Positions 1-64,000 of a stretch of DNA of 64,000 nt are shown here, piece by piece. The DNA is taken from assembly GCA_022508305.1 (NCBI GenBank), contig JAFLVM010000002.1:155729-219728 (forward strand). Reading direction: 5' to 3'. Position 1 is the stretch's first letter. Every line of letters starts with the position of its first letter. The position numbers and the translations under genes were made by a program. The notes under the pieces are model-generated. The model did no database searches and was not told the DNA's origin. It saw only the letters and a list, made by a program, of their open reading frames with translations. The DNA comes from Clostridiales bacterium. Lineage in GTDB: Bacteria > Bacillota > Clostridia > Christensenellales > CAG-314.

Positions 1-2
1 CC

Positions 3-1349
3 AATCACACGGTAATGGCGGAAGCGTTGGAGCGTTGGCCGGAATACATTTTCCAAAAGCTGTTGCCCCGTATTTACCAAATCATTTTGGAAATCAACGA
101 GCGCGCTTGCCGAGAGTTTTGGGACAGAACTCAGGACTGGAAGAAGGTTTCCGACCTTGCAGTGGTGGCGTACGGACAGGTACGTATGGCAAATTTGTCC
201 ATCATTTCTTCCCACTCCGTCAACGGCGTGTCCGAACTGCACAGCAACATTTTGAAGAAGGACATTTTCCGCGACTTTTACGAACTGGAGCCGAGCAAGT
301 TCACCAACGTTACCAACGGTATTGCTCACCGCAGATGGCTGTGTCAGGCTAACCCCGGTCTAAGCAAGCTCATCAAGGAATTGATTGGCGACAAGTTTGT
401 GTCCGACGCAAGCGAGCTTACCAAGCTAAACGCCTACTTGGACAACACTCTCGTTCATGAGAAAATGGCGGCAATCAAGTTGCAAAACAAAGAGCGCTTT
501 TCAGACCACGCTCTCAAGCGTTTGGGCGTAAAAATCGACCCCATGTCGCGTTTTGACGTGCAAGTTAAGCGTTTGCACGAGTACAAAAGGCAACTATTGA
601 ACGTGCTCAAAATCATTTCTCTCTACCACGATTTGAAGGAAAATCCCGATTTGGACGTAACTCCGCAAACCTTCATTTTCGGAGCAAAAGCAGCGCCCAG
701 CTACTACACAGCTAAGGAAGTAATCAAGCTTATTTGCTGCATACAAAAGGAATTGGAAACGCAACCGAAAATCCGCGAAAAACTCAACGTGGTGTTCATG
801 GAAAACTACTGCGTAACGATGGCGGAGGAACTAATACCCGCTGCGGAAATTTCCGAGCAGATCTCCCTTGCAGGCAAGGAAGCAAGCGGAACAAGCAACA
901 TGAAGTTTATGTGTAACGGCGCAATCACCGTCGGTACGCTGGACGGCGCAAACGTGGAAATGAGCGAAGCGGTTGGCAACGACAACATATTCATCTTCGG
1001 TCTCAACGCCAAGGAAGTTACCGAACTGTGGGAAACAGGCTACAATTCCACTGCCTACTACTTCAAACTACCCCGTCTGCGCATAATAATTGAGGAATTA
1101 AACAACGGCTTTGCGGGCGAAACGTTTGAAAACATCAGCAATTACCTGCTTCGCAACTACCCCGTTGCCGATCCGTATATGTGTTTTGCCGATTTTGCCG
1201 ACTATCTTGCCGTTTGCGAAAAGATGGACGAGGCTTACAAGGATCTGAATAGATGGAACCGTATGTCTTTGAAAAACATTGCCGAGTCGGGCAGATTTGC
1301 CGCTGACCGCTCTGTTAAGGAATACGCGGAAAAGATCTGGAGATTGTAA
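3..1349 (+). CDS. glgP: Glycogen/maltodextrin phosphorylase, C-terminal part (runs off the left edge)
   Basis: Phosphorolyses alpha-1,4-glucan ends to glucose-1-phosphate in the cytoplasm. The reading frame is open to the window edge and the first codons read N-H-T-V before the ATG at 15, as in the family motif NHTVMAEALE, so the true N-terminus (roughly half the protein) lies outside. Family landmarks follow in order: DVQVKRLHEYKRQLLN, then KEASGTSNMKF, whose Lys (codon 297 counted from the ATG at 15) is the pyridoxal-phosphate lysine, then GTLDGANVEM. The stop overlaps the start of the GH13 gene by one base (TAATG), so the two are translationally coupled and probably act together on storage glucan. 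Confidence 0.95.
   Translation, partial: NHTVMAEALERWPEYIFQKLLPRIYQIILEINERACREFWDRTQDWKKVSDLAVVAYGQVRMANLSIISSHSVNGVSELHSNILKKDIFRDFYELEPSKFTNVTNGIAHRRWLCQANPGLSKLIKELIGDKFVSDASELTKLNAYLDNTLVHEKMAAIKLQNKERFSDHALKRLGVKIDPMSRFDVQVKRLHEYKRQLLNVLKIISLYHDLKENPDLDVTPQTFIFGAKAAPSYYTAKEVIKLICCIQKELETQPKIREKLNVVFMENYCVTMAEELIPAAEISEQISLAGKEASGTSNMKFMCNGAITVGTLDGANVEMSEAVGNDNIFIFGLNAKEVTELWETGYNSTAYYFKLPRLRIIIEELNNGFAGETFENISNYLLRNYPVADPYMCFADFADYLAVCEKMDEAYKDLNRWNRMSLKNIAESGRFAADRSVKEYAEKIWRL
530..554 (-). repeat. AYATGGGGT motif copy in glgP
   Basis: Exact ACCCCATGT core at 538-546 with A-rich left and TTTT right flanks. It encodes the family-conserved D-P-M-S, so this copy may be coincidental. Confidence 0.4.
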
Positions 1350-3187
1350 TGGAATACGTAAAATACAACCCAACCGACGAATTTTACAAAAGTATCGTCG
1401 GAGCGGTGAGCGAGGACGCGCGTCTTTGTATACGCTTGCAAATACATCAAGTAGTCAACCCAAGCAAGGTGACGTTGGTGGTGTACGGAGACGACGGGTT
1501 CAAGCAGGAAATACCTATGAATTTGGATGCAAGCGGCGACGGCTACGACGACTATATTGCCGACGTCCAACTGAACAAAGGACTGTACTTTTACTACTTT
1601 GTAATGGACGGCGTAAGCTACGAGCGGCACATCGGTCTCGGTGAAAAACAACGCGCCTCGTTGTTTTACGACAACGTTCGTCCGTGGCAACTATCCGTTT
1701 ATAAGAAGAAGTACAAAACACCCTCTTGGCTGAACAAAGGCGTTATGTACCAAGTGATGGTGGACAGGTTTTGCGCAAGCGGCGACACCGTTCCCAATGA
1801 GGACAAGGTGATGCGCCGTTGGGGCGAGCAACCCTATTTTCGCGCGGAGAACGGCGTGGTTCGCAACAGAGATTTCTTTGGCGGCAACCTCAAAGGACTT
1901 ACGGGCAAGCTTGATTATCTTGCGTCGCTTAACGTGACTACGCTGTACCTCAATCCCATCTTCAAGGCGTACAGCAACCACAAGTACGACACGGAAGATT
2001 ACGAAATTATCGACCCCATGTTCGGAAATTTGGATGATTTTACCAATTTATGCGAACAGGCGAACAAGCTTGGTATCAGAGTTGTTTTGGACGGCGTGTT
2101 CAACCACGTGGGTAGTAGCTCAAAGTATTTCAACCGCGAGGGCAAGTACGAGGGCGGCGCCTACAACGACGAAAACTCTCCCTATCGCGATTGGTTCAAC
2201 ATTCGCCCCGACGGCAGCTACGAGTGTTGGTGGAACTTTGAAACTTTGCCACGTCTAAACGCAAACAGCGTTGGCGCGCAAAAGTATTTCACGGGCAAAG
2301 AGGGCATCGTTCGCCGTTGGCTGAAAGCAGGAGCGTCAGGTTGGCGATTGGACGTAGTGGACGAGGTTGCCGACGTAATGTTGGACAAAATCGTAACTGC
2401 AGCAAAAAGGGAAAAGTCCGATGCCGCAATCATCGGCGAAGTGTGGGAAGACGCGTCCAACAAGGTGGACTACGGCGCGCGCCGTCACTACCTTGACGGC
2501 AGTCAGCTGGATTCGGTGATGAACTACCCGCTCATGAACGGTATCATCGATTTCGTCCGCGACGGAAACGAACAGGCGCTTTCCAAGGTTGTTTTCGACA
2601 TCGTAAACAACTACCCGAGCTTTGTTCGCAACAATTTGATGAACATTCTCGGCACGCACGACACCGTCCGTATTTTGACTAACCTTGCAGGTACCCGTTT
2701 GGACAATGCAAGCAAGGAAGTTATGGCGAGTACGAAACTGGACAACGCTCAGTACGAGCAGGGTGTCAATTTGCTCAAATTTGCAGCCGTGTTGCAGTAC
2801 ACAATGTTCGGCTTCCCCTGTGTTTTCTACGGCGACGAGGTGGCAATGGAAGGTTACAAAGACCCGTTTTGCCGCGGTTGTTACCCATGGGGTAGCGAAA
2901 ACAAACACGTTTTGGACTTTTACCGCCGTTTGGGCGAGCTTAGAAAGCAATCCGTGTTTAGCGACGGCGACTTCCACGAACTTGTTGCCGAGCGCGGCGT
3001 GTACGCCTTCGAACGGGTGGACACTTCAACGGCAACCAAGGTGATAGTTGCCCTGAACCGCGGACACTTCAGCTACAATCTGAATTTGGGCGACGTTTAC
3101 GAGGACATGTTGACAGGACGCAAGTACAACGAAAATTGCAATTTGCAACCTAACAGTTACGTCATTCTAATCCGATTACACGTGTAA
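1349..3187 (+). CDS. GH13 alpha-amylase family enzyme (neopullulanase/maltodextrin-type)
   Basis: A 612-residue glycoside hydrolase acting on alpha-glucans. Residues about 15-105 look like the beta-sandwich (CBM34-like) N-domain of neopullulanases and cyclomaltodextrinases. The catalytic barrel follows: region I DGVFNHVG, region II GWRLDVVDEV with nucleophile D335, region III GEVWED with acid/base E364, region IV LGTHDT with D438. Family knowledge says D-E-D in this order is catalytic. Region IV carries Thr where Asn is usual. There is no signal peptide, so it is intracellular. It is coupled to glgP by TAATG, which fits joint breakdown of glycogen or imported maltodextrin. Exact substrate (debranching, cyclodextrin or maltodextrin) cannot be told. 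Confidence 0.9.
   Translation: MEYVKYNPTDEFYKSIVGAVSEDARLCIRLQIHQVVNPSKVTLVVYGDDGFKQEIPMNLDASGDGYDDYIADVQLNKGLYFYYFVMDGVSYERHIGLGEKQRASLFYDNVRPWQLSVYKKKYKTPSWLNKGVMYQVMVDRFCASGDTVPNEDKVMRRWGEQPYFRAENGVVRNRDFFGGNLKGLTGKLDYLASLNVTTLYLNPIFKAYSNHKYDTEDYEIIDPMFGNLDDFTNLCEQANKLGIRVVLDGVFNHVGSSSKYFNREGKYEGGAYNDENSPYRDWFNIRPDGSYECWWNFETLPRLNANSVGAQKYFTGKEGIVRRWLKAGASGWRLDVVDEVADVMLDKIVTAAKREKSDAAIIGEVWEDASNKVDYGARRHYLDGSQLDSVMNYPLMNGIIDFVRDGNEQALSKVVFDIVNNYPSFVRNNLMNILGTHDTVRILTNLAGTRLDNASKEVMASTKLDNAQYEQGVNLLKFAAVLQYTMFGFPCVFYGDEVAMEGYKDPFCRGCYPWGSENKHVLDFYRRLGELRKQSVFSDGDFHELVAERGVYAFERVDTSTATKVIVALNRGHFSYNLNLGDVYEDMLTGRKYNENCNLQPNSYVILIRLHV
2013..2021 (-). repeat. AYATGGGGT motif copy in GH13 gene
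   Basis: Exact ACCCCATGT core, encoding D-P-M-F in a family-conserved segment; flanks are only partly A/T-rich, so possibly coincidental. Confidence 0.35.
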
Positions 3188-3275
3188 CGGCTTTTACGCT
3201 GAAAAAACATACAGTTCGCTAAGACGTTTTAATTGCAATTTTGAAAATTTTTGAGTAGTAATTTCTCTCAAATAA

Positions 3276-3304
3276 TTGACATAATTATATGTAAAGTTTA
3301 TATT
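3276..3304 (+). promoter_or_regulatory. Sigma-A promoter of the yitT pair
   Basis: TTGACA, 17-base spacer, TATATT, about 60 bases before the TTG start of the first YitT gene. Confidence 0.75.
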
Positions 3305-3367
3305 TATTTTATCGGGATTTTGTATTTTAGATAGTGCGAAATCTCTTTTTTACGCGAGGACGAAATT

Positions 3368-4300
3368 TTGAAAAAACTCACAGCAAAAAGTTTTTTGACA
3401 AAGCTCAAAGAGTACCTTTTCATGACCGTTGCAGGAATTGTCAACGGCTTTTCCATGTACACCTTTGTCAATCCCGCCCACCTCGTTGCAGGAGGATTTA
3501 GCGGACTCTCATCTGCTTTGACGTATATTATAGCGCCGTTAATTCCGGGTGTAGAGTTTGAAAATTTGGTTTCAATCGTTTATCTCGGATTAAACATTCC
3601 TCTGCTAATTTGTTCGCTGATATTCTTGCGCGGAGACTTCACCTTCAAGACCATTTGGGCGACGGTAGTGTGTACGGCAACGTTGGCAATACTGCCTGCG
3701 TTTCCCGAACTTCAATTCAATCAACCGAACGCGCGACTGATATCGGTAATTTTCGGTGGAATTTTGATAGGTTACGCAATGTATATTGCCGCAGAGTATA
3801 ACGGCAGTAACGGCGGAACTGAGGTAATCGCCCGAATCGTCGCCAAGTACCACCCCGAAATGGATTTGTCTAAAGTAATTCTAATCGCAAACGTAGCCAT
3901 TAACGTTTTGGGCAGCGTCATAGTTATTTTCAAATTAAACGAAAGCCCCGCAATTGCAATTTATTCGCTAATGTACATATTCGTCGGCACAACAGTATTG
4001 GGAATGTTGGCGCGCGGCTTCAATCATCCGCAAAAGTTTTTAATCGTTACCACAGAATACGAACAAATAATGGAAGATATCACGACCCACTTCAAACGCG
4101 GCTGCAGCTGTATGGACGTGGTGAGCAAGGACCCCGATTCGCCCGAGCGTAAAATGGTAATGGTGATTGTGCAGTACAGGCAAATGGCTCAACTCAAGCG
4201 ACTGATATGTCACCGCGACCCACACGCCTTTACAATAGTCAAGGACGTTCACGACGTATTTTCCAGACCAACCTTCAATAGGAGCTACAAGACGAAATGA
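3368..4300 (+). CDS. YitT family membrane protein A (DUF161/DUF2179)
   Basis: A 310-residue integral membrane protein. About six hydrophobic segments fill residues 15-220, including the family pattern NPAHLVAGGFSGLS near the N-terminus and EYNGSNGGTEVIARIV in the middle. The last 85 residues form the soluble DUF2179 domain (KRGCSCMDVV...). YitT proteins are widespread in Bacillota, with no firmly established substrate. The start is TTG, chosen because GAGGA lies 8 bases upstream and no earlier in-frame ATG exists; an ATG 54 bases later is the alternative. It overlaps the next gene by four bases (ATGA), and that gene is a paralogue, so the two may form a heteromer. Confidence 0.85.
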   Translation: MKKLTAKSFLTKLKEYLFMTVAGIVNGFSMYTFVNPAHLVAGGFSGLSSALTYIIAPLIPGVEFENLVSIVYLGLNIPLLICSLIFLRGDFTFKTIWATVVCTATLAILPAFPELQFNQPNARLISVIFGGILIGYAMYIAAEYNGSNGGTEVIARIVAKYHPEMDLSKVILIANVAINVLGSVIVIFKLNESPAIAIYSLMYIFVGTTVLGMLARGFNHPQKFLIVTTEYEQIMEDITTHFKRGCSCMDVVSKDPDSPERKMVMVIVQYRQMAQLKRLICHRDPHAFTIVKDVHDVFSRPTFNRSYKTK

Positions 4301-5274
4301 AAAAAGCTTTTTTGTACAACTTCAAACAGGTTTTGATAATTTTCCTCGCAAGCATAGCCACGGCAATATCCGTTGAAGTCTTTTTGATTCCTTCAAACGC
4401 TATCGTGGGCGGCGTACTGGGTATTTCTTCTACGTTACAAATTCTACTCACTACGTTCGTTGCGGACGAGTGGTATTTCTCGGCAGGCATTTGGCTTGTT
4501 GCAATCAACGTTCCAATCATAATCTATTGCTTTTTCCGTTATCGCAAACGCTTCGTAATCAAGACTATGCTGTATGTGATTTTCTTGGCGGTGGAGCTTG
4601 TCGTTTTGCGCGTTTTACCTGTGGCGGAATTCATGAAGAGCGTGATGGCTAACGACGACGGCGTGTTTGACAAGGTGCTGTACGTTATTTTGGGCGGAGC
4701 GTTGCACGGACTGTCATTGCCCCTGTTGCTGTCGGTAAATGCAAGCACAGGCGGCACGGACATTGTCGGCGTAATCGTTCAACGCCATTCGCAAAAGAGC
4801 AGTAGCGACGCAATGCGCTTTATACTTGTTGCGGACGTGGTTGTAGTTGTACTGTCATCCGCGGCTTACTGGATTGTGTCAAAAGACGCAACGGAAGCCG
4901 TCAATTTGCTTATCTATTCTATCGCTACGCTGTTTATATGCGAAATAGTGCAAGAAACAATTTTCAAGGGATTCTCGGCGGCAATCGAATTGGAAATTAC
5001 CACCGACAAGCCCGAGGAAATGGCGCAGGCGCTTTCCGAACAGCTCAAGCACAGTACGACTACGGTCAAGGTTGTAGGCGGCTACTCCCATCAGGAAAAA
5101 ACCATGCTGCTTTGCGTAATCAACAAGTCGCAGCTTGTCAAGGCGCGCCGCATCATCAATAAGGTTGATGCCAACGCATTCGCCTACGTTGAGAACGTCA
5201 AGGAAGTAATAGGCAAGGGCTTCGCCAACAAGGAAAACGAACTGGAAGGCGACGAAAATATGCAAAACAAGTAG
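4297..5274 (+). CDS. YitT family membrane protein B (DUF161/DUF2179)
   Basis: A 325-residue paralogue of the preceding protein with the same architecture: N-terminal membrane segments, the motif SVNASTGGTDIVGVIVQRHS matching the NGGTEVIARIV segment of its neighbour, and a C-terminal DUF2179 domain (residues about 235-310). The start overlaps the upstream stop as ATGA, indicating translational coupling in a two-gene operon. It carries a short charged tail ending M-Q-N-K. Function unknown for the family; tandem duplication followed by divergence is the simplest reading. Confidence 0.85.
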   Translation: MKKAFLYNFKQVLIIFLASIATAISVEVFLIPSNAIVGGVLGISSTLQILLTTFVADEWYFSAGIWLVAINVPIIIYCFFRYRKRFVIKTMLYVIFLAVELVVLRVLPVAEFMKSVMANDDGVFDKVLYVILGGALHGLSLPLLLSVNASTGGTDIVGVIVQRHSQKSSSDAMRFILVADVVVVVLSSAAYWIVSKDATEAVNLLIYSIATLFICEIVQETIFKGFSAAIELEITTDKPEEMAQALSEQLKHSTTTVKVVGGYSHQEKTMLLCVINKSQLVKARRIINKVDANAFAYVENVKEVIGKGFANKENELEGDENMQNK

Positions 5275-5497
5275 TAAATAACAGCAATCAGTTCGCGTAA
5301 TTCTGCATCAACATCGAATATTTGGTATAATTATAAAAAAATTGCCAAAATTTTTCTTGCATTGCTTAACATTTTCGTGTACAATAAAGTATATATTAGC
5401 GAAAGAATACTTGACATTATTGTTTAAGTACGACAAATAGAGCTCGATTTAAAGCTTTTTTAGACAATGAATCATACTATAATAACGGAGGGTTTAT

Positions 5498-6247
5498 ATG
5501 GCAAAACGAAAATTATCAATATTAGTGTTCGTTGTATGTTTGTTACTTGTTGTTAGCATGCTTTGTGGATGTAATGTCAATCTGGGAGAAAGTAATGACA
5601 ACGACGATAATGATTCTGTTTGCGCCTATAAACTTACCGTACAAGATCCAAACGGGTATCTTATTGAAAATTTGGAAGATCGATACGAAGCGGGCGAGGA
5701 AATAACCGTAAAAACTAACATGTCACACGATGAAGATTTGATTGTTTATTTGGACGGACTTTCCTTGGGGAGTGAAACGCTGATTTATGAGAAAGGCGAA
5801 TATCACCGGGAATTCTATTTCAAGATGCCATCTCACGATGCAGTCTTGAGTTTGGCGCTTTCCAATGAATTCACTAAGGACGAGATCCTTTTGAATGAAA
5901 CAACACAGCGGGAAATCATAACCGCCTTTGTCGACTTGCATAGCAAAGACTTTTACCCAGTTGCAGAGGATGAAGTATCTTTGCGTTGTTTCGGCGTATT
6001 TGACGGCGTGTACGTACTTTTCGTGGACGTCGAAAGTTGGGGATATACTACTGCCATTGAAGAGGACACTGTTGCAGGTGTGAGATTTATATATTCTTGC
6101 GGGCAGAAAATGACTGTCTATTCGGACGGCGCATTTTACTCAATAGCAGAAGCGTATGAAAACGGTATTTTATCTTACGATAATATGTTGACGGCACAAC
6201 AAACATACAAAGCCGCTCACGAATTTTTATATACTGAAGATATCTAA
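5498..6247 (+). CDS. Putative lipoprotein of unknown function
   Basis: A 249-residue predicted lipoprotein. A basic N-terminus and a hydrophobic run (residues 7-22) end in the lipobox L-C-G-C at about residue 25, followed by an Asp/Asn-rich linker. The remainder has no motif I recognise. Residues about 45-125 read like a beta-rich repeat fold, with sequences resembling bacterial repeat domains that begin LTVQDPNGY. The start is supported by CGGAGGG 6 bases upstream. It is a single gene ended by a strong terminator. The gene is visibly more AT-rich than the metabolic genes around it. Confidence 0.7.
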   Translation: MAKRKLSILVFVVCLLLVVSMLCGCNVNLGESNDNDDNDSVCAYKLTVQDPNGYLIENLEDRYEAGEEITVKTNMSHDEDLIVYLDGLSLGSETLIYEKGEYHREFYFKMPSHDAVLSLALSNEFTKDEILLNETTQREIITAFVDLHSKDFYPVAEDEVSLRCFGVFDGVYVLFVDVESWGYTTAIEEDTVAGVRFIYSCGQKMTVYSDGAFYSIAEAYENGILSYDNMLTAQQTYKAAHEFLYTEDI

Positions 6248-6264
6248 TATCAATTTAATTGACT

Positions 6265-6291
6265 AAGGTGGGAATCTTTCCCACCTTTTTT
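6265..6291 (+). terminator. Rho-independent terminator after the lipoprotein gene
   Basis: Ten-base-pair stem AAGGTGGGAA/TTCCCACCTT with a 3-base loop and a T run. Confidence 0.9.
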
Positions 6292-6395
6292 ATTTGTGTT
6301 TTCGAATTTATACAAACTAATTTGTAAAATTTTCAAAACCACTTAACAAAAACTTATTTATAGCAGTATATACAGTAAAAAAAGGAGTATCAACA

Positions 6396-8135
6396 ATGAA
6401 AAAGAAGTACATGTGTTTGATTATTATTATTGTCTTCATTCTAACATTGTGTTTCGGAACCCAAAGTATTGCATTTGCACAAGTGAGTGATGAAGAAGAA
6501 AAAGTATATTGCAAAATTGACGAAGATACTGATTTTGCAGACGACACCATAATGGTTGTTTTAACAAATAAGGTTAGTTTGTCAACAAAAAAATATACTG
6601 TGGAAGATTTCTCTGAAATTGATTGTGTGGAAGTTGAAGATTTAACTGAGGAACTATGGGAAAAAGTCATCAATCACGAACACTCAGTTGATTGTGATCC
6701 TGAACGTGAAACCAAGGCCGAGACTTTTAATAGAATACTAATGTTAAAAATTCCTGCTTTAGGTAAGTTTAATGTAATTGATAGTATAAGAAAGTTAGAA
6801 CAGAGAAATGATGTAAAAGGAGCAAACCCAGATTATTTTGTATCTATTGATGCTAATTCTGACGATACGAATTATGAGTCAAGACAATGGGGTTTGGATA
6901 AAATTGGTTTGCATGATGCTTGGAACATAAATACCGGCAATTCTAATGTTGTTGTCGGAGTTATTGATACAGGCGTTGATGGCTCTCATCCTGACTTGAA
7001 AAATAGAGTAAACACTACGCTCAGTTACGATTTTACATCAGAAACGGACGATCCTTTTCGTGATAATGTTTCTCATGGCACACATGTGGCTGGAATAATT
7101 GGCGCCGAAGGCAATAATAATATGGGTGTTATAGGGGTATGTTGGGATGTAAGCATTGTTTCATTAAAAATATCTAATACTAGTTTTGGAATATTTACTC
7201 CTAAAGTCATACTCGCATTACAACACGCTACTGTAAATAATATTCCGATTGTTAATATAAGTTTACAACTAAATAACGATCTGGGATTAGCGGAAGCAAT
7301 TGAAAATTACCCTGGACTAATTGTGTGTTGTGCAGGAAATAGTAATAAAGATATTGACCAGTATGACATATTTCCTGCAGCGTATTCTTATGATAATATT
7401 TTATCTATAGGTGCGTCTACTTCATTCGATACAAAAGCCTCATTCTCAAATTACGGTGCTACAAATGTTGATATTTTTGCTCCAGGTGAATTCATATATA
7501 GTACTGTACCTTTAAACTATGGAAATGAAACTGGATATGGGTATAAATCCGGAACATCTATGGCTACGCCTTTTGTAGCCGGAGTTGCAGCATTGCTGTT
7601 ATCACATAATGATACCTTAACTACACGGCAGCTAAAAAACGCTATACTAAATAACTACGATGTAGTTGATGAGTTTAGTGACTATTGTGTGACTGGTGGA
7701 CGGCTAAATGCGTTTAAAGCACTAAATAACTCACATAAATATAAATACAATTATAATAACAGTTCATATCATACAAAGTATTGCGACTGTGGATATTCTG
7801 AAAATTTATTTCATACGTATGACAATAATTCTACATATAGTTGGATAAATTATACTCACCATTGGGCGTATTGTAGTGAATGTGGCGGTAGAACCCAAAA
7901 ACCCCATGCTGTATCTTCAGATTCATTTGGTGCAGGCGAGAAATTCGCTACTTGCCTATTCTGCGGTGGTAGAGCAAGTAGGGGGGTTGTTAAAATAGAA
8001 TCGATATCCGAGATTCAACTTGTGACAGAAAACGGCAGTTTTGTGTTGCCAAACGGTGTAGTTGTATTAGTTGACGAAGATATTGGTGCGTATCTAAATG
8101 GGACGTTGGTTTTTTATAGTAGTAATTCGAAGTAA
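6396..8135 (+). CDS. Secreted subtilisin-like serine protease (S8) with Cys/His C-terminal domain
   Basis: A 579-residue exported protease. A signal peptide covers residues 1-29 (hydrophobic core, then I-A-F-A-Q). A propeptide extends to about residue 155. The catalytic domain shows the S8 triad: D191 in VIDTGVDGSHPDL, H227 in HGTHVAGI, S388 in GTSMATPFVAG, with oxyanion N315 in AGNSN. After residue about 445 comes a segment with three Cys pairs, YCDCG, YCSECG and CLFCGG, interspersed with His and Tyr, resembling the Cys-pair repeats found in other clostridial surface proteins. There is no LPXTG or membrane anchor. AAGGAG precedes the ATG. The gene is AT-rich compared with its surroundings, suggesting recent acquisition or fast evolution. 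Confidence 0.9.
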   Translation: MKKKYMCLIIIIVFILTLCFGTQSIAFAQVSDEEEKVYCKIDEDTDFADDTIMVVLTNKVSLSTKKYTVEDFSEIDCVEVEDLTEELWEKVINHEHSVDCDPERETKAETFNRILMLKIPALGKFNVIDSIRKLEQRNDVKGANPDYFVSIDANSDDTNYESRQWGLDKIGLHDAWNINTGNSNVVVGVIDTGVDGSHPDLKNRVNTTLSYDFTSETDDPFRDNVSHGTHVAGIIGAEGNNNMGVIGVCWDVSIVSLKISNTSFGIFTPKVILALQHATVNNIPIVNISLQLNNDLGLAEAIENYPGLIVCCAGNSNKDIDQYDIFPAAYSYDNILSIGASTSFDTKASFSNYGATNVDIFAPGEFIYSTVPLNYGNETGYGYKSGTSMATPFVAGVAALLLSHNDTLTTRQLKNAILNNYDVVDEFSDYCVTGGRLNAFKALNNSHKYKYNYNNSSYHTKYCDCGYSENLFHTYDNNSTYSWINYTHHWAYCSECGGRTQKPHAVSSDSFGAGEKFATCLFCGGRASRGVVKIESISEIQLVTENGSFVLPNGVVVLVDEDIGAYLNGTLVFYSSNSK

Positions 8136-8162
8136 ATGATACAAGCGTGAAAATATTAATTT

Positions 8163-8191
8163 AAGGCTGTGGCGTAATGCCGCAGCCTTTT
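8163..8191 (+). terminator. Terminator after the S8 protease gene
   Basis: Stem AAGGCTGTGGC/GCCGCAGCCTT with a short loop and TTTT. Confidence 0.8.
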
Positions 8192-8223
8192 GTCATTGGT
8201 TATGTACAAGAAGAGTTAATCGG

Positions 8224-8463
8224 TTACTTGCATTCAGAACCGAGCTTAAGTCCGCCGCCGCAGAAAAGCAGGGCAACCAAGAGAATTAAGCAGCAGGGGT
8301 TGACGCAAAGGCTAAAGCTCTTCATTTTTCCGCCACAGCAACACAAGAACAGGATTATGAGCAAAATCCAGGTGCAGTTGCAGCCGCCGAAGCAGCCACC
8401 GCCGTGTCCGCCGTAGTTGCCGTTACCTTCGCAACCGCCGTCGTTAAACATTCCGTTGAACAT
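8224..8463 (-). CDS. Small Gly/Cys-rich membrane peptide, unknown
   Basis: A 79-residue protein with 12 cysteines. It has a Gly/Asn/Cys-rich head (residues 1-30), a hydrophobic segment (31-40) running into C-C-C-G-G, a short basic linker, then a second segment ending near residue 68 and a Cys two residues from the end. An in-frame ATG lies 12 bases upstream, but ATGGAGGTAAATATG puts GGAGG five bases before the second ATG, so the start at 8463 is preferred. Clostridia carry many unclassified Gly/Cys-rich membrane peptides of this kind; no function can be assigned. It is convergent with the protease gene and divergent from the MATE gene. Confidence 0.6.
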   Translation of the reverse strand: MFNGMFNDGGCEGNGNYGGHGGGCFGGCNCTWILLIILFLCCCGGKMKSFSLCVNPCCLILLVALLFCGGGLKLGSECK

Positions 8464-8565
8464 ATTTACCTCCATTTCGCCGAATTGTCGGCTTTCGTAT
8501 TTGACTGATGTAGTCTAATTCACAATATGGTTTTTTCAAAAAAAGTGTTACCGCTTGCGCTTTGT

Positions 8566-8594
8566 TTGACATTTAATTTTTATTCAGCTAATAT
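8566..8594 (+). promoter_or_regulatory. Promoter of the MATE gene
   Basis: TTGACA, 17 bases, TAATAT. The predicted leader before the ATG at 8616 is only about 15 bases and has no evident Shine-Dalgarno sequence. Confidence 0.6.
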
Positions 8595-8615
8595 AGTGTA
8601 AGTTAGCTATATATT

Positions 8616-9965
8616 ATGAAAATACAACTGTCCGACAACTTCACCTATCGCAAGCTCCTGCGCTTTTGTCTGGGGCCTATTTTGATGATGATTTTCACCT
8701 CAATTTATTCGGTGGTGGACGGTATTTTCGTGTCCAATTTTGCAGGTGAAACTCCATTCGTGGCAATCAATCTTATTTTCCCTGTAATTATGATTTTGGG
8801 CGCATTCGGTTTTATGTTTGGCGCAGGCGGAACTGCAATTGTGTCCAAAACTTTGGGCGAGGGTGACAACAAGCGCGCCAACGAGTACTTCACTTTGGTA
8901 GTGATTGTTACTTTCGTACTGGGTGTTGTACTTGCGGTGGGGTTTTTCTTTGCGCTTCGACCTATCGCAATAGTAATTGGCGCAAAGGGCGAAGTTTTAA
9001 CGGACGCAGTAACGTATTCCTCTATATTGCTTTGCTCAATGCCGTTTTTTATGCTTCAAAACCTGTTCCAAAGCTTTTTCATCACGGCAGAGAAGCCTAA
9101 TCTTGGGTTTATATTCACGGTTGCAAGCGGCGTAACCAACATGGTGTTGGACGCATTGTTCATTGCGGTATTCAAGTGGGGAGTAGTGGGCGCAGCAGTT
9201 GCGACGGCATTGGCGCAGGTTGTAGGCGGAGTTTTGCCAATTGTCTACTTCGCGCGCAAAAATAACAGCCTGCTACGCTTTGTAAAAACTAAATTCTACG
9301 GCAAAGCAATTTTGAAATCATGCTTCAACGGTTCATCGGAACTGCTCGGAAATATTGCAATGTCGCTCGTGTCAATGATTTACAACTGGCAGCTACTCAA
9401 AATCGTCGGCGAGGAGGGCGTTGCAGCGTTTGGCGTCATGATGTACGTTCAATTCGTGTTTATTGCCATATTTATTGGCTACTGCTTGGGAGTCGCGCCA
9501 ATCGTCGGCTACAATTTCGGCGCGCAAAACAAATTGGAGCTGCAAAACGTTTTCAAAAAGTCGTTGCTAATCATCACCGTTATAGGCATTGTTATGTGCG
9601 TGTTCGGCGTGTCTTTGGCTGGACCTATTGCTTGGATTTTCGTCCGCGACAACAGCGCGCTCATGGACATGACGGAGCGTGGAATGAGACTGTACTCCAT
9701 TTGCTTTTTGTTTAGTGGGTACTGTATGTTTTGCTCTTCATTCTTTACGGCGCTCAACAACGGACTTATTTCCGCGATTGTATCATTCGGAAGAACGCTC
9801 GTCTTTCAGATTGTGTGTATATTCGTCTTGCCGCTGTGGCTTAATTTGGACGGCGTTTGGCTTGCCACTCCCGTAGCGGAGTTCATGTCGGTGATTCTTT
9901 GTCTAATCATGTTCATCGTCAACAATCGCCGCTACGGCTACGCGCCTCACCCACATCGCCGTTGA
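8616..9965 (+). CDS. MATE family multidrug/solute efflux protein
   Basis: A 449-residue membrane protein with twelve hydrophobic segments in two homologous halves. The first half has the MATE hallmark YSVVDGIFVSNFAGE (residues about 31-45) and GFMFGAGGTAIVSKTLGEGD; the second has YCLGVAPIVGYNFGAQN, the usual GxxPxxGYNxGA signature. Family members export cationic drugs or metabolites using Na+ or H+ gradients; the substrate here is unknown. The start is the first ATG after a good promoter, although no ribosome-binding site is visible. The C-terminus is short and His/Pro-rich (YGYAPHPHRR). It is probably a single-gene unit. Confidence 0.9.
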   Translation: MKIQLSDNFTYRKLLRFCLGPILMMIFTSIYSVVDGIFVSNFAGETPFVAINLIFPVIMILGAFGFMFGAGGTAIVSKTLGEGDNKRANEYFTLVVIVTFVLGVVLAVGFFFALRPIAIVIGAKGEVLTDAVTYSSILLCSMPFFMLQNLFQSFFITAEKPNLGFIFTVASGVTNMVLDALFIAVFKWGVVGAAVATALAQVVGGVLPIVYFARKNNSLLRFVKTKFYGKAILKSCFNGSSELLGNIAMSLVSMIYNWQLLKIVGEEGVAAFGVMMYVQFVFIAIFIGYCLGVAPIVGYNFGAQNKLELQNVFKKSLLIITVIGIVMCVFGVSLAGPIAWIFVRDNSALMDMTERGMRLYSICFLFSGYCMFCSSFFTALNNGLISAIVSFGRTLVFQIVCIFVLPLWLNLDGVWLATPVAEFMSVILCLIMFIVNNRRYGYAPHPHRR

Positions 9966-9991
9966 GGCTTAGGGGATTGTTCAAATCATTA

Positions 9992-10020
9992 TTGCCATAT
10001 TGGCAGAAATAATGTATAAT
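9992..10020 (+). promoter_or_regulatory. Promoter giving a probable leaderless transcript
   Basis: TTGCCA, 17 bases, TATAAT. The expected start site (7 bases past the -10) falls on the A of the ATG at 10027. Confidence 0.75.
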
Positions 10021-10026
10021 GAACCT

Positions 10027-10491
10027 ATGAGCAAGTTTTACGGCTTTGAGCCTGTTTTTGACAGCAACAGTAGGGTGTTGATTTTGGGGAGTTTTCCGAG
10101 TGTCAAATCCCGCGAAACGGAATTCTACTACGGTAACAAACTGAACAGGTTTTGGGCTACAATGTGCGAGGCATTTGATGAACAAGCGGTGGTAACGGTA
10201 GAGGACAAAAAGCTCCTTTGCCTCAAACACGGTGTTGCGCTGTGGGATATCGTCGCAAGCTGTGAAATCAAAGGTTCGATGGATGCAGACATAAAAAACT
10301 TCGAACTGGTGGACTTGCAGCGTATACTTAACAGCTGCAACCTGCAAAAAATCCTGTGTAACGGGGCGACTGCGTACAAACTAACCAAGTCTGTTTACAA
10401 CGGCGAAATCCCAATTTACAAGCTTCCGTCCACAAGCTCAGCCAACGTTCGATTTAACAAAGCAGAGTGGCTTGAACATCTAAAAGATTGA
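10027..10491 (+). CDS. DNA-deoxyinosine (hypoxanthine) glycosylase, UDG superfamily family 6
   Basis: A 154-residue DNA repair glycosylase that removes deaminated adenine from DNA. The signature VLILGSFPSVKSRE followed by FYYGNKLNRFW and, near the C-terminus, LPSTSSANVRF match the family 6 uracil-DNA glycosylase motifs. An upstream in-frame ATG at 10000 lies inside the promoter (between -35 and -10), so translation must start later. The ATG at 10027 coincides with the predicted transcription start, with no ribosome-binding site, implying a leaderless mRNA. It stands alone between the MATE and HD genes and ends just before an inverted pair of the ATGGGGT motif. Confidence 0.85.
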   Translation: MSKFYGFEPVFDSNSRVLILGSFPSVKSRETEFYYGNKLNRFWATMCEAFDEQAVVTVEDKKLLCLKHGVALWDIVASCEIKGSMDADIKNFELVDLQRILNSCNLQKILCNGATAYKLTKSVYNGEIPIYKLPSTSSANVRFNKAEWLEHLKD

Positions 10492-10539
10492 GTTTTCCCG
10501 CCCCATGTTGATTTTTTTTACATATGGGGCAAAAAACGG
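10492..10539. repeat. Inverted pair of the ATGGGGY motif, intergenic
   Basis: Starts at the base after a stop codon. The left arm GCCCCATGT (10500-10508) and right arm ACATATGGGGC (10520-10530) flank a T-rich loop, with GTTTT and AAAAAC outer flanks that also pair. It could act as a terminator-like hairpin, and it overlaps the next promoter. Confidence 0.75.
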
Positions 10540-10545
10540 TACAAT
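10517..10545 (+). promoter_or_regulatory. Promoter of the HD-pepT operon
   Basis: TTTACA, 17 bases, TACAAT; the -35 lies in the loop and the spacer covers the right arm of the inverted ATGGGG pair. Confidence 0.6.
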
Positions 10546-10650
10546 GCAATTCGTTATGGAATTGTTTCGTTAGCTTTAATGAGCGTGCCGAATTGAATTA
10601 AATCAGCATTTACCAGTAAAATTTTATTGACAAACCAAGGAGATAAAATA

Positions 10651-11250
10651 ATGTCCGATATCAATTTAGTCAAAGCCGAATTTATCGACGTTTATACCAA
10701 ACTCATCTCGCGTGACGGCGCGGACAAGCTGTTGGAGTATCTTACGAACAGCGACTTTTTCACCGCGCCCGCGTCAGCAAAATTTCACCTTGCTGAAGAA
10801 GGCGGACTGTGTCAGCATTCACTAAACGTCTACAAGCGTCTGCTTTCTTTGGTTCGTCACGAATTTGGCGACGACTACCAAAGCGTAGTGTCCGACGAAA
10901 GTATTGCAATTTGCGGATTGCTTCACGACGTTTGCAAGGTCAACTATTACACGGTGGACTACCGCAACGTCAAGGAAGGGTACGAGTGGGTCAAAAAACC
11001 GTATTACAAGGTGGACGAGAAATTCCCATACGGTCACGGTGAAAAGTCGGTGTTTATAATATCTCAGTATATGAAGCTGACAGCCGAGGAAGCAATGGCA
11101 ATCAACTGGCATATGGGCGGATTTGACGAGCGCGTAAAGGGCGGCAGTTACGCATTGAGCGAGGCGCTTGCTAAGTACAAGCTTGCCCTCTTGATACATA
11201 TTGCCGATATATCTGCAACCTATCTCGATGAAGACAGAGGTGTGAAATGA
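10651..11250 (+). CDS. HD domain phosphohydrolase
   Basis: A 199-residue metal-dependent phosphohydrolase of the HD superfamily. Metal-binding residues are visible in order: H in [11 protein letters not shown] in [11 protein letters not shown] in GHGEKS, H in INWHMGG and D in IADISATYL. Substrate unknown; proteins of this type act on nucleotides or RNA ends. The start at 10651 follows AAGGAGAT by 8 bases; a possible TTG 24 bases earlier is rejected because it lies upstream of that site. Its stop overlaps the pepT start (ATGA), so the two genes form an operon. Confidence 0.8.
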
Positions 11251-12467
11251 ACAAACAACTTTTAGACAGATTTTTGAAATACGTCAAAATTGACACTGAG
11301 TCCGTTCCCGACGTGGAGCAGTACCCGAGCAGTGAAAAGCAGAAGGACTTGTTGAGTCTACTTCGCGACGAATTGAAGGAATTGGGCATAAAAACGCGTA
11401 TGGACGAAAAATACGGTTACGTTTACGCCACAATTCCCGCAAATACCAAGGGAAAATACAGTTTGGGCTTTATTGCTCACGTAGATACGTCGTCAGCAGT
11501 TTCGGGCAAGGACGTTAAGCCTATCGTTACGAAAAAATACGACGGCGGCGACATCTCATTGGCAGAGGGCAGAGTACTTTCCCCAAAGGATTTCCCCGAA
11601 TTGAGTAACCACGTGGGTAAAACGGTCATTTCTTCCGACGGCACGACGCTACTTGGCGCGGACGACAAGGCGGGAGTTGCCGTTATTATGCAAATGGCGG
11701 AAATTTTAGTCAAAAACCCCGATATCAAGCACGGTACGATTCAAATTGCCTTTACTCCCGACGAAGAAGTGGGGCGCGGTACCGACTTTTTCGACGTAAA
11801 GGGCTTCAAAGCAGACGGCGCGTACACAATTGACGGCGGCGGCGTCGGCGAGCTTGAATATGAAAACTTTAACGCCGCATCTGCAAAAGTCAAGGTACAT
11901 GGCATGTCCGTACACCCCGGTACGGCGAAGAACTTGATGCTCAACGCCAATTTGGTGCTAATGGAGCTGCAATCAATGTTGCCCGTTGAGCAAAATCCGC
12001 GTTATACGACTGGTTACGAGGGCTTTTTCCACCTCGACAACATGGAAGGTACGTGCGATGCCGCAACAGCCTACTACATTATTCGCGACCACGACAGAGT
12101 GAAGTTTGAAACCAAGAAAAAGCTTTTTGCCGACATTGTCAGCTTCCTCAACACAAAGTACGGCGATGGTACGGTAGAGGCGGAAATAGTGGACAGCTAC
12201 TACAACATGAAGGAAAAGATACTGCCGCACATTCACCTCGTGGACAACGCTTGCCTTGCAATGGAAAAAGCGGGCGTAACTCCCAAAGTAGTGCCCATTC
12301 GCGGCGGTACGGACGGAGCGCGACTTAGCTACGAAGGATTGCCCTGCCCCAACCTGTTTACGGGCGGCTACAACTGCCACGGCAGATACGAATACGCCAT
12401 TCTCGAAGAAATGGAAAGCTGCCTTCAAGTGGTGCTTAATCTTGTGGATTTGTACAAAAATAAATAA
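11247..12467 (+). CDS. pepT: Peptidase T (tripeptide aminopeptidase, M20B)
   Basis: A 406-residue cytoplasmic zinc aminopeptidase that removes the N-terminal residue of tripeptides. Key residues sit where the Salmonella enzyme has them: H78 and D80 in AHVDTS, D140 in GADDKAG, E173/E174 in [10 protein letters not shown]196 in IDGGGVGE, and a C-terminal His in NCHGRYEY. The dimerisation domain covers roughly 205-315. It overlaps the HD gene by four bases and is followed immediately (TAATG) by a small unknown gene, so the three are co-transcribed. Length is normal for the family. Confidence 0.95.
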
Positions 12468-12778
12468 TGATAGAATACGATAGGTTTATTAATGAAATAA
12501 ACAGTGGCATAATAACAGAAATCTATTTTGCTGTAAAAGATTATGCCCATTATAAAAATTGTTCTATTAAAAGAGTGATAGACACACTTCCAAGTGGGCG
12601 GCAGTTGGTTTTGATAAAGGTCTGCTTAACTGCGGACGGTGTTTATGACGTTTCCTTTTTGAATACTTTTAAAGAAAACACAAAGTTGTTCCAAATGGGG
12701 CGTAAGGGTACATTTACATTGAAACAAATGTGGAATAAAATTTATATACACGACATTAAATTTGCAGAAAATAAATAA
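12467..12778 (+). CDS. Hypothetical protein, 103 aa
   Basis: A soluble 103-residue protein I do not recognise. Its start overlaps the pepT stop (TAATG), which supports genuine translation. It is rich in Lys, Ile and aromatic residues, with alternating hydrophobics (IITEIYFAVKDY, RQLVLIKVCLT) suggesting a small alpha/beta fold, and has no Cys pair or membrane segment. The base composition is more AT-rich than pepT, so it may have been added to the operon later. An ATGGGGT-family motif and a terminator follow. Confidence 0.55.
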   Translation: MIEYDRFINEINSGIITEIYFAVKDYAHYKNCSIKRVIDTLPSGRQLVLIKVCLTADGVYDVSFLNTFKENTKLFQMGRKGTFTLKQMWNKIYIHDIKFAENK

Positions 12779-12784
12779 AGATGT

Positions 12785-12812
12785 GTTTTCCTACCCCATA
12801 TTGACTTTTTTA
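12785..12812 (-). repeat. AYATGGGGT motif copy, intergenic
   Basis: Core ACCCCATAT at 12793-12801 with GTTTTCCT before and TTGACTTTTTT after, seven bases past a stop codon and just ahead of the terminator. Confidence 0.7.
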
Positions 12813-12816
12813 ACGA

Positions 12817-12846
12817 AACAACCCCTATTTGTGGGTTGTTTTTTTA
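12817..12846 (+). terminator. Terminator of the HD-pepT operon
   Basis: Stem AACAACCC/GGGTTGTT followed by a T run. Confidence 0.85.
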
Positions 12847-12887
12847 TTTGAGTTTTACACGCGAAGATTTTGGCGAATAATTGAAGT

Positions 12888-14090
12888 ATGTCGAAGACCA
12901 CTACAAAACCGCGCGTACTCGTCACCTATATCGAATCGGGCTACGGACACATAGTGTCAGCGCAAGCAATTGCCGAAAGGCTGAAAGATAAGTACGGCGG
13001 CGAAATAGACGTTGTCGAAACGCAGATTATGCGCGACGACAACGATGAAACGTTAATAAAATATGAAAAGTTTTTAACTACCCAAACGCAAGCCACGTCA
13101 AGACTATGGAAGTACGGCGACTTTGTTTTCGGTGTGCTCAACATGGGCAAACGCCCATTTATGAAGTTTATGCACCGCACTTTTTTTCGCAAAGCGGTGG
13201 AAAGTACGGTGCAAGCATTTGTGAGGCGTAAACCCGACGTAATCATTTCCACGCATTACTTCGTAACCTACTGCGCCATGGAGTACAAAAAACGCAGCGA
13301 CGGTAGCGTTACGGTAATAAGTTACAATCCCGACAACAACGTTCACGTGTGGTGGGATAGCTCAAGTGACGTATTTATCACCAACAACAATTTGGCAAGT
13401 ACCGAGGCAATACGCAAGCGCAACTACGACTACACCAACGTCAAGCAGGTTAATTTCACCGTTCGCAACTCTATAAAAGAATTTGCGCTTACAAAAGAGC
13501 AGTGCAGACAGCTTTACGGCATACCGCAGGACCGTTTTTGCATCATGATTGCCGACAGCGCCTACGCAGGAGGAAAGGCGAAAAGCTACTGCAAATGGAT
13601 AGCAAAGCATACTGACAAGCCGCTGACGGTGATATTTTTGGCAGGTAAAAACAGGAAGATGTACGAAGAACTGCGCGAATTTGCGCAAACTCTTCCTGAC
13701 AACGTACTGCTAATGCCATTCGAATTTACCGAAAAAGTGTACGAGCTTTACGCCTGCGCTGATTTGTTTGTAACCAAAGCAGGACCCAATTCCATATTGG
13801 ACTGTCTGTTTGTCGGCACGCCAATCATGGTGGACAACTGTCCGCATCCAATCGAACGCGCCACCTGCAAACTCTTCGTGGACAGCTACGGTTGCGGGGT
13901 AACTGCCTTCAACAAATACAAGGCGAACAGACTTATCAACGGTTATATCACCGACCCGAGCAGCCTTGAAACCTACCGTCAAAACATTGTCAAGAACATT
14001 GACAAGACCGCAGACGGCGCAGCGCAAATCGCGGAAATAGTGTACAGTCAGATACGGAATAAAGGTAGTGCAAACGCAACTTATTTGTAG
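12888..14090 (+). CDS. Glycosyltransferase, MGDG-synthase/UgtP-like (GT28 type)
   Basis: A 400-residue GT-B enzyme. The N-terminal domain begins VLVTYIESGYGHIVSAQAIAE, the MGDG-synthase-type start, where the GH binds the acceptor. It contains RRKPDVIISTHYF. The C-terminal domain contains MPFEFTEKVYELYACADLFVTKAGPNSILDCL, the nucleotide-sugar binding region (residues about 280-310). Relatives put sugars from UDP-sugars onto diacylglycerol to make membrane glycolipids; the sugar here is unknown. There is no ribosome-binding site. An AATAAT six bases before the ATG with TTTACA further upstream suggests a leaderless transcript. It is a single gene, followed by a strong terminator. Confidence 0.8.
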   Translation: MSKTTTKPRVLVTYIESGYGHIVSAQAIAERLKDKYGGEIDVVETQIMRDDNDETLIKYEKFLTTQTQATSRLWKYGDFVFGVLNMGKRPFMKFMHRTFFRKAVESTVQAFVRRKPDVIISTHYFVTYCAMEYKKRSDGSVTVISYNPDNNVHVWWDSSSDVFITNNNLASTEAIRKRNYDYTNVKQVNFTVRNSIKEFALTKEQCRQLYGIPQDRFCIMIADSAYAGGKAKSYCKWIAKHTDKPLTVIFLAGKNRKMYEELREFAQTLPDNVLLMPFEFTEKVYELYACADLFVTKAGPNSILDCLFVGTPIMVDNCPHPIERATCKLFVDSYGCGVTAFNKYKANRLINGYITDPSSLETYRQNIVKNIDKTADGAAQIAEIVYSQIRNKGSANATYL

Positions 14091-14126
14091 ATTTTACAAA
14101 ATTTCGTTGCTGTTATACTAAAATAA

Positions 14127-14160
14127 AATCCCCCTTTGTGTTAAGGGGGATTTATTTTTT
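14127..14160 (+). terminator. Terminator after the glycosyltransferase gene
   Basis: Stem AAATCCCCCTT/AAGGGGGATTT and a T-rich tail. Confidence 0.9.
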
Positions 14161-14177
14161 TGAAATAAAAATATTGT

Positions 14178-14206
14178 AAAATTCAATATGGGGTGGCAAA
14201 ACTTGG
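14178..14206 (+). repeat. AYATGGGGT motif copy at the fba 3' end
   Basis: Core ATATGGGGT at 14186-14194 with A-rich flanks, just downstream of the stop of the minus-strand aldolase gene. Confidence 0.7.
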
Positions 14207-14209
14207 TTT

Positions 14210-15145
14210 TTATGCCTTATTTGCGCTGCCGAGAACATTAATAATCTTGTGCTTTACCATTTCCTTCATCATTGCGCGAGCATCGCCCAAGTATTGTCTG
14301 GGGTCGAAGTGGGAAGGATTCTCTGCAAAGTGTTGTCTAACGGCGGCAGTAAACGCAACGCGAAGGTCGCTGTCGATGTTTATCTTGCAAACTGCCATTT
14401 GCGCTGCCTTTCTCAGTTCGCTTTCGGGGATACCTATTGCGTTGGGCATTGAACCGCCAAACTTATTGACGAGAGCAACCTTGTCTTGAGGAACGCTGCT
14501 TGCGCCGTGCAAAACGATGGGGAAGTTGGGCAGACGCTTGCCGATTTCTTCCAAAATGTCCAAACGAAGCTTGGGATCTTGACCGGGCTTAAACTTGTAC
14601 GCGCCGTGGCTTGTTCCGATTGCTATTGCAAGGCTGTCAATACCTGTACGCGCGGTGAACTCTTCAACCTCGTCGGGGCTTGTAAACAAAGCGTCCTTTG
14701 CATCCACCTTTACGTCGTCCTCAACGCCTGCAAGCTTGCCAAGTTCCGCCTCAACGACTACTCCGTGAGCGTGCGCGTATTCTACAACACTCTTGGTGAT
14801 AGCGATATTCTCTTCCCAAGGCTTACTTGACGCGTCAATCATTACGGACGTGAAACCGCCGTCAATACTCGCCTTGCAAATGTCGAAATCTGCGCCGTGG
14901 TCAAGGTGCAAAGCAATGGGAATGTCCGTCGTTTCAACAGCCGCTTCCACAAGGTGCTTGAGGTACACGGGATTAGCGTACTTTCTTGCGCCTGCAGATA
15001 CCTGCAATATCACGGGCGAACGGCACTCGTTGGCTGCTTCAACAATCGCCTGTACCATTTCCATATCGTTTACGTTAAACGCGCCGATAGCGTAGCCGCC
15101 TTTGTAGGCTTTTTCAAACATTTCTTTCGTTGTTACAAGTGGCAT
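14210..15145 (-). CDS. fba: Fructose-bisphosphate aldolase, class II
   Basis: A 311-residue zinc-dependent aldolase interconverting fructose-1,6-bisphosphate with the two triose phosphates. Zinc and catalytic motifs are visible: LHLDHGADF (Asp and His), VVVEAELGKLAG, IGTSHGAYKF (His), VLHGASSVP (His) and INIDSDLR. The start MPLVTTKEM is chosen because GGAGG stands 8 bases before this ATG; the frame is open further upstream but lacks such a site. It is divergent from gapA, with about 180 bases between them, so the two glycolytic genes share a control region. Confidence 0.95.
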   Translation of the reverse strand: MPLVTTKEMFEKAYKGGYAIGAFNVNDMEMVQAIVEAANECRSPVILQVSAGARKYANPVYLKHLVEAAVETTDIPIALHLDHGADFDICKASIDGGFTSVMIDASSKPWEENIAITKSVVEYAHAHGVVVEAELGKLAGVEDDVKVDAKDALFTSPDEVEEFTARTGIDSLAIAIGTSHGAYKFKPGQDPKLRLDILEEIGKRLPNFPIVLHGASSVPQDKVALVNKFGGSMPNAIGIPESELRKAAQMAVCKINIDSDLRVAFTAAVRQHFAENPSHFDPRQYLGDARAMMKEMVKHKIINVLGSANKA

Positions 15146-15218
15146 AGTGTTCCTCCAATATAGATAGATTTTATGTAGTATTAAATGGAAATTTATAACC
15201 AAATTTTATTGTTATTTG

Positions 15219-15247
15219 TTGTCAAACAATTTTACTTATGTTACAAT
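15219..15247 (+). promoter_or_regulatory. Promoter of gapA
   Basis: TTGTCA, 17 bases, TACAAT, leaving a 5' leader of about 75 bases. Confidence 0.65.
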
Positions 15248-15329
15248 ACTATAGGTATTTTACCATAATACTTTTTTTAAGTAAAACGTATTTAAACAAA
15301 TTGAAAATTTTTTTGGAGGTAAACTCACA

Positions 15330-16400
15330 ATGGCACAAAAAAAAGTTAGAGTTGCAATCAACGGTTTTGGACGTATCGGACGTCTTGCGTTCCGTCAAAT
15401 GTTCGGCGCAAAGGGCTATGAAATCGTAGCTATCAACGACCTTACAAGCCCCAAGATGCTTGCTCATTTGCTCAAGTACGACACAGCTCAAGGTAACTAC
15501 GCGGCAATGGGTCACGTAATCACCAGCACCGAGCCTGTTCTTTCCGAAGACGGCAAAAAGGTTTTGACTCCCGGTTCAATCACGGTTGACGGCAAGAACA
15601 TTATCATCTACGCAGAACCCAAGGCTGAAAAGCTTCCTTGGAGAAGACACCGTGTAGACGTAGTGTTGGAATGCACAGGCTTCTACTGCTCTAAGGAAAA
15701 GAGCCAAGCTCACATTTCCGCGGGCGCTAAAAAGGTTATCATTTCCGCTCCCGCAGGTAAAGATCTTCCCACAGTCGTATTCGGCGTAAACGAAGGAATC
15801 TTGAAGGCAAGCGACACAATCATCTCCGCTGCAAGCTGCACGACAAACTGCCTTGCTCCCATGGCTAAGGCTCTCAATGAGTACGCTCCAATCCTTTCCG
15901 GTATCATGACAACAGTTCACGCTTACACAGGCGATCAAATGGTACTTGACGGACCTCACCGCAAGGGTGACCTTCGTAGAGCACGCGCTGCCGCTCAAAA
16001 CATCGTTCCCAACTCCACAGGCGCTGCAAAGGCTATCGGTCTTGTAATCCCCGAATTGGACAAGAAGCTCATCGGTTCCGCTCAACGCGTTCCCACCTGC
16101 ACAGGTTCTACGACAATCTTGGTAGCAGTAGTAAAGGGCAAGGACGTATCTGCTGAGGGCATCAACGCCTACATGAAGAGCGTTGCTAACGAAAGCTATG
16201 GCTACAACGAAGATCCAATCGTAAGTAGCGACATCATCGGTATGCGTTACGGCAGCTTGTTTGACGCAACTCAAACAATGGTCACCAAGGTTGGCGACGA
16301 CTTGTGGCAAGTACAGGTTGTAGCTTGGTACGACAACGAAAACAGCTACACCACGCAAATGGTACGCACAATCAAGTACTTTGCAGAGCTTGCTGAATAG
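15330..16400 (+). CDS. gapA: Glyceraldehyde-3-phosphate dehydrogenase, type I
   Basis: A 356-residue NAD-dependent enzyme of lower glycolysis. The NAD fold starts [14 protein letters not shown], and the active-site cysteine is C170 in [12 protein letters not shown]. The catalytic His lies in VHAYTGDQ and [12 protein letters not shown] closes the domain. The Cys sits some 15-20 residues later than in the usual 335-residue enzyme because of extra residues in the first domain, around [15 protein letters not shown]. The ribosome-binding site TGGAGGT lies 9 bases before the ATG. It is a single transcription unit with its own promoter and terminator, separate from pgk-tpiA-gpmI at 44.5 kb. Confidence 0.97.
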
Positions 16401-16452
16401 TAGTTTACCTACAATTCTGTAGAAATAAGTAAAAATTTACTTAAATCCATCA

Positions 16453-16486
16453 ACACACCGCGATATTCTTCGCGGTGTGTTTTTTT
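16453..16486 (+). terminator. Terminator of gapA
   Basis: Ten-base-pair stem ACACACCGCG/CGCGGTGTGT with a T run. Confidence 0.9.
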
Positions 16487-16594
16487 GAGAAGGAATGAAG
16501 ATTTGTATGGGCGGTACGGATTTTTATTACCTTGCAAATTCACAAAGAGTATTGAATAATACACTAAATTATGCTATAATAATATATCATTAAA

Positions 16595-16690
16595 AAGAGG
16601 CTTCCTTGTGTAAGGGGAGGCGAGCTTGCGAGACTGAGGGGCTGTAAGTAAACACAATATGCCCTCAATCTACGAGCTGAAGGGGATTTT
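16595..16690 (+). repeat. Double-hairpin dispersed repeat, copy A
   Basis: The hairpin CTTCCTT/AAGGGGAG is followed by a second GC-rich hairpin around GCGAGCTTGCG and then GACTGAGGGG. A partly similar tail ends GAAGGGGATTTT directly before the deoA ATG, so repeat sequence supplies the ribosome-binding site. Related to copies B (34588) and C (59011). Confidence 0.7.
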
Positions 16691-18004
16691 ATGACCATTA
16701 TCGACGTTATCGAAAAGAAAAAACTCAAGCAGGAACTGACCACTGATGAAATATCCTTTTTTGTAAAGGGATTTACCGACGGCAGTATTCCCGACTACCA
16801 AATGTCGGCTCTGCTTATGGCAATCCTGCTAAACGGAATGACGGACAGAGAAACCTTTGACCTGACCAACGCCATGTTAAGGAGCGGCGACGTAGTGGAC
16901 ATGTCTGCTCTCGGCGGAATAGTCGTTGACAAGCACTCAACGGGCGGAATTGGCGACAGCACGACCCTTGCGCTTGCGCCAATACTTGCTTGCTGCGGCG
17001 TTTACGTTGCCAAGATGAGCGGCAGAGGCTTGGGCTTCACAGGCGGAACCATTGACAAGCTGGAAAGTATACCCGGTTTTGACACGGCTCTCTCCGAAAA
17101 GGAGTTTTTCGAGGTAGTCAAACGCGTCGGTTGCGCGGTAATAGGTCAAACAGCCAACCTTGCTCCCGCTGACAAAAAGATTTACGCCCTGCGCGACGTG
17201 ACGGGAACGGTCAATTCCATTCCGCTAATCTGCGCAAGCATAATGAGCAAAAAATTAGCTTCCGGCTCCGACACAATTCTTTTGGACGTCAAGTACGGCA
17301 GCGGAGCGTTTATGCCCGACCCCGAAAGCGCGTTGGAGCTTGCCAAGAAAATGGTGGCTATTGGCGCGCTTGCAGGTAAACGCATTGGCGCGCTCATTAC
17401 CGACATGCAACAGCCTTTGTCCGACCACGTAGGCAACTCGCTTGAGATTGTAGGCATTGTGGACGTTTTGAACGGCAAACAAAACCGCCTTTACCACGAA
17501 ATAAAGGAAGTGGCAATTCGTCTGCTTGCTTTGACGGGTAAGTACACGTTGAAAACTGCCGAAGCCGCCTTCCAAGAGGCTATCGACAGCGGAAGGGCGC
17601 TCAACAAATTTGCCGAAATGGTAACGGCGCAACACGGCGACGCAAGCTACGTTCTGCACCCCGACAAGTTCGAAATCGGTTCAAAAGACGTTGTGGTGGC
17701 GGACAGGGACGGCTACGTCACAGGCATGGTTGCTGCAGACATCGGTAGAGCAGTCACGCATATGGGCGGCGGCCGCATGCAGAAGACCGACGTCATCGAC
17801 TTCTCCGTAGGCGTTATTATGAAGGTTCAACTCGGCTCAAAAGTCAACAAGGGCGACGTGCTTTGCGAGGTGTATCACAACGGCAAAGGTTTGCAAGAGG
17901 CAAAACGTCTAATTCAAAACGCTATCACAATTACCAAAACGAAACCTGCCGAGCACAAGATTGCCTACGCGTACGTGCACAAGGACGGAGTGGAGCTGTT
18001 CTGA
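16691..18004 (+). CDS. deoA: Pyrimidine-nucleoside (thymidine) phosphorylase
   Basis: A 437-residue enzyme that cleaves thymidine, deoxyuridine or uridine with phosphate to free base and (deoxy)ribose-1-phosphate. The family signatures VVDKHSTGGIGDSTT (phosphate site, residues about 78-92) and MSGRGLGFTGGTIDKLES are intact. The C-terminal domain contains AVTHMGGGRMQKTD and DVIDFSVGV. Bacillota enzymes of this type often accept both uracil and thymine nucleosides (then called pdp). The start follows GAAGGGG, which belongs to the upstream repeat. The next gene begins one base after the stop, so they form an operon. Confidence 0.92.
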   Translation: MTIIDVIEKKKLKQELTTDEISFFVKGFTDGSIPDYQMSALLMAILLNGMTDRETFDLTNAMLRSGDVVDMSALGGIVVDKHSTGGIGDSTTLALAPILACCGVYVAKMSGRGLGFTGGTIDKLESIPGFDTALSEKEFFEVVKRVGCAVIGQTANLAPADKKIYALRDVTGTVNSIPLICASIMSKKLASGSDTILLDVKYGSGAFMPDPESALELAKKMVAIGALAGKRIGALITDMQQPLSDHVGNSLEIVGIVDVLNGKQNRLYHEIKEVAIRLLALTGKYTLKTAEAAFQEAIDSGRALNKFAEMVTAQHGDASYVLHPDKFEIGSKDVVVADRDGYVTGMVAADIGRAVTHMGGGRMQKTDVIDFSVGVIMKVQLGSKVNKGDVLCEVYHNGKGLQEAKRLIQNAITITKTKPAEHKIAYAYVHKDGVELF

Positions 18005-18005
18005 T

Positions 18006-18659
18006 ATGACAAACGTTTTACTCAACTACTACAACTTTGACGGCGATTGGGCGCGTCCGCATTTGGAAAAACTGTTCAAAAACCGACCCCATGTCCTAAT
18101 TTTGCCCTTAGCATACCGAGAAACTCAAGCTTGGGATTACAACAGCTTTTTGTCTATCTACGGCAAAGGCGGCGAAAAGTACGACAACATTTTACGTCCG
18201 TTTCTTTCTTACGGCTACGCAGAGCGTGAAATAGAGTGGCTCAATCCCTACGACGGCGCTAACCACCTACAACAGGTGCAAAATGCCGATTTGCTGTTCT
18301 TCACGGGCGGCATGCCGGAAAAGGCAATTGCGCGTATGGAACAACTGGGTATAGTTGAAGCTGTAAAGAACTTCCGCGGCACCGTCATGGGAGCTTCCGC
18401 AGGCGCAATGCTGCAACTTGACACGTACCACATCACCCCCGACGAGGACTACGACAGCTACGGAATTTGGCGCGGCTTAGGGCTTGTCAAAGGTATCGAC
18501 CTTGAGGTTCACTATCTTGCCACCGACTTACAAAACAGCTGTACTGCGCGCGCCGTAAAGGAGCTGAACTTGCCCGTGTATCAAATGTGGCACGAGGGCG
18601 GATTGCTCATTGAGGGCGACAAAGTCACCGTAATGGGGCAGGTCGAGATTGTAAAGTAG
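18006..18659 (+). CDS. Peptidase S51 (dipeptidase E-like) family protein
   Basis: A 217-residue class-I-glutamine-amidotransferase-like protein. DLLFFTGGMPEKAI and VMGASAGAMLQL match the S51 nucleophile elbow, with S131 the probable nucleophile. DLEVHYLATDLQ and MWHEGGLLIEGD follow, the former providing a likely His. Peptidase E cleaves Asp-X dipeptides; other relatives degrade cyanophycin, so the substrate is uncertain. The start at 18006 is immediately downstream of deoA and within reach of the GGAG in its last codons. The stop codon is part of the terminator stem. Contains an in-frame copy of the ATGGGGT motif, encoding R-P-H-V. Confidence 0.8.
   Translation: MTNVLLNYYNFDGDWARPHLEKLFKNRPHVLILPLAYRETQAWDYNSFLSIYGKGGEKYDNILRPFLSYGYAEREIEWLNPYDGANHLQQVQNADLLFFTGGMPEKAIARMEQLGIVEAVKNFRGTVMGASAGAMLQLDTYHITPDEDYDSYGIWRGLGLVKGIDLEVHYLATDLQNSCTARAVKELNLPVYQMWHEGGLLIEGDKVTVMGQVEIVK
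18086..18094 (-). repeat. AYATGGGGT motif copy in the S51 gene
   Basis: ACCCCATGT core preceded by CAAAAACCG and followed by CCTAATTTT; read in frame as P-H-V. Confidence 0.6.
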
Positions 18660-18690
18660 AACTTGTTGACAAAACAAGTTCTTTTTCTTT
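18658..18690 (+). terminator. Terminator of deoA-S51 operon
   Basis: Stem AGAACTTGTT/AACAAGTTCT overlapping the stop codon, then a T-rich tract. Confidence 0.85.
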
Positions 18691-18789
18691 TCTACAATAT
18701 TTGCATTTTAATGAAAAAAGTTTATAGACAGTATTGCTTTTATTTGGTATAATCGTATTTGTAGAATTATGTACTAACAGGGTGAATGT

Positions 18790-21159
18790 ATGGCAGGAAA
18801 AAACGCTGACGTTTTAAGATTTTGCACTCCTGCCCGTTGGTGGGGCGAAAAGTGGCGCGAGGGCTTGTATCTCGGCAACGGGAAAATCGGCGCAAACGTC
18901 TACGGCGGAGCAAACGAAGAGCAAATACTTATCAACGACGCGACCCTCTCATGGTTGGGGCGTACTACAGTCGTGCCGGATATTTCCGACCGAATTGAAG
19001 AAACGCGCAGGCGCATTGAGGAAGGGGATTTTTTGGGCGCTCAAACCGTCATTCCCACAACTCTAATGCAAAAGAGCTTCCGTCCGCAGGTGGAGTATCC
19101 TTTGCCCTTATGCGAACTTGACGCGCGCTTTGCTCAAAGTGAAATCACCATGGAGTTTTTGCGCGAGTTGGACATGGAAAAGGGCGAAGCGACTGTGAGG
19201 TATTCCGTCGGCGAAACAAGGTACAAACGTAATGTTTTCGTTTCCCGAGCGGACAATCTCATTGCCTACCGCATCACCAAGCAGGGCGCAGGCTCTATTT
19301 CGGCGCAGCTTAGTCTCAAGCTTATGCACCGAGTCAACGCGCGCACCTACGAAGGTATTTGTAACATGCCCGAGGGTGTTGCGACCAAGTACGACAAACA
19401 GTTTATGTTGTTTGCAGCCCGCAACGAGGACAACGGCACCGACTACGGCGTTGTTGCCAAATTACACGTTCTCGGAGGTAGCGTTCACCCACAAGAGGAC
19501 TGTGTGGAGATTGTCAACGCGCAGTCGGTTCTCATTCTCATCAAGACTTTCGTCAACAGTTTGCGCGAGCGAGAGTTTAACAACCTCAAAGAGCAGTTAA
19601 ATCTCGTAAAAGACGGCTACGAAAAGCTACTTAAAACACACGCGGCAATCCATTCCAAGCTGTACGGCTCCTGTGACGTTAGGTTGAGCAAATCGTCAAG
19701 CAACATTGAGGATTTGCTTTTGGAAACGGATTCCGGCAAAATGCCCGCCGAGCTTACGGAAAAGCTGTACAAATTTTCCCGTTATTTGACTGTTGCAGGT
19801 ACTCCCGACGACGGCGCGCCGAGACTGTTTACGCCTTGCGGACTGTGGAACGGCAGCTACAAGCCCTATCGCGCAAGCGTCACCGCAAGCGGCGAGCTGC
19901 AAATGACCTACATGCACACGTTGCAGGGAAATTTGTCCTTCAATTTGGAAAAAACCTTTGACTACTACTGGAATAACGTGGTGGACTACCGCAACAACGC
20001 TCAGCGTATTTTCGGATGTCGCGGAATAGCCGTTCCCGTTGTCGCCGCGCCCAACACAGGGCGTTTGGGCAGTCTTGACCTATTTGTAATTCACTTTTCA
20101 GGGTGCGCCGCTTGGGTGGCAAATTTGTACTACAAGTATGCAAAATTCAGCCAAAACACCAAGTTTTTGAAGAACAGACTCATTCCGTTTATGAAGGACG
20201 TGGCGCTGTTTTACGAGGACTTTTTCCGCATGACGGACAACGGCTTGGAAATAAGCCCCTCGGCGTTGCCCATGCGTATTGCCGACAGCTACAACGTCAC
20301 CGACCGCCCTGTCGTCGCCAAAAACAGCGCTTTAGACTACGCTTTGGCAAAGGATTTGCTTACAAATCTAATTGAGGCGTGCAAAACGTGTAACGTAAGA
20401 GGTAGTTTTGGCGTTTGGCAAAAGCTTATCGACGCAATCCCCGACAAGCAACTGGCAAGCGACGGCACGTTTAGAGAGTTCGTCAATTCCATTATTTCCG
20501 TAGACTACACGGGCGTGTCTAACGGCACTTTGTACCCTGCCTATTTCGGTGAGGAAGTCAGCTTTTTGTCCGACGAAGAAACGAAAGAGCACTATATCGC
20601 CACCGCCGACAAAAAACGGTCGGAGCTTGCGTCGCAAAACAGCTACAACATGACGGTTTTAGGCGCGGTGTACGCTCGTTTAGGCGACGGCAACAAAGCC
20701 AATTTGTGCCTTACGAATGCGGCGCGCGGTTGCGTCATCAACAATTTGGCGTTTGTGGACAAGGACTGGCGCGGTATGGGAATTTGCGGTAGCGGTGTTT
20801 GGACGCCTATTCAACTACACGTCAACCTCGTGTTCGGACACGTGGTGCAGCAAATGCTCATGTATTCGCGTGGTGACGTCATCAAGATTTTCCCCGCCAT
20901 TTCGCCTGACTGGAAATACGTCAGGTTCGAAGGCTTACTTGCAGAAAACGGCGTGGCTGTTTCGGTATCAATGGACGGCGACAAGGGAACGCTCTCTGTC
21001 AAATTGGACAGCAAGAAGGAAACGTTCGTCAATTTGATGCTCCCCGACAACGTCAAGAAGCTGACGAAAACCACTCTTCAGGTAAAGCCGGTCGGCAAAA
21101 ACTTCGACGTGACCGTTCCCGCCAATAAGACAGTAGAATTACAATACAAACTGAAATAG
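18790..21159 (+). CDS. GH95-like glycoside hydrolase (alpha-fucosidase/galactosidase fold), cytoplasmic
   Basis: A 789-residue protein. The N-terminal segment WGEKWREGLYLGNGKIGA, YGGANEEQILINDATLSW matches the GH95 N-domain pattern (GNGxxGA...GG...E.I.LN..T.W.G). The central (alpha/alpha)6 part contains PCGLWNGSYKPYRASVTA, and the C-terminal beta domain starts after about residue 690. In well-studied GH95 enzymes an N-x-N pair just before Q-M-N-Y-W activates water; here the corresponding stretch reads S-G-E-L-Q-M-T-Y, lacking both Asn, so activity or specificity may differ. There is no signal peptide, so substrates must be imported. Monocistronic, upstream of purC. Confidence 0.7.
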   Translation: MAGKNADVLRFCTPARWWGEKWREGLYLGNGKIGANVYGGANEEQILINDATLSWLGRTTVVPDISDRIEETRRRIEEGDFLGAQTVIPTTLMQKSFRPQVEYPLPLCELDARFAQSEITMEFLRELDMEKGEATVRYSVGETRYKRNVFVSRADNLIAYRITKQGAGSISAQLSLKLMHRVNARTYEGICNMPEGVATKYDKQFMLFAARNEDNGTDYGVVAKLHVLGGSVHPQEDCVEIVNAQSVLILIKTFVNSLREREFNNLKEQLNLVKDGYEKLLKTHAAIHSKLYGSCDVRLSKSSSNIEDLLLETDSGKMPAELTEKLYKFSRYLTVAGTPDDGAPRLFTPCGLWNGSYKPYRASVTASGELQMTYMHTLQGNLSFNLEKTFDYYWNNVVDYRNNAQRIFGCRGIAVPVVAAPNTGRLGSLDLFVIHFSGCAAWVANLYYKYAKFSQNTKFLKNRLIPFMKDVALFYEDFFRMTDNGLEISPSALPMRIADSYNVTDRPVVAKNSALDYALAKDLLTNLIEACKTCNVRGSFGVWQKLIDAIPDKQLASDGTFREFVNSIISVDYTGVSNGTLYPAYFGEEVSFLSDEETKEHYIATADKKRSELASQNSYNMTVLGAVYARLGDGNKANLCLTNAARGCVINNLAFVDKDWRGMGICGSGVWTPIQLHVNLVFGHVVQQMLMYSRGDVIKIFPAISPDWKYVRFEGLLAENGVAVSVSMDGDKGTLSVKLDSKKETFVNLMLPDNVKKLTKTTLQVKPVGKNFDVTVPANKTVELQYKLK

Positions 21160-21199
21160 TGACTGTACTTTCACAAGTGTTTTTTATAAGGTAAGTAAT

Positions 21200-21907
21200 A
21201 TGCAATATATCAAACAAAATCTGATTTCCGAAGGCAAAACCAAACGCCTTTGGGCAACCAACAGCCCCAAACACGCCATCGCCGAGTTTTCCGACGACGC
21301 AATGATGTATCACGGCAAGCATAAGATATATTTTAAAAACAAGGGCAGACTTTGCAACGAAATTAACGCCATTTTTATGCAGGCGCTTCGCGACAACAAC
21401 GTTGCCACCCACTTTGTGGAGAAGTATTCCGACAACGCCACAGTGGTCAAGCTTGCCGAGATGATTCCCATGGAAGTGGTAGTCCGCAACTATTCGGCGG
21501 GCGCCATGGCAGAGCGACTGGGATTGGAATCTCACAAAAAACTCAAATTTCCCGTGTTGGAATTTTGCTACAAAAACGACGAATTGGGCGACCCCGTCAT
21601 CAACGAGTATCACGCCTACGCTATGGGACTTTGCACGCAGGAAGAGATGTCCGTTATGTGCTACAACGCCATGCGTATAAACAAAGTGTTGACGGACATG
21701 ATGAAAGAGGTGGGGATAATCGTTGCCGATTTCAAGCTGGAATTTGGCAGAACAAGCGGACGGTTGGTAGTAGCAGACGAAATCACGCCAAACGTCGCCC
21801 GCTTTTGGGACAAGGACACGCTTCGCCGCATGGACGACAACGGCGCAAATCCCGAGAAGGAATATCAGGAAATACTAAAACGTTTGAAAACCGTTACTAA
21901 TATGTGA
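21200..21907 (+). CDS. purC: SAICAR synthetase (phosphoribosylaminoimidazole-succinocarboxamide synthase)
   Basis: A 235-residue enzyme of de novo purine synthesis that joins aspartate to CAIR using ATP. Visible motifs are EGKTKRLW (nucleotide binding, residues about 12-19), PMEVVVRNYSAGAMAERLG, DEITPNVARFWD and the conserved IVADFKLEFGR. Length is standard. AAGGTAAG precedes the ATG. No other purine genes are near, so its regulation is separate; the roughly 40 bases before it show no purine riboswitch. Confidence 0.95.
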   Translation: MQYIKQNLISEGKTKRLWATNSPKHAIAEFSDDAMMYHGKHKIYFKNKGRLCNEINAIFMQALRDNNVATHFVEKYSDNATVVKLAEMIPMEVVVRNYSAGAMAERLGLESHKKLKFPVLEFCYKNDELGDPVINEYHAYAMGLCTQEEMSVMCYNAMRINKVLTDMMKEVGIIVADFKLEFGRTSGRLVVADEITPNVARFWDKDTLRRMDDNGANPEKEYQEILKRLKTVTNM

Positions 21908-22021
21908 AGCCACGTTTATTGCGCAAAAAGGGGCAACACTTGTTCTCCTTTTCTTGCGAGCGACTTCACCCTTAAACAATTCACTAATTAGATAAAGTAC
22001 AATAAAGGAAAGAGATAAACT

Positions 22022-22498
22022 ATGAGATGTATGTACTGTGGCTGTGAGGACAGCAAGGTTATAGATTCCCGATCCACCGACGACGGCAAGAGTATTCGTA
22101 GACGTCGCGAGTGTATTTCCTGCGGCAAGCGCTTTACCACATTTGAAACGATAGAAATGGTGCCATTCCTTGTCATTAAGCGTGACGGAACACGTCAGTC
22201 TTACGACCGTACCAAAATCAAAAACGGCATTTTGCGCGCCTGCGAAAAGCGTCCTATTTCCATGGCGGAGGTTGACGAGGTGGTGAACTCCGTGGAAAAA
22301 GCTCTTTACAACAGCCTTGACGAGGAAATCACCTCTCAAAAGATTGGCGATTTGGTAATGGAGCAGCTAAAGCAATTGGACGAAGTTGCCTACATTAGGT
22401 TCGCCGCCGTATACCGTCAGTTTAAGGATAGCGCCACCTTTTTTGAAGAAATGAACAAGATTTTCAATACGGCGCCCAAGGGTAGAAAAAAGAACTAA
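22022..22498 (+). CDS. nrdR: Transcriptional repressor NrdR
   Basis: A 158-residue repressor of ribonucleotide reductase genes. The zinc ribbon is formed by C3, C6, C31 and C34 (MRCMYCGCE...ECISCGKRF) and includes the motif RRRRECISC. The ATP-cone domain (about 48-138) binds ATP/dATP and begins FLVIKRDGTRQSYDRTKI. The ribosome-binding site AAAGGA is close to the ATG. It is coupled by TAATG to the downstream kinase gene. NrdR boxes next to nrd genes are not in this window. Confidence 0.96.
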   Translation: MRCMYCGCEDSKVIDSRSTDDGKSIRRRRECISCGKRFTTFETIEMVPFLVIKRDGTRQSYDRTKIKNGILRACEKRPISMAEVDEVVNSVEKALYNSLDEEITSQKIGDLVMEQLKQLDEVAYIRFAAVYRQFKDSATFFEEMNKIFNTAPKGRKKN

Positions 22499-23106
22499 TG
22501 ATTTTTGACGCTAACAGTCACGAGGTTTTGTCACCGATAATAGCCGCAGTTGAACAGGCTTTAAAAAGCAAAAAACGCGATATGGGGTGGCAAAAACCTT
22601 TAATTTTGGCAATAGACGGTTATTGCGGTTCGGGTAAAACCTACTATTCGAAACTAATTTCCGAACACTTTGGCGCAAGCATAATTCATTGCGACGATTT
22701 TTTCCTGCCCAAGCAAATGCGAACGCTCGAACGACTAAGCGAAATGGGCGGTAACGTTCACTATGAGCGTTTGGCAGAAGTTCTCGACAGGGTGCGGCAA
22801 GGCAAGTCATTTACCTATCAAGCGTACGACTGTTCAACGGACAGTTTCGTTGACCGTTACTTTGAAGCTACCGACGTCGTTGTCGTAGAGGGCAGCTACG
22901 CATTGCGCCCGAACCTTAGACAGTACTACGACGTTGAAATTTTGCTCACCGTGGACAAAACTACGCAGTACAATCGCCTGCTTCAACGCGAGGGCGAATG
23001 CGGAGTAATCAACTTTGTAAACAAGTGGATTCCGCTGGAAAATAAGTACTTCGACCAACTTGATACGTCTCAGTGCCTAATCATAGATACAACCCACAAT
23101 AATTGA
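22498..23106 (+). CDS. P-loop kinase, uridine kinase-like
   Basis: A 202-residue P-loop NTPase of the uridine kinase/phosphoribulokinase superfamily. Walker A is GYCGSGKT (about residues 41-48), followed by IIHCDDFFLP, the Asp pair that binds Mg and substrate in this family, and VVVVEGSYAL. Similar Bacillota proteins are annotated as uridine kinase, but substrate cannot be read from sequence. Coupled to nrdR (TAATG). Contains a copy of the ATGGGGT motif at 22580, read as D-M-G-W. Confidence 0.75.
   Translation: MIFDANSHEVLSPIIAAVEQALKSKKRDMGWQKPLILAIDGYCGSGKTYYSKLISEHFGASIIHCDDFFLPKQMRTLERLSEMGGNVHYERLAEVLDRVRQGKSFTYQAYDCSTDSFVDRYFEATDVVVVEGSYALRPNLRQYYDVEILLTVDKTTQYNRLLQREGECGVINFVNKWIPLENKYFDQLDTSQCLIIDTTHNN
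22580..22588 (+). repeat. AYATGGGGT motif copy in the kinase gene
   Basis: ATATGGGGT core with AAAAAACGCG before and GGCAAAAACC after; read as M-G-W. Confidence 0.65.
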
Positions 23107-23169
23107 TTTAACCTTATTGAAATATCGGTAAACAATCAATAGCGGCTTTATTATATACACGGAGCAGCA

Positions 23170-23733
23170 ATGAAAAATATCGAACAAGAACTAAAGCTAT
23201 TTTTAGACGAGAGGGAGTACAACATTCTTCTCGAGCAGTCAAAGGTCAAACCCACCCTGCAAATAAATTACTATTTCGGCTACCGCGGCATGTCCAAGGA
23301 AAAAATGGTGCGAATTCGCGAAAAGCTTGGTGTGTACGTTTTGTGCTACAAGGAACGGCTGTCGCAAATAGAGGGCGTAACAGTATGCGACGAAAGGGAA
23401 ATGGAACTGGAGTTTGACGCCGCTTGCCGATTCATTGACAACGGAATACGACAAGATGAACTCAAAAACCTTTTGAGCGTTGACGTGGGCGACGACTTGG
23501 TCTGTCTGGGCAACATGGAAACCTACCGCGCCAAATTTCAGCTTGCGGAGTGGACGTTGGAACTGGACAAAAACGTCTACTTTGACAAAACCGACTACGA
23601 AGTAGAATGTGAGCACCGAGACGTGGTTGCGCTTAGCAAATTGAAGAACTATCTCTACTACGCATTCGGCATCGTTATCAATCCCGCCACACCTAAGGTG
23701 GAACGGTTTATGAAGGCGCTAAATTGTCGCTAA
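23170..23733 (+). CDS. CYTH domain phosphatase (triphosphate tunnel metalloenzyme)
   Basis: A 187-residue protein of the CYTH/thiamine-triphosphatase superfamily. The N-terminal I-E-Q-E-L-K-L is the defining ExExK motif (residues 4-9), followed by alternating basic and acidic strands (MVRIREKL, CYKER, EREMELEFD, ELDKNVYFDKTDYEVECE) that line the tunnel. Family members hydrolyse triphosphates such as thiamine triphosphate or inorganic triphosphate; Bacillus YjbK is a relative. ACGGAG is 5 bases before the ATG. It probably belongs with the kinase gene 60 bases upstream. Confidence 0.82.
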   Translation: MKNIEQELKLFLDEREYNILLEQSKVKPTLQINYYFGYRGMSKEKMVRIREKLGVYVLCYKERLSQIEGVTVCDEREMELEFDAACRFIDNGIRQDELKNLLSVDVGDDLVCLGNMETYRAKFQLAEWTLELDKNVYFDKTDYEVECEHRDVVALSKLKNYLYYAFGIVINPATPKVERFMKALNCR

Positions 23734-23809
23734 CATAAGGCTCGCGCAACAATTTCGCCCCTGACCGTGGCGACGTCATCAGTTAAAAAACATTTATAAT
23801 CAAAAACTT

Positions 23810-24460
23810 ATGAATAAATTAGCTAAACAGTACAAATACGTAATTTTTGATTTCGACGGAACGATAAACAACACTTCACCCGGCATTTACGCCACCTTTA
23901 CCAAGGTTTTGGAGCACTACGGCGTTGATGCAAGCAAGTTGGATTTGTCCGAGCATATAGGTCCGCCGCTTACCGACAGCTACACCCGTCTACTGGGTGC
24001 TGACAGGTGCAACGAGGCGATTGAACTTCACAAAAAGGTTTACGACGAACTGAACGCCATCGAAAACAGTTTCCTCTACGACGGCATCGTTGACGTGTTG
24101 GAACAATTAAAGAACAGCGGTAAATACGTGCTCGCAATTGCGTCAAGTAAATACCAACCGCACGCGCTGACTTCTCTCAAGTACCACAAGCTCACGAAGT
24201 ATTTTTCCTATGTCTACGGACAAACGGAAAAGCGCGGGTTCAAAGAGGAAGTTTTGCGTCAGCTTATTGACGACAACGGCTTTGACAGGGCGCAGTGTCT
24301 CATGATAGGCGACACTCTGCACGACGTAGAGGGCGCGCATGCAAACGGCATTGACGTAGTGGCTGTAACCTACGGCTTCGGCAAGCGTGAGGACTTGGAA
24401 AAACACGGCGTTCTCGCTTTATGCAACACCCCGCAAGATATTGCCACGTTGTTACTGTAA
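23810..24460 (+). CDS. HAD superfamily phosphatase (phosphoglycolate phosphatase-like)
   Basis: A 216-residue HAD hydrolase. Motif I is FDFDGTINNTSPG (D14 and D16 by position), motif II IASSKYQP, motif III K in KRGFKEE and motif IV MIGDTLHDVEGAHANGIDVV. The helical cap between motifs I and II is of the PGP/beta-phosphoglucomutase type. Substrate unknown. There is no ribosome-binding site; a perfect TATAAT lies 9 bases before the ATG, so the leader would be only about three bases, although no good -35 is visible. Downstream, AAGACGCG and CGCGTCTT (24461-24514) could form a long-loop hairpin. Confidence 0.82.
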   Translation: MNKLAKQYKYVIFDFDGTINNTSPGIYATFTKVLEHYGVDASKLDLSEHIGPPLTDSYTRLLGADRCNEAIELHKKVYDELNAIENSFLYDGIVDVLEQLKNSGKYVLAIASSKYQPHALTSLKYHKLTKYFSYVYGQTEKRGFKEEVLRQLIDDNGFDRAQCLMIGDTLHDVEGAHANGIDVVAVTYGFGKREDLEKHGVLALCNTPQDIATLLL

Positions 24461-24545
24461 AAGACGCGAGCAAAAGCGAATAACAATTATTTTTTATCAA
24501 ATACAACGCGTCTTGTCCAATTTTTGAAAAATCTGTTGTAAAAAA

Positions 24546-24574
24546 TAGACAAAATTTTACAATGTGTGTATAAT
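24546..24574 (+). promoter_or_regulatory. Promoter of the ferredoxin gene
   Basis: TAGACA, 17 bases, TATAAT. Confidence 0.75.
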
Positions 24575-24604
24575 AAAAATATCCTAAAAAGGAGAATGAC
24601 AATT

Positions 24605-24772
24605 ATGGCTCACAAAATCAGTAACGAATGTATTGCTTGCGGTGGTTGCCAAAGTGTTTGTCCTTGCGAAGCTATAAGCGAAGGCGACGGCAAATTTGAA
24701 ATTGCGGCAGATCTCTGCGTAGATTGCGGTGCTTGCGCAGCGCAATGTCCTGTTGGCGCTATCGAAGAATAG
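24605..24772 (+). CDS. 2[4Fe-4S] ferredoxin, clostridial type
   Basis: A 55-residue electron carrier. Two C-x2-C-x2-C-x3-C-P motifs (C9, C12, C15, C19 and C38, C41, C44, C48) bind two cubane clusters; C21 is extra. Ferredoxins of this kind serve pyruvate:ferredoxin oxidoreductase and hydrogenases, which supports an anaerobic host. The ATG at 24605 is taken because AAGGAG sits 10 bases upstream; the ATG at 24596 is too close to that site. It has its own promoter and terminator. Confidence 0.95.
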   Translation: MAHKISNECIACGGCQSVCPCEAISEGDGKFEIAADLCVDCGACAAQCPVGAIEE

Positions 24773-24787
24773 CCACAAACCCTTGTC

Positions 24788-24813
24788 GCCCACGTGTTGA
24801 CGTGGGCTTTTTT
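24788..24813 (+). terminator. Terminator of the ferredoxin gene
   Basis: Stem GCCCACG/CGTGGGC with T6. Confidence 0.9.
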
Positions 24814-24814
24814 A

Positions 24815-24843
24815 TTTACTTGCGACAATTTTTGTTGTATAAT
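24815..24843 (+). promoter_or_regulatory. Promoter giving a probable leaderless transcript
   Basis: TTTACT, 17 bases, TATAAT. Six bases separate the -10 from the ATG at 24850, so the mRNA should begin at the start codon. Confidence 0.7.
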
Positions 24844-24849
24844 AAAAAT

Positions 24850-25584
24850 ATGAAAGTCGAGCTAAATCCCAGCGAAAGAATAGAAGATTTGCAGTGCGAC
24901 GGGCTGCAGCTAATACAGTCGAGTGACGAGTACCGCTTCACAACCGACGCGGTGCTGCTTGCCAACTTCTGCCGAGACATGCGCGGTAAACTCTGCGTGG
25001 AGTTTGGCGCCGGCAGTGGCGTAATCAGCTTGCTAATAGCGCGCAAAAAACACCCTCGCAAGATTGTCGCGTTGGAAATTCAGCCTCAGCTTGCCAATTT
25101 GATGCAAAGAAACGTCAACCTCAACGACTTGCAAGAATTGATAACTGTACACAATTGCGATTTGAAAAACGCCGCTGATTTTGTTCAAAATGCCGACGTC
25201 GTAATATGCAATCCACCCTATAGACGTGTGGGTAGTGGCGAGCAGCAGCTAAAGGAAAACATTGCAATCTGCCGTCACGAAATCAAGGCAACGCTGTGTG
25301 ACGTGATAAAGTCCGCCTCAAGAGTTCTTAACAACCGCGGCAGCCTGTATTTGGTGCACCAATCGGACAGACTGTGCGAAATAGTAATGCTTTGTCAGGC
25401 TCACGGCATTGCGGTAAAAGAGATTTTGCCCGTGTGCCCCGCTCCCAACAAGGAACCCAATCTGGTACTCGTCAGGGGCGTCAAGGCGGGGGAACAGGAC
25501 TGCAAGCTGCGCGCGCCAATGTACGTAACCGACGAACAGGGCAACTACACACCTCAAGCCAAGGCTTGGTACGGATTGGAGTAA
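24850..25584 (+). CDS. tRNA1(Val) (adenine-37-N6)-methyltransferase-like protein
   Basis: A 244-residue SAM-dependent methyltransferase of the TrmN6/YfiC type. The SAM motif is CVEFGAGSGVISLLIA (residues about 52-67), and the N6-adenine signature VVICNPPYRRVGSG contains N-P-P-Y. QSSDEYRFTTDAVLLANF near the N-terminus is characteristic of the family. The start at 24850 is fixed by the promoter immediately upstream; the frame is open farther left but would lie before the transcription start and inside the terminator. There is no ribosome-binding site. The downstream rsmI starts two bases after the stop, an RNA-methylation pair often seen in Bacillota. Confidence 0.88.
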   Translation: MKVELNPSERIEDLQCDGLQLIQSSDEYRFTTDAVLLANFCRDMRGKLCVEFGAGSGVISLLIARKKHPRKIVALEIQPQLANLMQRNVNLNDLQELITVHNCDLKNAADFVQNADVVICNPPYRRVGSGEQQLKENIAICRHEIKATLCDVIKSASRVLNNRGSLYLVHQSDRLCEIVMLCQAHGIAVKEILPVCPAPNKEPNLVLVRGVKAGEQDCKLRAPMYVTDEQGNYTPQAKAWYGLE

Positions 25585-25586
25585 TT

Positions 25587-26369
25587 ATGGTTTATTTTGT
25601 AGCAACACCGATAGGAAATTTAGGTGAAATCACCTACCGCGCTGTGGAAACTCTGAAAAGTGTTTCCGCAATTTTCTGCGAGGACACGCGACATTCGCAA
25701 ATACTCTTGAGTCACTACGGCATTTCCAAGCCTCTGTACAGCTATCACAAGTTCAACGAAAAGAAGTCGCTGGATTTCGTGCTGTCCTTTTGCGAGAAGG
25801 GTGAGGACGTTGCTGTAATATCCGACGCGGGTATGCCGTCCATCAATGACCCGGGTAACGTACTTGTCAACGCACTCATTGAAAAGAACTATCCCTACAC
25901 GGTGGTAAGTGGAGCAAGCGCGTTCGTCAATGCGTTTGTGTTGAGTGGCTACAAACCTCCCTTTACCTACTACGGCTTTTTGCCAGAAAAAAAGTCCGAG
26001 CGCGACAAACTGCTGGACGGCGCGGTGGGAGTGGCAATCTTCTACGTGTCCGTTCACGACATCAAGGAAAACATGGCGTATCTATGCGAACGACTGGGTA
26101 ACCGCGAGTGTTGCCTCGTGAAGGAACTTACCAAGACGCACGAACGCGCGCGCTTTTGTCACCTTGCCGACGTAATTGACGACGACAAAGGCGAATTCGT
26201 ATTGGTGGTGAATGGAATGGCGGACGCAAACCCTTTGTGCGAACTGACGGTAGCGGAGCATTTGAATTACTACCTACAAGGCGGTATGACCAAGAGTGAA
26301 GCGGTCAAAGCGGTTGCCAAGGATCGCAACGTGCCCAAAAACGAAATTTACAAGATGACGATTAATTGA
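25587..26369 (+). CDS. rsmI: 16S rRNA (cytidine-1402-2'-O)-methyltransferase
   Basis: A 260-residue tetrapyrrole-methylase-fold enzyme that methylates C1402 in the ribosomal decoding centre. The N-terminus VYFVATPIGNLGEITYRAVE, then CEDTRHSQILLSHYGI and VISDAGMPSINDPG are RsmI signatures. The ATG at 25587 is chosen because GGAG overlaps the previous stop codon region at good spacing; the frame is open upstream within the methyltransferase gene but without family similarity. The C-terminal domain includes GMTKSEAVKAVAKDRNVPKNEIYK, typical of Bacillota RsmI. Confidence 0.95.
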   Translation: MVYFVATPIGNLGEITYRAVETLKSVSAIFCEDTRHSQILLSHYGISKPLYSYHKFNEKKSLDFVLSFCEKGEDVAVISDAGMPSINDPGNVLVNALIEKNYPYTVVSGASAFVNAFVLSGYKPPFTYYGFLPEKKSERDKLLDGAVGVAIFYVSVHDIKENMAYLCERLGNRECCLVKELTKTHERARFCHLADVIDDDKGEFVLVVNGMADANPLCELTVAEHLNYYLQGGMTKSEAVKAVAKDRNVPKNEIYKMTIN

Positions 26370-26503
26370 CAACAAATTTGCTTTTGTTAAATCGACAGTG
26401 CTACAATAGTAGTGTAAAGCGTGGCAAAAGTGGGGCGTTACGCTTTACGCGGAAAAATCTAGGGACTGTATTTTTCACTATCAAAAAAGGAGAAATACGT
26501 TTT

Positions 26504-27136
26504 ATGGATTTTGAAACATTCGTAGCTCTACTACGGCAATACCTTATGGACAGCGGCAACTTGTACTTTGTTTTGTACGCTGTTGCAACTTGCTTGCTCA
26601 GCGAGCTTTGCAAAAAAATCTTCGTCAACAAAGCCAAGGTGGACGTGCTTCACAAGTTTGATTTTGCGGTGATTTTCCCGTTTATTTTCGGACTTGCTTT
26701 TTCGGTAATGGACGTCTATTTGGTACATGGGGTTAGGATTTTTGACTTTTCGATAGCTTTACACATAGTTTTGCAATGCGTAACTATCGGCGCGTTTGCG
26801 TCAACACTTTTCAAAGTTGTCAAGTCACTTTCGGGGCAAAGCCTAAGCAGCTTGATGAAAAACGACGTGTTTGGAGTAATCTATTCGCAGCTGCTGTATT
26901 TTGGCAACGTTCGCGAAAAGCTTGCAAGCAAAACTCTCACCATGAAGGATTTTATTGAGCAGGTGAAGCTTCTATCGACAAACGCCGAAAGTATCTACAA
27001 GTCGGAGGACAGCGCCGAAGTCAAACGCTGTCAGCTCGCCAAGCTTTTGAGCGGTATAATAGATGAACGGAGCATCAATTCATGCATTACGGCATTAAAC
27101 GAGGCGCTGATCAACTACACTTCAAGTAAAAAGTAA
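26504..27136 (+). CDS. Hypothetical membrane protein, 210 aa
   Basis: Unrecognised protein with three to four hydrophobic segments in the first 110 residues (about 20-36, 55-75, 84-105) and a soluble, probably helical C-terminal half ending in Lys. A promoter-like TTGCTT-18-TACAAT (26378-26407) lies upstream, and AAGGAG is 12 bases before the ATG. The frame extends left, but that extension lies over the promoter and lacks a ribosome-binding site. No enzymatic motif seen. It contains one motif copy at 26725, read as V-H-G-V. A terminator follows. Confidence 0.65.
   Translation: MDFETFVALLRQYLMDSGNLYFVLYAVATCLLSELCKKIFVNKAKVDVLHKFDFAVIFPFIFGLAFSVMDVYLVHGVRIFDFSIALHIVLQCVTIGAFASTLFKVVKSLSGQSLSSLMKNDVFGVIYSQLLYFGNVREKLASKTLTMKDFIEQVKLLSTNAESIYKSEDSAEVKRCQLAKLLSGIIDERSINSCITALNEALINYTSSKK
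26725..26733 (+). repeat. AYATGGGGT motif copy
   Basis: ACATGGGGT core followed by TAGGATTTTT; read as H-G-V. Confidence 0.5.
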
Positions 27137-27147
27137 GGCAAAAATTT

Positions 27148-27175
27148 GAGAGGTCTAACGGCCTCTCTTTTTTTG
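27148..27175 (+). terminator. Terminator after the 210-aa membrane protein gene
   Basis: Stem GAGAGG/CCTCTC with T7. Confidence 0.85.
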
Positions 27176-27242
27176 TCTTTTTAACTTCTTTTACAAAGGT
27201 TTGCAATTATTACAAATTGTTTTGAATATATATTTGTATTTA

Positions 27243-27271
27243 TTGACAACTTACTTCCTCAATAATATAAT
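27243..27271 (+). promoter_or_regulatory. Consensus promoter of the GH2 gene
   Basis: Perfect TTGACA, 17 bases, perfect TATAAT. No catabolite-response palindrome is obvious around it. Confidence 0.85.
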
Positions 27272-27301
27272 CTTATATATAAATTATTTAAAGAGGCACT
27301 T

Positions 27302-29599
27302 ATGCGAACTTACTTAAATGACAATTGGCAATTTTTCCGTGATTGGAAGGACAGCATTTTTAACAGTGACGGCGGTGAGGCGGTAAGACTGCCGCACAGT
27401 CACGCCATTGCGCCCTTCAACTGCTTTGACGAGGGTATCTATCAATACGTCAGCGGCTACAAGCGCAATTTCCGCCTTGCAGATTTAGCGGGTAAGACTT
27501 ATTTACTTACGTTCGAAGGCGTAGCGCACCAAGCCGAGGTATTTGTAAACGGCAAGAGTGTTGCAACTCACCAATGCGGCTACACGGCGTTCACGGTAGA
27601 CGTCACCCCGCACGTTCACGAAGGTGACAATCAACTCGTCGTCAAGGTGGACAGTCGCAAGTCGCTCAATCAACCGCCCTTTGGGTTCGTAATCGACTAC
27701 CAAACCTACGGCGGAATTTACCGCGAGGTCTTCTTGGAAGAAAAAACAGGCGTATTCGTTCAAGATGCATTTGTCAAGGCGTTGCCATCTAAACCCGTAG
27801 AAATTGACGTTACTCTCGGCAACTTCACTGAGCCTACTCAAGCGCTTTTGACTATAAAAAATGAACATGGGGTAGCTTTTTCTGCGAATTATCCTTGTGA
27901 AAACAGTCATTTTGCTATCTGCGCCGACGTTAAACTTGATTTGTGGAGCGTAGACGAACCCAATCTGTACACCTTGCAGATTTCCGTTGGCAATGACGTT
28001 TACGAAACGAAATTTGGCGTACGCAGCGCGGAGTTTACCAAGAACGGATTTTTCCTCAACGGCAAAAAATTGAAAATCGTAGGACTTAACCGTCATCAAA
28101 GCTACCCGTACGTAGGTTACGCAATGCCGGAAAGTATGCAGCGACTGGACGCCAAGATTTTGAAGGAAAAGCTGTGCGTCAACGCCGTTAGAACTTCCCA
28201 TTACCCGCAATCGCAGTATTTCATTGACGAATGCGACAAGCTGGGTCTATTGGTATTTACGGAAATTCCCGGTTGGCAGCACATCGGCGACGAGGAGTGG
28301 AAAGAGGTAGCCAAACAGAATGTCCGCGAAATGATAGAGCAGTACCGCAATCACCCGTCAATTATTTTGTGGGGCGTACGTATCAACGAGTCTTTGGACA
28401 ACGACGGGCTGTACTCCGAGACCAACGCCATTGCGCACAGGTTAGACCCCACCCGTCAAACAGGAGGTGTGAGATATCTCAAACACTCTCATCTGCTTGA
28501 GGACGTGTACACCTTCAACGATTTCAACCGTGAGGGCGCAACCGACCGCAAAGAGGTGTGTGCGAGCAGCGTACCCTACCTTGTGACGGAGTACAACGGA
28601 CACATGTATCCTACCAAAAGCTACGACGACGTTTTGCACAAGCTGGAGCATACCTTGCGTTACGCGCGCATGCTGGACGATGTTTTCGCAGCAGACACAA
28701 CGTCGGGCGCCTTTGGATGGTGTATGTTCGATTACCTCACCAACAGCGACTTTGGCAGCGGCGACAGAATTTGCTACCACGGCGTTACGGATATGTTCCG
28801 CAATCCCAAGCAAGCTGCGGGCGTGTTTTCTGCAATGGGCAATCGTCCCTTCCTTGACGTGACCTTTTCTTCCGAACTTGGAGACTATCCCGAGGCGAAG
28901 GTGGAAGGCATGTACGTGCTCACTAACTGCGACACAGTCAAGCTGTACAAGGCGGGCGTGTACATACGTGATTTCACCCACGCCGACAGCCCGTTCAAGC
29001 ACTTACCCAATCCGCCCATACTTATTGACGACATGATTGGCGACAGGCTAACGACAGAGGACGGTATAAGCCGTTCAGGCGCTTTGAAAATCAAACGTTG
29101 CCTTGCCGACGTACACAAGTACGGACTAAACAACCTGCCGTTGCGCTCTAAATTTGCAATTGCTCGCGTAATGGCAAGCGAACACCTCACAATGGAACGC
29201 GTGGTGCAGCTCTACAACAAATACGAAAGCAGTTGGGGTAGCGCGGCTAACGTAATCACCTTAGAGGGCTTCGTTGACGGCAAACTTGTTTTGACCAAAA
29301 ACGTTGGCAGCATGATTTCCTATACGTTGGACGTTACGCCTTCCGCGACGGTTCTGCACGAAAACAGCACCTACGACGTAGCGGCGGTGCAGATTGTAGT
29401 ACGCGACCAGTACGGAAACGTTTGCCCGTACGTCAACAAGGCGGTAACGCTCAAGGCAAGCGGTGCAATAGAGCTAATTGGCGACAGTGTTGTAGCGTTG
29501 CCCGGCGGTATGTTCGGAACCTACGTCAAGACGACGGGCGTCAAGGGTAAAGGTACGCTATGCGTTGACGACCAAACTATCGAGTTTGTAGTTGAATAA
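27302..29599 (+). CDS. GH2 family beta-galactosidase/beta-glucuronidase-type enzyme
   Basis: A 765-residue retaining glycosidase. The sugar-binding N-domain (about 1-150), Ig-like domain (150-250) and TIM barrel (250-550) are in the usual order. The acid/base is E363 in the segment WGVRINES, and the nucleophile is E430 in VTEYNGH. GLNRHQSYP replaces the usual GxNRHE before the barrel. A C-terminal part (550-765) contains an Ig-like region with PYVNKAVTLKASG. No signal peptide, so it acts in the cytoplasm on imported glycosides. AGAGG precedes the ATG. The specificity (galactoside, glucuronide or other) is not determinable. Transcribed alone from a consensus promoter. Confidence 0.9.
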   Translation: MRTYLNDNWQFFRDWKDSIFNSDGGEAVRLPHSHAIAPFNCFDEGIYQYVSGYKRNFRLADLAGKTYLLTFEGVAHQAEVFVNGKSVATHQCGYTAFTVDVTPHVHEGDNQLVVKVDSRKSLNQPPFGFVIDYQTYGGIYREVFLEEKTGVFVQDAFVKALPSKPVEIDVTLGNFTEPTQALLTIKNEHGVAFSANYPCENSHFAICADVKLDLWSVDEPNLYTLQISVGNDVYETKFGVRSAEFTKNGFFLNGKKLKIVGLNRHQSYPYVGYAMPESMQRLDAKILKEKLCVNAVRTSHYPQSQYFIDECDKLGLLVFTEIPGWQHIGDEEWKEVAKQNVREMIEQYRNHPSIILWGVRINESLDNDGLYSETNAIAHRLDPTRQTGGVRYLKHSHLLEDVYTFNDFNREGATDRKEVCASSVPYLVTEYNGHMYPTKSYDDVLHKLEHTLRYARMLDDVFAADTTSGAFGWCMFDYLTNSDFGSGDRICYHGVTDMFRNPKQAAGVFSAMGNRPFLDVTFSSELGDYPEAKVEGMYVLTNCDTVKLYKAGVYIRDFTHADSPFKHLPNPPILIDDMIGDRLTTEDGISRSGALKIKRCLADVHKYGLNNLPLRSKFAIARVMASEHLTMERVVQLYNKYESSWGSAANVITLEGFVDGKLVLTKNVGSMISYTLDVTPSATVLHENSTYDVAAVQIVVRDQYGNVCPYVNKAVTLKASGAIELIGDSVVALPGGMFGTYVKTTGVKGKGTLCVDDQTIEFVVE
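27865..27873 (+). repeat. AYATGGGGT motif copy in the GH2 gene
   Basis: ACATGGGGT core preceded by ATAAAAAATGA and followed by AGCTTTTTC; read as E-H-G-V, the same reading as the copy at 41975. Confidence 0.65.
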
Positions 29600-29637
29600 T
29601 TTGTGTAAAGTATTATATCTGAACAAACGATAAAATG

Positions 29638-29673
29638 AAAAAATGACAGACTGATTGACGTCTGTCATTTTTT
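29638..29673 (+). terminator. Terminator of the GH2 gene
   Basis: Stem AATGACAGAC/GTCTGTCATT flanked by A and T runs; may work in both directions. Confidence 0.85.
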
Positions 29674-29699
29674 ATTTAATATATACAAATTTTATTGAA

Positions 29700-29721
29700 A
29701 TTTCGACCCCATGTCACGTTT
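29700..29721 (-). repeat. AYATGGGGT motif copy, intergenic
   Basis: ACCCCATGT core at 29706-29714, eight bases past the stop of the minus-strand gene, with AAATTTCG and CACGTTTTT flanks. Confidence 0.7.
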
Positions 29722-30222
29722 TTACAGCATTCCTTTCATTGCCTCGAAGCAGCCTTCCTCGTAGCGCAAGATTTGCTTTTCCATGAGGGCAACTTCGGGG
29801 TGAACGTCGTCGTAGTCCTTGATCATGCGGTACAAATCGATTATACCGTTCAATGTGCCTTGTAGCATTATCTTCGCCACGTGACTGATGCTCTTGTCCG
29901 TCATCATTTTGGCGCGAATACCCATGTTCGCCATGACAACCAACATTTTGGGTGCGGGCGTCGGGTCAAAGTTGAGGTTTTCACTCAGCATGTCCAGTTG
30001 TTCCACGTAATGGTCGTAGGTTTCCACCTGCTTGTGTAAAACCTTGGTTACTTCCTGCTTTTCCACGTAGGGTAGCAGCGTCTTGACGCAATTTTGCGCC
30101 ATAGTGACGTTTTTGTACAAATCACTCATTGCCTGCTTGGTTCTTTCTACGTTGCAGTTGTTTTCCGTAATGGGGGTTTCTTCTTTTACTTCAGTCTTTT
30201 TCGTTTTCTTGTCGTTACTCAT
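29722..30222 (-). CDS. Hypothetical helical protein, 166 aa
   Basis: Unrecognised soluble protein, mostly helical. A Lys/Glu-rich, probably disordered head (residues 1-25) is followed by amphipathic helices (ERTKQAMSDLYKNVTMAQN, TKVLHKQVETYDHYVEQLDM) and a Met-rich stretch (MLVVMANMGIRAKMMTDK). No Cys or catalytic motif. The start at 30222 overlaps the end of the upstream 49-codon gene by eight bases (ATGAGTAA), so translation is probably coupled. An ATG 24 bases earlier is the alternative start but lies inside that small gene. Similar short helical proteins are common in Clostridia, without assigned role. Confidence 0.6.
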   Translation of the reverse strand: MSNDKKTKKTEVKEETPITENNCNVERTKQAMSDLYKNVTMAQNCVKTLLPYVEKQEVTKVLHKQVETYDHYVEQLDMLSENLNFDPTPAPKMLVVMANMGIRAKMMTDKSISHVAKIMLQGTLNGIIDLYRMIKDYDDVHPEVALMEKQILRYEEGCFEAMKGML

Positions 30223-30364
30223 CGTCGTCTTCAAAAGCCTCCTCATAGCTCAGGTGAGCGTCTTCTATTTGCAACCAATCGGGGTCAAACATATCGAACA
30301 TGCGATTGCGGCAGGTTTCGTAGTTTGCGTAGTACTCGTGATTTATCTGCTTGCTCTTAGCCAT
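30215..30364 (-). CDS. Small acidic protein, 49 aa, unknown
   Basis: A short open frame with a very strong ribosome-binding site (AGGAGGT six bases before the ATG). The peptide begins MAKSKQINHEYYANYETCRN and ends in a run of Glu and Asp, rich in Tyr and acidic residues. Its stop overlaps the start of the downstream helical protein gene, so the two form a translationally coupled pair on the minus strand. No known motif; it may be a partner or chaperone of the larger protein, but that is only inferred from the coupling. Confidence 0.65.
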   Translation of the reverse strand: MAKSKQINHEYYANYETCRNRMFDMFDPDWLQIEDAHLSYEEAFEDDDE

Positions 30365-30474
30365 ATTGACCTCCTGTCGTTCACCGCAACTTAGCGCGGC
30401 GTTATGTACAGTGATAGTATTTACAACTTGCGAAAATATATGTCACTTTTTAATTTTTTTGCATGTAAATTGCA

Positions 30475-30503
30475 TTTTTCTCAACCCCATGTCAATTTTT
30501 TAA
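30475..30503 (-). repeat. AYATGGGGT motif copy, intergenic
   Basis: ACCCCATGT core at 30484-30492 with TTTTTCTCA and CAATTTTTTA flanks, beyond the hydrolase terminator. Confidence 0.75.
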
Positions 30504-30537
30504 TAAAAAAAGCAATTCTCTAAACGAAAATTGCTTT
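30504..30537 (-). terminator. Terminator of the hydrolase gene
   Basis: On the minus strand, stem AAAGCAATT/AATTGCTTT followed by a T run. Confidence 0.75.
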
Positions 30538-30597
30538 GAAACGTGCGTGTGTTGTTCAAAATCAAATTGAAAATTGTACGGTAGCGGAATTTGTGAG

Positions 30598-31548
30598 TTA
30601 ACGGATTTTGACGCCGCAATGCTCAATGAAGTTTTTGGTAATTTCCTCGTAACGCTTGTAGTCCTTCATGTAGCTCAACGCGTGCCCTGCGTCGGCAAAC
30701 GTGTGAAGCTCTACGTAACCGTTGCGGGCTTCGTAAATTTCTCTGCTCATATCACACGGTACGAATCGGTCGTCCTCGCCGTGGATTAGAAGTATCGGAA
30801 TTTGCGTATTGGCTACGGATTTCGTAGCGCTTACGTCGTCCAAGCGGAAGTGTCCGAACATTCTTGCGCCAAGCCTTATGTAGGGAAGCAAAATTTTGGG
30901 GCTGAGCTTCATTTTTTTGCAAACGCTTGCAATAACTTCCGACGGGGAGCTGTACGGACAGTCGGCGATAATGCCAACAACGTTTTTGGGTAAATCGAGG
31001 TCGCTTGTCATTAACGCCGTTGCCGCGCCCATAGAAACGCCTACGAGGAAGATTGGGGTTTGTTCGCCAAAGCGTTCGCAGGCGTATTTTATCCAACAAA
31101 GGGTGTCCAGACGTTCTTTCACGCCGAATGTAATGGTGTGTCCTTGGCTTTCACCGTGCGCGCGCAAGTCCATCACTAACGTGTTGAAGCCGTATTTGCG
31201 GGCAAGCTTGTTACCGCCGCAAAGGTCGCGCGTTGACGAGCCTCGGTAACCGGGAATTTGTATTTGCAACGGCGCGCCGTCTCTTACGTGGTAGTATTTT
31301 GCTGACAGTTTCTTTCCGTCAACTGCGGTCAGGTACACCCTTTCAAAAGGAATTTCCTCCATTTCCTTTATTAGAGCGTACATTACGTCGCGATTTTCCT
31401 CAAACTGCTCGCCTTTGGGGAGTAGGTAAGGATTTTCTTTGTGTCTTGCCGATACGTAAAACACTACGGTATAGGAAACCCACGCAGGCATAAACACGAG
31501 TAAGAAAAACACCCCTACGACACAGCAGGCAATGATAATCCAAGGCAT
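30598..31548 (-). CDS. Membrane-anchored alpha/beta hydrolase
   Basis: A 316-residue hydrolase with one N-terminal transmembrane segment (residues about 3-28) and a serine hydrolase domain. The nucleophile elbow is VGVSMGAATA, with Ser at about residue 176. The acid is probably in LIHGEDDRFVP, and the His in DAGHALSYM. MDLRAHGESQGHTITFG is the usual strand after the oxyanion region. Related proteins are annotated as DUF1749/BAAT-like or serine aminopeptidase-type hydrolases; substrate unknown. AAAGGAG lies 11 bases before the ATG. Monocistronic with a terminator. Confidence 0.85.
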   Translation of the reverse strand: MPWIIIACCVVGVFFLLVFMPAWVSYTVVFYVSARHKENPYLLPKGEQFEENRDVMYALIKEMEEIPFERVYLTAVDGKKLSAKYYHVRDGAPLQIQIPGYRGSSTRDLCGGNKLARKYGFNTLVMDLRAHGESQGHTITFGVKERLDTLCWIKYACERFGEQTPIFLVGVSMGAATALMTSDLDLPKNVVGIIADCPYSSPSEVIASVCKKMKLSPKILLPYIRLGARMFGHFRLDDVSATKSVANTQIPILLIHGEDDRFVPCDMSREIYEARNGYVELHTFADAGHALSYMKDYKRYEEITKNFIEHCGVKIR

Positions 31549-31702
31549 AAAATAAAATCTCCTTTCAAATCACGAATTTTATACTCTTTTGTCGAAATTG
31601 TCAAGTCGCGTGTTCATTTGACACATTTTCTGCGAAATGGTATATTTACGGTAGTAAAATTTGTTCAAACAGTAATATTTGACGGAAAAATCGAGGATTG
31701 TC

Positions 31703-32416
31703 ATGATAAAAACCGTTTTGTTCGACATGGACGGCACTTTGTTGCCGATGAATACGGAAAAATTTGTCAAATTGTACTTCAAGTCCCTTGCAAACCGTAT
31801 TGCTCCGCTCGGATACGAGCCAAACGAGCTAATCGACGGCGTGTGGCAGGGCACGGGCGCAATGATAAAAAACGACGGACGTGCCACGAACGAGGAAGTG
31901 TTTTGGAAGGTGTTTGAAGGCAAATTCGGCGACAGGGTGTACAACGACATTGTCAAGTTTGACGAGTACTACCGCACGGATTTCATTGCGGCAAAGGAAG
32001 CGTGCGGCTGCAATCCCAAGGTTGCGCAGCTTGTAAGCAACCTCAAGCAACGCGGGCTAAGACTTGTGGTTGCTACTAATCCGCTGTTTCCGCTTGTTGC
32101 TCAACAGACGCGTCTTGCTTGGGCAGGATTGAATCCCGACGATTTCGATTACATTTCTCACTACGAAAATTCACGCTTTTGCAAGCCTAATCTCAAGTAC
32201 TACGAGGAAATATTGGCAAAGCTCGACCTCAATCCCGCCGAATGTTTGATGGTGGGTAACGACGTCAACGAGGACATGATAGCGGAACTGCTCGGCATGA
32301 AGGTTTTTCTCGTCACCGACTGCCTGCTCAATCCCGACAACAAGGACGTTTCCGCCTACCATCACGGAAATTTTGACGATTTGGAACAATATCTCAATGA
32401 ATTGACTGGATTGTAG
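31703..32416 (+). CDS. HAD superfamily hydrolase
   Basis: A 237-residue HAD phosphatase. Motif I VLFDMDGTLLPMN is followed by a helical cap, then VVATNPLFP (motif II), K in CKPNLKYY (motif III) and MVGNDVNEDMIAELLGMKVF (motif IV). The layout resembles haloacid dehalogenase-like and pyrophosphatase PpaX-type enzymes; substrate unknown. The start at 31703 is chosen for GAGG six bases upstream and because motif I normally begins within 10 residues of the N-terminus; a TTG 24 bases earlier has no such support. Confidence 0.85.
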   Translation: MIKTVLFDMDGTLLPMNTEKFVKLYFKSLANRIAPLGYEPNELIDGVWQGTGAMIKNDGRATNEEVFWKVFEGKFGDRVYNDIVKFDEYYRTDFIAAKEACGCNPKVAQLVSNLKQRGLRLVVATNPLFPLVAQQTRLAWAGLNPDDFDYISHYENSRFCKPNLKYYEEILAKLDLNPAECLMVGNDVNEDMIAELLGMKVFLVTDCLLNPDNKDVSAYHHGNFDDLEQYLNELTGL

Positions 32417-32500
32417 ATGTTATGTATATTTTAATTGCGCGGAAATTTGCAATTTAATATTAACAAATGATTACCAAGGCAAGTATATATAACGAACAAA

Positions 32501-32530
32501 TTGCAACAACGCAGTATGATCGCATAAAAT
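32501..32530 (+). promoter_or_regulatory. Putative promoter of the lipoprotein gene
   Basis: TTGCAA, 18 bases, TAAAAT, close before the AGGAGG of the lipoprotein gene. Confidence 0.5.
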
Positions 32531-32548
32531 GTAATTTAGGAGGCATCT

Positions 32549-33187
32549 ATGAAATCCAAAGCTTTCACAAGAGTTATAAGCGTTGCGATATTATTGGTGG
32601 TCATAGTATCTATCTTTGCCGGATGCAGTCCGAAATTTGAAAGTGGCGCATTCGGTCGCCATTACAGGGGAGCTTGCTTTGAGGTCTATTCTTTGTATGC
32701 AGGAGTAAAGTCGAGCGCAGATACGTTTACAAAAGACGACGTGACGCTTGACTTCTACTACGGTTTATACGATATTGACGATGATGACCCGTCTTGCAGC
32801 ATTGTCAGTGGGTATGATGATTATTTCTTTGCGATTTACGTTTATACTGAAATTCGTACGTCTATGCCGCAAATTTATTTTCAAAAAATAGTTGAAGATT
32901 ATCAAAACGTTGAAAACGCTCATTTTATAAAAGAAATTTCACGAGAAGAATCGTTATCTGAAGATTACGCGTATCAAATAAGACCGATATTAGGACTAAA
33001 ATACAATCATCACGAAAGCTTAACTTTGCCGCAAGATTTATTTACCGATAGAAGAGGATTTATTCATATAGCGGTTGTTGCAATAAACACAAGCAAAGAT
33101 ACGTCTCTACCGTATATCATCTCGAATGGATACATTGTAGATATTGACTACGAATTTCTTGATGATAATATGCTGCAACTCAGTTAA
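32549..33187 (+). CDS. Putative lipoprotein of unknown function
   Basis: A 212-residue predicted lipoprotein: basic start, hydrophobic residues 9-23, lipobox I-F-A-G-C with Cys at about 26. The mature part is rich in Tyr and Asp (GLYDIDDDDPS, YVYTEIR) with no recognised domain. AGGAGG lies 5 bases before the ATG. It is more AT-rich than the rplU cluster next to it, and resembles the lipoprotein at 5.5 kb only in general layout. Single gene. Confidence 0.7.
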   Translation: MKSKAFTRVISVAILLVVIVSIFAGCSPKFESGAFGRHYRGACFEVYSLYAGVKSSADTFTKDDVTLDFYYGLYDIDDDDPSCSIVSGYDDYFFAIYVYTEIRTSMPQIYFQKIVEDYQNVENAHFIKEISREESLSEDYAYQIRPILGLKYNHHESLTLPQDLFTDRRGFIHIAVVAINTSKDTSLPYIISNGYIVDIDYEFLDDNMLQLS

Positions 33188-33213
33188 AATAATAGCAAAA
33201 TATTCAACTCGTA

Positions 33214-33248
33214 ATGCCCAACAGACAGTAGTTTGTTTGGGTATTTTT
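33214..33248 (+). terminator. Possible terminator after the lipoprotein gene
   Basis: Imperfect stem CCCAAC/GTTTGGG with one bulge, then TATTTTT. Confidence 0.45.
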
Positions 33249-33353
33249 ATGGTTTACGAATATTTTGCTTGATAAATTTAAAAATAAACAGATACACGAT
33301 AGAAAAAGAGCGTTCTATAAGTTATTATAATATGAATACTTGTGTTTATTCGT

Positions 33354-33382
33354 TTGACAAAAGAATTGAAGTCGTGTAATAT
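33354..33382 (+). promoter_or_regulatory. Promoter of rplU-prp-rpmA
   Basis: TTGACA, 17 bases, TAATAT; start expected near 33389. Confidence 0.75.
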
Positions 33383-33388
33383 ATACGG

Positions 33389-33485
33389 TAGCCGCATAAA
33401 AAGGGTTATTTTGTCAAGCGCCGAACTCGGTTTTCCGAGTAGAAGCCACCCTTGTTTAGCGAGTCTTATCAGGAGGTAGAAAACA
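33389..33485 (+). ncRNA. Ribosomal protein L21 leader RNA (putative)
   Basis: A structured 5' leader before rplU. An outer stem AAGGGT (33401-33406)/ACCCTT (33448-33453) encloses a hairpin ACTCGG-TTTT-CCGAGT (33425-33440). Position and two-stem shape fit the L21 leader motif known in Bacillota, which is thought to give autoregulation by L21; I cannot score it against the covariance model. Confidence 0.6.
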
Positions 33486-33794
33486 ATGTATGCAATCGTA
33501 AGAACAGGTGGAAAGCAATACAAGGTTAGCGAAGGTCTCGTTTTTGAAACGGAACTTTTGAACGCCGAAGTAAATTCCACAGTAGAACTTGAAGTTGTTT
33601 TGGCAGCAGACGGCGACCGCGTTTTGGTTGGCAAGGATGCAGCAGGCGCTAAGGTTCTTGCAACGGTAGTAGAGCACGGCAGAGGCAAGAAAATTAATAT
33701 TTTCACCTACAAAGCGAAGAAGAACATTCGCAAACGCCAAGGTCACAGACAACCCTACACCAAGCTCAAGGTTAGCTCAATCACACTCGGCTAA
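33486..33794 (+). CDS. rplU: 50S ribosomal protein L21
   Basis: A 102-residue large-subunit protein binding 23S rRNA. The N-terminus MYAIVRTGGKQYKVSEG and C-terminal INIFTYKAKKNIRKRQGHRQ are standard L21. AGGAGGT precedes the ATG. First gene of rplU-prp-rpmA, overlapping prp by one base (TAATG), as in most Bacillota. Likely controlled by the structured leader upstream. Confidence 0.98.
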   Translation: MYAIVRTGGKQYKVSEGLVFETELLNAEVNSTVELEVVLAADGDRVLVGKDAAGAKVLATVVEHGRGKKINIFTYKAKKNIRKRQGHRQPYTKLKVSSITLG

Positions 33795-34123
33795 TGACGG
33801 ATATCAAGATCATTCGCAAAAACAATTCTATCGTTGAAGTGACTGCAAGCGGTCACACTGGCTATGGCGAAAGCGGCGAGGACATCGTCTGCGCAGGAGT
33901 TTCCACCCTCATTCAGTCGGCTCTATTGGGGCTGCTCAATGTGGCAAAAATCAACGTCAAGTTCAAGGTCAACGAAGAAACAGGCTCACTAAGGTTTACT
34001 CTACCCGAAGCGCTTACAGCAGAAGAACGGCACGACGCAGACGTCATTCTCAACACAATGCTGTGTGGCTTGCAGGACTTTTACACAGAGTATTCCGACT
34101 TTATCAATTTGGAGGTAATTTGA
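33794..34123 (+). CDS. prp: Ribosomal-processing cysteine protease Prp
   Basis: A 109-residue cysteine protease that removes the N-terminal extension of L27. The catalytic dyad is H21 and C33 in [20 protein letters not shown]. Its presence between rplU and rpmA and the extended L27 downstream are mutually confirming. Overlaps rplU by one base. Confidence 0.95.
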
Positions 34124-34124
34124 C

Positions 34125-34409
34125 ATGATGTTCATAAAGTTACAGTTGTTCGCTCACAAAAAAGGTATGGGCTCAACGAAAAACGGACGTGACAGCGAAA
34201 GCAAACGTCTTGGCGCAAAGCGCGCTGACGGACAGTTTGCTCAAGCAGGCAACATTCTCGTTCGCCAACGCGGAACACACTTCCATCCCGGCAACAACGT
34301 AGGTATCGGCAAGGACGACACCCTGTTTGCGCTTATTGACGGTATCGTGAAGTTCGAACGCAAGGACAAGACGAGAAGACAGGTTTCCGTTTACCCCGTT
34401 GCAAAGTAA
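34125..34409 (+). CDS. rpmA: 50S ribosomal protein L27 with cleavable N-terminus
   Basis: A 94-residue protein of the peptidyl-transferase region. The start MMFIKLQLF is followed by [15 protein letters not shown]; Prp is known to cut after the Phe of such a sequence (usually LQFF, here LQLF), exposing the Ala-His-Lys-Lys N-terminus that reaches the tRNA CCA end. GGAGGT lies about 10 bases upstream. The start may be either of two adjacent ATGs. In many Bacillota obgE follows; here a terminator and an unrelated repair gene follow instead. Confidence 0.98.
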
Positions 34410-34430
34410 TAACGAAGAAGATTTTTAGCG

Positions 34431-34460
34431 AAAGCCGAGATGACGAATCTTGGCTTTTTT
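34431..34460 (+). terminator. Terminator of rplU-prp-rpmA
   Basis: Eleven-pair stem AAAGCCGAGAT/ATCTTGGCTTT with a 5-base loop and a T run. Confidence 0.9.
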
Positions 34461-34587
34461 GCACCTCGCCCGTGGGGCAAGTAGGGTCGTATGCAATGTC
34501 GGAAAAAAATGATAAAAACAACAATAAGCAAATGACCTTACCGATATATTGATAAGCAATAACGTTTTCTAAATATAATTAAAATTA

Positions 34588-34646
34588 GTCTTCCCTTAAA
34601 GTTAAGGGAAGTTGTCACAGCGATGTGACTTAGGGGATTTTGAGGC
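34588..34646 (+). repeat. Double-hairpin dispersed repeat, copy B
   Basis: The clearest copy: perfect hairpin CTTCCCTTAA/TTAAGGGAAG (34590-34611), then GTCACA-GCGA-TGTGAC (34614-34629) with a tetraloop, then TTAGGGGATTTTGAGGC directly before the ATG at 34647. GAGG in this tail is the only possible ribosome-binding site of the following gene. Confidence 0.8.
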
Positions 34647-35474
34647 ATGGATTTACCGCTTGCTTTTGAATACAATAGCGAATACTTCAACGTTCGCGAC
34701 ACTTTGGAATGCGGACAAATTTTCCGTTACAAGCAGCTTGACGAGCATACTTACGCCGTATACTCACAGGACAAATACGCCGAAATCACAACGGTAGGCG
34801 ACAAGGTTCAGGTGAAAACACTTGACAAAGACTATTTTTGGCGCTTTTTCGATTTGGACGCCGACTACGCAGAGAAGGTTGCGCGAATTTCCGCCATTTC
34901 ACCGCTGATGAAAGAAGCGGCGGAATTTGGCAAGGGTATTCGCATTCTCAATCAGGATTTGACGGAGATGATTTTCAGCTTTATCATTTCCGCCAACAAC
35001 AATATCAAGCGCATTCAGCTGATAATTGACAGAATGTGTAACGCAATAGGCGCCGAAATGCCCAACGGTTGCGCATTCCCTACGGTTGAGGTTATGGCAA
35101 GTCAAACGGTGGAGTTCTACGCGGGCATAGGCGCAGGATACCGTGACAAGTATCTGCTCGAAACAGCCAAAATGCTGCAAAGCTACGATTTGTCCACGTT
35201 AAACAATCTCAGCAGCGAGGAGGCAAGACGCGAACTGCTCAAGTTTTTGGGCGTAGGGCCTAAGGTCGCCGATTGTATTTTGCTGTTCGGATTGCGTCGA
35301 GGTGACGTATTTCCAGTGGATACTTGGCTTAAAAAGGTTTACCACAATTATTTTGAGCAAGGACACCGTGACACCGAGATTTCGCGTTATTTTTGCAATT
35401 TGTTTGGCGAAGACGCAGGACTTTGTCAACAATATTTGTTTTATTTTCAAAGAAAGTATAGACAAAACAACTAA
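34647..35474 (+). CDS. ogg: 8-oxoguanine DNA glycosylase/AP lyase, OGG1 type
   Basis: A 275-residue HhH-GPD base-excision repair enzyme that removes 8-oxoguanine and nicks the strand. The N-terminal OGG_N domain (YFNVRDTLECGQIFRYKQL) precedes the HhH-GPD domain. The helix-hairpin-helix FLGVGPKVADCILLFGL contains Lys at 206, and FPVDTWLKKVY contains Asp at 225; their 19-residue spacing equals that of the catalytic Lys249 and Asp268 of human OGG1. The start ATG lies directly after a dispersed repeat that appears to supply the ribosome-binding site. OGG1-type enzymes occur in some Clostridia instead of MutM. Confidence 0.9.
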   Translation: MDLPLAFEYNSEYFNVRDTLECGQIFRYKQLDEHTYAVYSQDKYAEITTVGDKVQVKTLDKDYFWRFFDLDADYAEKVARISAISPLMKEAAEFGKGIRILNQDLTEMIFSFIISANNNIKRIQLIIDRMCNAIGAEMPNGCAFPTVEVMASQTVEFYAGIGAGYRDKYLLETAKMLQSYDLSTLNNLSSEEARRELLKFLGVGPKVADCILLFGLRRGDVFPVDTWLKKVYHNYFEQGHRDTEISRYFCNLFGEDAGLCQQYLFYFQRKYRQNN

Positions 35475-35515
35475 AATATTGTAAAATAAGCATATCATTA
35501 TTTGGAGGTATAACA

Positions 35516-36295
35516 ATGCTTCGCGATAGAAATATTGCATTTTTCATTGATGTAGACAACGTTGGGCTTACAAGTAAGCAATACGCAGATATTATAGGAC
35601 AACTAAACGCAATGGGCTCGATTCTTTGCGGCAAGGTTTACGGCGCAGGTGACCGCAAACACAAAGAAATTTACGCCGACGCAGACCTTCGCGGCTACAA
35701 GATGGAGCGCCCCATGCGTATCAAGCGTCGCGGCCGTAAGGATTTCGACGCGCGCATATTCGTAGACGTGGTGGACGCGCTACACAGAGCTCCCGCCATT
35801 GACGCAGTGTGCATCATTGCAGAACCCACCGACTTGGTGTATTTGTACGGCTATCTGCACGCTCGCGGAATCAAGATTGTCGCTTTGAACAACGTTGACG
35901 AAGCAAGTGGCGCGTTCATTGACGAGGTTGTTGAACTGGCTGCCGAAGAGGTTAAGCCCGTCGCAAAGAAACCCGCCGCTAAACCCGCTCAACCTGCTCC
36001 CGCTAAGGAAGCGCCCGCTGAAGCTCCTTCAACAGGCGTTGACCGCACTGACGAACTCTTGAAGGAAATCGAGCGTCTTCGTAGTAATGCCGCTCCCGCA
36101 GAGGAACCCGCTTCCGCACCTGTTCAGGAAGAGAAGGTTGATCCTGCTCCGCAAGAGACGCCCGCTCCGCGCGCAGCCTACACTCCCGCAAGCGACGGTG
36201 ATTTGCTTCGCCGTATTGAAGAATTGCGCAACAGCAAGGGCGACAGCGACGACTACATTGACGAAATCCGCAAGCTTCTTGACGGACTTGAATAA
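35516..36295 (+). CDS. NYN domain protein with Ala/Pro-rich linker and helical tail
   Basis: A 259-residue protein. Residues 1-145 form a NYN (PIN-like nuclease) domain: FFIDVDNVGL at the start, KDFDARIFVDVVDAL, and AEPTDLVYLYGYLHARGIKIV, giving the acidic residues typical of these putative RNases (LabA/DUF88-like). Residues 150-215 are a low-complexity Ala-Pro-Lys-Glu linker, and the C-terminus has two short repeats of the form L-L-x-x-I-E-x-L-R (DELLKEIERLR, DLLRRIEELR). GGAGGT precedes the ATG. Role unknown; RNA processing is inferred from the fold. An inverted motif pair lies 12 bases past the stop. Confidence 0.8.
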   Translation: MLRDRNIAFFIDVDNVGLTSKQYADIIGQLNAMGSILCGKVYGAGDRKHKEIYADADLRGYKMERPMRIKRRGRKDFDARIFVDVVDALHRAPAIDAVCIIAEPTDLVYLYGYLHARGIKIVALNNVDEASGAFIDEVVELAAEEVKPVAKKPAAKPAQPAPAKEAPAEAPSTGVDRTDELLKEIERLRSNAAPAEEPASAPVQEEKVDPAPQETPAPRAAYTPASDGDLLRRIEELRNSKGDSDDYIDEIRKLLDGLE

Positions 36296-36307
36296 CAGTC
36301 AGATTTA

Positions 36308-36358
36308 CGTTTTTGCAACCCCATGTTAACTTTTTTCAGTGATGGGGTGAGAAAAACG
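36308..36358. repeat. Inverted pair of the ATGGGGT motif, intergenic
   Basis: Left arm ACCCCATGT (36318-36326) and right arm TGATGGGGT (36340-36348). Outer flanks CGTTTTTGCA and GAGAAAAACG also pair, giving a 51-base near-palindrome just after a stop codon. Confidence 0.8.
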
Positions 36359-36394
36359 CTCAATTGCGGTTACAAAATCAAATATAACAAACAC

Positions 36395-36427
36395 AAGGAC
36401 AACGCGCTTACGAGTTGTCCTTTTTTT
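36395..36427 (+). terminator. Terminator after the NYN gene
   Basis: Stem AAGGACAAC/GTTGTCCTT with T7. Confidence 0.9.
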
Positions 36428-36614
36428 GTCAAGATAAATATTACAAAAGCAAAAGTCGTCCTGATGAATGAACTGTGAATGAGGTTTTGCGTCGCGTTAA
36501 TAACAAATTTAAAACTTACAGGAGCAAGTTATTGGTGACCTCTCACGTTCAAGTTATAAACAGTTTTGATGTTTATTTTATATAATTATATCTATTTCTA
36601 ATATAGCTTGCTAC

Positions 36615-36643
36615 TTGACAATCTGCTACTTATATGATAACAT
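36615..36643 (+). promoter_or_regulatory. Promoter of the GNAT-mrnC-rlmB-sigH-dnaX cluster
   Basis: TTGACA, 17 bases, TAACAT. It overlaps in-frame ATGs at 36634 and 36652, which excludes them as starts. Confidence 0.6.
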
Positions 36644-36681
36644 TTTACAAAATGGAAAAGTATGTCCGCAAGGAGAAAAAC

Positions 36682-37254
36682 ATGAAGGTTAGACCGTACA
36701 GTAAGAAAGATTTTCGTTACGTTCAGGACATTTGCATGGCAACGTCCAAGTATGTTGACGAGGACACTGCGACCAATCGCGCAATGCTGTGTTCAATGTA
36801 CTGCGACTACTACCTTGACAATCAAGCCGACTACTGTTTCGTCGCCGTAGATGACAGCGACGTTCCCGTAGGCTACGTGCTTTGCGTGGTGGATTTGGAC
36901 GAATATCAGGAAAAAATGCAAGAGGACTACCTACCCCTCGTCCGCAAAATCAACAGTGGCGAGTATTTCCGCTTTGTTGCCGAGACTAGGGTCGCCGAGC
37001 GTTACGTTCGCGGTGGCTACACGGCGCACATGCACGTAAACGTTCTCGAGGAGTATCAGCGTCAGGGACTCGGTTCTCAGCTTGTTGAAGCTGTGGAAAG
37101 TAAGCTACGCGATATGTTTGTTGAGGGCGCGTACGTCATTTGCGGACAAAAGAACACTGCCGCGCGCGCTTTCTACGAAAAAATGGGCTACGAGGACGTT
37201 GACTACCTCGTTGGTTCGGTGGTGTACGGCAAAAAATTCTACACGGAAGACTAA
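36682..37254 (+). CDS. GNAT family N-acetyltransferase
   Basis: A 190-residue acetyl-CoA-dependent acyltransferase. The acetyl-CoA binding motif A is HVNVLEEYQRQGLGSQLVEAVE (consensus R/Q-x-x-G-x-G/A at QRQGLGS), followed by FYEKMGYEDV near the C-terminus. The substrate is unknown. The start at 36682 follows AAGGAG by six bases; earlier in-frame ATGs overlap the promoter. The next gene, mrnC, begins two bases after the stop, so this enzyme leads a long co-directional cluster of informational genes. Confidence 0.85.
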   Translation: MKVRPYSKKDFRYVQDICMATSKYVDEDTATNRAMLCSMYCDYYLDNQADYCFVAVDDSDVPVGYVLCVVDLDEYQEKMQEDYLPLVRKINSGEYFRFVAETRVAERYVRGGYTAHMHVNVLEEYQRQGLGSQLVEAVESKLRDMFVEGAYVICGQKNTAARAFYEKMGYEDVDYLVGSVVYGKKFYTED

Positions 37255-37256
37255 GT

Positions 37257-37646
37257 ATGCAGGTTACCGAACAAATCAGTGAAAAAGATGCGCTCACCAT
37301 GAACGCCCTTACCCTTGCCTACGTTGGCGACGCCGTTCACACCCTCTACGTTAGAGAAAAGCTTAGTTTAGGCTTCGACAAGAAGATTGACGAATTGCAC
37401 CGTATGTGTTCGGCAGAGGTCAAGGCGGCAGCGCAAGCAAGATTAGCGGAAAAACTGTTTGACAGCATGACGGAACAAGAGCAATCGGTGTACCTGCGCG
37501 GTCGCAACAGCAGTACGCATCACAGGGCGAAGAATCAAAGCAGCGCCGACTACCGCAAGGCAACGGGATTTGAGGCAGTGCTTGGGTACCTGTATCTCAC
37601 GGGTCAAGGCGAACGCCTATATTACGTTTTGGAACAACGACAATGA
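37257..37646 (+). CDS. mrnC: Mini-ribonuclease III
   Basis: A 129-residue RNase III catalytic domain without dsRNA-binding domain, which matures 23S rRNA ends. LAYVGDAVHTLYVRE contains the catalytic Asp, and EQSVYLRGRNSSTHHRAKNQS plus YRKATGFEAVLGYLYLTG contain the second acidic site. Starts two bases after the GNAT stop and overlaps rlmB by four bases (ATGA). Order mrnC-rlmB-(...)-sigH matches Bacillus. Confidence 0.95.
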   Translation: MQVTEQISEKDALTMNALTLAYVGDAVHTLYVREKLSLGFDKKIDELHRMCSAEVKAAAQARLAEKLFDSMTEQEQSVYLRGRNSSTHHRAKNQSSADYRKATGFEAVLGYLYLTGQGERLYYVLEQRQ

Positions 37647-38344
37647 AAATAGAAGGAAGAAACAGCGTTTACGAGGCGCTAAGATCGGACGAAGTCACCG
37701 TCAACTCGCTCATGTGCGAAAAGGGCTTGCAGAACAGTATCACTGCGCTTGCCCGTCAAAAGGGAGTAAAAATCACCTACGTTGACAAGAGCGTACTTGA
37801 CAAAGCCAGCCTCGAGGGTAAACACCAAGGGTACGTTGCCGACGTCACCGATTTCAATTACTGCGAAATTGAGGACATTTTGGCGCAAAATTCCACCCCA
37901 TTTATCATTATTTTGGACGGACTGTCTGATCCGCACAATTTCGGCAGCATAATTCGCGCCTGCGAATGCGCAGGTGTAGACGGTATCATCATCGGTAAAA
38001 ACCGTCAGGTTGCGGTCAACGACACGGTAGTTCGTACTTCGGCTGGAGCTGTCGCGCACGTAAAAATTGCCCGCGTAACCAACGTTAACAATGCAATCAA
38101 GCAGCTGCAGGAAAAGGGCGTGTGGGTGTACGCGTTAGACATGGACGGACAGGAAATAACGACTGTCAACCTCACGGGTTCGGTTGCAATCGTTGTAGGC
38201 AGCGAGGGTGACGGCATTTCTCAATACACGAAAAAGTGTTGTGACGGCGTAGTGTCGTTGAAGCTCAAGGGCAAGGTAAATTCGCTAAACGCGTCCGTTG
38301 CCTGCGGAATTGCCGTTTACGAGGTAGTTAGACAAAGAGGTTAG
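37643..38344 (+). CDS. rlmB: 23S rRNA (guanosine-2251-2'-O)-methyltransferase RlmB
   Basis: A 233-residue SpoU (TrmH) family methyltransferase. The N-terminal substrate-binding domain (1-75) starts IEGRNSVYEAL. The trefoil-knot SAM domain has LDGLSDPHNFGSIIRACECAG, VVGSEGDGIS and LKGKVNSLNASVACGIAVYEV, motifs 1-3 of the family. Overlaps mrnC by four bases; sigH starts two bases later. Contains a weaker motif variant (ACCCCATTT at 37895). Confidence 0.95.
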   Translation: MKIEGRNSVYEALRSDEVTVNSLMCEKGLQNSITALARQKGVKITYVDKSVLDKASLEGKHQGYVADVTDFNYCEIEDILAQNSTPFIIILDGLSDPHNFGSIIRACECAGVDGIIIGKNRQVAVNDTVVRTSAGAVAHVKIARVTNVNNAIKQLQEKGVWVYALDMDGQEITTVNLTGSVAIVVGSEGDGISQYTKKCCDGVVSLKLKGKVNSLNASVACGIAVYEVVRQRG

Positions 38345-38346
38345 CT

Positions 38347-38889
38347 TTGGACGAAATAATCAAACTGGCAAAAGAAGGCAATCAAAGCGCAATAGAACAG
38401 CTTGTGAGCAGCTACAAGGGACTCATTCGCAGCTTGGCAAACAGGTTTTATTTGGTGGGCGGAGACAAGGATGACCTACTGCAAGAGGGCATGTTGGGAC
38501 TTTTTTACGCTATCACCTACTACGAAGAGGACAAGGGTAGCTTCCCTTCCTTCGTGCAACTGTGTGTATTGAGACAAATTTTGGACGCAGTCAAGCACGA
38601 CAATGGCGTTGGACAAATGCCGCTGTCTAACTACGTAGAGCTAAGCGTTGCGACAAATCTTTTGGATGAGGCGAGCGGACCGCTTGACAGCCTACTCAAA
38701 AAAGAATACGCAGAAAAAGTAACGCGGGTAATTGACGAAAAACTCACCCCGTTTGAAAAACAGGTACTGTTGTACTTCGCCGACGGCTACAGCTACGACG
38801 ACATAGCAGCAAGAACCAACAAAAGCTACAAGGCAGTGGACGGCGCATTGCAACGCGCGCGCAGAAAGCTGCTAAGCTACAAGGAGTAA
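38347..38889 (+). CDS. sigH: RNA polymerase sigma factor, SigH-type
   Basis: A 180-residue sigma-70 family factor. Region 2 contains GGDKDDLLQEGMLGLFYAI, the -10 recognition and core-binding helix, and region 4 contains FADGYSYDDIAARTNKSYKAVDGALQRARRKL, a helix-turn-helix. Size and location after mrnC-rlmB match Bacillus SigH, which controls early sporulation and competence genes, although no such genes lie in this window. The start is TTG, with GAGG six bases upstream and no earlier ATG. dnaX starts two bases after the stop. Confidence 0.82.
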   Translation: MDEIIKLAKEGNQSAIEQLVSSYKGLIRSLANRFYLVGGDKDDLLQEGMLGLFYAITYYEEDKGSFPSFVQLCVLRQILDAVKHDNGVGQMPLSNYVELSVATNLLDEASGPLDSLLKKEYAEKVTRVIDEKLTPFEKQVLLYFADGYSYDDIAARTNKSYKAVDGALQRARRKLLSYKE

Positions 38890-38890
38890 C

Positions 38891-40384
38891 ATGAATTACG
38901 TTGCATTGTATCGCAAATACCGTCCGAGCACGTTCGACGAGGTAATCGGACAGGACCACATCATCAATACGTTACGTAACCAGATACTGCAGGACAAGGT
39001 GTCGCACGCCTATTTGTTTACGGGCACGCGCGGAACGGGCAAAACAAGCACGGCAAAGATTTTTGCGCGCGCTGTCAACTGTCCGCACGCGAAGGAGCAC
39101 AACGGCAACCCCTGCGGTGAATGTTCGGTATGTAACACGGTGGGCGCGGCAAATCTTGACATTATCGAAATGGACGCGGCAAGCAACAACAGCGTAGATT
39201 ACGCCCGCGACATTCGTGAAAAGGTACAATTTCCACCCGTCAACGGCAAGTACAAGGTTTACATCATCGACGAGGTGCACATGCTTTCAACAAGCGCCTT
39301 CAATGCTTTGCTAAAGACGTTGGAAGAACCGCCCGCGCACGCTCTGTTCATTTTGTGTACCACCGAAGTGCACAAGATTCCCGCAACTATTCTTTCGCGC
39401 TGTATGCGTTTCGACTTCCGACTTGTACCTACGCCCATTTTGACGGATTTGATTTGTAAAATCTACGACAAAGAGGGCAAGAAGTACGACAAAATAGCCG
39501 TTACTGCCATCGCGCAAGCGGGCGAAGGTAGTGTCCGCGACTGCGTGTCCATTGCAGATAGATGCTTCTCCGTTTCGGGGGGCAAGCTAACCTACGACGA
39601 CGTGTTGGGAGTATTGGGTGTATCGTCAAAGAACAATATTGCAAGTTTAGCAAAGGCAATTTTGACGAATAAAGCTGCGGACATACTCACTGAAACCAAC
39701 AAGCTTGTAAACGAGGGCAAGGACGTGGCGCGCCTCAACAAGGATTTGTCGCTGTACATTCGCGACTTACTCACGGCTAAAATTTGCGCAAACCCCAACG
39801 GCATTTTGGCATTGCCTCAGGACGCGTACGCAGAACTTAAGGAACTTGCCGACAGTGTAACGGAAAAGAAACTGCTTTACGCCATTGACCGATTCGTCGG
39901 ACTGGAAAACGGCTTGAAGTACGCGCTGTCGCCCTTGATGCTATTTGAGGCGACGGCGTTGAAGGTGGGCGCAAGCAGCGGCGAAGTGGACTACGACGGT
40001 TTGGACAAGCGTGTTACTCGGTTGGAACAAATCCCGCAAAACATGTCTGCGGACTCGAAATCGCTGTACGTTGTGGACAAAACCGACCCTAAGTCCATAT
40101 GGAGGGGTGTAAACTTGTCCATTTTGTCCAAAAACGAGCCTCTTCTTGCCGGCGTTTGGAGCGACGTCAAGGTCTCATTTGACACACAAGGCAACTACGT
40201 AATCAAGTGCGGCGAGGGTTCGTACTGGCTAATCGAAAACAAATACAAGAGAAGACTTCAAGCAGAAATAGCCGTTTTCTGCGACAGCAAGCTTGTGATT
40301 GAACGCGAAGAGGAAGTGTCCGATAGCGAAATAGACAGGCAGCTTAGCAGTCTTGGCAAAGACGTCAAATTTGACAATAAATAA
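38891..40384 (+). CDS. dnaX: DNA polymerase III gamma/tau subunit
   Basis: A 497-residue clamp-loader ATPase. Walker A is [12 protein letters not shown] (about 45-56), the zinc module is [18 protein letters not shown], Walker B is [10 protein letters not shown], and the sensor/arginine region includes [12 protein letters not shown]. Domain III follows to about 360. The tail is short compared with tau of Bacillus or E. coli (over 550 residues), so polymerase- or helicase-binding parts may be reduced. Followed by ybaB and recR in the conserved dnaX-ybaB-recR order. Confidence 0.95.
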
Positions 40385-40398
40385 CAGGGAGAAATATT

Positions 40399-40761
40399 AT
40401 GGGAAACAAATACGGTTACAACGGTTCCGGTGGAGGCAGTCACGGCGGCGGTTTTGGCGGCGGCAATATGCAAAGCTTGATGAAGCAGGCGCAACAAATG
40501 CAACAAAAGCTTCAAGAGGCGCAACAGCAGCTTGAGGAGCTTGAAGTTACGGGCGCAGCTTCAGGCGGACTTGTGGAAGTAACCTGCAACGGTAAAAAGA
40601 ACGTTTTGTCCGTCAAGGTTAAACCCGAGGCGTGCGATCCCGACGACGTGGAAATGCTGGAGGATTTGATTCTTGCGGCAATCAACGATGCATACGCTAA
40701 GGCTCAGGCAGAAGAGGACAAGCTTATGGCGCCCTTCGGCGCAATGAAAGGATTGCTGTAA
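40399..40761 (+). CDS. ebfC: YbaB/EbfC family nucleoid-associated protein
   Basis: A 120-residue DNA-binding protein, a dimer in studied relatives. The first 28 residues are Gly-rich ([13 protein letters not shown]), longer than usual, then comes the classic [20 protein letters not shown] helix, [17 protein letters not shown] and [22 protein letters not shown]. Encoded between dnaX and recR; role in chromosome organisation or recombination is inferred from family. AGGGAG precedes the ATG. Confidence 0.93.
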
Positions 40762-40762
40762 A

Positions 40763-41353
40763 ATGCCAAATTACATCGAACCGATAGAAAAGTTAATTCG
40801 CCAATTCACCAAACTGCCCGGCGTTGGCTCAAAGACCGCTCAACGCTACGCTTTGACCGTGCTGTCTATGACGGAGGAAGAGGCGCGCGCGTTTGCTCAA
40901 GCGGTAGTTGAGGCAAAGGAAAAGGTGACGGTGTGTTCAATTTGTGGCAACTACACCGACGCCGACCCATGCCACGTTTGCAGTACGCGCGACAACTCGA
41001 CTATATGCGTGGTGCAAGAGGCGAAGGACGTGCTTGCAGTAGAGCGATTGGGCGAATATCACGGCGTTTATCACGTTTTGGGCGGAGTGTTGAACCCACT
41101 AAAAGGTATCGGACGCGAGGACATTCGCTTGGCGGAGCTGTTTCAACGCTTGACGGGTGACGTCAAAGAGGTCATTCTTGCTACAGACACGTCAGCAGAG
41201 GGTGAAGCAACGGCAACGTACATCGCGCGTTTTGTCAAGCAGTACGGCATAAGAGTGACCCGTCTTGCGCAAGGTATTTCAATTGGCAGCGAATTGCAGT
41301 ACGCCGACGAGGTTACGCTTTCAAGGGCATTTACCAACAGAAAGGAATTGTAA
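40763..41353 (+). CDS. recR: Recombination protein RecR
   Basis: A 196-residue protein that works with RecF/RecO to load RecA at gaps. The N-terminal LPGVGSKTAQRYAL is the helix-hairpin-helix, CSICGNYTDADPCHVC binds zinc, and the Toprim domain has ILATDTSAEGEATATYIA. The C-terminal Walker-B-like stretch is SIGSELQYADEVTLSRAF. Starts two bases after ybaB. Confidence 0.97.
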   Translation: MPNYIEPIEKLIRQFTKLPGVGSKTAQRYALTVLSMTEEEARAFAQAVVEAKEKVTVCSICGNYTDADPCHVCSTRDNSTICVVQEAKDVLAVERLGEYHGVYHVLGGVLNPLKGIGREDIRLAELFQRLTGDVKEVILATDTSAEGEATATYIARFVKQYGIRVTRLAQGISIGSELQYADEVTLSRAFTNRKEL

Positions 41354-41355
41354 TC

Positions 41356-41604
41356 GTGAGATTAGACAAATTTCTCAAAGTATCTCGAATATTGAAACGT
41401 AGAACCGTAGCGCAGGAAGCGTGTACGGCAGGACGGGTGGACGTAAACGGCCGTCCCGCAAAGCCCGGTTGTCAGCTTAAGGTTGGCGACCTTGTGTGCG
41501 TTCACTTTGCAAGCGCCTCGCTGACTTTTAAGGTCAAAATGCTCAAAGAAAGCGTCAAGAAGGACGAGGCGAGCGAAATGTACGAAATTATAGCTGACTT
41601 ATGA
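41356..41604 (+). CDS. S4 domain RNA-binding protein (RqcP/Hsp15-like)
   Basis: An 82-residue S4 domain protein: MRLDKFLKVSRILKRRTVAQEACTAGRVDVNGRP is the S4 core. RqcP (Bacillus YabO) of this size assists alanine-tailing in ribosome quality control; Hsp15 is the E. coli counterpart. GTG start with AGGA upstream. The stop overlaps the ispDF start (ATGA). Confidence 0.85.
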   Translation: MRLDKFLKVSRILKRRTVAQEACTAGRVDVNGRPAKPGCQLKVGDLVCVHFASASLTFKVKMLKESVKKDEASEMYEIIADL

Positions 41605-42659
41605 AATATGCAATCATCGTAGCGGCAGGCAATGCAACCCGTTACGGCAAAGACAAACTAAACGAACAACTACTCGGTAAAAGCGTCCTGGTTCATTCCG
41701 TGGACGTTTTCAAAAGTGTTGCCGACGTGGTGATAGTGGTAGGACAACGCATTGACGGAACTCTCTACGCAGAGGGTGGCGCAACGCGTTTCCAGTCTGT
41801 CTTGAACGGATTTCAACTAATAGCTGACGACGCTCAAGGGGTGGTAGCAATTCACGACGGCGCGCGTCCGTTTGTTCCTCGCGAATTTGTCGAGCGGTTA
41901 TATTGTCAGGCAGATGAACACGGTAGCGCAGTTCCCCGTTTGCCCGTCACCGACACGGTTTACCAAAAAAATGAACATGGGGTAGGGAAAATAGACAGGA
42001 ACGCCTTGTTTACCGTGCAAACTCCGCAGGTTTTCAACGTTTCTAAACTTCGTTACGCTATTGCAAATGCTAACGGCAACTACACCGACGAAAGTACGCT
42101 GTTTTACGATACCTACGGTGAAGTACACTTTGTAGACGGACTGCGTTCTAACGTCAAGATTACTTATCAAGACGATTTGCCCGACTTTAGAGTGGGAGTT
42201 GGCTTTGACGTGCATCCCTTTGAGAAGGGCGACGGCGTGATTCTCGGCGGAGTGAAAATCCCATTCGGCATGAAGTTAAAAGGACATTCCGATGCCGACG
42301 CGCTGTGCCACGCCATTTGCGACGCAATACTTTCCGCATCAGGCAACAAGGACATAGGACACCAATTCCCCGACACCGATGAAAAATATAAGGGCGCAGA
42401 CAGCACGAAATTACTTGCCACCTGTGTAGACGTTGCAGGCAGTAGCGGTTACGAAGTTGTCAACGTTTCGGCGGTGGTGATATGCCAACAACCGAAAATC
42501 TCACCGTTTATTGATGAGATGGCTGCGCGTTTATCTGCAATTCTCAAGGTTACGCCCGATTGCGTCAATCTTTCCGCAACTACGACGGAACACCTCGGCG
42601 CGCTTGGCAACGGCGACGGTATAGCCGTAAGCGCAGAGGCTCTTTTGAGGCGTTTCTAA
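41601..42659 (+). CDS. ispDF: Bifunctional IspD/IspF (MEP isoprenoid pathway)
   Basis: A 352-residue fusion. Residues 1-195 are 2-C-methylerythritol-4-phosphate cytidylyltransferase (IIVAAGNATRYGKDKL nucleotide loop, AIHDGARPFV, VPRLPVTDTV, FTVQTPQVF). Residues 197-352 are 2,4-cyclodiphosphate synthase (VGVGFDVHPF with metal ligands D203 and H205, KGHSDADALCHAICDAIL, DIGHQFPDTD, TTTEHLGALG). IspE, the intermediate step, is not nearby. The fusion is well known in Proteobacteria and less usual in Bacillota. The IspD half is compact. It carries a motif copy at 41975. Coupled to the S4 gene by ATGA. Confidence 0.95.
   Translation: MKYAIIVAAGNATRYGKDKLNEQLLGKSVLVHSVDVFKSVADVVIVVGQRIDGTLYAEGGATRFQSVLNGFQLIADDAQGVVAIHDGARPFVPREFVERLYCQADEHGSAVPRLPVTDTVYQKNEHGVGKIDRNALFTVQTPQVFNVSKLRYAIANANGNYTDESTLFYDTYGEVHFVDGLRSNVKITYQDDLPDFRVGVGFDVHPFEKGDGVILGGVKIPFGMKLKGHSDADALCHAICDAILSASGNKDIGHQFPDTDEKYKGADSTKLLATCVDVAGSSGYEVVNVSAVVICQQPKISPFIDEMAARLSAILKVTPDCVNLSATTTEHLGALGNGDGIAVSAEALLRRF
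41975..41983 (+). repeat. AYATGGGGT motif copy in ispDF
   Basis: ACATGGGGT core preceded by CCAAAAAAATGA and followed by AGGGAAAATAG; read as E-H-G-V. Confidence 0.7.
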
Positions 42660-42743
42660 TCGGCTCAAACACCTCGTTCATTTGATAGGTAATGAAATCG
42701 TTATTGTTTTTCGTGCAAATCTCAATTAAATTTTATTAAAAAA

Positions 42744-42774
42744 GGCTTGTGAATTAAGTTCACAAGCCATTTTT
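42744..42774. terminator. Bidirectional terminator between ispDF and the ferritin-like gene
   Basis: Ten-pair stem GGCTTGTGAA/TTCACAAGCC with A run before and T run after; serves both converging genes. Confidence 0.9.
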
Positions 42775-42785
42775 GTATATAATTT

Positions 42786-43286
42786 TTATTTCGCGTATTT
42801 TTCCAACATTCCTTTGAGAGTTTCCAAGTGCAGTTGTTCGTCGAGTATTATTCTTTGAATTATTGCCGCCACCTGCTCGTTTTTCAGCACGAAAAGCATT
42901 TTTTGATAGTCGGAAATCGCCGTCATTTCACCTTGAATGTCGTCCATCAACATTTTCTGCGGCATGGTTGCCTGCGACACTGTCGTGGTATTGAAATAAT
43001 TGTCCGTATTTGGCTGCTGCACGTATCTTGGGTTCACGCCAAGCTTCAGCATTGCGGCGCCAAGTATGTTAAGGTGTAGCATTTCACATACGGCAATCGA
43101 CATGAGCGTATCGGCATCTTTTGGGTCAATTCCGTCAAAGAAATGGTGGTGATAAACGTATTGCAGTATTGCCGTAAGCTCCCCACGCAAAGTCGCGTAG
43201 GCGCAAGAAATTATGTAACCGCTTCTGACGTCCTTTGTCAGCGTATTGGTGGAGGGATAGGGCAAATCGACTTGTAATGGTTTCAC
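42786..43286 (-). CDS. Ferritin-like diiron protein
   Basis: A 166-residue four-helix-bundle protein. Carboxylate and His ligands appear in the ferritin-like pattern: E in LRGELTAILQY, E and H in CEMLHLNIL, E in QGEMTAISDY, E and H in DEQLHLETL. Related clostridial proteins are annotated as ferritin-like or spore-coat-associated; function (oxygen or peroxide scavenging, iron handling) is uncertain. The start is GTG at 43286, because AGGAG lies six bases before it. A TTG 24 bases further upstream would place that site inside the gene. Confidence 0.75.
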   Translation of the reverse strand: MKPLQVDLPYPSTNTLTKDVRSGYIISCAYATLRGELTAILQYVYHHHFFDGIDPKDADTLMSIAVCEMLHLNILGAAMLKLGVNPRYVQQPNTDNYFNTTTVSQATMPQKMLMDDIQGEMTAISDYQKMLFVLKNEQVAAIIQRIILDEQLHLETLKGMLEKYAK

Positions 43287-43367
43287 AATGAACTCCTGTT
43301 TTTGCTTCAATGTATGTATTTTCTCGATATTGTGTCAATGATATTTGTTTGTTCATATTTTGTAGAT

Positions 43368-44402
43368 ATGAAATCATTATCGGTCACACTCATTGTAAAG
43401 AACGAACAGGACAATCTTTCCCGTTTACTGCCCATGCTGAATTTTGCCGACGAGATTGTAGTAGTGGACACAGGCTCCACTGACAACACCGTAGAGGTTG
43501 CTAAAAAATACACCGACAGCGTGTACGGTTTTACTTGGCAAAACGACTTTTCCAAGGCGAGGAACTACGCTATTAGCAAGGCTAATTGCGAATACATTAT
43601 GTGGTTAGATGCCGACGACGTTTTGCCGCCACACACGCAAAAAATGCTAATGGGGTGGAAAAACTCGCAAGATAACGTCAGCGTGTACTTTATGAAGTAT
43701 CGAATGGAGGGCGAATTTCCTTTTTGGTTTTGGCGTGAGCGAATAGTCAGGCGTACAAGTAAATGTCGCTTCAAGGGTTTTATACACGAAGCCATTACAC
43801 CCTTTGGTGTGATAAAGTATTTGGACTGTGAGGTAGTTCACAAACCCTCCGCTTCGCATGAACAGCGCAATTTGCTTATTTACCAAAACGCTATTGCTGA
43901 GGGGCGGCGTTTTACTTTGCGCGACAAATTTTACTACGCGCGCACGCTAATTGAATGCGGTCAAATGGAAAAAGCGTTGCCTTTGTTGAAAACTTTTGCA
44001 TCCAACCGTAGAGCATACGTAGTAGATAGGGTGGACGCGTACAAGCTGCTTGCAAACTTCGCTTTGTCGCAAGGTGACGTTGACGGCGCGCTGAAGTACC
44101 TTTCCAAAAGCGTACGACTCTTGCCGCCAAGCGGTGAAACGTGCTGTATTTTCGGTAATTGCTATTTCCAAATGCGTAATTACAAACACGCCGCGCAGTG
44201 GTACGGCTACGCGTTGGATGCCACCTCGCAAATGGGCTTTATCAACGAATATTACGTAAAATTCCTACCCCATGTTCAGCTTTCGGTATGCTTGTGGCGT
44301 CTCGGCGACAGGCAGTCCGCTTTGTGTCACCACGAGGCTGCCAAAGCAGTCGCGCCAAATCACCCGACCATTCGCGCAAACGACAGGTGGTTTCGTTCAT
44401 AG
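43368..44402 (+). CDS. Family 2 glycosyltransferase with TPR tail
   Basis: A 344-residue protein. Residues 1-200 are GT-A glycosyltransferase, with VTLIVKNEQDNLSRLL, VVVDTGSTDNTVEVA and the DXD site MWLDADDVLPP. Residues 205-340 form TPR-like helical repeats (ARTLIECGQMEKALPLL, ALSQGDVDGALKYLSKSV, YFQMRNYKHAAQWYGYAL). Such GT2-TPR proteins add sugars to proteins or surface glycans; no target is apparent. No ribosome-binding site precedes the ATG; a TATTTT seven bases upstream hints at a leaderless transcript, but without a good -35. Two motif copies, at 43648 (variant) and 44267, lie within it. Confidence 0.88.
   Translation: MKSLSVTLIVKNEQDNLSRLLPMLNFADEIVVVDTGSTDNTVEVAKKYTDSVYGFTWQNDFSKARNYAISKANCEYIMWLDADDVLPPHTQKMLMGWKNSQDNVSVYFMKYRMEGEFPFWFWRERIVRRTSKCRFKGFIHEAITPFGVIKYLDCEVVHKPSASHEQRNLLIYQNAIAEGRRFTLRDKFYYARTLIECGQMEKALPLLKTFASNRRAYVVDRVDAYKLLANFALSQGDVDGALKYLSKSVRLLPPSGETCCIFGNCYFQMRNYKHAAQWYGYALDATSQMGFINEYYVKFLPHVQLSVCLWRLGDRQSALCHHEAAKAVAPNHPTIRANDRWFRS
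44267..44275 (-). repeat. AYATGGGGT motif copy in the GT2 gene
   Basis: ACCCCATGT core preceded by AAAATTCCT; read as L-P-H-V. Confidence 0.6.
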
Positions 44403-44473
44403 ATCGTCCTAGCGTATAGTTTTATTTTATAGTATCATAAATCAATACTATTTTTTTATATTATCAATACTGC

Positions 44474-44502
44474 TTGACACGCTTGACTTAAAAAACTATA
44501 AT
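44474..44502 (+). promoter_or_regulatory. Consensus promoter of the pgk operon
   Basis: Perfect TTGACA, 17 bases, perfect TATAAT, with a second TTGACT nine bases downstream. Confidence 0.85.
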
Positions 44503-44562
44503 TGTATAGGACGAAATTGCGGTTTTGTAATTCCATCCAATTTCAGTTCAAGGAGTAATGAA

Positions 44563-45879
44563 ATGAACAAGAAAAGTATAAAGGACGTAAACGTAAAAGG
44601 TAAAAGGTGTTTGGTACGCGTAGATCTCAACGTACCCATGAAAGACGGTGTCATCACAGACGAGAACCGTATCAATGGCGCTTTGCCAACAATCAAGTAT
44701 CTTATGGATCACGGCGCAAAGGTTATTCTCTGCTCACACCTTGGCAAGCCCCACAACATATTTACGCCTAACTTCAAACTCAACAAAAAGGAAAAGGCAG
44801 CGCTTGAGGCACTTCCCGAAGAACAACGCGAAGCAGCCAAAGCCGAATTCATTGAAAAGGCAATTAAAGGCGACGCAAAGAAATTCAGCCTCAAACCCGT
44901 AGCAGACAGACTCAACGAGCTACTTAAAGGTAAAGTTACGTTCGCTACGGACATCGTAGGCGAGGACGCGCAAGCTAAGGTTGCGGCTTTGAAGAAAGGT
45001 CACGTGCTCCTGCTTGAAAACACCCGTTTTGACGCAGGCGAAGAAGCTCGCGACGAGGAATTTTGCAGAAAGCTTGCAAGCTTTGCCGACATCTACGTTA
45101 ACGACGCATTTGGTACAGCTCACCGCTCACACGCAAGCACGGCAGCAATAGTTGAGTACGGATTTGTAAAAGACGCCGTTTGCGGTTTCCTCATTGAAAA
45201 GGAACTTTCCGTCATGGCAGAGGCGCTCGAACACCCTGTTCGCCCCTTCGTTGCAATTTTGGGCGGCGCAAAGGTCAGCGACAAGCTCAACGTTATCAGC
45301 AACCTGCTTGACAAGTGCGATTTGCTGATTATCGGCGGCGGAATGGCGTACACCTTCCTTAAGGCGCAAGGCTACGAAATAGGCAAATCTCTTTTGGACG
45401 AAGAAAAGCTTGACTATTGCCGCGAAATGATTGCAAAGGCAGAGTCTCAAGGTAAGCAAATTCTTCTACCTGTCGATGCAGTTACCATTGCGGAATTCCC
45501 CAATCCTATTGATGCGCCCGTTGAAACGTTGGTGGTTGACGTAGCAAACATTCCCGCTGATCGCGAAGGCGCAGACATCGGACCCAAGAGTCGCGCGTTG
45601 TTTGCAGACGTAATCAAGCAAGCCAAGACGGTAGTTTGGAACGGACCCATGGGCGTATTCGAGAACCCGACGCTCGCCGAGGGCACCAACGCAGTAGCGA
45701 AAGCAATGGCTGAGAGCAATGCAATCACCATTATCGGCGGTGGCGACAGCGCGGCAGCAGTAGCGCAACTGGGCTACGCAGACAAAATGAGCCACGTCAG
45801 CACCGGCGGCGGAGCAAGTCTGGAACTGTTCGAGGGCAAAGTACTTCCCGGTATCGCTTGCCTCAACGAAAAAGAGTAA
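44563..45879 (+). CDS. pgk: Phosphoglycerate kinase
   Basis: A 438-residue glycolytic enzyme making ATP from 1,3-bisphosphoglycerate. The N-terminal [20 protein letters not shown] and [13 protein letters not shown] bind substrate, and the C-terminal [15 protein letters not shown] and [16 protein letters not shown] bind nucleotide. It is about 40 residues longer than usual because of a Lys/Glu/Ala-rich insertion (residues about 68-105, containing [19 protein letters not shown]) between SHLGKP and [16 protein letters not shown] precedes the ATG. First gene of pgk-tpiA-gpmI. Confidence 0.97.
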
Positions 45880-45960
45880 AATCCACTAAACCTACAAAAC
45901 GGCGTACGTATGTATGCCGTTTGACACGTAAAACGGTAACATTACAAAAAGGAATTAAAT

Positions 45961-46713
45961 ATGAAAAACAAAATTATTGCAGGCAACTGGAAAATGAACA
46001 AAAACCGTCAAGAGGCGGAGCAACTTATCAACGAGCTTATTCCACTCGTAGCAGATACTAAAAACACCGTGATTATTTGCGTGCCCTTTACCGATTTGTG
46101 CAAGGCAGTCAAGTTGACGAAAGGTACCAACGTTCACGTTGGCGCGCAAAACTGCCACTGGAAGGAGAGCGGCGCATTCACAGGCGAAATTGCTCCCTCG
46201 ATGCTTACGGAAATGGGCGTAGAGTACGTCGTCATTGGACACAGTGAACGCCGCACCTACTTTGGCGAAACGGACGCAACCGTTCTTTTGCGTACGAAAG
46301 CAGCGCTTGCCGCAGGACTAAAGCCCATCGTTTGTATTGGCGAAACGTTGGACGAACGTAACAGCGGTAACATGGAAAACGTTCTTCGCCGTCAAGTAGT
46401 CGAAGGCTTCAAGGACGTAACGGCTGAAGAGCTCAAAAACGTAGTTGTTGCCTACGAGCCTGTTTGGGCAATCGGTACAGGCGTTACCGCTACCGACGAA
46501 CAGGCAAACGACGCTATCAAATTTGTTCGCAGCGTATTTGCGGAAAAGTACGGTAAAGCAACAGCCGACAAACTGTACATTCAGTACGGCGGCAGCATGA
46601 ACGATGCAAATGCAAAAGGACTGCTTGCAATGTCCGACATCGACGGCGGACTTATCGGCGGCGCAAGTCTGGTTGCCACGAAGTTTGCCGCTATTGTGAG
46701 CGCTCACAAATAA
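45961..46713 (+). CDS. tpiA: Triosephosphate isomerase
   Basis: A 250-residue glycolytic enzyme. GNWKMNK near the N-terminus includes the catalytic Lys, VIGHSERR the His, AYEPVWAIGTG the Glu, and YGGSMNDAN and GGLIGGASL the phosphate loop. AAAGGA lies close before the ATG. Second gene of the pgk operon. Confidence 0.97.
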   Translation: MKNKIIAGNWKMNKNRQEAEQLINELIPLVADTKNTVIICVPFTDLCKAVKLTKGTNVHVGAQNCHWKESGAFTGEIAPSMLTEMGVEYVVIGHSERRTYFGETDATVLLRTKAALAAGLKPIVCIGETLDERNSGNMENVLRRQVVEGFKDVTAEELKNVVVAYEPVWAIGTGVTATDEQANDAIKFVRSVFAEKYGKATADKLYIQYGGSMNDANAKGLLAMSDIDGGLIGGASLVATKFAAIVSAHK

Positions 46714-46716
46714 TTT

Positions 46717-46748
46717 AGTAAAAATTGCACATGGGGTGGGAAAATACG
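46717..46748 (+). repeat. AYATGGGGT motif copy, intergenic between tpiA and gpmI
   Basis: ACATGGGGT core at 46729-46737 with AGTAAAAATTGC before and GGGAAAATAC after, inside an operon. Confidence 0.75.
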
Positions 46749-46766
46749 CCCCAAACAAGGTGAAAT

Positions 46767-48317
46767 ATGATCAACAAAAAAATAACTGCGCTAATAATTA
46801 TGGACGGCTACGGCTTGTCTAAGCAAGAAAAAGGCAACGCCATAGGAGTAGAGTGTTCGCCCTACGTAAATTACCTCATGAACAATTTTCCAACCACAAC
46901 ACTGAATGCAAGCGGTCTTGCGGTTGGATTACCCGATGGACAGATGGGCAACAGCGAAGTCGGACACCTCAACATAGGCGCAGGCAGAGTTATCTATCAA
47001 GAACTTACTCGCATTACCAAATCTATTGAAGACGGCGACTTCTTTACTAATCCCGCCTTCTTGTCCGCAATCGAGGCGGTTAAAAAGAGCGGCGGCAAGC
47101 TGCATTTGATGGGTCTGACTTCCGACGGTGGCGTTCACTCTCATCTCAAACACCTGTTTGCACTAATTGAACTTGCCAAGCGCGAACATCTTGACAACGT
47201 TTACGTTCACTGCTACATGGACGGACGTGACGTATCGCCCACAAGCGGCGCAGGGTATGTTAAGCAACTGCAAGCGAAGATGGACGAACTTGGTTTCGGT
47301 AAAATTGCAACTGTGTGTGGACGCTACTACGCAATGGACCGCGACAACCGCTGGGACAGAGTAGAGCAAGCTTATGACATGCTTCTCGGCAAGTCCGAGC
47401 ACACGGCAACTGACGCTGTACAGGCGCTGCTTGACAGCTACGACAACGGCGTAACGGACGAATTCGTGCTGCCCACAGTGATATTGGAAAACGGAAAGCC
47501 TGTTGCAACGATAGAAAACGGTGACGCAGTGATTTTCTTCAACTTCCGTCCCGACCGCGCTCGAGAGATGACCCGCGCATTTACTCAAGAAGGATTTGAA
47601 GGCTTCAATTTGCACGGCAAGGCGCGCAAGGTTCACTGGGTTTGCATGACGCAGTACGACGAAAAGTTTACAGGAGTAGACATTGCCTATCGCCCCGAAA
47701 CCTACGCAAACACGTTGGGCGAGTATCTGTCCAAACTTGGTAAAACGCAGCTTAGGATTGCCGAAACGGAGAAATACGCGCACGTAACCTTCTTCTTCAA
47801 CGGTGGCGTTGAAGCCCCCAATCCCGACGAAAGCCGCATACTCGTTGCTTCACCCAAGGTTGCAACGTACGACCTGCAACCTGAAATGAGCGCCGAAGAG
47901 GTGTGCTCACGCGCCATTGCGGAAATCGAAAAGGGTAAGTACGACGTAATGATACTTAACTACGCCAACTGCGACATGGTAGGACACACGGGCGTAATCG
48001 ACGCGACTGTCAAGGCGGTAGCAACGGTGGACGAGTGCGTGAGACGTGTTGTCGAGTGTATTTTGGTCAACGGCGGCAGAGTTTTCGTCACGGCAGACCA
48101 CGGCAATGCCGAAAAAATGCTGGACGAAAATGGCAAACCTTTCACCGCTCACACAACCAACAAAGTGCCCTTTATTGCGGTGGACGCACAGCTTCGCGGC
48201 AAGGTGACTTTAATGGAAGGCGCGCTTTGCGACATTGCTCCCACAATGCTGTACTCAATGGGATTACCCATTCCTCCCGAGATGACAGGCAAAGTTCTCA
48301 TCAAGGAAAAGGAATAA
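46767..48317 (+). CDS. gpmI: 2,3-bisphosphoglycerate-independent phosphoglycerate mutase
   Basis: A 516-residue Mn-dependent mutase of the alkaline phosphatase superfamily. The phosphoserine is S63 in QMGNSEVGHLNIG; metal ligands appear in IIMDGYGL, NYANCDMVGHTG and VTADHGNAEKM. HSHLKHLFALIELAK and YMDGRDVSPTSG are typical of the transferase domain. AAGGTG lies seven bases before the ATG. Third gene of the pgk operon; eno is not present here. Confidence 0.96.
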   Translation: MINKKITALIIMDGYGLSKQEKGNAIGVECSPYVNYLMNNFPTTTLNASGLAVGLPDGQMGNSEVGHLNIGAGRVIYQELTRITKSIEDGDFFTNPAFLSAIEAVKKSGGKLHLMGLTSDGGVHSHLKHLFALIELAKREHLDNVYVHCYMDGRDVSPTSGAGYVKQLQAKMDELGFGKIATVCGRYYAMDRDNRWDRVEQAYDMLLGKSEHTATDAVQALLDSYDNGVTDEFVLPTVILENGKPVATIENGDAVIFFNFRPDRAREMTRAFTQEGFEGFNLHGKARKVHWVCMTQYDEKFTGVDIAYRPETYANTLGEYLSKLGKTQLRIAETEKYAHVTFFFNGGVEAPNPDESRILVASPKVATYDLQPEMSAEEVCSRAIAEIEKGKYDVMILNYANCDMVGHTGVIDATVKAVATVDECVRRVVECILVNGGRVFVTADHGNAEKMLDENGKPFTAHTTNKVPFIAVDAQLRGKVTLMEGALCDIAPTMLYSMGLPIPPEMTGKVLIKEKE

Positions 48318-48363
48318 ATTGGACTTTTGAACGGTTTTTATTCCGTTTTCTATCTAAAAAAAG

Positions 48364-48392
48364 TTGCAAAAATAGTTTTGCTATGTTATACT
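48364..48392 (+). promoter_or_regulatory. Promoter of secG
   Basis: TTGCAA, 17 bases, TATACT. Confidence 0.7.
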
Positions 48393-48411
48393 ACATTAGC
48401 GTAATATGTCG

Positions 48412-48432
48412 ATAGGACAGGTTATGTCCTAT
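48412..48432 (+). promoter_or_regulatory. Hairpin in the secG leader
   Basis: Perfect 8-pair stem ATAGGACA/TGTCCTAT with a 5-base loop, between promoter and ribosome-binding site and without a T run. Could stabilise the mRNA or bind a regulator. Confidence 0.5.
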
Positions 48433-48455
48433 GACTTTGGACGGAGGTCTACAAA

Positions 48456-48767
48456 GTGTTAAGCATTTTATCATTTTTTGCTGTTGATGCAGCATCAGTT
48501 GTCGCCGGAGTAAGAATAGCTCTTGCAGCTCTTGCATTGATTTGCACGGGATTTATCATTTTCATAGTTATGAAGCAGTCGGGCAACTCCGACGGTACGG
48601 AAGCGTTTACCGGTTCTTCCAACAAGTCGGACGAGTCGGAAACCTATTATGGCAAGAATGCCGGCTCTCGCAAAGAAGCTCGTCTGAAGCTTTTAACGTA
48701 CGTTGCGGCAGGCGTACTTGCGGTATGTTGCATAGTCATGATTATTTTGCAAGCAGTTATCAAGTAA
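48456..48767 (+). CDS. secG: Preprotein translocase subunit SecG
   Basis: A 103-residue membrane protein of the Sec channel. Two hydrophobic segments (about 10-40 and 78-100) flank a soluble loop with GTEAFTGSSNK and ETYYGKNAGSRKEARLKLLT, the clostridial SecG pattern; the loop is a little longer than in E. coli. The start is GTG, with GGAGGT seven bases upstream. It is followed by a terminator, then rnr and smpB, the widespread secG-rnr-smpB order. Confidence 0.92.
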   Translation: MLSILSFFAVDAASVVAGVRIALAALALICTGFIIFIVMKQSGNSDGTEAFTGSSNKSDESETYYGKNAGSRKEARLKLLTYVAAGVLAVCCIVMIILQAVIK

Positions 48768-48784
48768 TCTCACGAAATCAACGA

Positions 48785-48813
48785 AGGGCGACTGATTAAG
48801 TCGCCCTATTTTT
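48785..48813 (+). terminator. Terminator of secG
   Basis: Stem AGGGCGAC/GTCGCCCT then TATTTTT. Confidence 0.85.
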
Positions 48814-48847
48814 ATGTAAAAAGTGCCTAATTACAAATACTACAAAT

Positions 48848-50941
48848 ATGACTACATTCAAGGAAAAACTACTACAAGTAATCAAAAATATAGATTCCGA
48901 GTACTTTACCGCCAAGCAGTTGTACGGCATAATGCAAACCCATTCAACTGCGGAACGTAAGGCGATTTGCGATGCGCTAAAGGAACTGGAAGAGAACTGC
49001 CAAATAGTGCAGGATGCGAAAAACCGTCGTTACCGTTTGGTGAAGGAGGGTGATTACGGAACAGCGGAGTTTCAGGGAAATGCCCGCGGCTTCGGCTTTC
49101 TCATTCGTGAAGAGGGCGAGGATTTGTTCGTACCCGCATCCAAAACCCACGGCGCCTTCCACAAGGACACTGTACTGTACCGCAAGACGGGAGGCTCGGC
49201 GGACGAGGCGGAAGTTGTCAAAATCATCTCTCGCGGAATGACCCACGTCGTAGGCACCTACGACAAATCCAACAACGCGCGTTTCGTAATACCCGACGAC
49301 AAACGGTTTGTCAGCGACGTGTACGTACAGCCCAAAATGGACATGGGGGCGAAAAACGGACAAAAAGTTGTCGTTCACATCACCGTTTACCCCGAGGACA
49401 ACCGTAACTGTCCCGAGGGTGAAATCGTGGAAATACTTGGCTTCCCCAACGAGAAAAACGTTGATATGATGGCTGTAGCGCGCAGCTTCGGACTGAGTCA
49501 AAGTTTCCCTCACGCCTGTCAAAAACGCGCAGAGGCAATACCTCAGACATTGAATGAGCATGACCTAAACGGTAGGCGCGATTTGCGCGGTAGAAAAATC
49601 TTTACGATAGACGGAGCCGACGCCAAAGACTTGGACGACGCTGTGTCAATTGCCCGTAACGGCGACGGTACGTTTACTCTGGGCGTGCACATTGCCGACG
49701 TGTCCAACTACGTCAAGCCGAACGACGACGTTGATAAAGAGGCGTTCAATCGCGGCACAAGCGTGTATCTACCCGAAACGGTCTTTCCCATGCTTCCGCG
49801 CGAGCTGTCTAACGGCATTTGCTCGCTGTTTGAAAAGGTGGACAGGCTCACCCTGTCTTGCGAAATGACGGTAAACAAACAGGGCAAGGTGGTGGACTAC
49901 GACGTTTTCACTTCAGTAATCAACAGCTGTCACCGCCTAACCTACGACGAGGTACAGGCAATTTTTGACGGTGACGGCGAAATTGCCGCAAAATACAGCG
50001 ATATTCTTGACGACCTGTTTGCAATGAAAGAGCTTGCGGAAATTTTGCAAAAGAAACGTAACAAGCGTGGTAACATAGAATTTGCGAGTAAGGAAGTCAC
50101 ATTCGTTCACGACAGCAAGGGCAACGTGGTGGACGTAAAGCTTATGGAAAACACCTTTTCTCACCAGCTGATTGAGGAGTTTATGATACTCGCCAACGAA
50201 ACGGTTGCCGAGTACGCAGAAACGTGCTACTACCCATTTGTGTACCGAGTTCACGCCAAACCCGACGAGGCAAAGCTGTCCGTACTGCTTGCGCTCATGC
50301 GCGGTTTGGGCATAAACGTCAAGCGAACGCAAGAGATACACAATTCGGTGTTGCAGGACGCGCTCATGCAGGCAAAACTCACCCCATATTTCAATTTGGT
50401 CAACGACGTGATGCTTAGAACCATGCAAAAAGCAAAGTACAGCGACGTTAACAGCGGACACTTTGGCTTGGCGAGCAGGTGCTATTGCCATTTCACTTCG
50501 CCCATACGCCGTTACGCCGATTTGGTGGTGCACCGCGTGTTGAAAACTGCATTAAGCGGCAAAATGACAGACAAAGCACTCGCCGCTTACACGGACATGG
50601 CGTACGACGCGGCACAACAGGCAAGCCTCCGCGAAAAGATTGCCGACGAGGCGGAACGCAAAGCCGACGACGTTAAGAAGTGCGCCTACGCCGAGCGCGT
50701 TATCGGACAGACTTTCGATGCGCTCATTTCAGGAGTAACGGAACGAGGCATTTATGCCGAGTTGAGTAACACAGTCGAGGGATTTATACCTATAGAGTGT
50801 TTGGGCGCGCGCCTCACCTACAACCCGCAGCAATTTTGTTTGTACAATGACGCCGTCAAGTACTCGCTTGGCGATGCAATTACGGTACAAATCGTATCCG
50901 TAAATAAGCAGGCATGCAAAATCGAAATGGCTCGCAAATAG
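48848..50941 (+). CDS. rnr: Ribonuclease R
   Basis: A 697-residue 3'-5' exoribonuclease of the RNB family. A winged-helix-like N-terminus (about 1-65) is followed by two cold-shock domains (about 65-215), the RNB catalytic domain (TIDGADAKDLDDAVS, metal ligands; GNIEFASKEV; HFTSPIRRYADLVVHR) and a C-terminal S1 domain (FDALISGVTERGIYAEL). It lacks the long basic tail of some homologues. No ribosome-binding site is seen before the ATG, and an AATACT lies six bases upstream. With SmpB it takes part in trans-translation quality control. Motif copy at 50381. Confidence 0.95.
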   Translation: MTTFKEKLLQVIKNIDSEYFTAKQLYGIMQTHSTAERKAICDALKELEENCQIVQDAKNRRYRLVKEGDYGTAEFQGNARGFGFLIREEGEDLFVPASKTHGAFHKDTVLYRKTGGSADEAEVVKIISRGMTHVVGTYDKSNNARFVIPDDKRFVSDVYVQPKMDMGAKNGQKVVVHITVYPEDNRNCPEGEIVEILGFPNEKNVDMMAVARSFGLSQSFPHACQKRAEAIPQTLNEHDLNGRRDLRGRKIFTIDGADAKDLDDAVSIARNGDGTFTLGVHIADVSNYVKPNDDVDKEAFNRGTSVYLPETVFPMLPRELSNGICSLFEKVDRLTLSCEMTVNKQGKVVDYDVFTSVINSCHRLTYDEVQAIFDGDGEIAAKYSDILDDLFAMKELAEILQKKRNKRGNIEFASKEVTFVHDSKGNVVDVKLMENTFSHQLIEEFMILANETVAEYAETCYYPFVYRVHAKPDEAKLSVLLALMRGLGINVKRTQEIHNSVLQDALMQAKLTPYFNLVNDVMLRTMQKAKYSDVNSGHFGLASRCYCHFTSPIRRYADLVVHRVLKTALSGKMTDKALAAYTDMAYDAAQQASLREKIADEAERKADDVKKCAYAERVIGQTFDALISGVTERGIYAELSNTVEGFIPIECLGARLTYNPQQFCLYNDAVKYSLGDAITVQIVSVNKQACKIEMARK
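50381..50389 (-). repeat. AYATGGGGT motif copy in rnr
   Basis: ACCCCATAT core preceded by GGCAAAACTC and followed by TTCAATTTGG; read as T-P-Y. A near-copy with one mismatch lies at 49341. Confidence 0.5.
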
Positions 50942-51064
50942 AGCCTAAGAAAAAGCATTTTTTTTCTGCTCCGTTTACCTAAAGTTTACATTAATTAGAT
51001 AATATGTAAAACACTTAGTAGTCGTAGTGTACATTTTTGCGACTTACAGAGGATGGTTTTACTA

Positions 51065-51487
51065 ATGTGGGATAAGCTTTTGCCCTGGATAGGCGGTATC
51101 TTTGCCGGTGTTGGGCTTATACTAATATTCGTTGACGTAATTTCCAGTATCAAAAGGCGTGACAGGACAAAAACCAACGTAGTAGGTTTGGTGCTTTTGT
51201 CAATTGCCGTCGTTGGCTACGTAATAACGGATCTCATATTGGTGGACAGCAGCTGGCCGCCCCTTGCATCGCTCATTTGGATTATACTGTTTTGGGTGTA
51301 CGTCATTTTGGACGCATGCATGACTATGGGCAAAATCAAAACACATCGCCGCGAAAAGAAGGCTGCGGCTACGCTTGCCAAGGAGGATGAAACGCATAAA
51401 AGCCCCGAAGACGAAAAATGGGAAGAAATAGTTGAAAACACAACGGGCAAGATTGATTCCGCTTTCACAGAGGAGCAAGAAAAGTAA
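51065..51487 (+). CDS. Small membrane protein, unknown
   Basis: A 140-residue protein with three hydrophobic segments (about 7-27, 42-60, 70-90) and a charged C-terminal tail rich in Glu and Lys. No known domain. An ATG 12 bases upstream is in frame, but GAGGA overlaps it directly; the ATG at 51065 has GAGGA about 11 bases upstream and is slightly preferred. It lies between rnr and smpB and starts a short run with smpB nine bases after its stop. Confidence 0.6.
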   Translation: MWDKLLPWIGGIFAGVGLILIFVDVISSIKRRDRTKTNVVGLVLLSIAVVGYVITDLILVDSSWPPLASLIWIILFWVYVILDACMTMGKIKTHRREKKAAATLAKEDETHKSPEDEKWEEIVENTTGKIDSAFTEEQEK

Positions 51488-51496
51488 ATTAACAGT

Positions 51497-51958
51497 ATGG
51501 ACACTAAAGTAATTTCCACAAACAAAAAGGCGTTTCACGACTACCACGTAGTGGAGTCGTTGGAATGTGGAATAAATCTCATCGGGTGCGAGGTCAAGTC
51601 TCTGAGAAAAGGCGAAGTCAACCTCGCCGATTCCTATTGCCGAATTGTGGACGGAAATTTGGTGCTCATCAACTGTCACATCAAGAATTACGACAAGGGC
51701 AGCTACTCCAACGTTGAAAGCCGTAGGGACCGTAGGTTACTTGCCAACAAGCGTGAAATAATGCGAATGCTTGGCAAAGTAAAGGAAAAGGGCTACTCAA
51801 TCGTGCCGCTAAAGCTGTATTTCAAGGACAGCCTTGTCAAATGCGAAGTGGCGCTTGTCAAGGGTAAGCGCGATTACGACAAGAAGGATGCGTTACTCAA
51901 GAAGGACGCCGAACGGGACATGCAACGTTCGCTCAAGGAATACGCTGAAAGAAAATAG
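51497..51958 (+). CDS. smpB: SsrA-binding protein SmpB
   Basis: A 153-residue tmRNA partner for ribosome rescue. NKKAFHDYHVVESLECGINLIGCEVKSLRKGEVNL and DRRLLANKREI are the OB-fold hallmarks, and the C-terminal basic tail KKDAERDMQRSLKEYAERK enters the ribosome. Only a weak ribosome-binding site precedes the ATG, so coupling with the upstream gene (nine bases away) is likely. No tmRNA gene follows in this window. Confidence 0.97.
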   Translation: MDTKVISTNKKAFHDYHVVESLECGINLIGCEVKSLRKGEVNLADSYCRIVDGNLVLINCHIKNYDKGSYSNVESRRDRRLLANKREIMRMLGKVKEKGYSIVPLKLYFKDSLVKCEVALVKGKRDYDKKDALLKKDAERDMQRSLKEYAERK

Positions 51959-52003
51959 CGCGAAAAATATTATATAATTAGTATAATTTTATTAGCAACA
52001 AAT

Positions 52004-52038
52004 AAAAAATGCAGTGAAATTTCGCTGCATTTTTTTTG
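52004..52038. terminator. Bidirectional terminator between smpB and the XRE gene
   Basis: Stem AAAATGCAG/CTGCATTTT with A and T runs on either side. Confidence 0.88.
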
Positions 52039-52043
52039 TAATT

Positions 52044-52256
52044 TTAATCAAACGAGAAAAGCTCGTTGGGCGTGATTTCAAACATTTTGCACAAAAACAC
52101 AATTTTGTCGTAGTCCAATTGAATCAAGCCCCTTTCGTAGTCGCTGTAGTCCGACTGGTACTTGTTCATCGCCTCCGCCACCTTTTGCTGGGTCAGCCCC
52201 TTGGCTTTGCGCGCCATTTTCAAGTTTTCACCCACCTTTTGCGCCACCGTCATCAT
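52044..52256 (-). CDS. XRE-family helix-turn-helix regulator
   Basis: A 70-residue DNA-binding protein, essentially one HTH_3 domain: VGENLKMARKAKGLTQQKVAEAMNKYQSDYSDYERGLIQLDYDKIVFLCKMF. The start at 52256 is chosen because GGAGGT stands eight bases upstream; the frame runs on for 56 more codons without similarity, into the region where the TetR promoter lies. Divergent from the TetR-ABC operon, but a connection is not shown. Confidence 0.85.
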   Translation of the reverse strand: MMTVAQKVGENLKMARKAKGLTQQKVAEAMNKYQSDYSDYERGLIQLDYDKIVFLCKMFEITPNELFSFD

Positions 52257-52388
52257 ATTTAGCACCTCCGTATGTAGTAGTAGGGTATCTATAACTAAGT
52301 TGCGCATTTTTTTAAATAGTATTACAAAAGACCACTGACAAATTCCTCTCACAATTTGTTCCAAACGTTTAAAATAACTAAAAATCGC

Positions 52389-52417
52389 TTGACATACCGT
52401 TTCTGCGAGCGTAAAAT
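52389..52417 (+). promoter_or_regulatory. Promoter of the TetR-ABC operon
   Basis: TTGACA, 17 bases, TAAAAT. The -10 overlaps the first operator palindrome by two bases. Confidence 0.75.
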
Positions 52418-52445
52418 AACACATGTTATCAATAACAACTGTTAT
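52416..52445. promoter_or_regulatory. Two tandem operator palindromes (probable TetR sites)
   Basis: Two 14-base palindromes of the form ATAACA-N2-TGTTAT (52416-52429 and 52432-52445), centres 16 bases apart, covering the end of the -10 and the transcription start. Confidence 0.7.
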
Positions 52446-52493
52446 TTATCGGCGTAATTCAGTAAAAATTGGATTATGCGCTAAGGAGTTAAA

Positions 52494-53054
52494 ATGTCAG
52501 CAAAAAAGGTAATTACGGAAAAACAAATAGTTGACGTCGCTTGTAGCATCGTCGCCGAACAAGGTATGAGTGGCTTAAATATGCGAGAACTTGCCAAACG
52601 GTGCAACTGCTCGACGCAACCGATATACCTGTCCTTTGCAAATGCGGACGAGCTGAAGCGCGAAGTTTTCCGCAAAATAATAGACGTGTACACTCAGTAC
52701 ATCATGAATGAGATTGAAAGCAACAAGTACCCCGAATACAAATCGTCTGGTATGGCGTACATCCGATTTGCCAAGGAACAACCGCATTATTTTAAGTATC
52801 TGTTCATGCGCGACCGCTCACATGAAACTAGTAACGAAATGGAAGCGGTATTCGAGCGCGAAGCCGACCGTATGGCGGAGTACGGCATAAGTCACGACAA
52901 AGCGATAGCGATACACACACATATGTGGGTGTACGTTCACGGCATTGCTACGATGTTTGCAACAGGTTTTCTCGATTGGGACTGGGACACAGTCAGCAAT
53001 ATGCTCAACGAGGAATTTTTCGGTATTATGTCGCGCTTTGCCGAAAAAAAATAG
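52494..53054 (+). CDS. TetR/AcrR family transcriptional regulator
   Basis: A 186-residue repressor. The N-terminal HTH (residues about 8-52) reads IVDVACSIVAEQGMSGLNMRELAKRCNCSTQPIYLSF, typical of TetR. The C-terminal ligand domain contains WVYVHGIATMFATGF, similar to the TetR_C domain of several clostridial regulators. AAGGAG precedes the ATG. It lies 12 bases upstream of an ABC exporter and downstream of paired palindromes, so it probably represses this operon until a ligand binds. Confidence 0.88.
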   Translation: MSAKKVITEKQIVDVACSIVAEQGMSGLNMRELAKRCNCSTQPIYLSFANADELKREVFRKIIDVYTQYIMNEIESNKYPEYKSSGMAYIRFAKEQPHYFKYLFMRDRSHETSNEMEAVFEREADRMAEYGISHDKAIAIHTHMWVYVHGIATMFATGFLDWDWDTVSNMLNEEFFGIMSRFAEKK

Positions 53055-53066
53055 AGAGGAACAACT

Positions 53067-53975
53067 ATGATAATTGAAATACAAAACTTACACAAATCAT
53101 TCAAAGACGTGAAAGCGGTGGACGACCTGACGTTTTCCGTGCGTGATGGTGAGCTGTTTGCTTTTCTCGGCGTAAACGGCGCGGGAAAGTCTACCACAAT
53201 CAACATTATCAGCGGAGTTCTGTCTAAAGACAGCGGAACGGTTTTCGTCTGCGGTGAGAACATAGATACAAATCCAGACGTTATCAAATCCAAAATAGGC
53301 ATAGTTTTTCAAGGCTCGGTGTTGGACAAACGCCTGTCCGCCTACGACAACCTGAAAAGTCGCGCGGCGCTGTACGGTATTTTCGGCAATCAGTTCAAAC
53401 GCCGCCTTGAGGAGTTGGACGGCCTGCTCGGGTTGAAAGATATTCTCAAACGCCCTTTGACAAAACTAAGCGGCGGGCAAAAGCGCCGTGTGGACATTGC
53501 CCGCGCGTTACTTCACGATCCTGATTTGCTCATACTTGACGAACCGACCACAGGGCTTGACCCGCAAACGCGACAGACGGTGTGGAACGTAATAGAGCAG
53601 TTGCGCAAGGAGCGCGGCTTGACAGTTTTCCTTACCACGCACTACATGGAAGAAGCGGCGGTGGCTGATTACGTAATAATCCTCGACGGGGGCAAAAAGG
53701 TAGCCGAAGGCACTCCTCACGACTTGAAAACACAGTACGCGAGCGACTTTATTCGCATTTACAGCGACCTCGACAAGGCGGAAAAGGTATTTACAGAGCT
53801 CGGCTGTCAAATTCGGCGTGAACGCGACTTTCTCGAAGTGGAAATTGCTAACACGGCAGAGGTTACGAAATATATGCTACAGTACCCCGACCTATTCGTT
53901 GACTTTGAAGTGCTAAAGGGCAACATGGACAACGTATTTCTCAAGGTCACGGGCAAGACCATAAAGGAGGCGTAA
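53067..53975 (+). CDS. ABC transporter ATP-binding protein (drug-export type)
   Basis: A 302-residue ATPase subunit. Walker A is GVNGAGKSTT (about 37-46), Q-loop VFQGSVLDKRLSAYDNL, ABC signature LSGGQKRRVDIARAL, Walker B LLILDEPTTGLDP and H-loop FLTTHYMEEA. The C-terminal 80 residues are an extra domain common in DrrA/YhaQ-like exporters. GAGAGG precedes the ATG; the permease begins one base after the stop. Confidence 0.93.
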   Translation: MIIEIQNLHKSFKDVKAVDDLTFSVRDGELFAFLGVNGAGKSTTINIISGVLSKDSGTVFVCGENIDTNPDVIKSKIGIVFQGSVLDKRLSAYDNLKSRAALYGIFGNQFKRRLEELDGLLGLKDILKRPLTKLSGGQKRRVDIARALLHDPDLLILDEPTTGLDPQTRQTVWNVIEQLRKERGLTVFLTTHYMEEAAVADYVIILDGGKKVAEGTPHDLKTQYASDFIRIYSDLDKAEKVFTELGCQIRRERDFLEVEIANTAEVTKYMLQYPDLFVDFEVLKGNMDNVFLKVTGKTIKEA

Positions 53976-53976
53976 T

Positions 53977-54888
53977 ATGGAAGTGAAAAAGCTTTTCGCG
54001 CTTGTTTCGCGTAATATGAAGTGTTATTTCAAGGATAAATTTCTGTTTTTCGTGTCCCTTATTACTCCTATGATACTGCTTTTGCTGTTCGTAACGTTTT
54101 TGCGCGGCGTGTACATAGACAGCTTCAAAAACATATTTGCACAATTCGACTTTACTGCCGACGACGATATTATAAACGGACTTGCAGGCTCGTGGCTGCT
54201 ATCGTCTATTATGGCGGTGTGCTCAGTGACTGTTGCTATCTGCTCAAATGCGGTCATGATTCAGGACAAAATCGAAGGTCCGATTAGCGACCTTTCCGTG
54301 TCCCCAGTCAAAGGTACGACGGTGTCGCTTAGCTACTTTATCGCAAACTTCCTCGTTACGCTTGCGGTGATGCTGTGCGTGCTTGCGGTAGGCTCCATTT
54401 ATCTTGCAGTGGTGGGTTGGTACATTCCAATCGGCGATTTTATGCTCATTCTTGTGGACATCATTTGTTGCGTACTGTTCGGCACGTTGGTTGCGGGTGT
54501 TATTGAAAGCTTCATCTCCACTCAAGGCGGAATGTCGGCGCTTTCTACGCTTGTGTCAAGTATGTACGGCTTTATCTGCGGCGCGTATATGCCACTGTCG
54601 CAATTTGCCGAAGGTATGCGCAACGCCATATGCGTACTTCCCGGCACTTACAGCGTGGGAATACTCCGCAAGCACTTTATGGGCGGATACGTGGAAAAGT
54701 TAGGCGAGCTTGGACTTTCCGCAGAGGGTCAAAAAGTCGTTTTCGACGGCTTTGACGGCAATCTCTACGTTGGCGGTACGGAAATTCCCCTGTGGGCAAT
54801 GTACGTGATACTGCTCTGCACTTGCGCGGTGTTGCTTGTGGCGTATATTTTGATAGTAGTTTTCAAAAATAGAAAGAAGAAAAAATAA
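53977..54888 (+). CDS. ABC-2 type exporter permease
   Basis: A 303-residue membrane protein with six hydrophobic segments (about 25-47, 65-90, 110-135, 145-165, 180-200, 270-292). ABC-2 type pattern with NAICVLPGTYSVGILRKHFMGG before a large extracytoplasmic loop and a last membrane segment. Partner of the ATPase one base upstream; substrate unknown, with drugs or lipids plausible given TetR control. Confidence 0.88.
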   Translation: MEVKKLFALVSRNMKCYFKDKFLFFVSLITPMILLLLFVTFLRGVYIDSFKNIFAQFDFTADDDIINGLAGSWLLSSIMAVCSVTVAICSNAVMIQDKIEGPISDLSVSPVKGTTVSLSYFIANFLVTLAVMLCVLAVGSIYLAVVGWYIPIGDFMLILVDIICCVLFGTLVAGVIESFISTQGGMSALSTLVSSMYGFICGAYMPLSQFAEGMRNAICVLPGTYSVGILRKHFMGGYVEKLGELGLSAEGQKVVFDGFDGNLYVGGTEIPLWAMYVILLCTCAVLLVAYILIVVFKNRKKKK

Positions 54889-54923
54889 ACGGTTAGCGCA
54901 AGCGGTGTAATTACGAAAGAAAC

Positions 54924-54957
54924 AAAAAAGAACCCAAATAGATATAGGGTTCTTTTT
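54924..54957 (+). terminator. Terminator of the TetR-ABC operon
   Basis: Stem AAAAAGAACCC/GGGTTCTTTTT. Confidence 0.88.
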
Positions 54958-55048
54958 CATTCTTTTGAAAATGCTTAATAAGATAATTTAATGAAATAAT
55001 TTGTAAAATTTTGTTTTATATGCTATATTTAAAAAAAAGGAGAAAACT

Positions 55049-55900
55049 ATGTCGAGTTCCGCAAGTGTTCAATCACAACAAAAATTGCGTACAAAATTGT
55101 CGGGCGGCAGACTGTTTGGCGTAATTCTTATATCTTTGATAACTGCCGCGTTGATAGTGTGCGTGTTTGTCACAATGTTCAATGACGAATTGCTTACATT
55201 ATTCGGCAACAAATTTGCGTTGGGCGCAAGACAACTGGACGAAAGCTTCCCAGACACGCCCGAAACGGATTACAGTTACGGTAAGATTTTATGCTACGGT
55301 TATTTGGGTATAATTCCCTTAGGCTTTTTGATGTTGAGTTGTCTGCTGCGCAACGAAAAGCCTCGCCTGCACAAGATGTTTTTGACCTTCTTTATCGTAT
55401 TTTCGATAATAGCAGACGTATTGTACGTGGTTCTCACTTGGAAGGTTTTTCCTGTAATTGACGCAGTAGAGTTGGAGGGCGACGTTTACAAACTGCTCCG
55501 TTTTATTCCCATTCCGACGCTGTTTGCAGGAGGAATTGTGAGATTTTCGCGTGTTGTCATATACCGTGGTTTCCCGCTGCTTGCGCAAGTACTCATGGTT
55601 TTGCCCTACGCGCTGCTGCGTCGCTTCAAGCCGAGATTTTACGAATTTCTCAATTTTATGGCATTTTTGATATTAGTTGGTTTTATGCCTATATTGGAAA
55701 ATTACGTATTCGTCACTGCGATTGCATGCGCTATCATTTTCGGTATACTGTGGGCAATCAAGGGCTTCTTTACAGTCGATACGGGTAGCGTTGTCAGAAC
55801 GTCCGACGGAACCGTATTGCACCAAGTGGACGGCGACACCTATTCGGACGGCAACGGAAATTACTACAGCTACGACGGCAACACCTTCCGCCCGAAATAA
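55049..55900 (+). CDS. Membrane protein of unknown function
   Basis: A 283-residue protein with about six hydrophobic segments: 23-45, 85-102, 110-130, 147-160, 173-187 and 202-240. The C-terminal 40 residues are soluble and rich in Gly, Asp, Ser and Tyr (DGDTYSDGNGNYYSYDGNT). No family recognised. AAGGAG precedes the ATG by six bases. It stands alone with a strong terminator, next to the AT-rich defence-like pair. Confidence 0.65.
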   Translation: MSSSASVQSQQKLRTKLSGGRLFGVILISLITAALIVCVFVTMFNDELLTLFGNKFALGARQLDESFPDTPETDYSYGKILCYGYLGIIPLGFLMLSCLLRNEKPRLHKMFLTFFIVFSIIADVLYVVLTWKVFPVIDAVELEGDVYKLLRFIPIPTLFAGGIVRFSRVVIYRGFPLLAQVLMVLPYALLRRFKPRFYEFLNFMAFLILVGFMPILENYVFVTAIACAIIFGILWAIKGFFTVDTGSVVRTSDGTVLHQVDGDTYSDGNGNYYSYDGNTFRPK

Positions 55901-55939
55901 GAACAGTTAGACCTGTTGATTCGTAATCACTAACCCATC

Positions 55940-55976
55940 AAAAAAAGAGAGTACCTATAATCGTACTCTCTTTTTT
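55940..55976 (+). terminator. Terminator after the 283-aa membrane protein gene
   Basis: Stem AAAAGAGAGTAC/GTACTCTCTTTT. Confidence 0.9.
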
Positions 55977-56051
55977 GTCGATAATTTAGTGTCGGGAACA
56001 TTGACAGTAGTGAATTTCAACGTAAAAGTAGCTCCCAAATTATAAAAGCAA

Positions 56052-56080
56052 TTGATTGCATAGAAAATATATGCTATAAT
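56052..56080 (+). promoter_or_regulatory. Promoter of the DUF262-HEPN pair
   Basis: TTGATT, 17 bases, TATAAT with an extended TGC before the -10. Confidence 0.75.
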
Positions 56081-56113
56081 GATTTTATCTCAAACGTAAG
56101 TAAGGAGAAAAGT

Positions 56114-57211
56114 ATGGCAGAGATTTTCATGACAGAGCAGGAAAAGTATGAAATAGACGTACCTAAGGAAAGTAGATATTTGAACAGTCTTTCTTATGAC
56201 TATTCTGTTCAGTATTTGTACGAATTGATGAAAAGAGGAAAAATTGTTTTGGAAGTTCCGTTCCAAAGAAAGCACATATGGAAGAACGATAAAGCGTCAT
56301 CTCTTTTAGAATCCATTATTATGAACGTGCCTATTCCGCCACTTTATTTTGCTGAAGAAGATGATGGAAGATGGCTTGTATTGGATGGTTTGCAAAGACT
56401 TTCCAGTATTAGGACATTCTATGATAATGAATTCTCTTTGACAAAATTAGAAGTGTTGAAGGAGTTAAACGGTAAAAAATACAAGGACTTACCGACTAAA
56501 TCGCGTAGTTTATTGGATGATGGGTTGTTGCGGGTCAACGTAATCAAAAAAGATTCTCACAGAGATATTAAATACGATATATTTATGCGACTGAACCGAG
56601 GCGCGGTGACGTTAAATTACCAGGAACTCAGAAACTGTATGTACAGAAGCAATTTTAATGATGCCGCCAAGGAAATATGCGCGGAAAACAGGGAATTTTT
56701 GGAAATTTTGAAACAAAAAGGTCCCCATGCGAGATACCTTGACGTCGAGTTCGTAATAAGATGCTTTGCTTTTACTGATAATATAGCAGTTGATGAAGAC
56801 GGTAGTGTATATCTGAAGAATTATCGTGGCAAGATGGTTCAATATCTAAATGAATACATGGAACAACGCATGACTTGTACTGAAGAGGAAAAGAATCACT
56901 ACAAGTGGCGTTTTAACGAAACTATAAGTAAAGTGGTTTCCGTCTTCGGCGCAGATAAAGCGTTTCGCGACATAGCGACAGGTAATACAAAAATTTACAA
57001 GACAATTGCGGATTTTATTATGCCAAGCTTTGAAAGAATGCCAATGGAATATATACAACAAAACAAAGATGAAATATACAATAAGTTGTATCTTTTCCTG
57101 CAAGATCCCTATATACGCGATTCTTTGTCAATAAGAACATCGGATAAAGATATGGTCAATTTAAGATTACAAAAGTGGTTTGAGGTTTTTGCTGATGCCA
57201 TATCACTATGA
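56114..57211 (+). CDS. DUF262 (GmrSD N-terminal-like) protein
   Basis: A 365-residue protein. The DUF262 hallmarks are VPFQRKHIW (Q51, R52, W56), then WLVLDGLQRLSSIRTF (D91, Q94, R95; the usual family form is DGQQR) and FMRLNRGAVTLNYQELRNC. DUF262 belongs to the ParB/Srx-like superfamily and forms the nucleotide-using half of GmrSD type IV restriction enzymes; no HNH (GmrD) domain follows here. Instead the next gene, overlapping by 17 bases, encodes a HEPN-like protein. Such pairs are known from defence islands. AAGGAG precedes the ATG. Clearly more AT-rich than the neighbouring genes. Confidence 0.85.
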   Translation: MAEIFMTEQEKYEIDVPKESRYLNSLSYDYSVQYLYELMKRGKIVLEVPFQRKHIWKNDKASSLLESIIMNVPIPPLYFAEEDDGRWLVLDGLQRLSSIRTFYDNEFSLTKLEVLKELNGKKYKDLPTKSRSLLDDGLLRVNVIKKDSHRDIKYDIFMRLNRGAVTLNYQELRNCMYRSNFNDAAKEICAENREFLEILKQKGPHARYLDVEFVIRCFAFTDNIAVDEDGSVYLKNYRGKMVQYLNEYMEQRMTCTEEEKNHYKWRFNETISKVVSVFGADKAFRDIATGNTKIYKTIADFIMPSFERMPMEYIQQNKDEIYNKLYLFLQDPYIRDSLSIRTSDKDMVNLRLQKWFEVFADAISL

Positions 57212-57842
57212 AGAAACAGACGCTTTTATGGAAAGTGTATCGGAAGTTGAACGTTTGGTCGACTTGGCAAAAAGTGATGATGTCAACAGAGATTTGTTTC
57301 TGAAATTGGCAATGGTTTCATTAGTTACTAAATTTCAAGTGTTTGTACAGCAATCGTTGTCGTCTTTCCGTGAAAGTTTAGTTGGCATAAGAAGCAAAAA
57401 GTTAACACGGTATTCCAAGATGAATTCTTTGTATTTGGCATTTGATGACGGCAATCCTTTACTAAAATTAAAAAACAGAAAAGATTTTTCCGAAAATAGT
57501 AAGGAAGAAATTGTAAAATTCCTGAAATCTATTGATTATATAACAAATGATGAAGCTGTTATCAGTGACGAGTTTAAGTTTAATTGTAGATTTCCTCTCG
57601 GGAAAACCGGAAAAAAAGAGTTAATAAGTTTATTAAAACAAATTAAAGGTGATGAGAATCCGTTTAGTTCATTTGTAGACGAAAACTTGGACCAATTAAA
57701 CTCGATTTTGCAAAAGAGGCACACCACAGTACATAGTGATAGATTATCGGGTACAGAAGAGAGCGTGACAAACGATATCAATTACATAAAAGCTTTAGTA
57801 AAATACATAGATGACTATTTATTTGCTAATAAAGTTTCCTAA
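57195..57842 (+). CDS. HEPN domain protein, MAE_28990/MAE_18760-like (putative RNase)
   Basis: A 215-residue helical protein. R175-H-T-T-V-H180 (the HEPN RNase motif R-x4-H) lies in the C-terminal third, after FVDENLDQLNSILQKRHTTVH. The N-terminal LKLAMVSLVTKFQVFVQQSLS resembles the membrane-free helical start of MAE_28990-like HEPN proteins, which are commonly paired with DUF262. HEPN proteins of this type cleave RNA in toxin-antitoxin or abortive-infection systems. The start at 57195 has GAGG nine bases upstream; a TTG 15 bases earlier is less likely. The frame overlaps the DUF262 gene, indicating coupled expression. Confidence 0.78.
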   Translation: MPYHYEETDAFMESVSEVERLVDLAKSDDVNRDLFLKLAMVSLVTKFQVFVQQSLSSFRESLVGIRSKKLTRYSKMNSLYLAFDDGNPLLKLKNRKDFSENSKEEIVKFLKSIDYITNDEAVISDEFKFNCRFPLGKTGKKELISLLKQIKGDENPFSSFVDENLDQLNSILQKRHTTVHSDRLSGTEESVTNDINYIKALVKYIDDYLFANKVS

Positions 57843-57910
57843 AAGCTATTTTGTATATATCAATATCTACAAATCACACGACAACGGTGCAATTGTCATC
57901 TAATATTAAC

Positions 57911-57938
57911 AAAAAAAGAGCACTTACTACAGTGCTCT
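57911..57938 (-). terminator. Terminator of the tRNA-Thr gene
   Basis: On the minus strand, stem AGAGCACT/AGTGCTCT then T7, directly abutting the encoded CCA end. Confidence 0.9.
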
Positions 57939-58014
57939 TGGTGCTGGTGAAGAGAATCGAACTCCCGACCTAGTGATTACGAATCACTTGCTCTACCGAC
58001 TGAGCCACACCAGC
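57939..58014 (-). tRNA. tRNA-Thr (anticodon CGT)
   Basis: A 76-base tRNA. Acceptor stem GCTGGTG/CACCAGC, discriminator A and an encoded CCA end; anticodon stem AGTGA/TCACT with loop TTCGTAA, anticodon CGT reading ACG; T arm GGGAGTTCGATTCTC-type. Flanked by a good promoter and a terminator. Confidence 0.97.
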
Positions 58015-58026
58015 GTTTGCCTACAA

Positions 58027-58055
58027 AGTATATCAAAGATTTATTCAAAAGTCAA
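58027..58055 (-). promoter_or_regulatory. Promoter of tRNA-Thr
   Basis: Minus-strand TTGACT, 17 bases, TATACT. Confidence 0.85.
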
Positions 58056-58165
58056 AGATAATGACAATGTTTTTAATGTAAACTTTTTATTTATCAATCC
58101 ATATACTCTCGATGAAAACATTAAACACAGATTTACTTGCTCGTTCGGCGAGGACAGGCGAATTG

Positions 58166-58199
58166 AAAAAAACCGACTTGGGGATCCAAGTCGGTTTTT
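58166..58199 (-). terminator. Terminator of rpsT
   Basis: Eleven-pair stem AACCGACTTGG/CCAAGTCGGTT with T run on both strands. Confidence 0.9.
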
Positions 58200-58218
58200 G
58201 ATTAAAGTAGTGCAATAG

Positions 58219-58830
58219 TTATTTAATTTCGTCTTCAACTTCTTCAGCGGGAGCTTCAACGACCTTTTTCGTAGCGCGCTTTTTGGGAGCGGGAGCTGCT
58301 TCCGTTTCAGCTTCAGCCTTAGCCGCCTTGGTGGTGGTCTTCTTAGCTGTCGACTTCTTTGCGGGAGCTTCTTCCGTTGCAGCCTTTGTGGCGGTCTTTC
58401 TACCAGTTGACTTCTTGGTTGCGGGAGCCTTTGCAGCTTCCTTAGCTTTCTTAGCCTCGTTTCTTTGAGCCTTGATTGCTTCAGCTTCTTCAGCCTTACG
58501 TTGAGCAGCAGCCTTTTGTTCTGCTTGTTTCAAAGTCTTGGCGTCAACCTTAACTACTACGACACCTCTCTCAAGTTGAGAAAGAGCCTTAGCAATTTGC
58601 GCCTTTTTGCGGTTAGCTGCGTTCTTGTGAATAACGTTTTTAACAGCAGCGTTGTCGATTTTGGAGCTTGCGATAGGAAGAAGTTGTCTTGCAAGCTCTA
58701 CGTCGCCGTTAGAAATAGCAGCGTTAAACTTTTTCACAGCCGTTTGCATTTGCGAACGGGTCATTTGATTTTGAAGTTTTTTTGTTGCGGATACAGAAAC
58801 TCTTTTTTCTGCAGATTTAATATTAGGCAT
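58219..58830 (-). CDS. rpsT: 30S ribosomal protein S20 with a long Ala/Lys-rich C-terminal extension
   Basis: A 203-residue protein. The first about 90 residues are normal S20 (MPNIKSAEKRVSVSATKK, KNVIHKNAANRKKAQIAKAL). The rest, about 110 residues, is a low-complexity Ala/Lys/Thr/Glu tail with repeats such as K-K-S-T-x-x-K and A-P-A-x-K-K, resembling histone-H1-like or HU tails, and ending acidic (EEVEDEIK). S20 is usually 85-90 residues. The frame is continuous and followed by a proper terminator, so the extension is part of the gene. AAGGAG precedes the ATG. Confidence 0.92.
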   Translation of the reverse strand: MPNIKSAEKRVSVSATKKLQNQMTRSQMQTAVKKFNAAISNGDVELARQLLPIASSKIDNAAVKNVIHKNAANRKKAQIAKALSQLERGVVVVKVDAKTLKQAEQKAAAQRKAEEAEAIKAQRNEAKKAKEAAKAPATKKSTGRKTATKAATEEAPAKKSTAKKTTTKAAKAEAETEAAPAPKKRATKKVVEAPAEEVEDEIK

Positions 58831-59010
58831 TAGTATCTCCTTGTATTCATAGTACCACTACTAATTTTTGCGTACTTATATTAACATACTTTGTCATTTT
58901 ACGCAACAGTTTTTAAGTACATTATTACAAGTTTTACGCGAAAAAATGAGCTTTTCAAACATTTTGAGCTGCATGATAACGTATACTACCATGTATTTGT
59001 ATTAAATAAA

Positions 59011-59060
59011 AAAGCGCCCCTGCGTAAGGGGAGCTGTCGCCCGTAAGGGTGACTGAGGGG
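59011..59060 (+). repeat. Double-hairpin dispersed repeat, copy C
   Basis: Hairpin GCGCCCCTGCGTAAGGGGAGC (59014-59034), then GTCGCCCGTAAGGGTGAC (59036-59053), then TGAGGGG. Same plan and orientation as copies A and B. Here a separate GGGAGG at 59089 supplies the ribosome-binding site of the following gene. Confidence 0.8.
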
Positions 59061-59097
59061 TAGTTGTTCCCATTTCTTGTGTAACTCGGGAGGGTGT

Positions 59098-59790
59098 ATG
59101 TTAACAATTGGAATAGTTGACGACGGCGTAGGAATTTTTCCGACGTTGACAAAACTCAAACAGGTGGTTTCTGCGCGCTTTGTGTGCCAAATTTTAAGCG
59201 AGCATTTCCCGTTAGGCAACAAAAGCGGTAAGGAGCTGTACGAAGTGGGTTTCAATTCCGTCAAAAAACTCACCGAACTGGGTTGTGATGCGGTGGTGCT
59301 TTCATCCGTAGCGCTATCTTCTCGATGTCTGCGTCCGTTGTCGCTTGCCCACCCCGAGCTTACAATTTTCGGTTGTGACGCGCCCGTTATGCACGCGTCA
59401 ACCTACACTGCGTCCAACGTGCTTGTTGTTGGGGACAGGTTCGTTACGCGTTCGGTCAATTTGTCGGGGGTAATAGCAGAAGCAATGCCCGAATTTCCCG
59501 CGCTTGCCGAAGTGGGCGACGAACGGGCGATAGTGGGCTACGTTTCCGAATGTTGCGAACGGCTTTACGGACAGTTTGACTGCATTGCGCTCGCCAACAG
59601 CAGTATGAACCTGTACAAGCGCTGTTTTTCTCGCGTGTTTCCCAACGTGCAAATTTTCGACAGTCTCGAGGGCGTGGCGCGGCACGTTCGCAAAAAGTAC
59701 AAGAAATTCCCTAAAGATGAGTCAACTGTTACGCTTATCGACGCAAGCGGTAACGAAATCTCCGAAAAATACAGCATTTTTCTTGAATAA
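59098..59790 (+). CDS. Asp/Glu racemase superfamily protein lacking the catalytic cysteines
   Basis: A 230-residue protein with the two-domain racemase layout: IGIVDDGVGIFPTLTKL matches the MurI start (IGVFDSGVGGLTVL). The stretches that carry the two catalytic Cys in glutamate racemase (ACNTAS and GCTHYP) correspond to AVVLSSVALSS and CIALANSSMNL, where Ser and Ala/Asn stand at those places. It is therefore unlikely to racemise by the two-Cys mechanism. GGGAGG lies 5 bases before the ATG at 59098; an ATG 21 bases upstream in frame is before that site. Confidence 0.65.
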   Translation: MLTIGIVDDGVGIFPTLTKLKQVVSARFVCQILSEHFPLGNKSGKELYEVGFNSVKKLTELGCDAVVLSSVALSSRCLRPLSLAHPELTIFGCDAPVMHASTYTASNVLVVGDRFVTRSVNLSGVIAEAMPEFPALAEVGDERAIVGYVSECCERLYGQFDCIALANSSMNLYKRCFSRVFPNVQIFDSLEGVARHVRKKYKKFPKDESTVTLIDASGNEISEKYSIFLE

Positions 59791-59805
59791 TATTGCTCCA
59801 CCCTC

Positions 59806-59834
59806 TTGAAAAATTGTCGCGGTTAGTATATAAT
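59806..59834 (+). promoter_or_regulatory. Promoter of the EF-G-like gene
   Basis: TTGAAA, 17 bases, TATAAT; leader of about 95 bases. Confidence 0.7.
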
Positions 59835-59936
59835 AAATGATAGTTGTTTGTAGAATGGAAATTTTGTGCAAAGGAACAAAACAAAAGCTTACAAACCAAT
59901 CAAACTGAAAATAATTTATTAGGAGTACTAACTAAC

Positions 59937-61979
59937 ATGGCAGTAAATGCGAAAGACATCAGAAACGTTGCTCTTATCGGACACAGTGGCGAAGGCAAGA
60001 CGACTCTCGCCGAGGCCCTTTTGTTCAATGCGGGAGTATTGGACAGACTCGGCAAGGTGGACGACGGCAACTCCACAATGGACTTCGACCCCGAAGAAGT
60101 TGCAAGAAGAATATCTATCAGCCTTTCCGTTGCGAATTGCACGTACAAGGGAACGAAAATCAACATCATCGACGTTCCCGGTTACTTCGACTTCGAGTGC
60201 GAAATGCTCGAAGCTTTGACGGTAGCGGACAGCGCGATTATCGTAACCAGCGCAACAGGTTCTATGAGCGTAGGTACGGAAAAGGCGCTTGAGTACTGTT
60301 TGGAGCACAAGATTCCGTCGCTTATTTTCGTAAACGGAATTGACAAGGAAAACTCCAACTATCAGGCAACGGTTGACGCAATCAAGGCGCGCTTCAACAA
60401 GGTTTCGTCCATTATCGTTCCCGAACTTAACGGACACAAGACTGTTGGCTACGTAAATGCTGTAACAGGTCAGTACTGCAGCTTTGCAGGAGCGGCTGGC
60501 GCAATCCCCGCAAGCCTTCAAGGCGAATACGACAGCGCGCGTTCTTCAATAGTGGAAATAGCAGCAGAAAGCGACGACGAACTCATGATGAAATTCTTTG
60601 AGGGTGAAGAGCTCACCGCAGAAGAAGTTACTCGCGGCTTTTCAACCTGCCTGCTTAACGGCGTAACGATTCCTGTACTTACAGGTTCCGCGCTTGCCCG
60701 TCAAGGTATAAACGAGCTGTTGGATTTGATCGTTGCATTCCTGCCCAGTCCCGCAACCCGTCCCGCTTTGGACGCTCACGGCAAGGTTATAGCGGCAGAC
60801 GCTAACGCTCCGGTAGTACTTCGCGTATTCAAGACAATCGTTGACCGCTTTGTTGGTAAACTTTCCATTTTCAAGGTTATTTCCGGTACACTCAAGAGCG
60901 GTATGACCTTGCGTAACCTCAACAGCGAAACAAACGAAAAGATCAGTAACGTTTACTTTATCAGAGGCGACAAGCAGGAAACAACCGACTGCGCAACTGC
61001 GGGCGACATTGCCGCATTGGCTAAGCTTTCCGCAACCAGCACAGGCGACGTGCTTTGCGAAGGCGCAGAAGTAGAGCTTGCTCCTGTTGAATGGCCCCGT
61101 CCCGTTTACTTCCGCGCGGTTACCGCTGCCAAGAAGGGCGACGAGGACAAGGTGTTTGGCGGTTTGTCCAAGCTGAAGGATGAAGACATCGCATTCACCG
61201 TCAACAAGGATCCCGAAACAGGCGATATGTTGCTTAGCGGTCTCGGCGAAACACAGCTTGACGTTCTTTGCAAAAAGTTGAAGTCCAAGTTCAACTGCGA
61301 GGCAGTACTGTCCGATCCGCGTATTCCCTACCGTGAGACAATCCGCAAGTCGGCAGAAGCAGAAGGTAAGCACAAGAAACAATCGGGCGGCGCAGGTCAA
61401 TACGGTCACTGCTGGGTTCGCTTTGAACCAGGCGCTGCAGACGGCGTATTCGAATTCGTTGACGCAGTAGTGGGCGGCGCAGTTCCCCGTCAATTCATTC
61501 CTTCGGTAGAAAAGGGACTTCGCCAAGCAATTCAAAAGGGTGTTCTTGCAGGCTATCCCGTAGTTGACCTAAAGGCAACGTTGTACGACGGTTCTACACA
61601 CCCCGTAGACGGTAAAGATATTGCATTCCAGATGGCAGCAATCCTTGCGTTCAAGGCAGGTTGCGTAAAAGCGGGTCCCGTACTTCTCGAGCCAATCTAT
61701 GAACTGAAAATCGTCGTTCCCGACAACTATTTGGGCGACGTAATGGGCGACATGAACAAGCGTCGCGGTCGTATCATGGGTACGGAAATGGCAAACGGCA
61801 AGCAAATCGTCACGGCAGAAGCTCCGTATGCGGAAATCTTGAAGTATGCAACCGACCTTCGTTCAATGACGCAAGGACGCGGCAGATTTGAAATCAGCTT
61901 TGCTCGTTACGAGGAAGTTCCCGCAACAAGCGTCACCAAGATTGTGGAAGAGGCGAAGAAGCTCCAAGAGGAAGAATAA
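59937..61979 (+). CDS. Elongation factor G-like protein (EF-G paralogue)
   Basis: A 680-residue translational GTPase paralogue with EF-G domain order. G1 is GHSGEGKT (15-22), G3 is DVPG (79-82), and G4 reads NGID (133-136) where canonical EF-G has NKMD. Switch I has RRISIS in place of RGITI. Domains II-V follow (PVYFRAVTAA, SGLGETQLDVL, SGGAGQYGHCWVRFEP, IMGTEMANGKQIV). EF-G-like paralogues of this type are widespread in Bacillota and Actinobacteria with no settled role. AGGAG is 12 bases before the ATG at 59937; an ATG earlier in frame lacks a site and falls in the leader. Confidence 0.9.
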   Translation: MAVNAKDIRNVALIGHSGEGKTTLAEALLFNAGVLDRLGKVDDGNSTMDFDPEEVARRISISLSVANCTYKGTKINIIDVPGYFDFECEMLEALTVADSAIIVTSATGSMSVGTEKALEYCLEHKIPSLIFVNGIDKENSNYQATVDAIKARFNKVSSIIVPELNGHKTVGYVNAVTGQYCSFAGAAGAIPASLQGEYDSARSSIVEIAAESDDELMMKFFEGEELTAEEVTRGFSTCLLNGVTIPVLTGSALARQGINELLDLIVAFLPSPATRPALDAHGKVIAADANAPVVLRVFKTIVDRFVGKLSIFKVISGTLKSGMTLRNLNSETNEKISNVYFIRGDKQETTDCATAGDIAALAKLSATSTGDVLCEGAEVELAPVEWPRPVYFRAVTAAKKGDEDKVFGGLSKLKDEDIAFTVNKDPETGDMLLSGLGETQLDVLCKKLKSKFNCEAVLSDPRIPYRETIRKSAEAEGKHKKQSGGAGQYGHCWVRFEPGAADGVFEFVDAVVGGAVPRQFIPSVEKGLRQAIQKGVLAGYPVVDLKATLYDGSTHPVDGKDIAFQMAAILAFKAGCVKAGPVLLEPIYELKIVVPDNYLGDVMGDMNKRRGRIMGTEMANGKQIVTAEAPYAEILKYATDLRSMTQGRGRFEISFARYEEVPATSVTKIVEEAKKLQEEE

Positions 61980-62032
61980 TCTCGCATCTAACACCTCAAA
62001 CCTTCGATAATTTATATTGTTAATAAAGAAAT

Positions 62033-62064
62033 GACCTCAACAGATTCTGTTGAGGTCGTTTTTC
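62033..62064 (+). terminator. Terminator of the EF-G-like gene
   Basis: Stem GACCTCAACAG/CTGTTGAGGTC then a T-rich tail. Confidence 0.88.
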
Positions 62065-62075
62065 TATAATGAGTA

Positions 62076-62104
62076 TTGAATAATTATTTGTAGTATGGTA
62101 TAAT
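62076..62104 (+). promoter_or_regulatory. Promoter of the LURP-like gene
   Basis: TTGAAT, 17 bases, TATAAT. Confidence 0.7.
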
Positions 62105-62128
62105 ATTTATTAAGAAGGAGGTACGCCG

Positions 62129-62620
62129 ATGAAAAAAATCATTGTCAAAAACAAGTTCGTTTCTTGGGGCGGCAGTTCCAAGGTGGAAGATGAAGCGGGA
62201 AACGCTTTGTACGAGGTAAAAGGTCACGCCTTCAGTTGGACAAGAAGAAAAACGCTTCGCGATCTAAGCGGAAACGTATTGTACAAAATTCGCAACAAGT
62301 GGCCGACGTTCATCATGCACAGCGCCTATATCACAGACGGTAGCGGCAACACGGTTTGCAGAGTGAAAGAAACCTTAAAGTTTAATCATTTTTTCACCGT
62401 AGATGAAACACGCGACGACATTCAAATCACCGGTTACATTTCGCAAGGATTGCAGGTAGTACGTAACGGTGTACTTATCGGCACTATTCGCAAGGATTTT
62501 TGGAAGCTTCGCGACTACTTTGTTTTAGAATATCCTGATATGCAGGACCCTGCATTTTTGATTGCTCTGACAATTGCCATTGACAACATTGGCGACAAAA
62601 ACAAAAGCAGTTCAACCTAA
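62129..62620 (+). CDS. LURP-one-related/tubby-like beta-barrel protein
   Basis: A 163-residue protein of the LOR/DUF567 family. Features are alternating short strands with the repeat D-x-x-G-N-x-x-Y/V (EDEAGNALYEVKG, RDLSGNVLYKIRNK, TDGSGNTVCRVKE), then VDETRDDIQITGYI and the hydrophobic C-terminal helix DPAFLIALTIAID, the usual tubby-fold central helix. Function in bacteria is unknown; phospholipid scramblase-like binding has been suggested for the fold. AAGGAGG precedes the ATG. Single gene with terminator. Confidence 0.8.
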   Translation: MKKIIVKNKFVSWGGSSKVEDEAGNALYEVKGHAFSWTRRKTLRDLSGNVLYKIRNKWPTFIMHSAYITDGSGNTVCRVKETLKFNHFFTVDETRDDIQITGYISQGLQVVRNGVLIGTIRKDFWKLRDYFVLEYPDMQDPAFLIALTIAIDNIGDKNKSSST

Positions 62621-62644
62621 TAGAATAATAGTGTACAATACTTA

Positions 62645-62682
62645 ACAAAAAAGCAACCTCAGCACTTTACGCCGAGGTTGTT
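62645..62682 (-). terminator. Terminator of the flavodoxin gene (may work both ways)
   Basis: Stem CAACCTC/GAGGTTG plus inner GC pair; T run on the minus strand. Confidence 0.8.
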
Positions 62683-62703
62683 TGAATTTTTAAGTATTAG
62701 TGA

Positions 62704-63222
62704 TTATTTCACTACCGATTTTGCCCAGGCTTCAACGCCTCTTTCTGCGCGAGCTGCTTCTGCTCCGTGTACGGAAATTCCTTTGCCAATTGTCGCGCCT
62801 TTGCATATGCGTTTCAAATCTTGTTCGCAGCTACCCAGTCCGCTACCCTCGTGCGTCATCACTGCAAATACGTTTTTCCCACCCCATGTCAACTTTTCAA
62901 GCTGTGTAAACATCGCCATGGGGAACGTTCCCCACCAACAGGGACCGCAAACGAACACGTTGTCGTACCCGTCAATACTTTCAAGATACTTTTTGAGTTT
63001 CGGTCTTGCCTGACTGTTCAATTCTCTTTTCGCCTCGTCAGCGCAAGCGTAGTAGTCTTTGGCGTACGGTTTTACAGTGTCTACTTCGAACATGTCGCCG
63101 CCAATCGCCTTTTGAATAAACTCCGCAACTATTTCGGTGTTGCCTTTGGCAAGGTTTTTGACGCTTCCGTTCCAGTAGTTCTCACCTTTGCGTGAGTAGT
63201 AAATGATAAGATTTTTCGCCAT
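62704..63222 (-). CDS. Flavodoxin-like protein
   Basis: A 172-residue FMN-binding redox protein. NLIIYYSRKGENYWNG at the N-terminus is the phosphate-loop region; VFVCGPCWWGTFPMAMFTQL carries the aromatic flavin-stacking region, and VMTHEGSGLGSCEQDLK follows. Similar to clostridial flavodoxins annotated with NAD(P)H-quinone or disulfide roles. The start at 63222 has GGGAG six bases upstream; the frame runs 16 codons further but without a site. Divergent from a cupin gene, a common pairing. A motif copy lies at 62881, read as T-W-G. Confidence 0.88.
   Translation of the reverse strand: MAKNLIIYYSRKGENYWNGSVKNLAKGNTEIVAEFIQKAIGGDMFEVDTVKPYAKDYYACADEAKRELNSQARPKLKKYLESIDGYDNVFVCGPCWWGTFPMAMFTQLEKLTWGGKNVFAVMTHEGSGLGSCEQDLKRICKGATIGKGISVHGAEAARAERGVEAWAKSVVK
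62881..62889 (-). repeat. AYATGGGGT motif copy in the flavodoxin gene
   Basis: ACCCCATGT core preceded by CGTTTTTCCC and followed by CAACTTTTC. Confidence 0.7.
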
Positions 63223-63286
63223 CGTACGCTCCCATTCTTGTCGTAATGATTCCCTCGCAAGCTGTCGCAAGCAAGTTTATATATAT

Positions 63287-63315
63287 ATTATACTATATCT
63301 ATAACTCTATTTCAA
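63287..63315 (-). promoter_or_regulatory. Promoter of the flavodoxin gene
   Basis: Minus-strand TTGAAA, 17 bases, TATAAT. Confidence 0.8.
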
Positions 63316-63359
63316 TAGTTATTTGATTCGTCGCTTTGTCTTTATCTTCCAACAAATCG

Positions 63360-63388
63360 TTGTTTCAATGAAAAATGTATGCTACAAT
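63360..63388 (+). promoter_or_regulatory. Promoter of the cupin gene
   Basis: TTGTTT, 17 bases, TACAAT with extended TGC. Confidence 0.65.
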
Positions 63389-63414
63389 TTTAGAGATAAT
63401 CAGGAGGTAACACA

Positions 63415-63852
63415 ATGACAAAAATTTTGAGTGAAGCGGAATTTAACAAGGCAAACGTATTCGGCAAAGGACAACCCAACGTTGCGTACGCGCAGTATTT
63501 CAGCGGAGCGTCCTTTCTCAACCCGCTCAAAAATCTAAACAACACCGCGCTGTTTTTGGCAAACGTAACCTTCGAGCCAAGGTGTCGCAACAACTGGCAT
63601 ATTCATCATGCAAGTAAAGGCGGCGGACAACTGCTCATTTGTGTTGCGGGCGAAGGCTGGTATCAGGAATATGGCAAAGAGGCGATTTCCCTCACGGCAG
63701 GTAGCGTTGTGACAATTCCCGCAAACGTCAAGCACTGGCACGGCGCAAAGAAGGACAGTTGGTTTAGCCACGTTGCAATGGAGCTGCCCGGAGAGGACGC
63801 ATCTAACGAGTGGTGCGAACCCGTCACCGATGAACAGTACGACAAATTGTAA
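63415..63852 (+). CDS. Cupin domain protein
   Basis: A 145-residue beta-barrel metal-binding protein. Cupin motif 1 is NNWHIHHASKGGGQLLICVAGEGW (His, His, later Glu/His) and motif 2 is IPANVKHWHGAKKDSWFSH. Similar cupins in Clostridia often lie by flavodoxin, aldo-keto reductase or carboxymuconolactone decarboxylase-like genes. Substrate unknown. AGGAGGT is 5 bases before the ATG. Divergent from the flavodoxin gene. Confidence 0.85.
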   Translation: MTKILSEAEFNKANVFGKGQPNVAYAQYFSGASFLNPLKNLNNTALFLANVTFEPRCRNNWHIHHASKGGGQLLICVAGEGWYQEYGKEAISLTAGSVVTIPANVKHWHGAKKDSWFSHVAMELPGEDASNEWCEPVTDEQYDKL

Positions 63853-63943
63853 TATTTAGCTCTCACAAAGTCAATCTATAGGTAAAAGTCGGGTAAAATC
63901 GAAAAATTAGTTAAAATTTTATCACCAATTTGCGCTAAATTGT

Positions 63944-63972
63944 TTGACATATTTTGACTAATGTAGTATATT
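63944..63972 (+). promoter_or_regulatory. Promoter reading out of the right edge
   Basis: TTGACA, 17 bases, TATATT. The transcript would start close to an AGCTGTTG/CAACGGCT hairpin (63978-64000) and continue beyond the window. Confidence 0.65.
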
Positions 63973-64000
63973 AAAAAAGCTGTTGTGTAACGCAACGGCT

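What the first reader, a model, noticed from the sequence alone, without database searches (positions are those of the whole stretch)
530..62900. Over-represented dispersed motif: A-rich, AYATGGGGT, A-rich
I find 12 exact ACATGGGGT and 4 exact ATATGGGGT (either strand): 538, 2013, 12793, 14186, 18086, 22580, 26725, 27865, 29706, 30484, 36318, 41975, 44267, 46729, 50381, 62881. Near variants lie at 10500, 10522, 36340, 37895, 43648 and 49341. With equal base frequencies one 9-mer is expected about 0.5 times in 64 kb on both strands. Most copies also have an A run on the left and NGRR plus an A run on the right, a roughly 27-base pattern. Both orientations occur, so it is unlike Chi or FtsK-orienting sites. 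A 9-mer core with AT-rich flanks, inverted pairs after stop codons and copies in genes resembles DNA uptake sequences; dispersed sites for a nucleoid or partition protein are another reading.
Basis: partly seen in the sequence, partly recalled or inferred. Interest (0 to 1): 0.8.

Follow-up and report, generated by a model that had tools for sequence, protein, structure and literature searches.

The report
DNA-uptake-like tag in gut Clostridia
An uncultured gut-type bacterium scatters a roughly 44-base DNA tag across its chromosome that looks remarkably like the self-recognition tags some Gram-negative bacteria use when taking up DNA, which would be unexpected in this group, although the machine that would read it has not been found.

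Summary
AYATGGGGT occurs 156 times in the 1.47 Mb genome against 7 for the reversed control. The full motif is about 44 bases: AT tracts near -17 and -7, core, purines plus AT tract near +14, AT tract near +24, in helical phase. This parallels the published extended Haemophilus uptake signal. Copies lie on both strands without replication bias, concentrate between genes, often just after stop codons, and sometimes pair into terminator-like hairpins. In genes, several differ from relatives by substitutions without gaps. The motif marks 14 of 25 genomes of the genus and recurs in three other families. Best reading: a USS-like self-DNA tag in Clostridia, confidence 0.45. Against it: the genome has ComEC, DprA, a ComF-like and a weak ComEA-like protein but no pilus motor; copies are about 10-fold sparser than USS and clustered, with nine site-free stretches of 29-78 kb. 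Strong pilus-motor matches do associate with the motif in other families (5 of 10 motif-bearing, 0 of 12 motif-poor genomes) but not within the genus. Function is unproven; no receptor is known.

The parts
538..546 (-). core ACATGGGGT, inside a gene read by eye as glycogen-phosphorylase-like; an intact copy stands at the homologous place in G034
2013..2021 (-). core ACATGGGGT, in gene; identical 9-mer in G011, 8/9 in G034
10500..10508 (-). variant ACATGGGGC, left arm of inverted pair
10522..10530 (+). variant ATATGGGGC, right arm of inverted pair; carries the same last-base change as 10500, so the stem stays paired
12793..12801 (-). core ATATGGGGT, about 19 bp after a stop codon
14186..14194 (+). 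core ATATGGGGT, between convergent genes
18086..18094 (-). core ACATGGGGT, in gene
22580..22588 (+). core ATATGGGGT, in gene; best-scoring copy of the window
26725..26733 (+). core ACATGGGGT, in gene; differs from G011 by substitutions without indels
27865..27873 (+). core ACATGGGGT, in gene
29706..29714 (-). core ACATGGGGT, between convergent genes
30484..30492 (-). core ACATGGGGT, intergenic
36318..36326 (-). core ACATGGGGT, about 27 bp after a stop codon; left arm of an imperfect inverted pair
36340..36348 (+). variant TGATGGGGT (two off), right arm of that pair
37895..37903 (-). variant AAATGGGGT
41975..41983 (+). core ACATGGGGT, inside a gene read by eye as ispD-like
43648..43656 (+). variant TAATGGGGT
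44267..44275 (-). core ACATGGGGT, inside a gene read by eye as glycosyltransferase-like
46729..46737 (+). core ACATGGGGT, about 20 bp after a stop codon
49341..49349 (+). variant ACATGGGGG
50381..50389 (-). core ATATGGGGT with weak flanks (score 15.1), inside a gene read by eye as RNase-R-like
62881..62889 (-). core ACATGGGGT, in an open frame

Best explanation
The motif works like a Pasteurellaceae-type uptake signal sequence: a short asymmetric core plus helically phased AT tracts that a DNA-import machine of this Clostridia lineage prefers, so that fragments of kin DNA carrying it are imported and recombined, and the motif accumulates by biased gene transfer. Shown: genome-wide excess, the phased architecture, lack of orientation bias, preference for intergenic places near stop codons and between convergent genes, hairpin pairs, gap-free substitution differences from relatives at several in-gene copies, mostly intact copies, and recurrence in several families. 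Inferred: that a DNA-import system recognises it and that biased transfer spreads it. Not found: the receptor, and in this genome the pilus motor that drives import in known systems.
For: Genome count 156 against 7 reversed; strongest 8- and 10-mer signal in the 464 kb analysed. Architecture: core at 0..8, purines at +10/+11, A/T-rich +12..+16 and again +22..+25, plus tracts at -9..-5 and -18..-16; Haemophilus USS is aaAAGTGCGGTnrwwwwwnnnnnnrwwwww (passage of PMC1852404), and the Actinobacillus-type extended USS AACAAGCGGTCAAATTT (passage of PMC12616744) shares 7 of 9 core letters with ACATGGGGT. No replication bias on the right arm, 35 against 43. Within site-bearing blocks of C1, 38 of 94 copies are intergenic against 8.2 expected; convergent 11 against 1.7. 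Three inverted pairs 21-23 bp apart in C1 fold to -19 to -21 kcal/mol and precede T-rich DNA. At W26725 and C1:246522, 249302, 793389 the copy aligns to relatives without gaps. With flanks fixed, 54 exact, 13 one-off, 11 two-off cores in C1 (reversed control 0, 0, 6). Blocks hold more genes with an ortholog in the syntenic contig of G011: 79 of 82 against 67 of 81, P=0.005. DprA, ComEC and a YifB/ComM-like ATPase pass family cut-offs; a ComF-like and a ComEA-like protein match below them. Strong motor match in 5 of 10 motif-bearing and 0 of 12 motif-poor genomes of other families, P=0.0096.
Against: No PilB/ComGA-type motor in G000 or in 10 of the other 13 motif-bearing genomes of the genus; inside the genus the association is absent (3 of 14 against 1 of 11, P=0.40). 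Copies average one per 9 kb, against about one per kb for USS (PMC7811141 summary passage). They are clustered: nine gaps over 28 kb against 3.25 expected, P=0.0003, and site-free stretches include core operons, which a simple drive does not predict. Few copies are kept at homologous places: identical core in G011 1 of 51, G008 2 of 26, G034 1 of 14 alignments. Direction of change (gain here or loss there) was not established. Other genera of the same family lack it: none of 11 genomes has more than 1 copy of the 16-mer. The ComEA-like protein scores 28 bits against a cut-off of 98 and has no Pfam hit. No uptake experiment exists.
Confidence: 0.45

Rival explanations
1. Dispersed binding sites of a DNA-bending, chromosome-organising or condensin-loading protein. 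A core plus AT tracts in helical phase on both sides is what a protein wrapping about 44 bp would select; clusters would be loading zones.
For: Phased tracts on both sides of the core, which is more than the published USS pattern shows. Clustered distribution. No pilus motor needed. The 7 copies of the closest relative G034 that could be placed all lie within 2.5 kb of a G000 copy.
Against: Copies in five other species of the genus map into G000's site-free stretches about in proportion to length: 14 of 42 placed loci (13 of 40 after removing repeats) are more than 9 kb from any G000 copy, against 39% of the bases. Intergenic enrichment and hairpin pairs are the behaviour of uptake tags. No evident relation to origin, terminus or gene strand. 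Core is not palindromic.
Confidence: 0.22
2. A preference tag of another gene-transfer route: packaging by a gene transfer agent or phage, conjugation, or vesicle DNA import, which would also spread a motif by biased transfer but without a pilus.
For: Explains intact copies, gap-free differences and no pilus motor. Tens-of-kb blocks would fit larger transferred pieces.
Against: No candidate system was identified; a short phage-like gene run near C1:345-354 kb was read by eye only. The AT-tract layout specifically matches USS.
Confidence: 0.15
3. Relic: an uptake tag of pilus-bearing ancestors, now decaying in lineages such as G000 that lost the pilus, which would leave patchy survivors.
For: Strong pilus-motor matches occur in some motif-bearing genomes of four families. 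On a PGK tree two motif-poor genomes (G009, G015) are nested among motif-rich ones and the label changes at least 4 times. Block pattern could be uneven loss.
Against: G000 has the most copies of all 25 genomes yet no motor, and its copies are mostly intact rather than decayed.
Confidence: 0.12
4. A mobile repeat (REP, MITE or similar) that inserted many times.
For: Dispersed, both orientations, many intergenic.
Against: Outside the motif the flanks share nothing: among 110 copies the 16 flank hits all come from four close pairs (22-39 bp apart) whose windows overlap. Several in-gene copies align to relatives without gaps.
Confidence: 0.02
5. Artefact of a chimeric MAG or of base composition.
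For: Sharp alternation of site-rich and site-free stretches in one 1.1 Mb contig.
Against: Tetranucleotide profiles of both kinds correlate at 0.85-0.96; gene order is kept with G011 through the two site-free stretches that could be compared; 18 small contigs show no similarity to the held parts of the main contigs, so no strain duplicates were seen; the extended motif is in independent assemblies.
Confidence: 0.04

Closest known systems
Pasteurellaceae uptake signal sequence (USS), Haemophilus and Actinobacillus dialects
   Same: 9-base core; AT tracts at the same two places downstream; both orientations; in-gene and intergenic copies; inverted pairs in terminators (passages of PMC1852404, PMC12616744, PMC7811141). 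ACATGGGGT and Apl core ACAAGCGGT agree at 7 of 9.
   Different: Gram-positive Clostridia; about 106 copies per Mb instead of about 1,000; extra AT tracts on the 5' side; clustered; pilus motor not found in this genome; no receptor known.
Neisseriaceae DNA uptake sequence (DUS)
   Same: Dispersed tag, inverted pairs after genes, recurrence across a family (passages of PMC3630211).
   Different: DUS is a continuous motif of up to about 13 bases (passage of PMC12616744) and of unrelated sequence.
Chi / KOPS / SRS-type oriented octamers (recalled)
   Same: Short, abundant, chromosome-wide.
   Different: No replication-strand bias here and a long structured flank.
matS, parS/Noc and similar chromosome-organising sites (recalled)
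   Same: Dispersed sites confined to parts of a chromosome.
   Different: Those are palindromic (recalled); this is asymmetric, and its site-free stretches are not kept among species.

Membership tests
USS/DUS uptake sequences | Short core strongly over-represented genome-wide | tested here: met
   156 against 7 reversed; 110 against 4.5 expected at order 3 and 17.9 at order 5, in 864 kb
USS/DUS uptake sequences | Extended USS layout: core, then two AT tracts about one turn apart | tested here: met
   against passages
USS/DUS uptake sequences | Both orientations, no replication bias | tested here: met
   72/84; 35/43 on the right arm; left of the origin only 2/9, too few to judge
USS/DUS uptake sequences | Intergenic preference and hairpin pairs acting as terminators | tested here: met
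   termination itself not assayed
USS/DUS uptake sequences | In-gene copies arise by substitution | tested here: inconclusive
   several copies differ from relatives without gaps, but direction of change not established
USS/DUS uptake sequences | Accumulation in the core genome | tested here: inconclusive
   79/82 against 67/81 genes with ortholog, but core operons also lie in site-free stretches
USS/DUS uptake sequences | About 1,000 or more copies per genome | tested here: not met
   156 copies
USS/DUS uptake sequences | Type IV pilus or pseudopilus motor in the genome | tested here: not met
   No PF00437 match above cut-off in G000; its best, 23.5 bits, lies in a PriA-like frame; MAG, 94.5% complete
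USS/DUS uptake sequences | ComEC channel and DprA | tested here: met
USS/DUS uptake sequences | Receptor binding and biased uptake of tagged DNA | not testable with these tools
   needs experiment
Chi/KOPS | Strand bias relative to replication | tested here: not met
   right arm
REP/MITE mobile repeats | Shared element sequence beyond the motif, insertion into genes | tested here: not met
parS/Noc/matS-type sites | Palindromic site in a conserved chromosomal domain | tested here: not met
   asymmetric core; site-free stretches not kept among species

The most novel reading that the evidence does not exclude
Clostridia of this order possess a self-recognition tag for DNA import that evolved independently to the same design as the Haemophilus USS (nine-base core plus helically phased AT tracts), shared across at least four families, and in many of them read by a machine that is not a type IV pilus.
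Probability: 0.25. Interest if true: 0.88.

Novelty: new variant of a known kind. Interest (0 to 1): 0.7.

Why it matters
If it is an uptake tag, sequence-specific DNA import would exist in Gram-positive Clostridia without an outer-membrane secretin, the place where kinking helped by AT tracts is thought to matter in Haemophilus (passage). It would make the origin and purpose of uptake tags testable in an independent lineage, and would imply frequent kin recombination in these uncultured bacteria. If instead it is an architectural site, it is a new kind of chromosome-organising element for a group where I know of none.

Tried and rejected
Composition or chance: rejected under Markov orders 1 to 5. 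Second motif in the site-free stretches: none of comparable strength (the 'block' counts of that call count boundary copies twice and are not used). Dialect in motif-poor G003: nothing with the same architecture in 227 kb. Chimeric assembly. Conserved chromosomal domains: of 60 loci around relatives' copies 42 could be placed on the G000 letters held, 18 not; two G006 copies appear twice, so 40 are distinct. Site-free stretches as islands: the two of nine that lie in the part syntenic to G011 keep gene order there, and the four read by eye hold many core genes. Site-free locus imported from a sampled species: best identities 71-80%, as elsewhere. ComEA-like gene only in motif-rich species: a short frame, lipoprotein-like by eye, stands before ComEC in 10 of 12 loci, rich or poor; G018 is cut and G015 unclear. 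Papers: no listing names an uptake tag in Clostridia; one search listed 10 of 130 papers holding the letters, one on a gene transfer agent, none opened. PMC1852404, PMC12616744, PMC7811141, PMC5397411 and PMC3630211 were seen as passages only.

Weak points: most or all genomes compared are MAGs, and binning tends to lose islands such as pilus clusters (recalled), so absence of a motor is weak evidence. The 22 genomes were the 10 outside the genus with at least 5 copies of the 16-mer, and 12 with at most 1, chosen by me from the same genera or, for f32, a sister genus; genomes with 2-4 copies were not tested. 'Motor' means a match at E below 1e-100; weaker partial matches over the Pfam cut-off (for example G098, G055; G036, G032, G013, G005, G035) were not counted. 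Fisher tests ignore kinship.
Full report
What was checked. Sixteen copies in 64 kb stand against 0.27-0.40 expected under Markov orders 1-3 and 2.96 under order 5. In the genome, 1,471,821 bases in 46 contigs, there are 156 copies against 7 for the reversed pattern. The motif is the strongest 8- and 10-mer signal in 464 kb of this genome.

Organism. The window carries ordinary Clostridia genes such as GAPDH, PGK and phosphoglycerate mutase, which I named by reading the translations. The best GAPDH matches are uncultured Clostridia MAGs, 97% for HAN104, and 79% for Anaerocaecibacter muris and Pumilibacter intestinalis; NCBI places Anaerocaecibacter in Pumilibacteraceae.

Anatomy. Sixty-three copies (16 of the window, 47 of C1:90-490 kb) give a motif from about -18 to +25: A/T at -18..-16, A-rich tract at -9..-5, purine at -1, core AYATGGGGT, purines at +10/+11, A/T-rich +12..+16, A/T-rich +22..+25. 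Tract centres near -17, -7, +14 and +24 are in step with the DNA turn. Literature passages give the extended USS as aaAAGTGCGGTnrwwwwwnnnnnnrwwwww (PMC1852404, passages only) and AACAAGCGGTCAAATTT (PMC12616744, passages only): the 3' half is the same plan, and the second core agrees with ACATGGGGT at 7 of 9. The 5' tracts are an addition.

Placement. I called genes by longest open frame in 864 kb (window and C1:90-890 kb) holding 110 of the 156 copies. In C1, 38 of 94 copies are intergenic; inside the site-bearing blocks 8.2 would be expected; convergent gaps hold 11 against 1.7, tandem 23 against 4.6, divergent 4 against 1.9. In the window 6 of 16 are intergenic. Many intergenic copies lie 12-30 bp from a gene end. 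Three near-exact inverted pairs 21-23 bp apart in C1 fold into hairpins of -19 to -21 kcal/mol before T-rich DNA. In the window pair 10500/10522 both cores bear the same last-base change, which keeps the stem paired. On the right replication arm copies point 35 one way and 43 the other; left of the origin 2 and 9.

Origin of copies. Around 110 copies the only flank similarity is 16 hits, all from four close pairs whose windows overlap. Aligned with relatives at about 70% identity, several in-gene copies face homologous sequence without gaps (W26725, C1:246522, 249302, 793389); identical cores at the aligned place occur in 1 of 51 (G011), 2 of 26 (G008) and 1 of 14 (G034) alignments, and G034 has one further copy within 60 bp of the aligned place. 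Window copy 538, too near the window end for that test, is intact in G034. Many intergenic alignments are gapped and uninformative, and the direction of change was not established. Separately, 7 of 42 placed relatives' copies fall within 25 bp of a G000 copy, where 0.6% of the bases do, so some copies are old. With both flanks fixed there are 54 exact, 13 one-off and 11 two-off cores in C1 (reversed control 0, 0, 6).

Distribution. Counts vary among the 25 genomes of the genus from 156 to 2. With the 16-mer AYATGGGGTNNRRAWW, 13 of 23 same-genus genomes sampled have 5 or more copies, and G034 has 85; G016 was not sampled and has two 9-mers. Of 11 genomes of other genera of the same family none has more than 1. 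Outside the genus 10 of 373 genomes of the order have 5 or more, in families f3, f15 and f32, the highest being G388 with 42; reversed controls reach at most 4. On a PGK tree of 19 genomes (rich meaning 26 or more 9-mers) the label changes at least 4 times, and 16-18 of 500 shuffles do as well: clustered, with losses or gains.

Clusters. In C1:90-890 kb nine gaps exceed 28 kb, 3.25 expected, P=0.0003; variance to mean in 20 kb bins is 2.76. The site-free stretches have a similar tetranucleotide profile; the two that can be compared keep synteny with G011; four that I read hold core operons. In the part syntenic to G011, 79 of 82 genes in blocks and 67 of 81 in site-free stretches have an ortholog there, P=0.005; identities do not differ, P=0.72. 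G034's 7 placed copies lie within 2.5 kb of G000 copies, while copies of five other species fall in G000's site-free stretches about as length predicts. I cannot explain the clustering fully.

Machinery. ComEC (PF03772) is in 25 of 25 genomes. G000 encodes DprA and a YifB/ComM-like ATPase, a ComF-like protein below its family cut-off, and before ComEC a lipoprotein whose best match, far below cut-off, is a ComEA-like family. PF00437 matches strongly (E below 1e-100) in only G002, G004, G010 and G012 of the genus; 9 of 25 pass the cut-off if short partial matches are counted. PilB, PilT and PilC of G012 find nothing in the G000 letters held. In other families the strong match is in 5 of 10 motif-bearing and 0 of 12 motif-poor genomes, P=0.0096; within the genus 3 of 14 and 1 of 11, P=0.40; together 8 of 24 and 1 of 23, two-sided P=0.023.

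Judgement. The anatomy and placement of a USS are met; copy number and pilus are not, and uptake itself is untested. I therefore say that it works like a USS with confidence 0.45 and do not file it as one. The strongest rival is a DNA-wrapping chromosome protein.

Noticed in passing
G008 loci L153-L166 (for example L154:1971-2062, L158:11868-12309): A separate family of dispersed repeats (TTGCAGATTATTTTACAGGGGATACACTCGCTC and partners with TTGATGGGGATATGCGAGCG) is abundant in G008.
   Followed up: no
G000 C1:491-510 kb (L167): One open frame of about 6,470 codons inside a site-free stretch.
   Followed up: no
window 10500-10530: Both arms of the inverted pair carry the same T-to-C change at the last core base, which keeps the hairpin paired and suggests selection on the hairpin itself.
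   Followed up: partly
G000 C1:456566-459236 (L129): Two copies of the motif lie inside comEC, which follows a ComEA-like lipoprotein gene and precedes a holA-like gene; G034 also has a copy in this locus (L295:1614).
   Followed up: partly
G003 loci L131-L146: GTGGTGGA is over-represented (25 against 3.3) but without conserved flanks.
   Followed up: partly
G000 contigs C2-C11 and C13-C20 (18 fetched): Contigs of 562-762 bases with no similarity to the held parts of the main contigs; possible binning debris.
   Followed up: no
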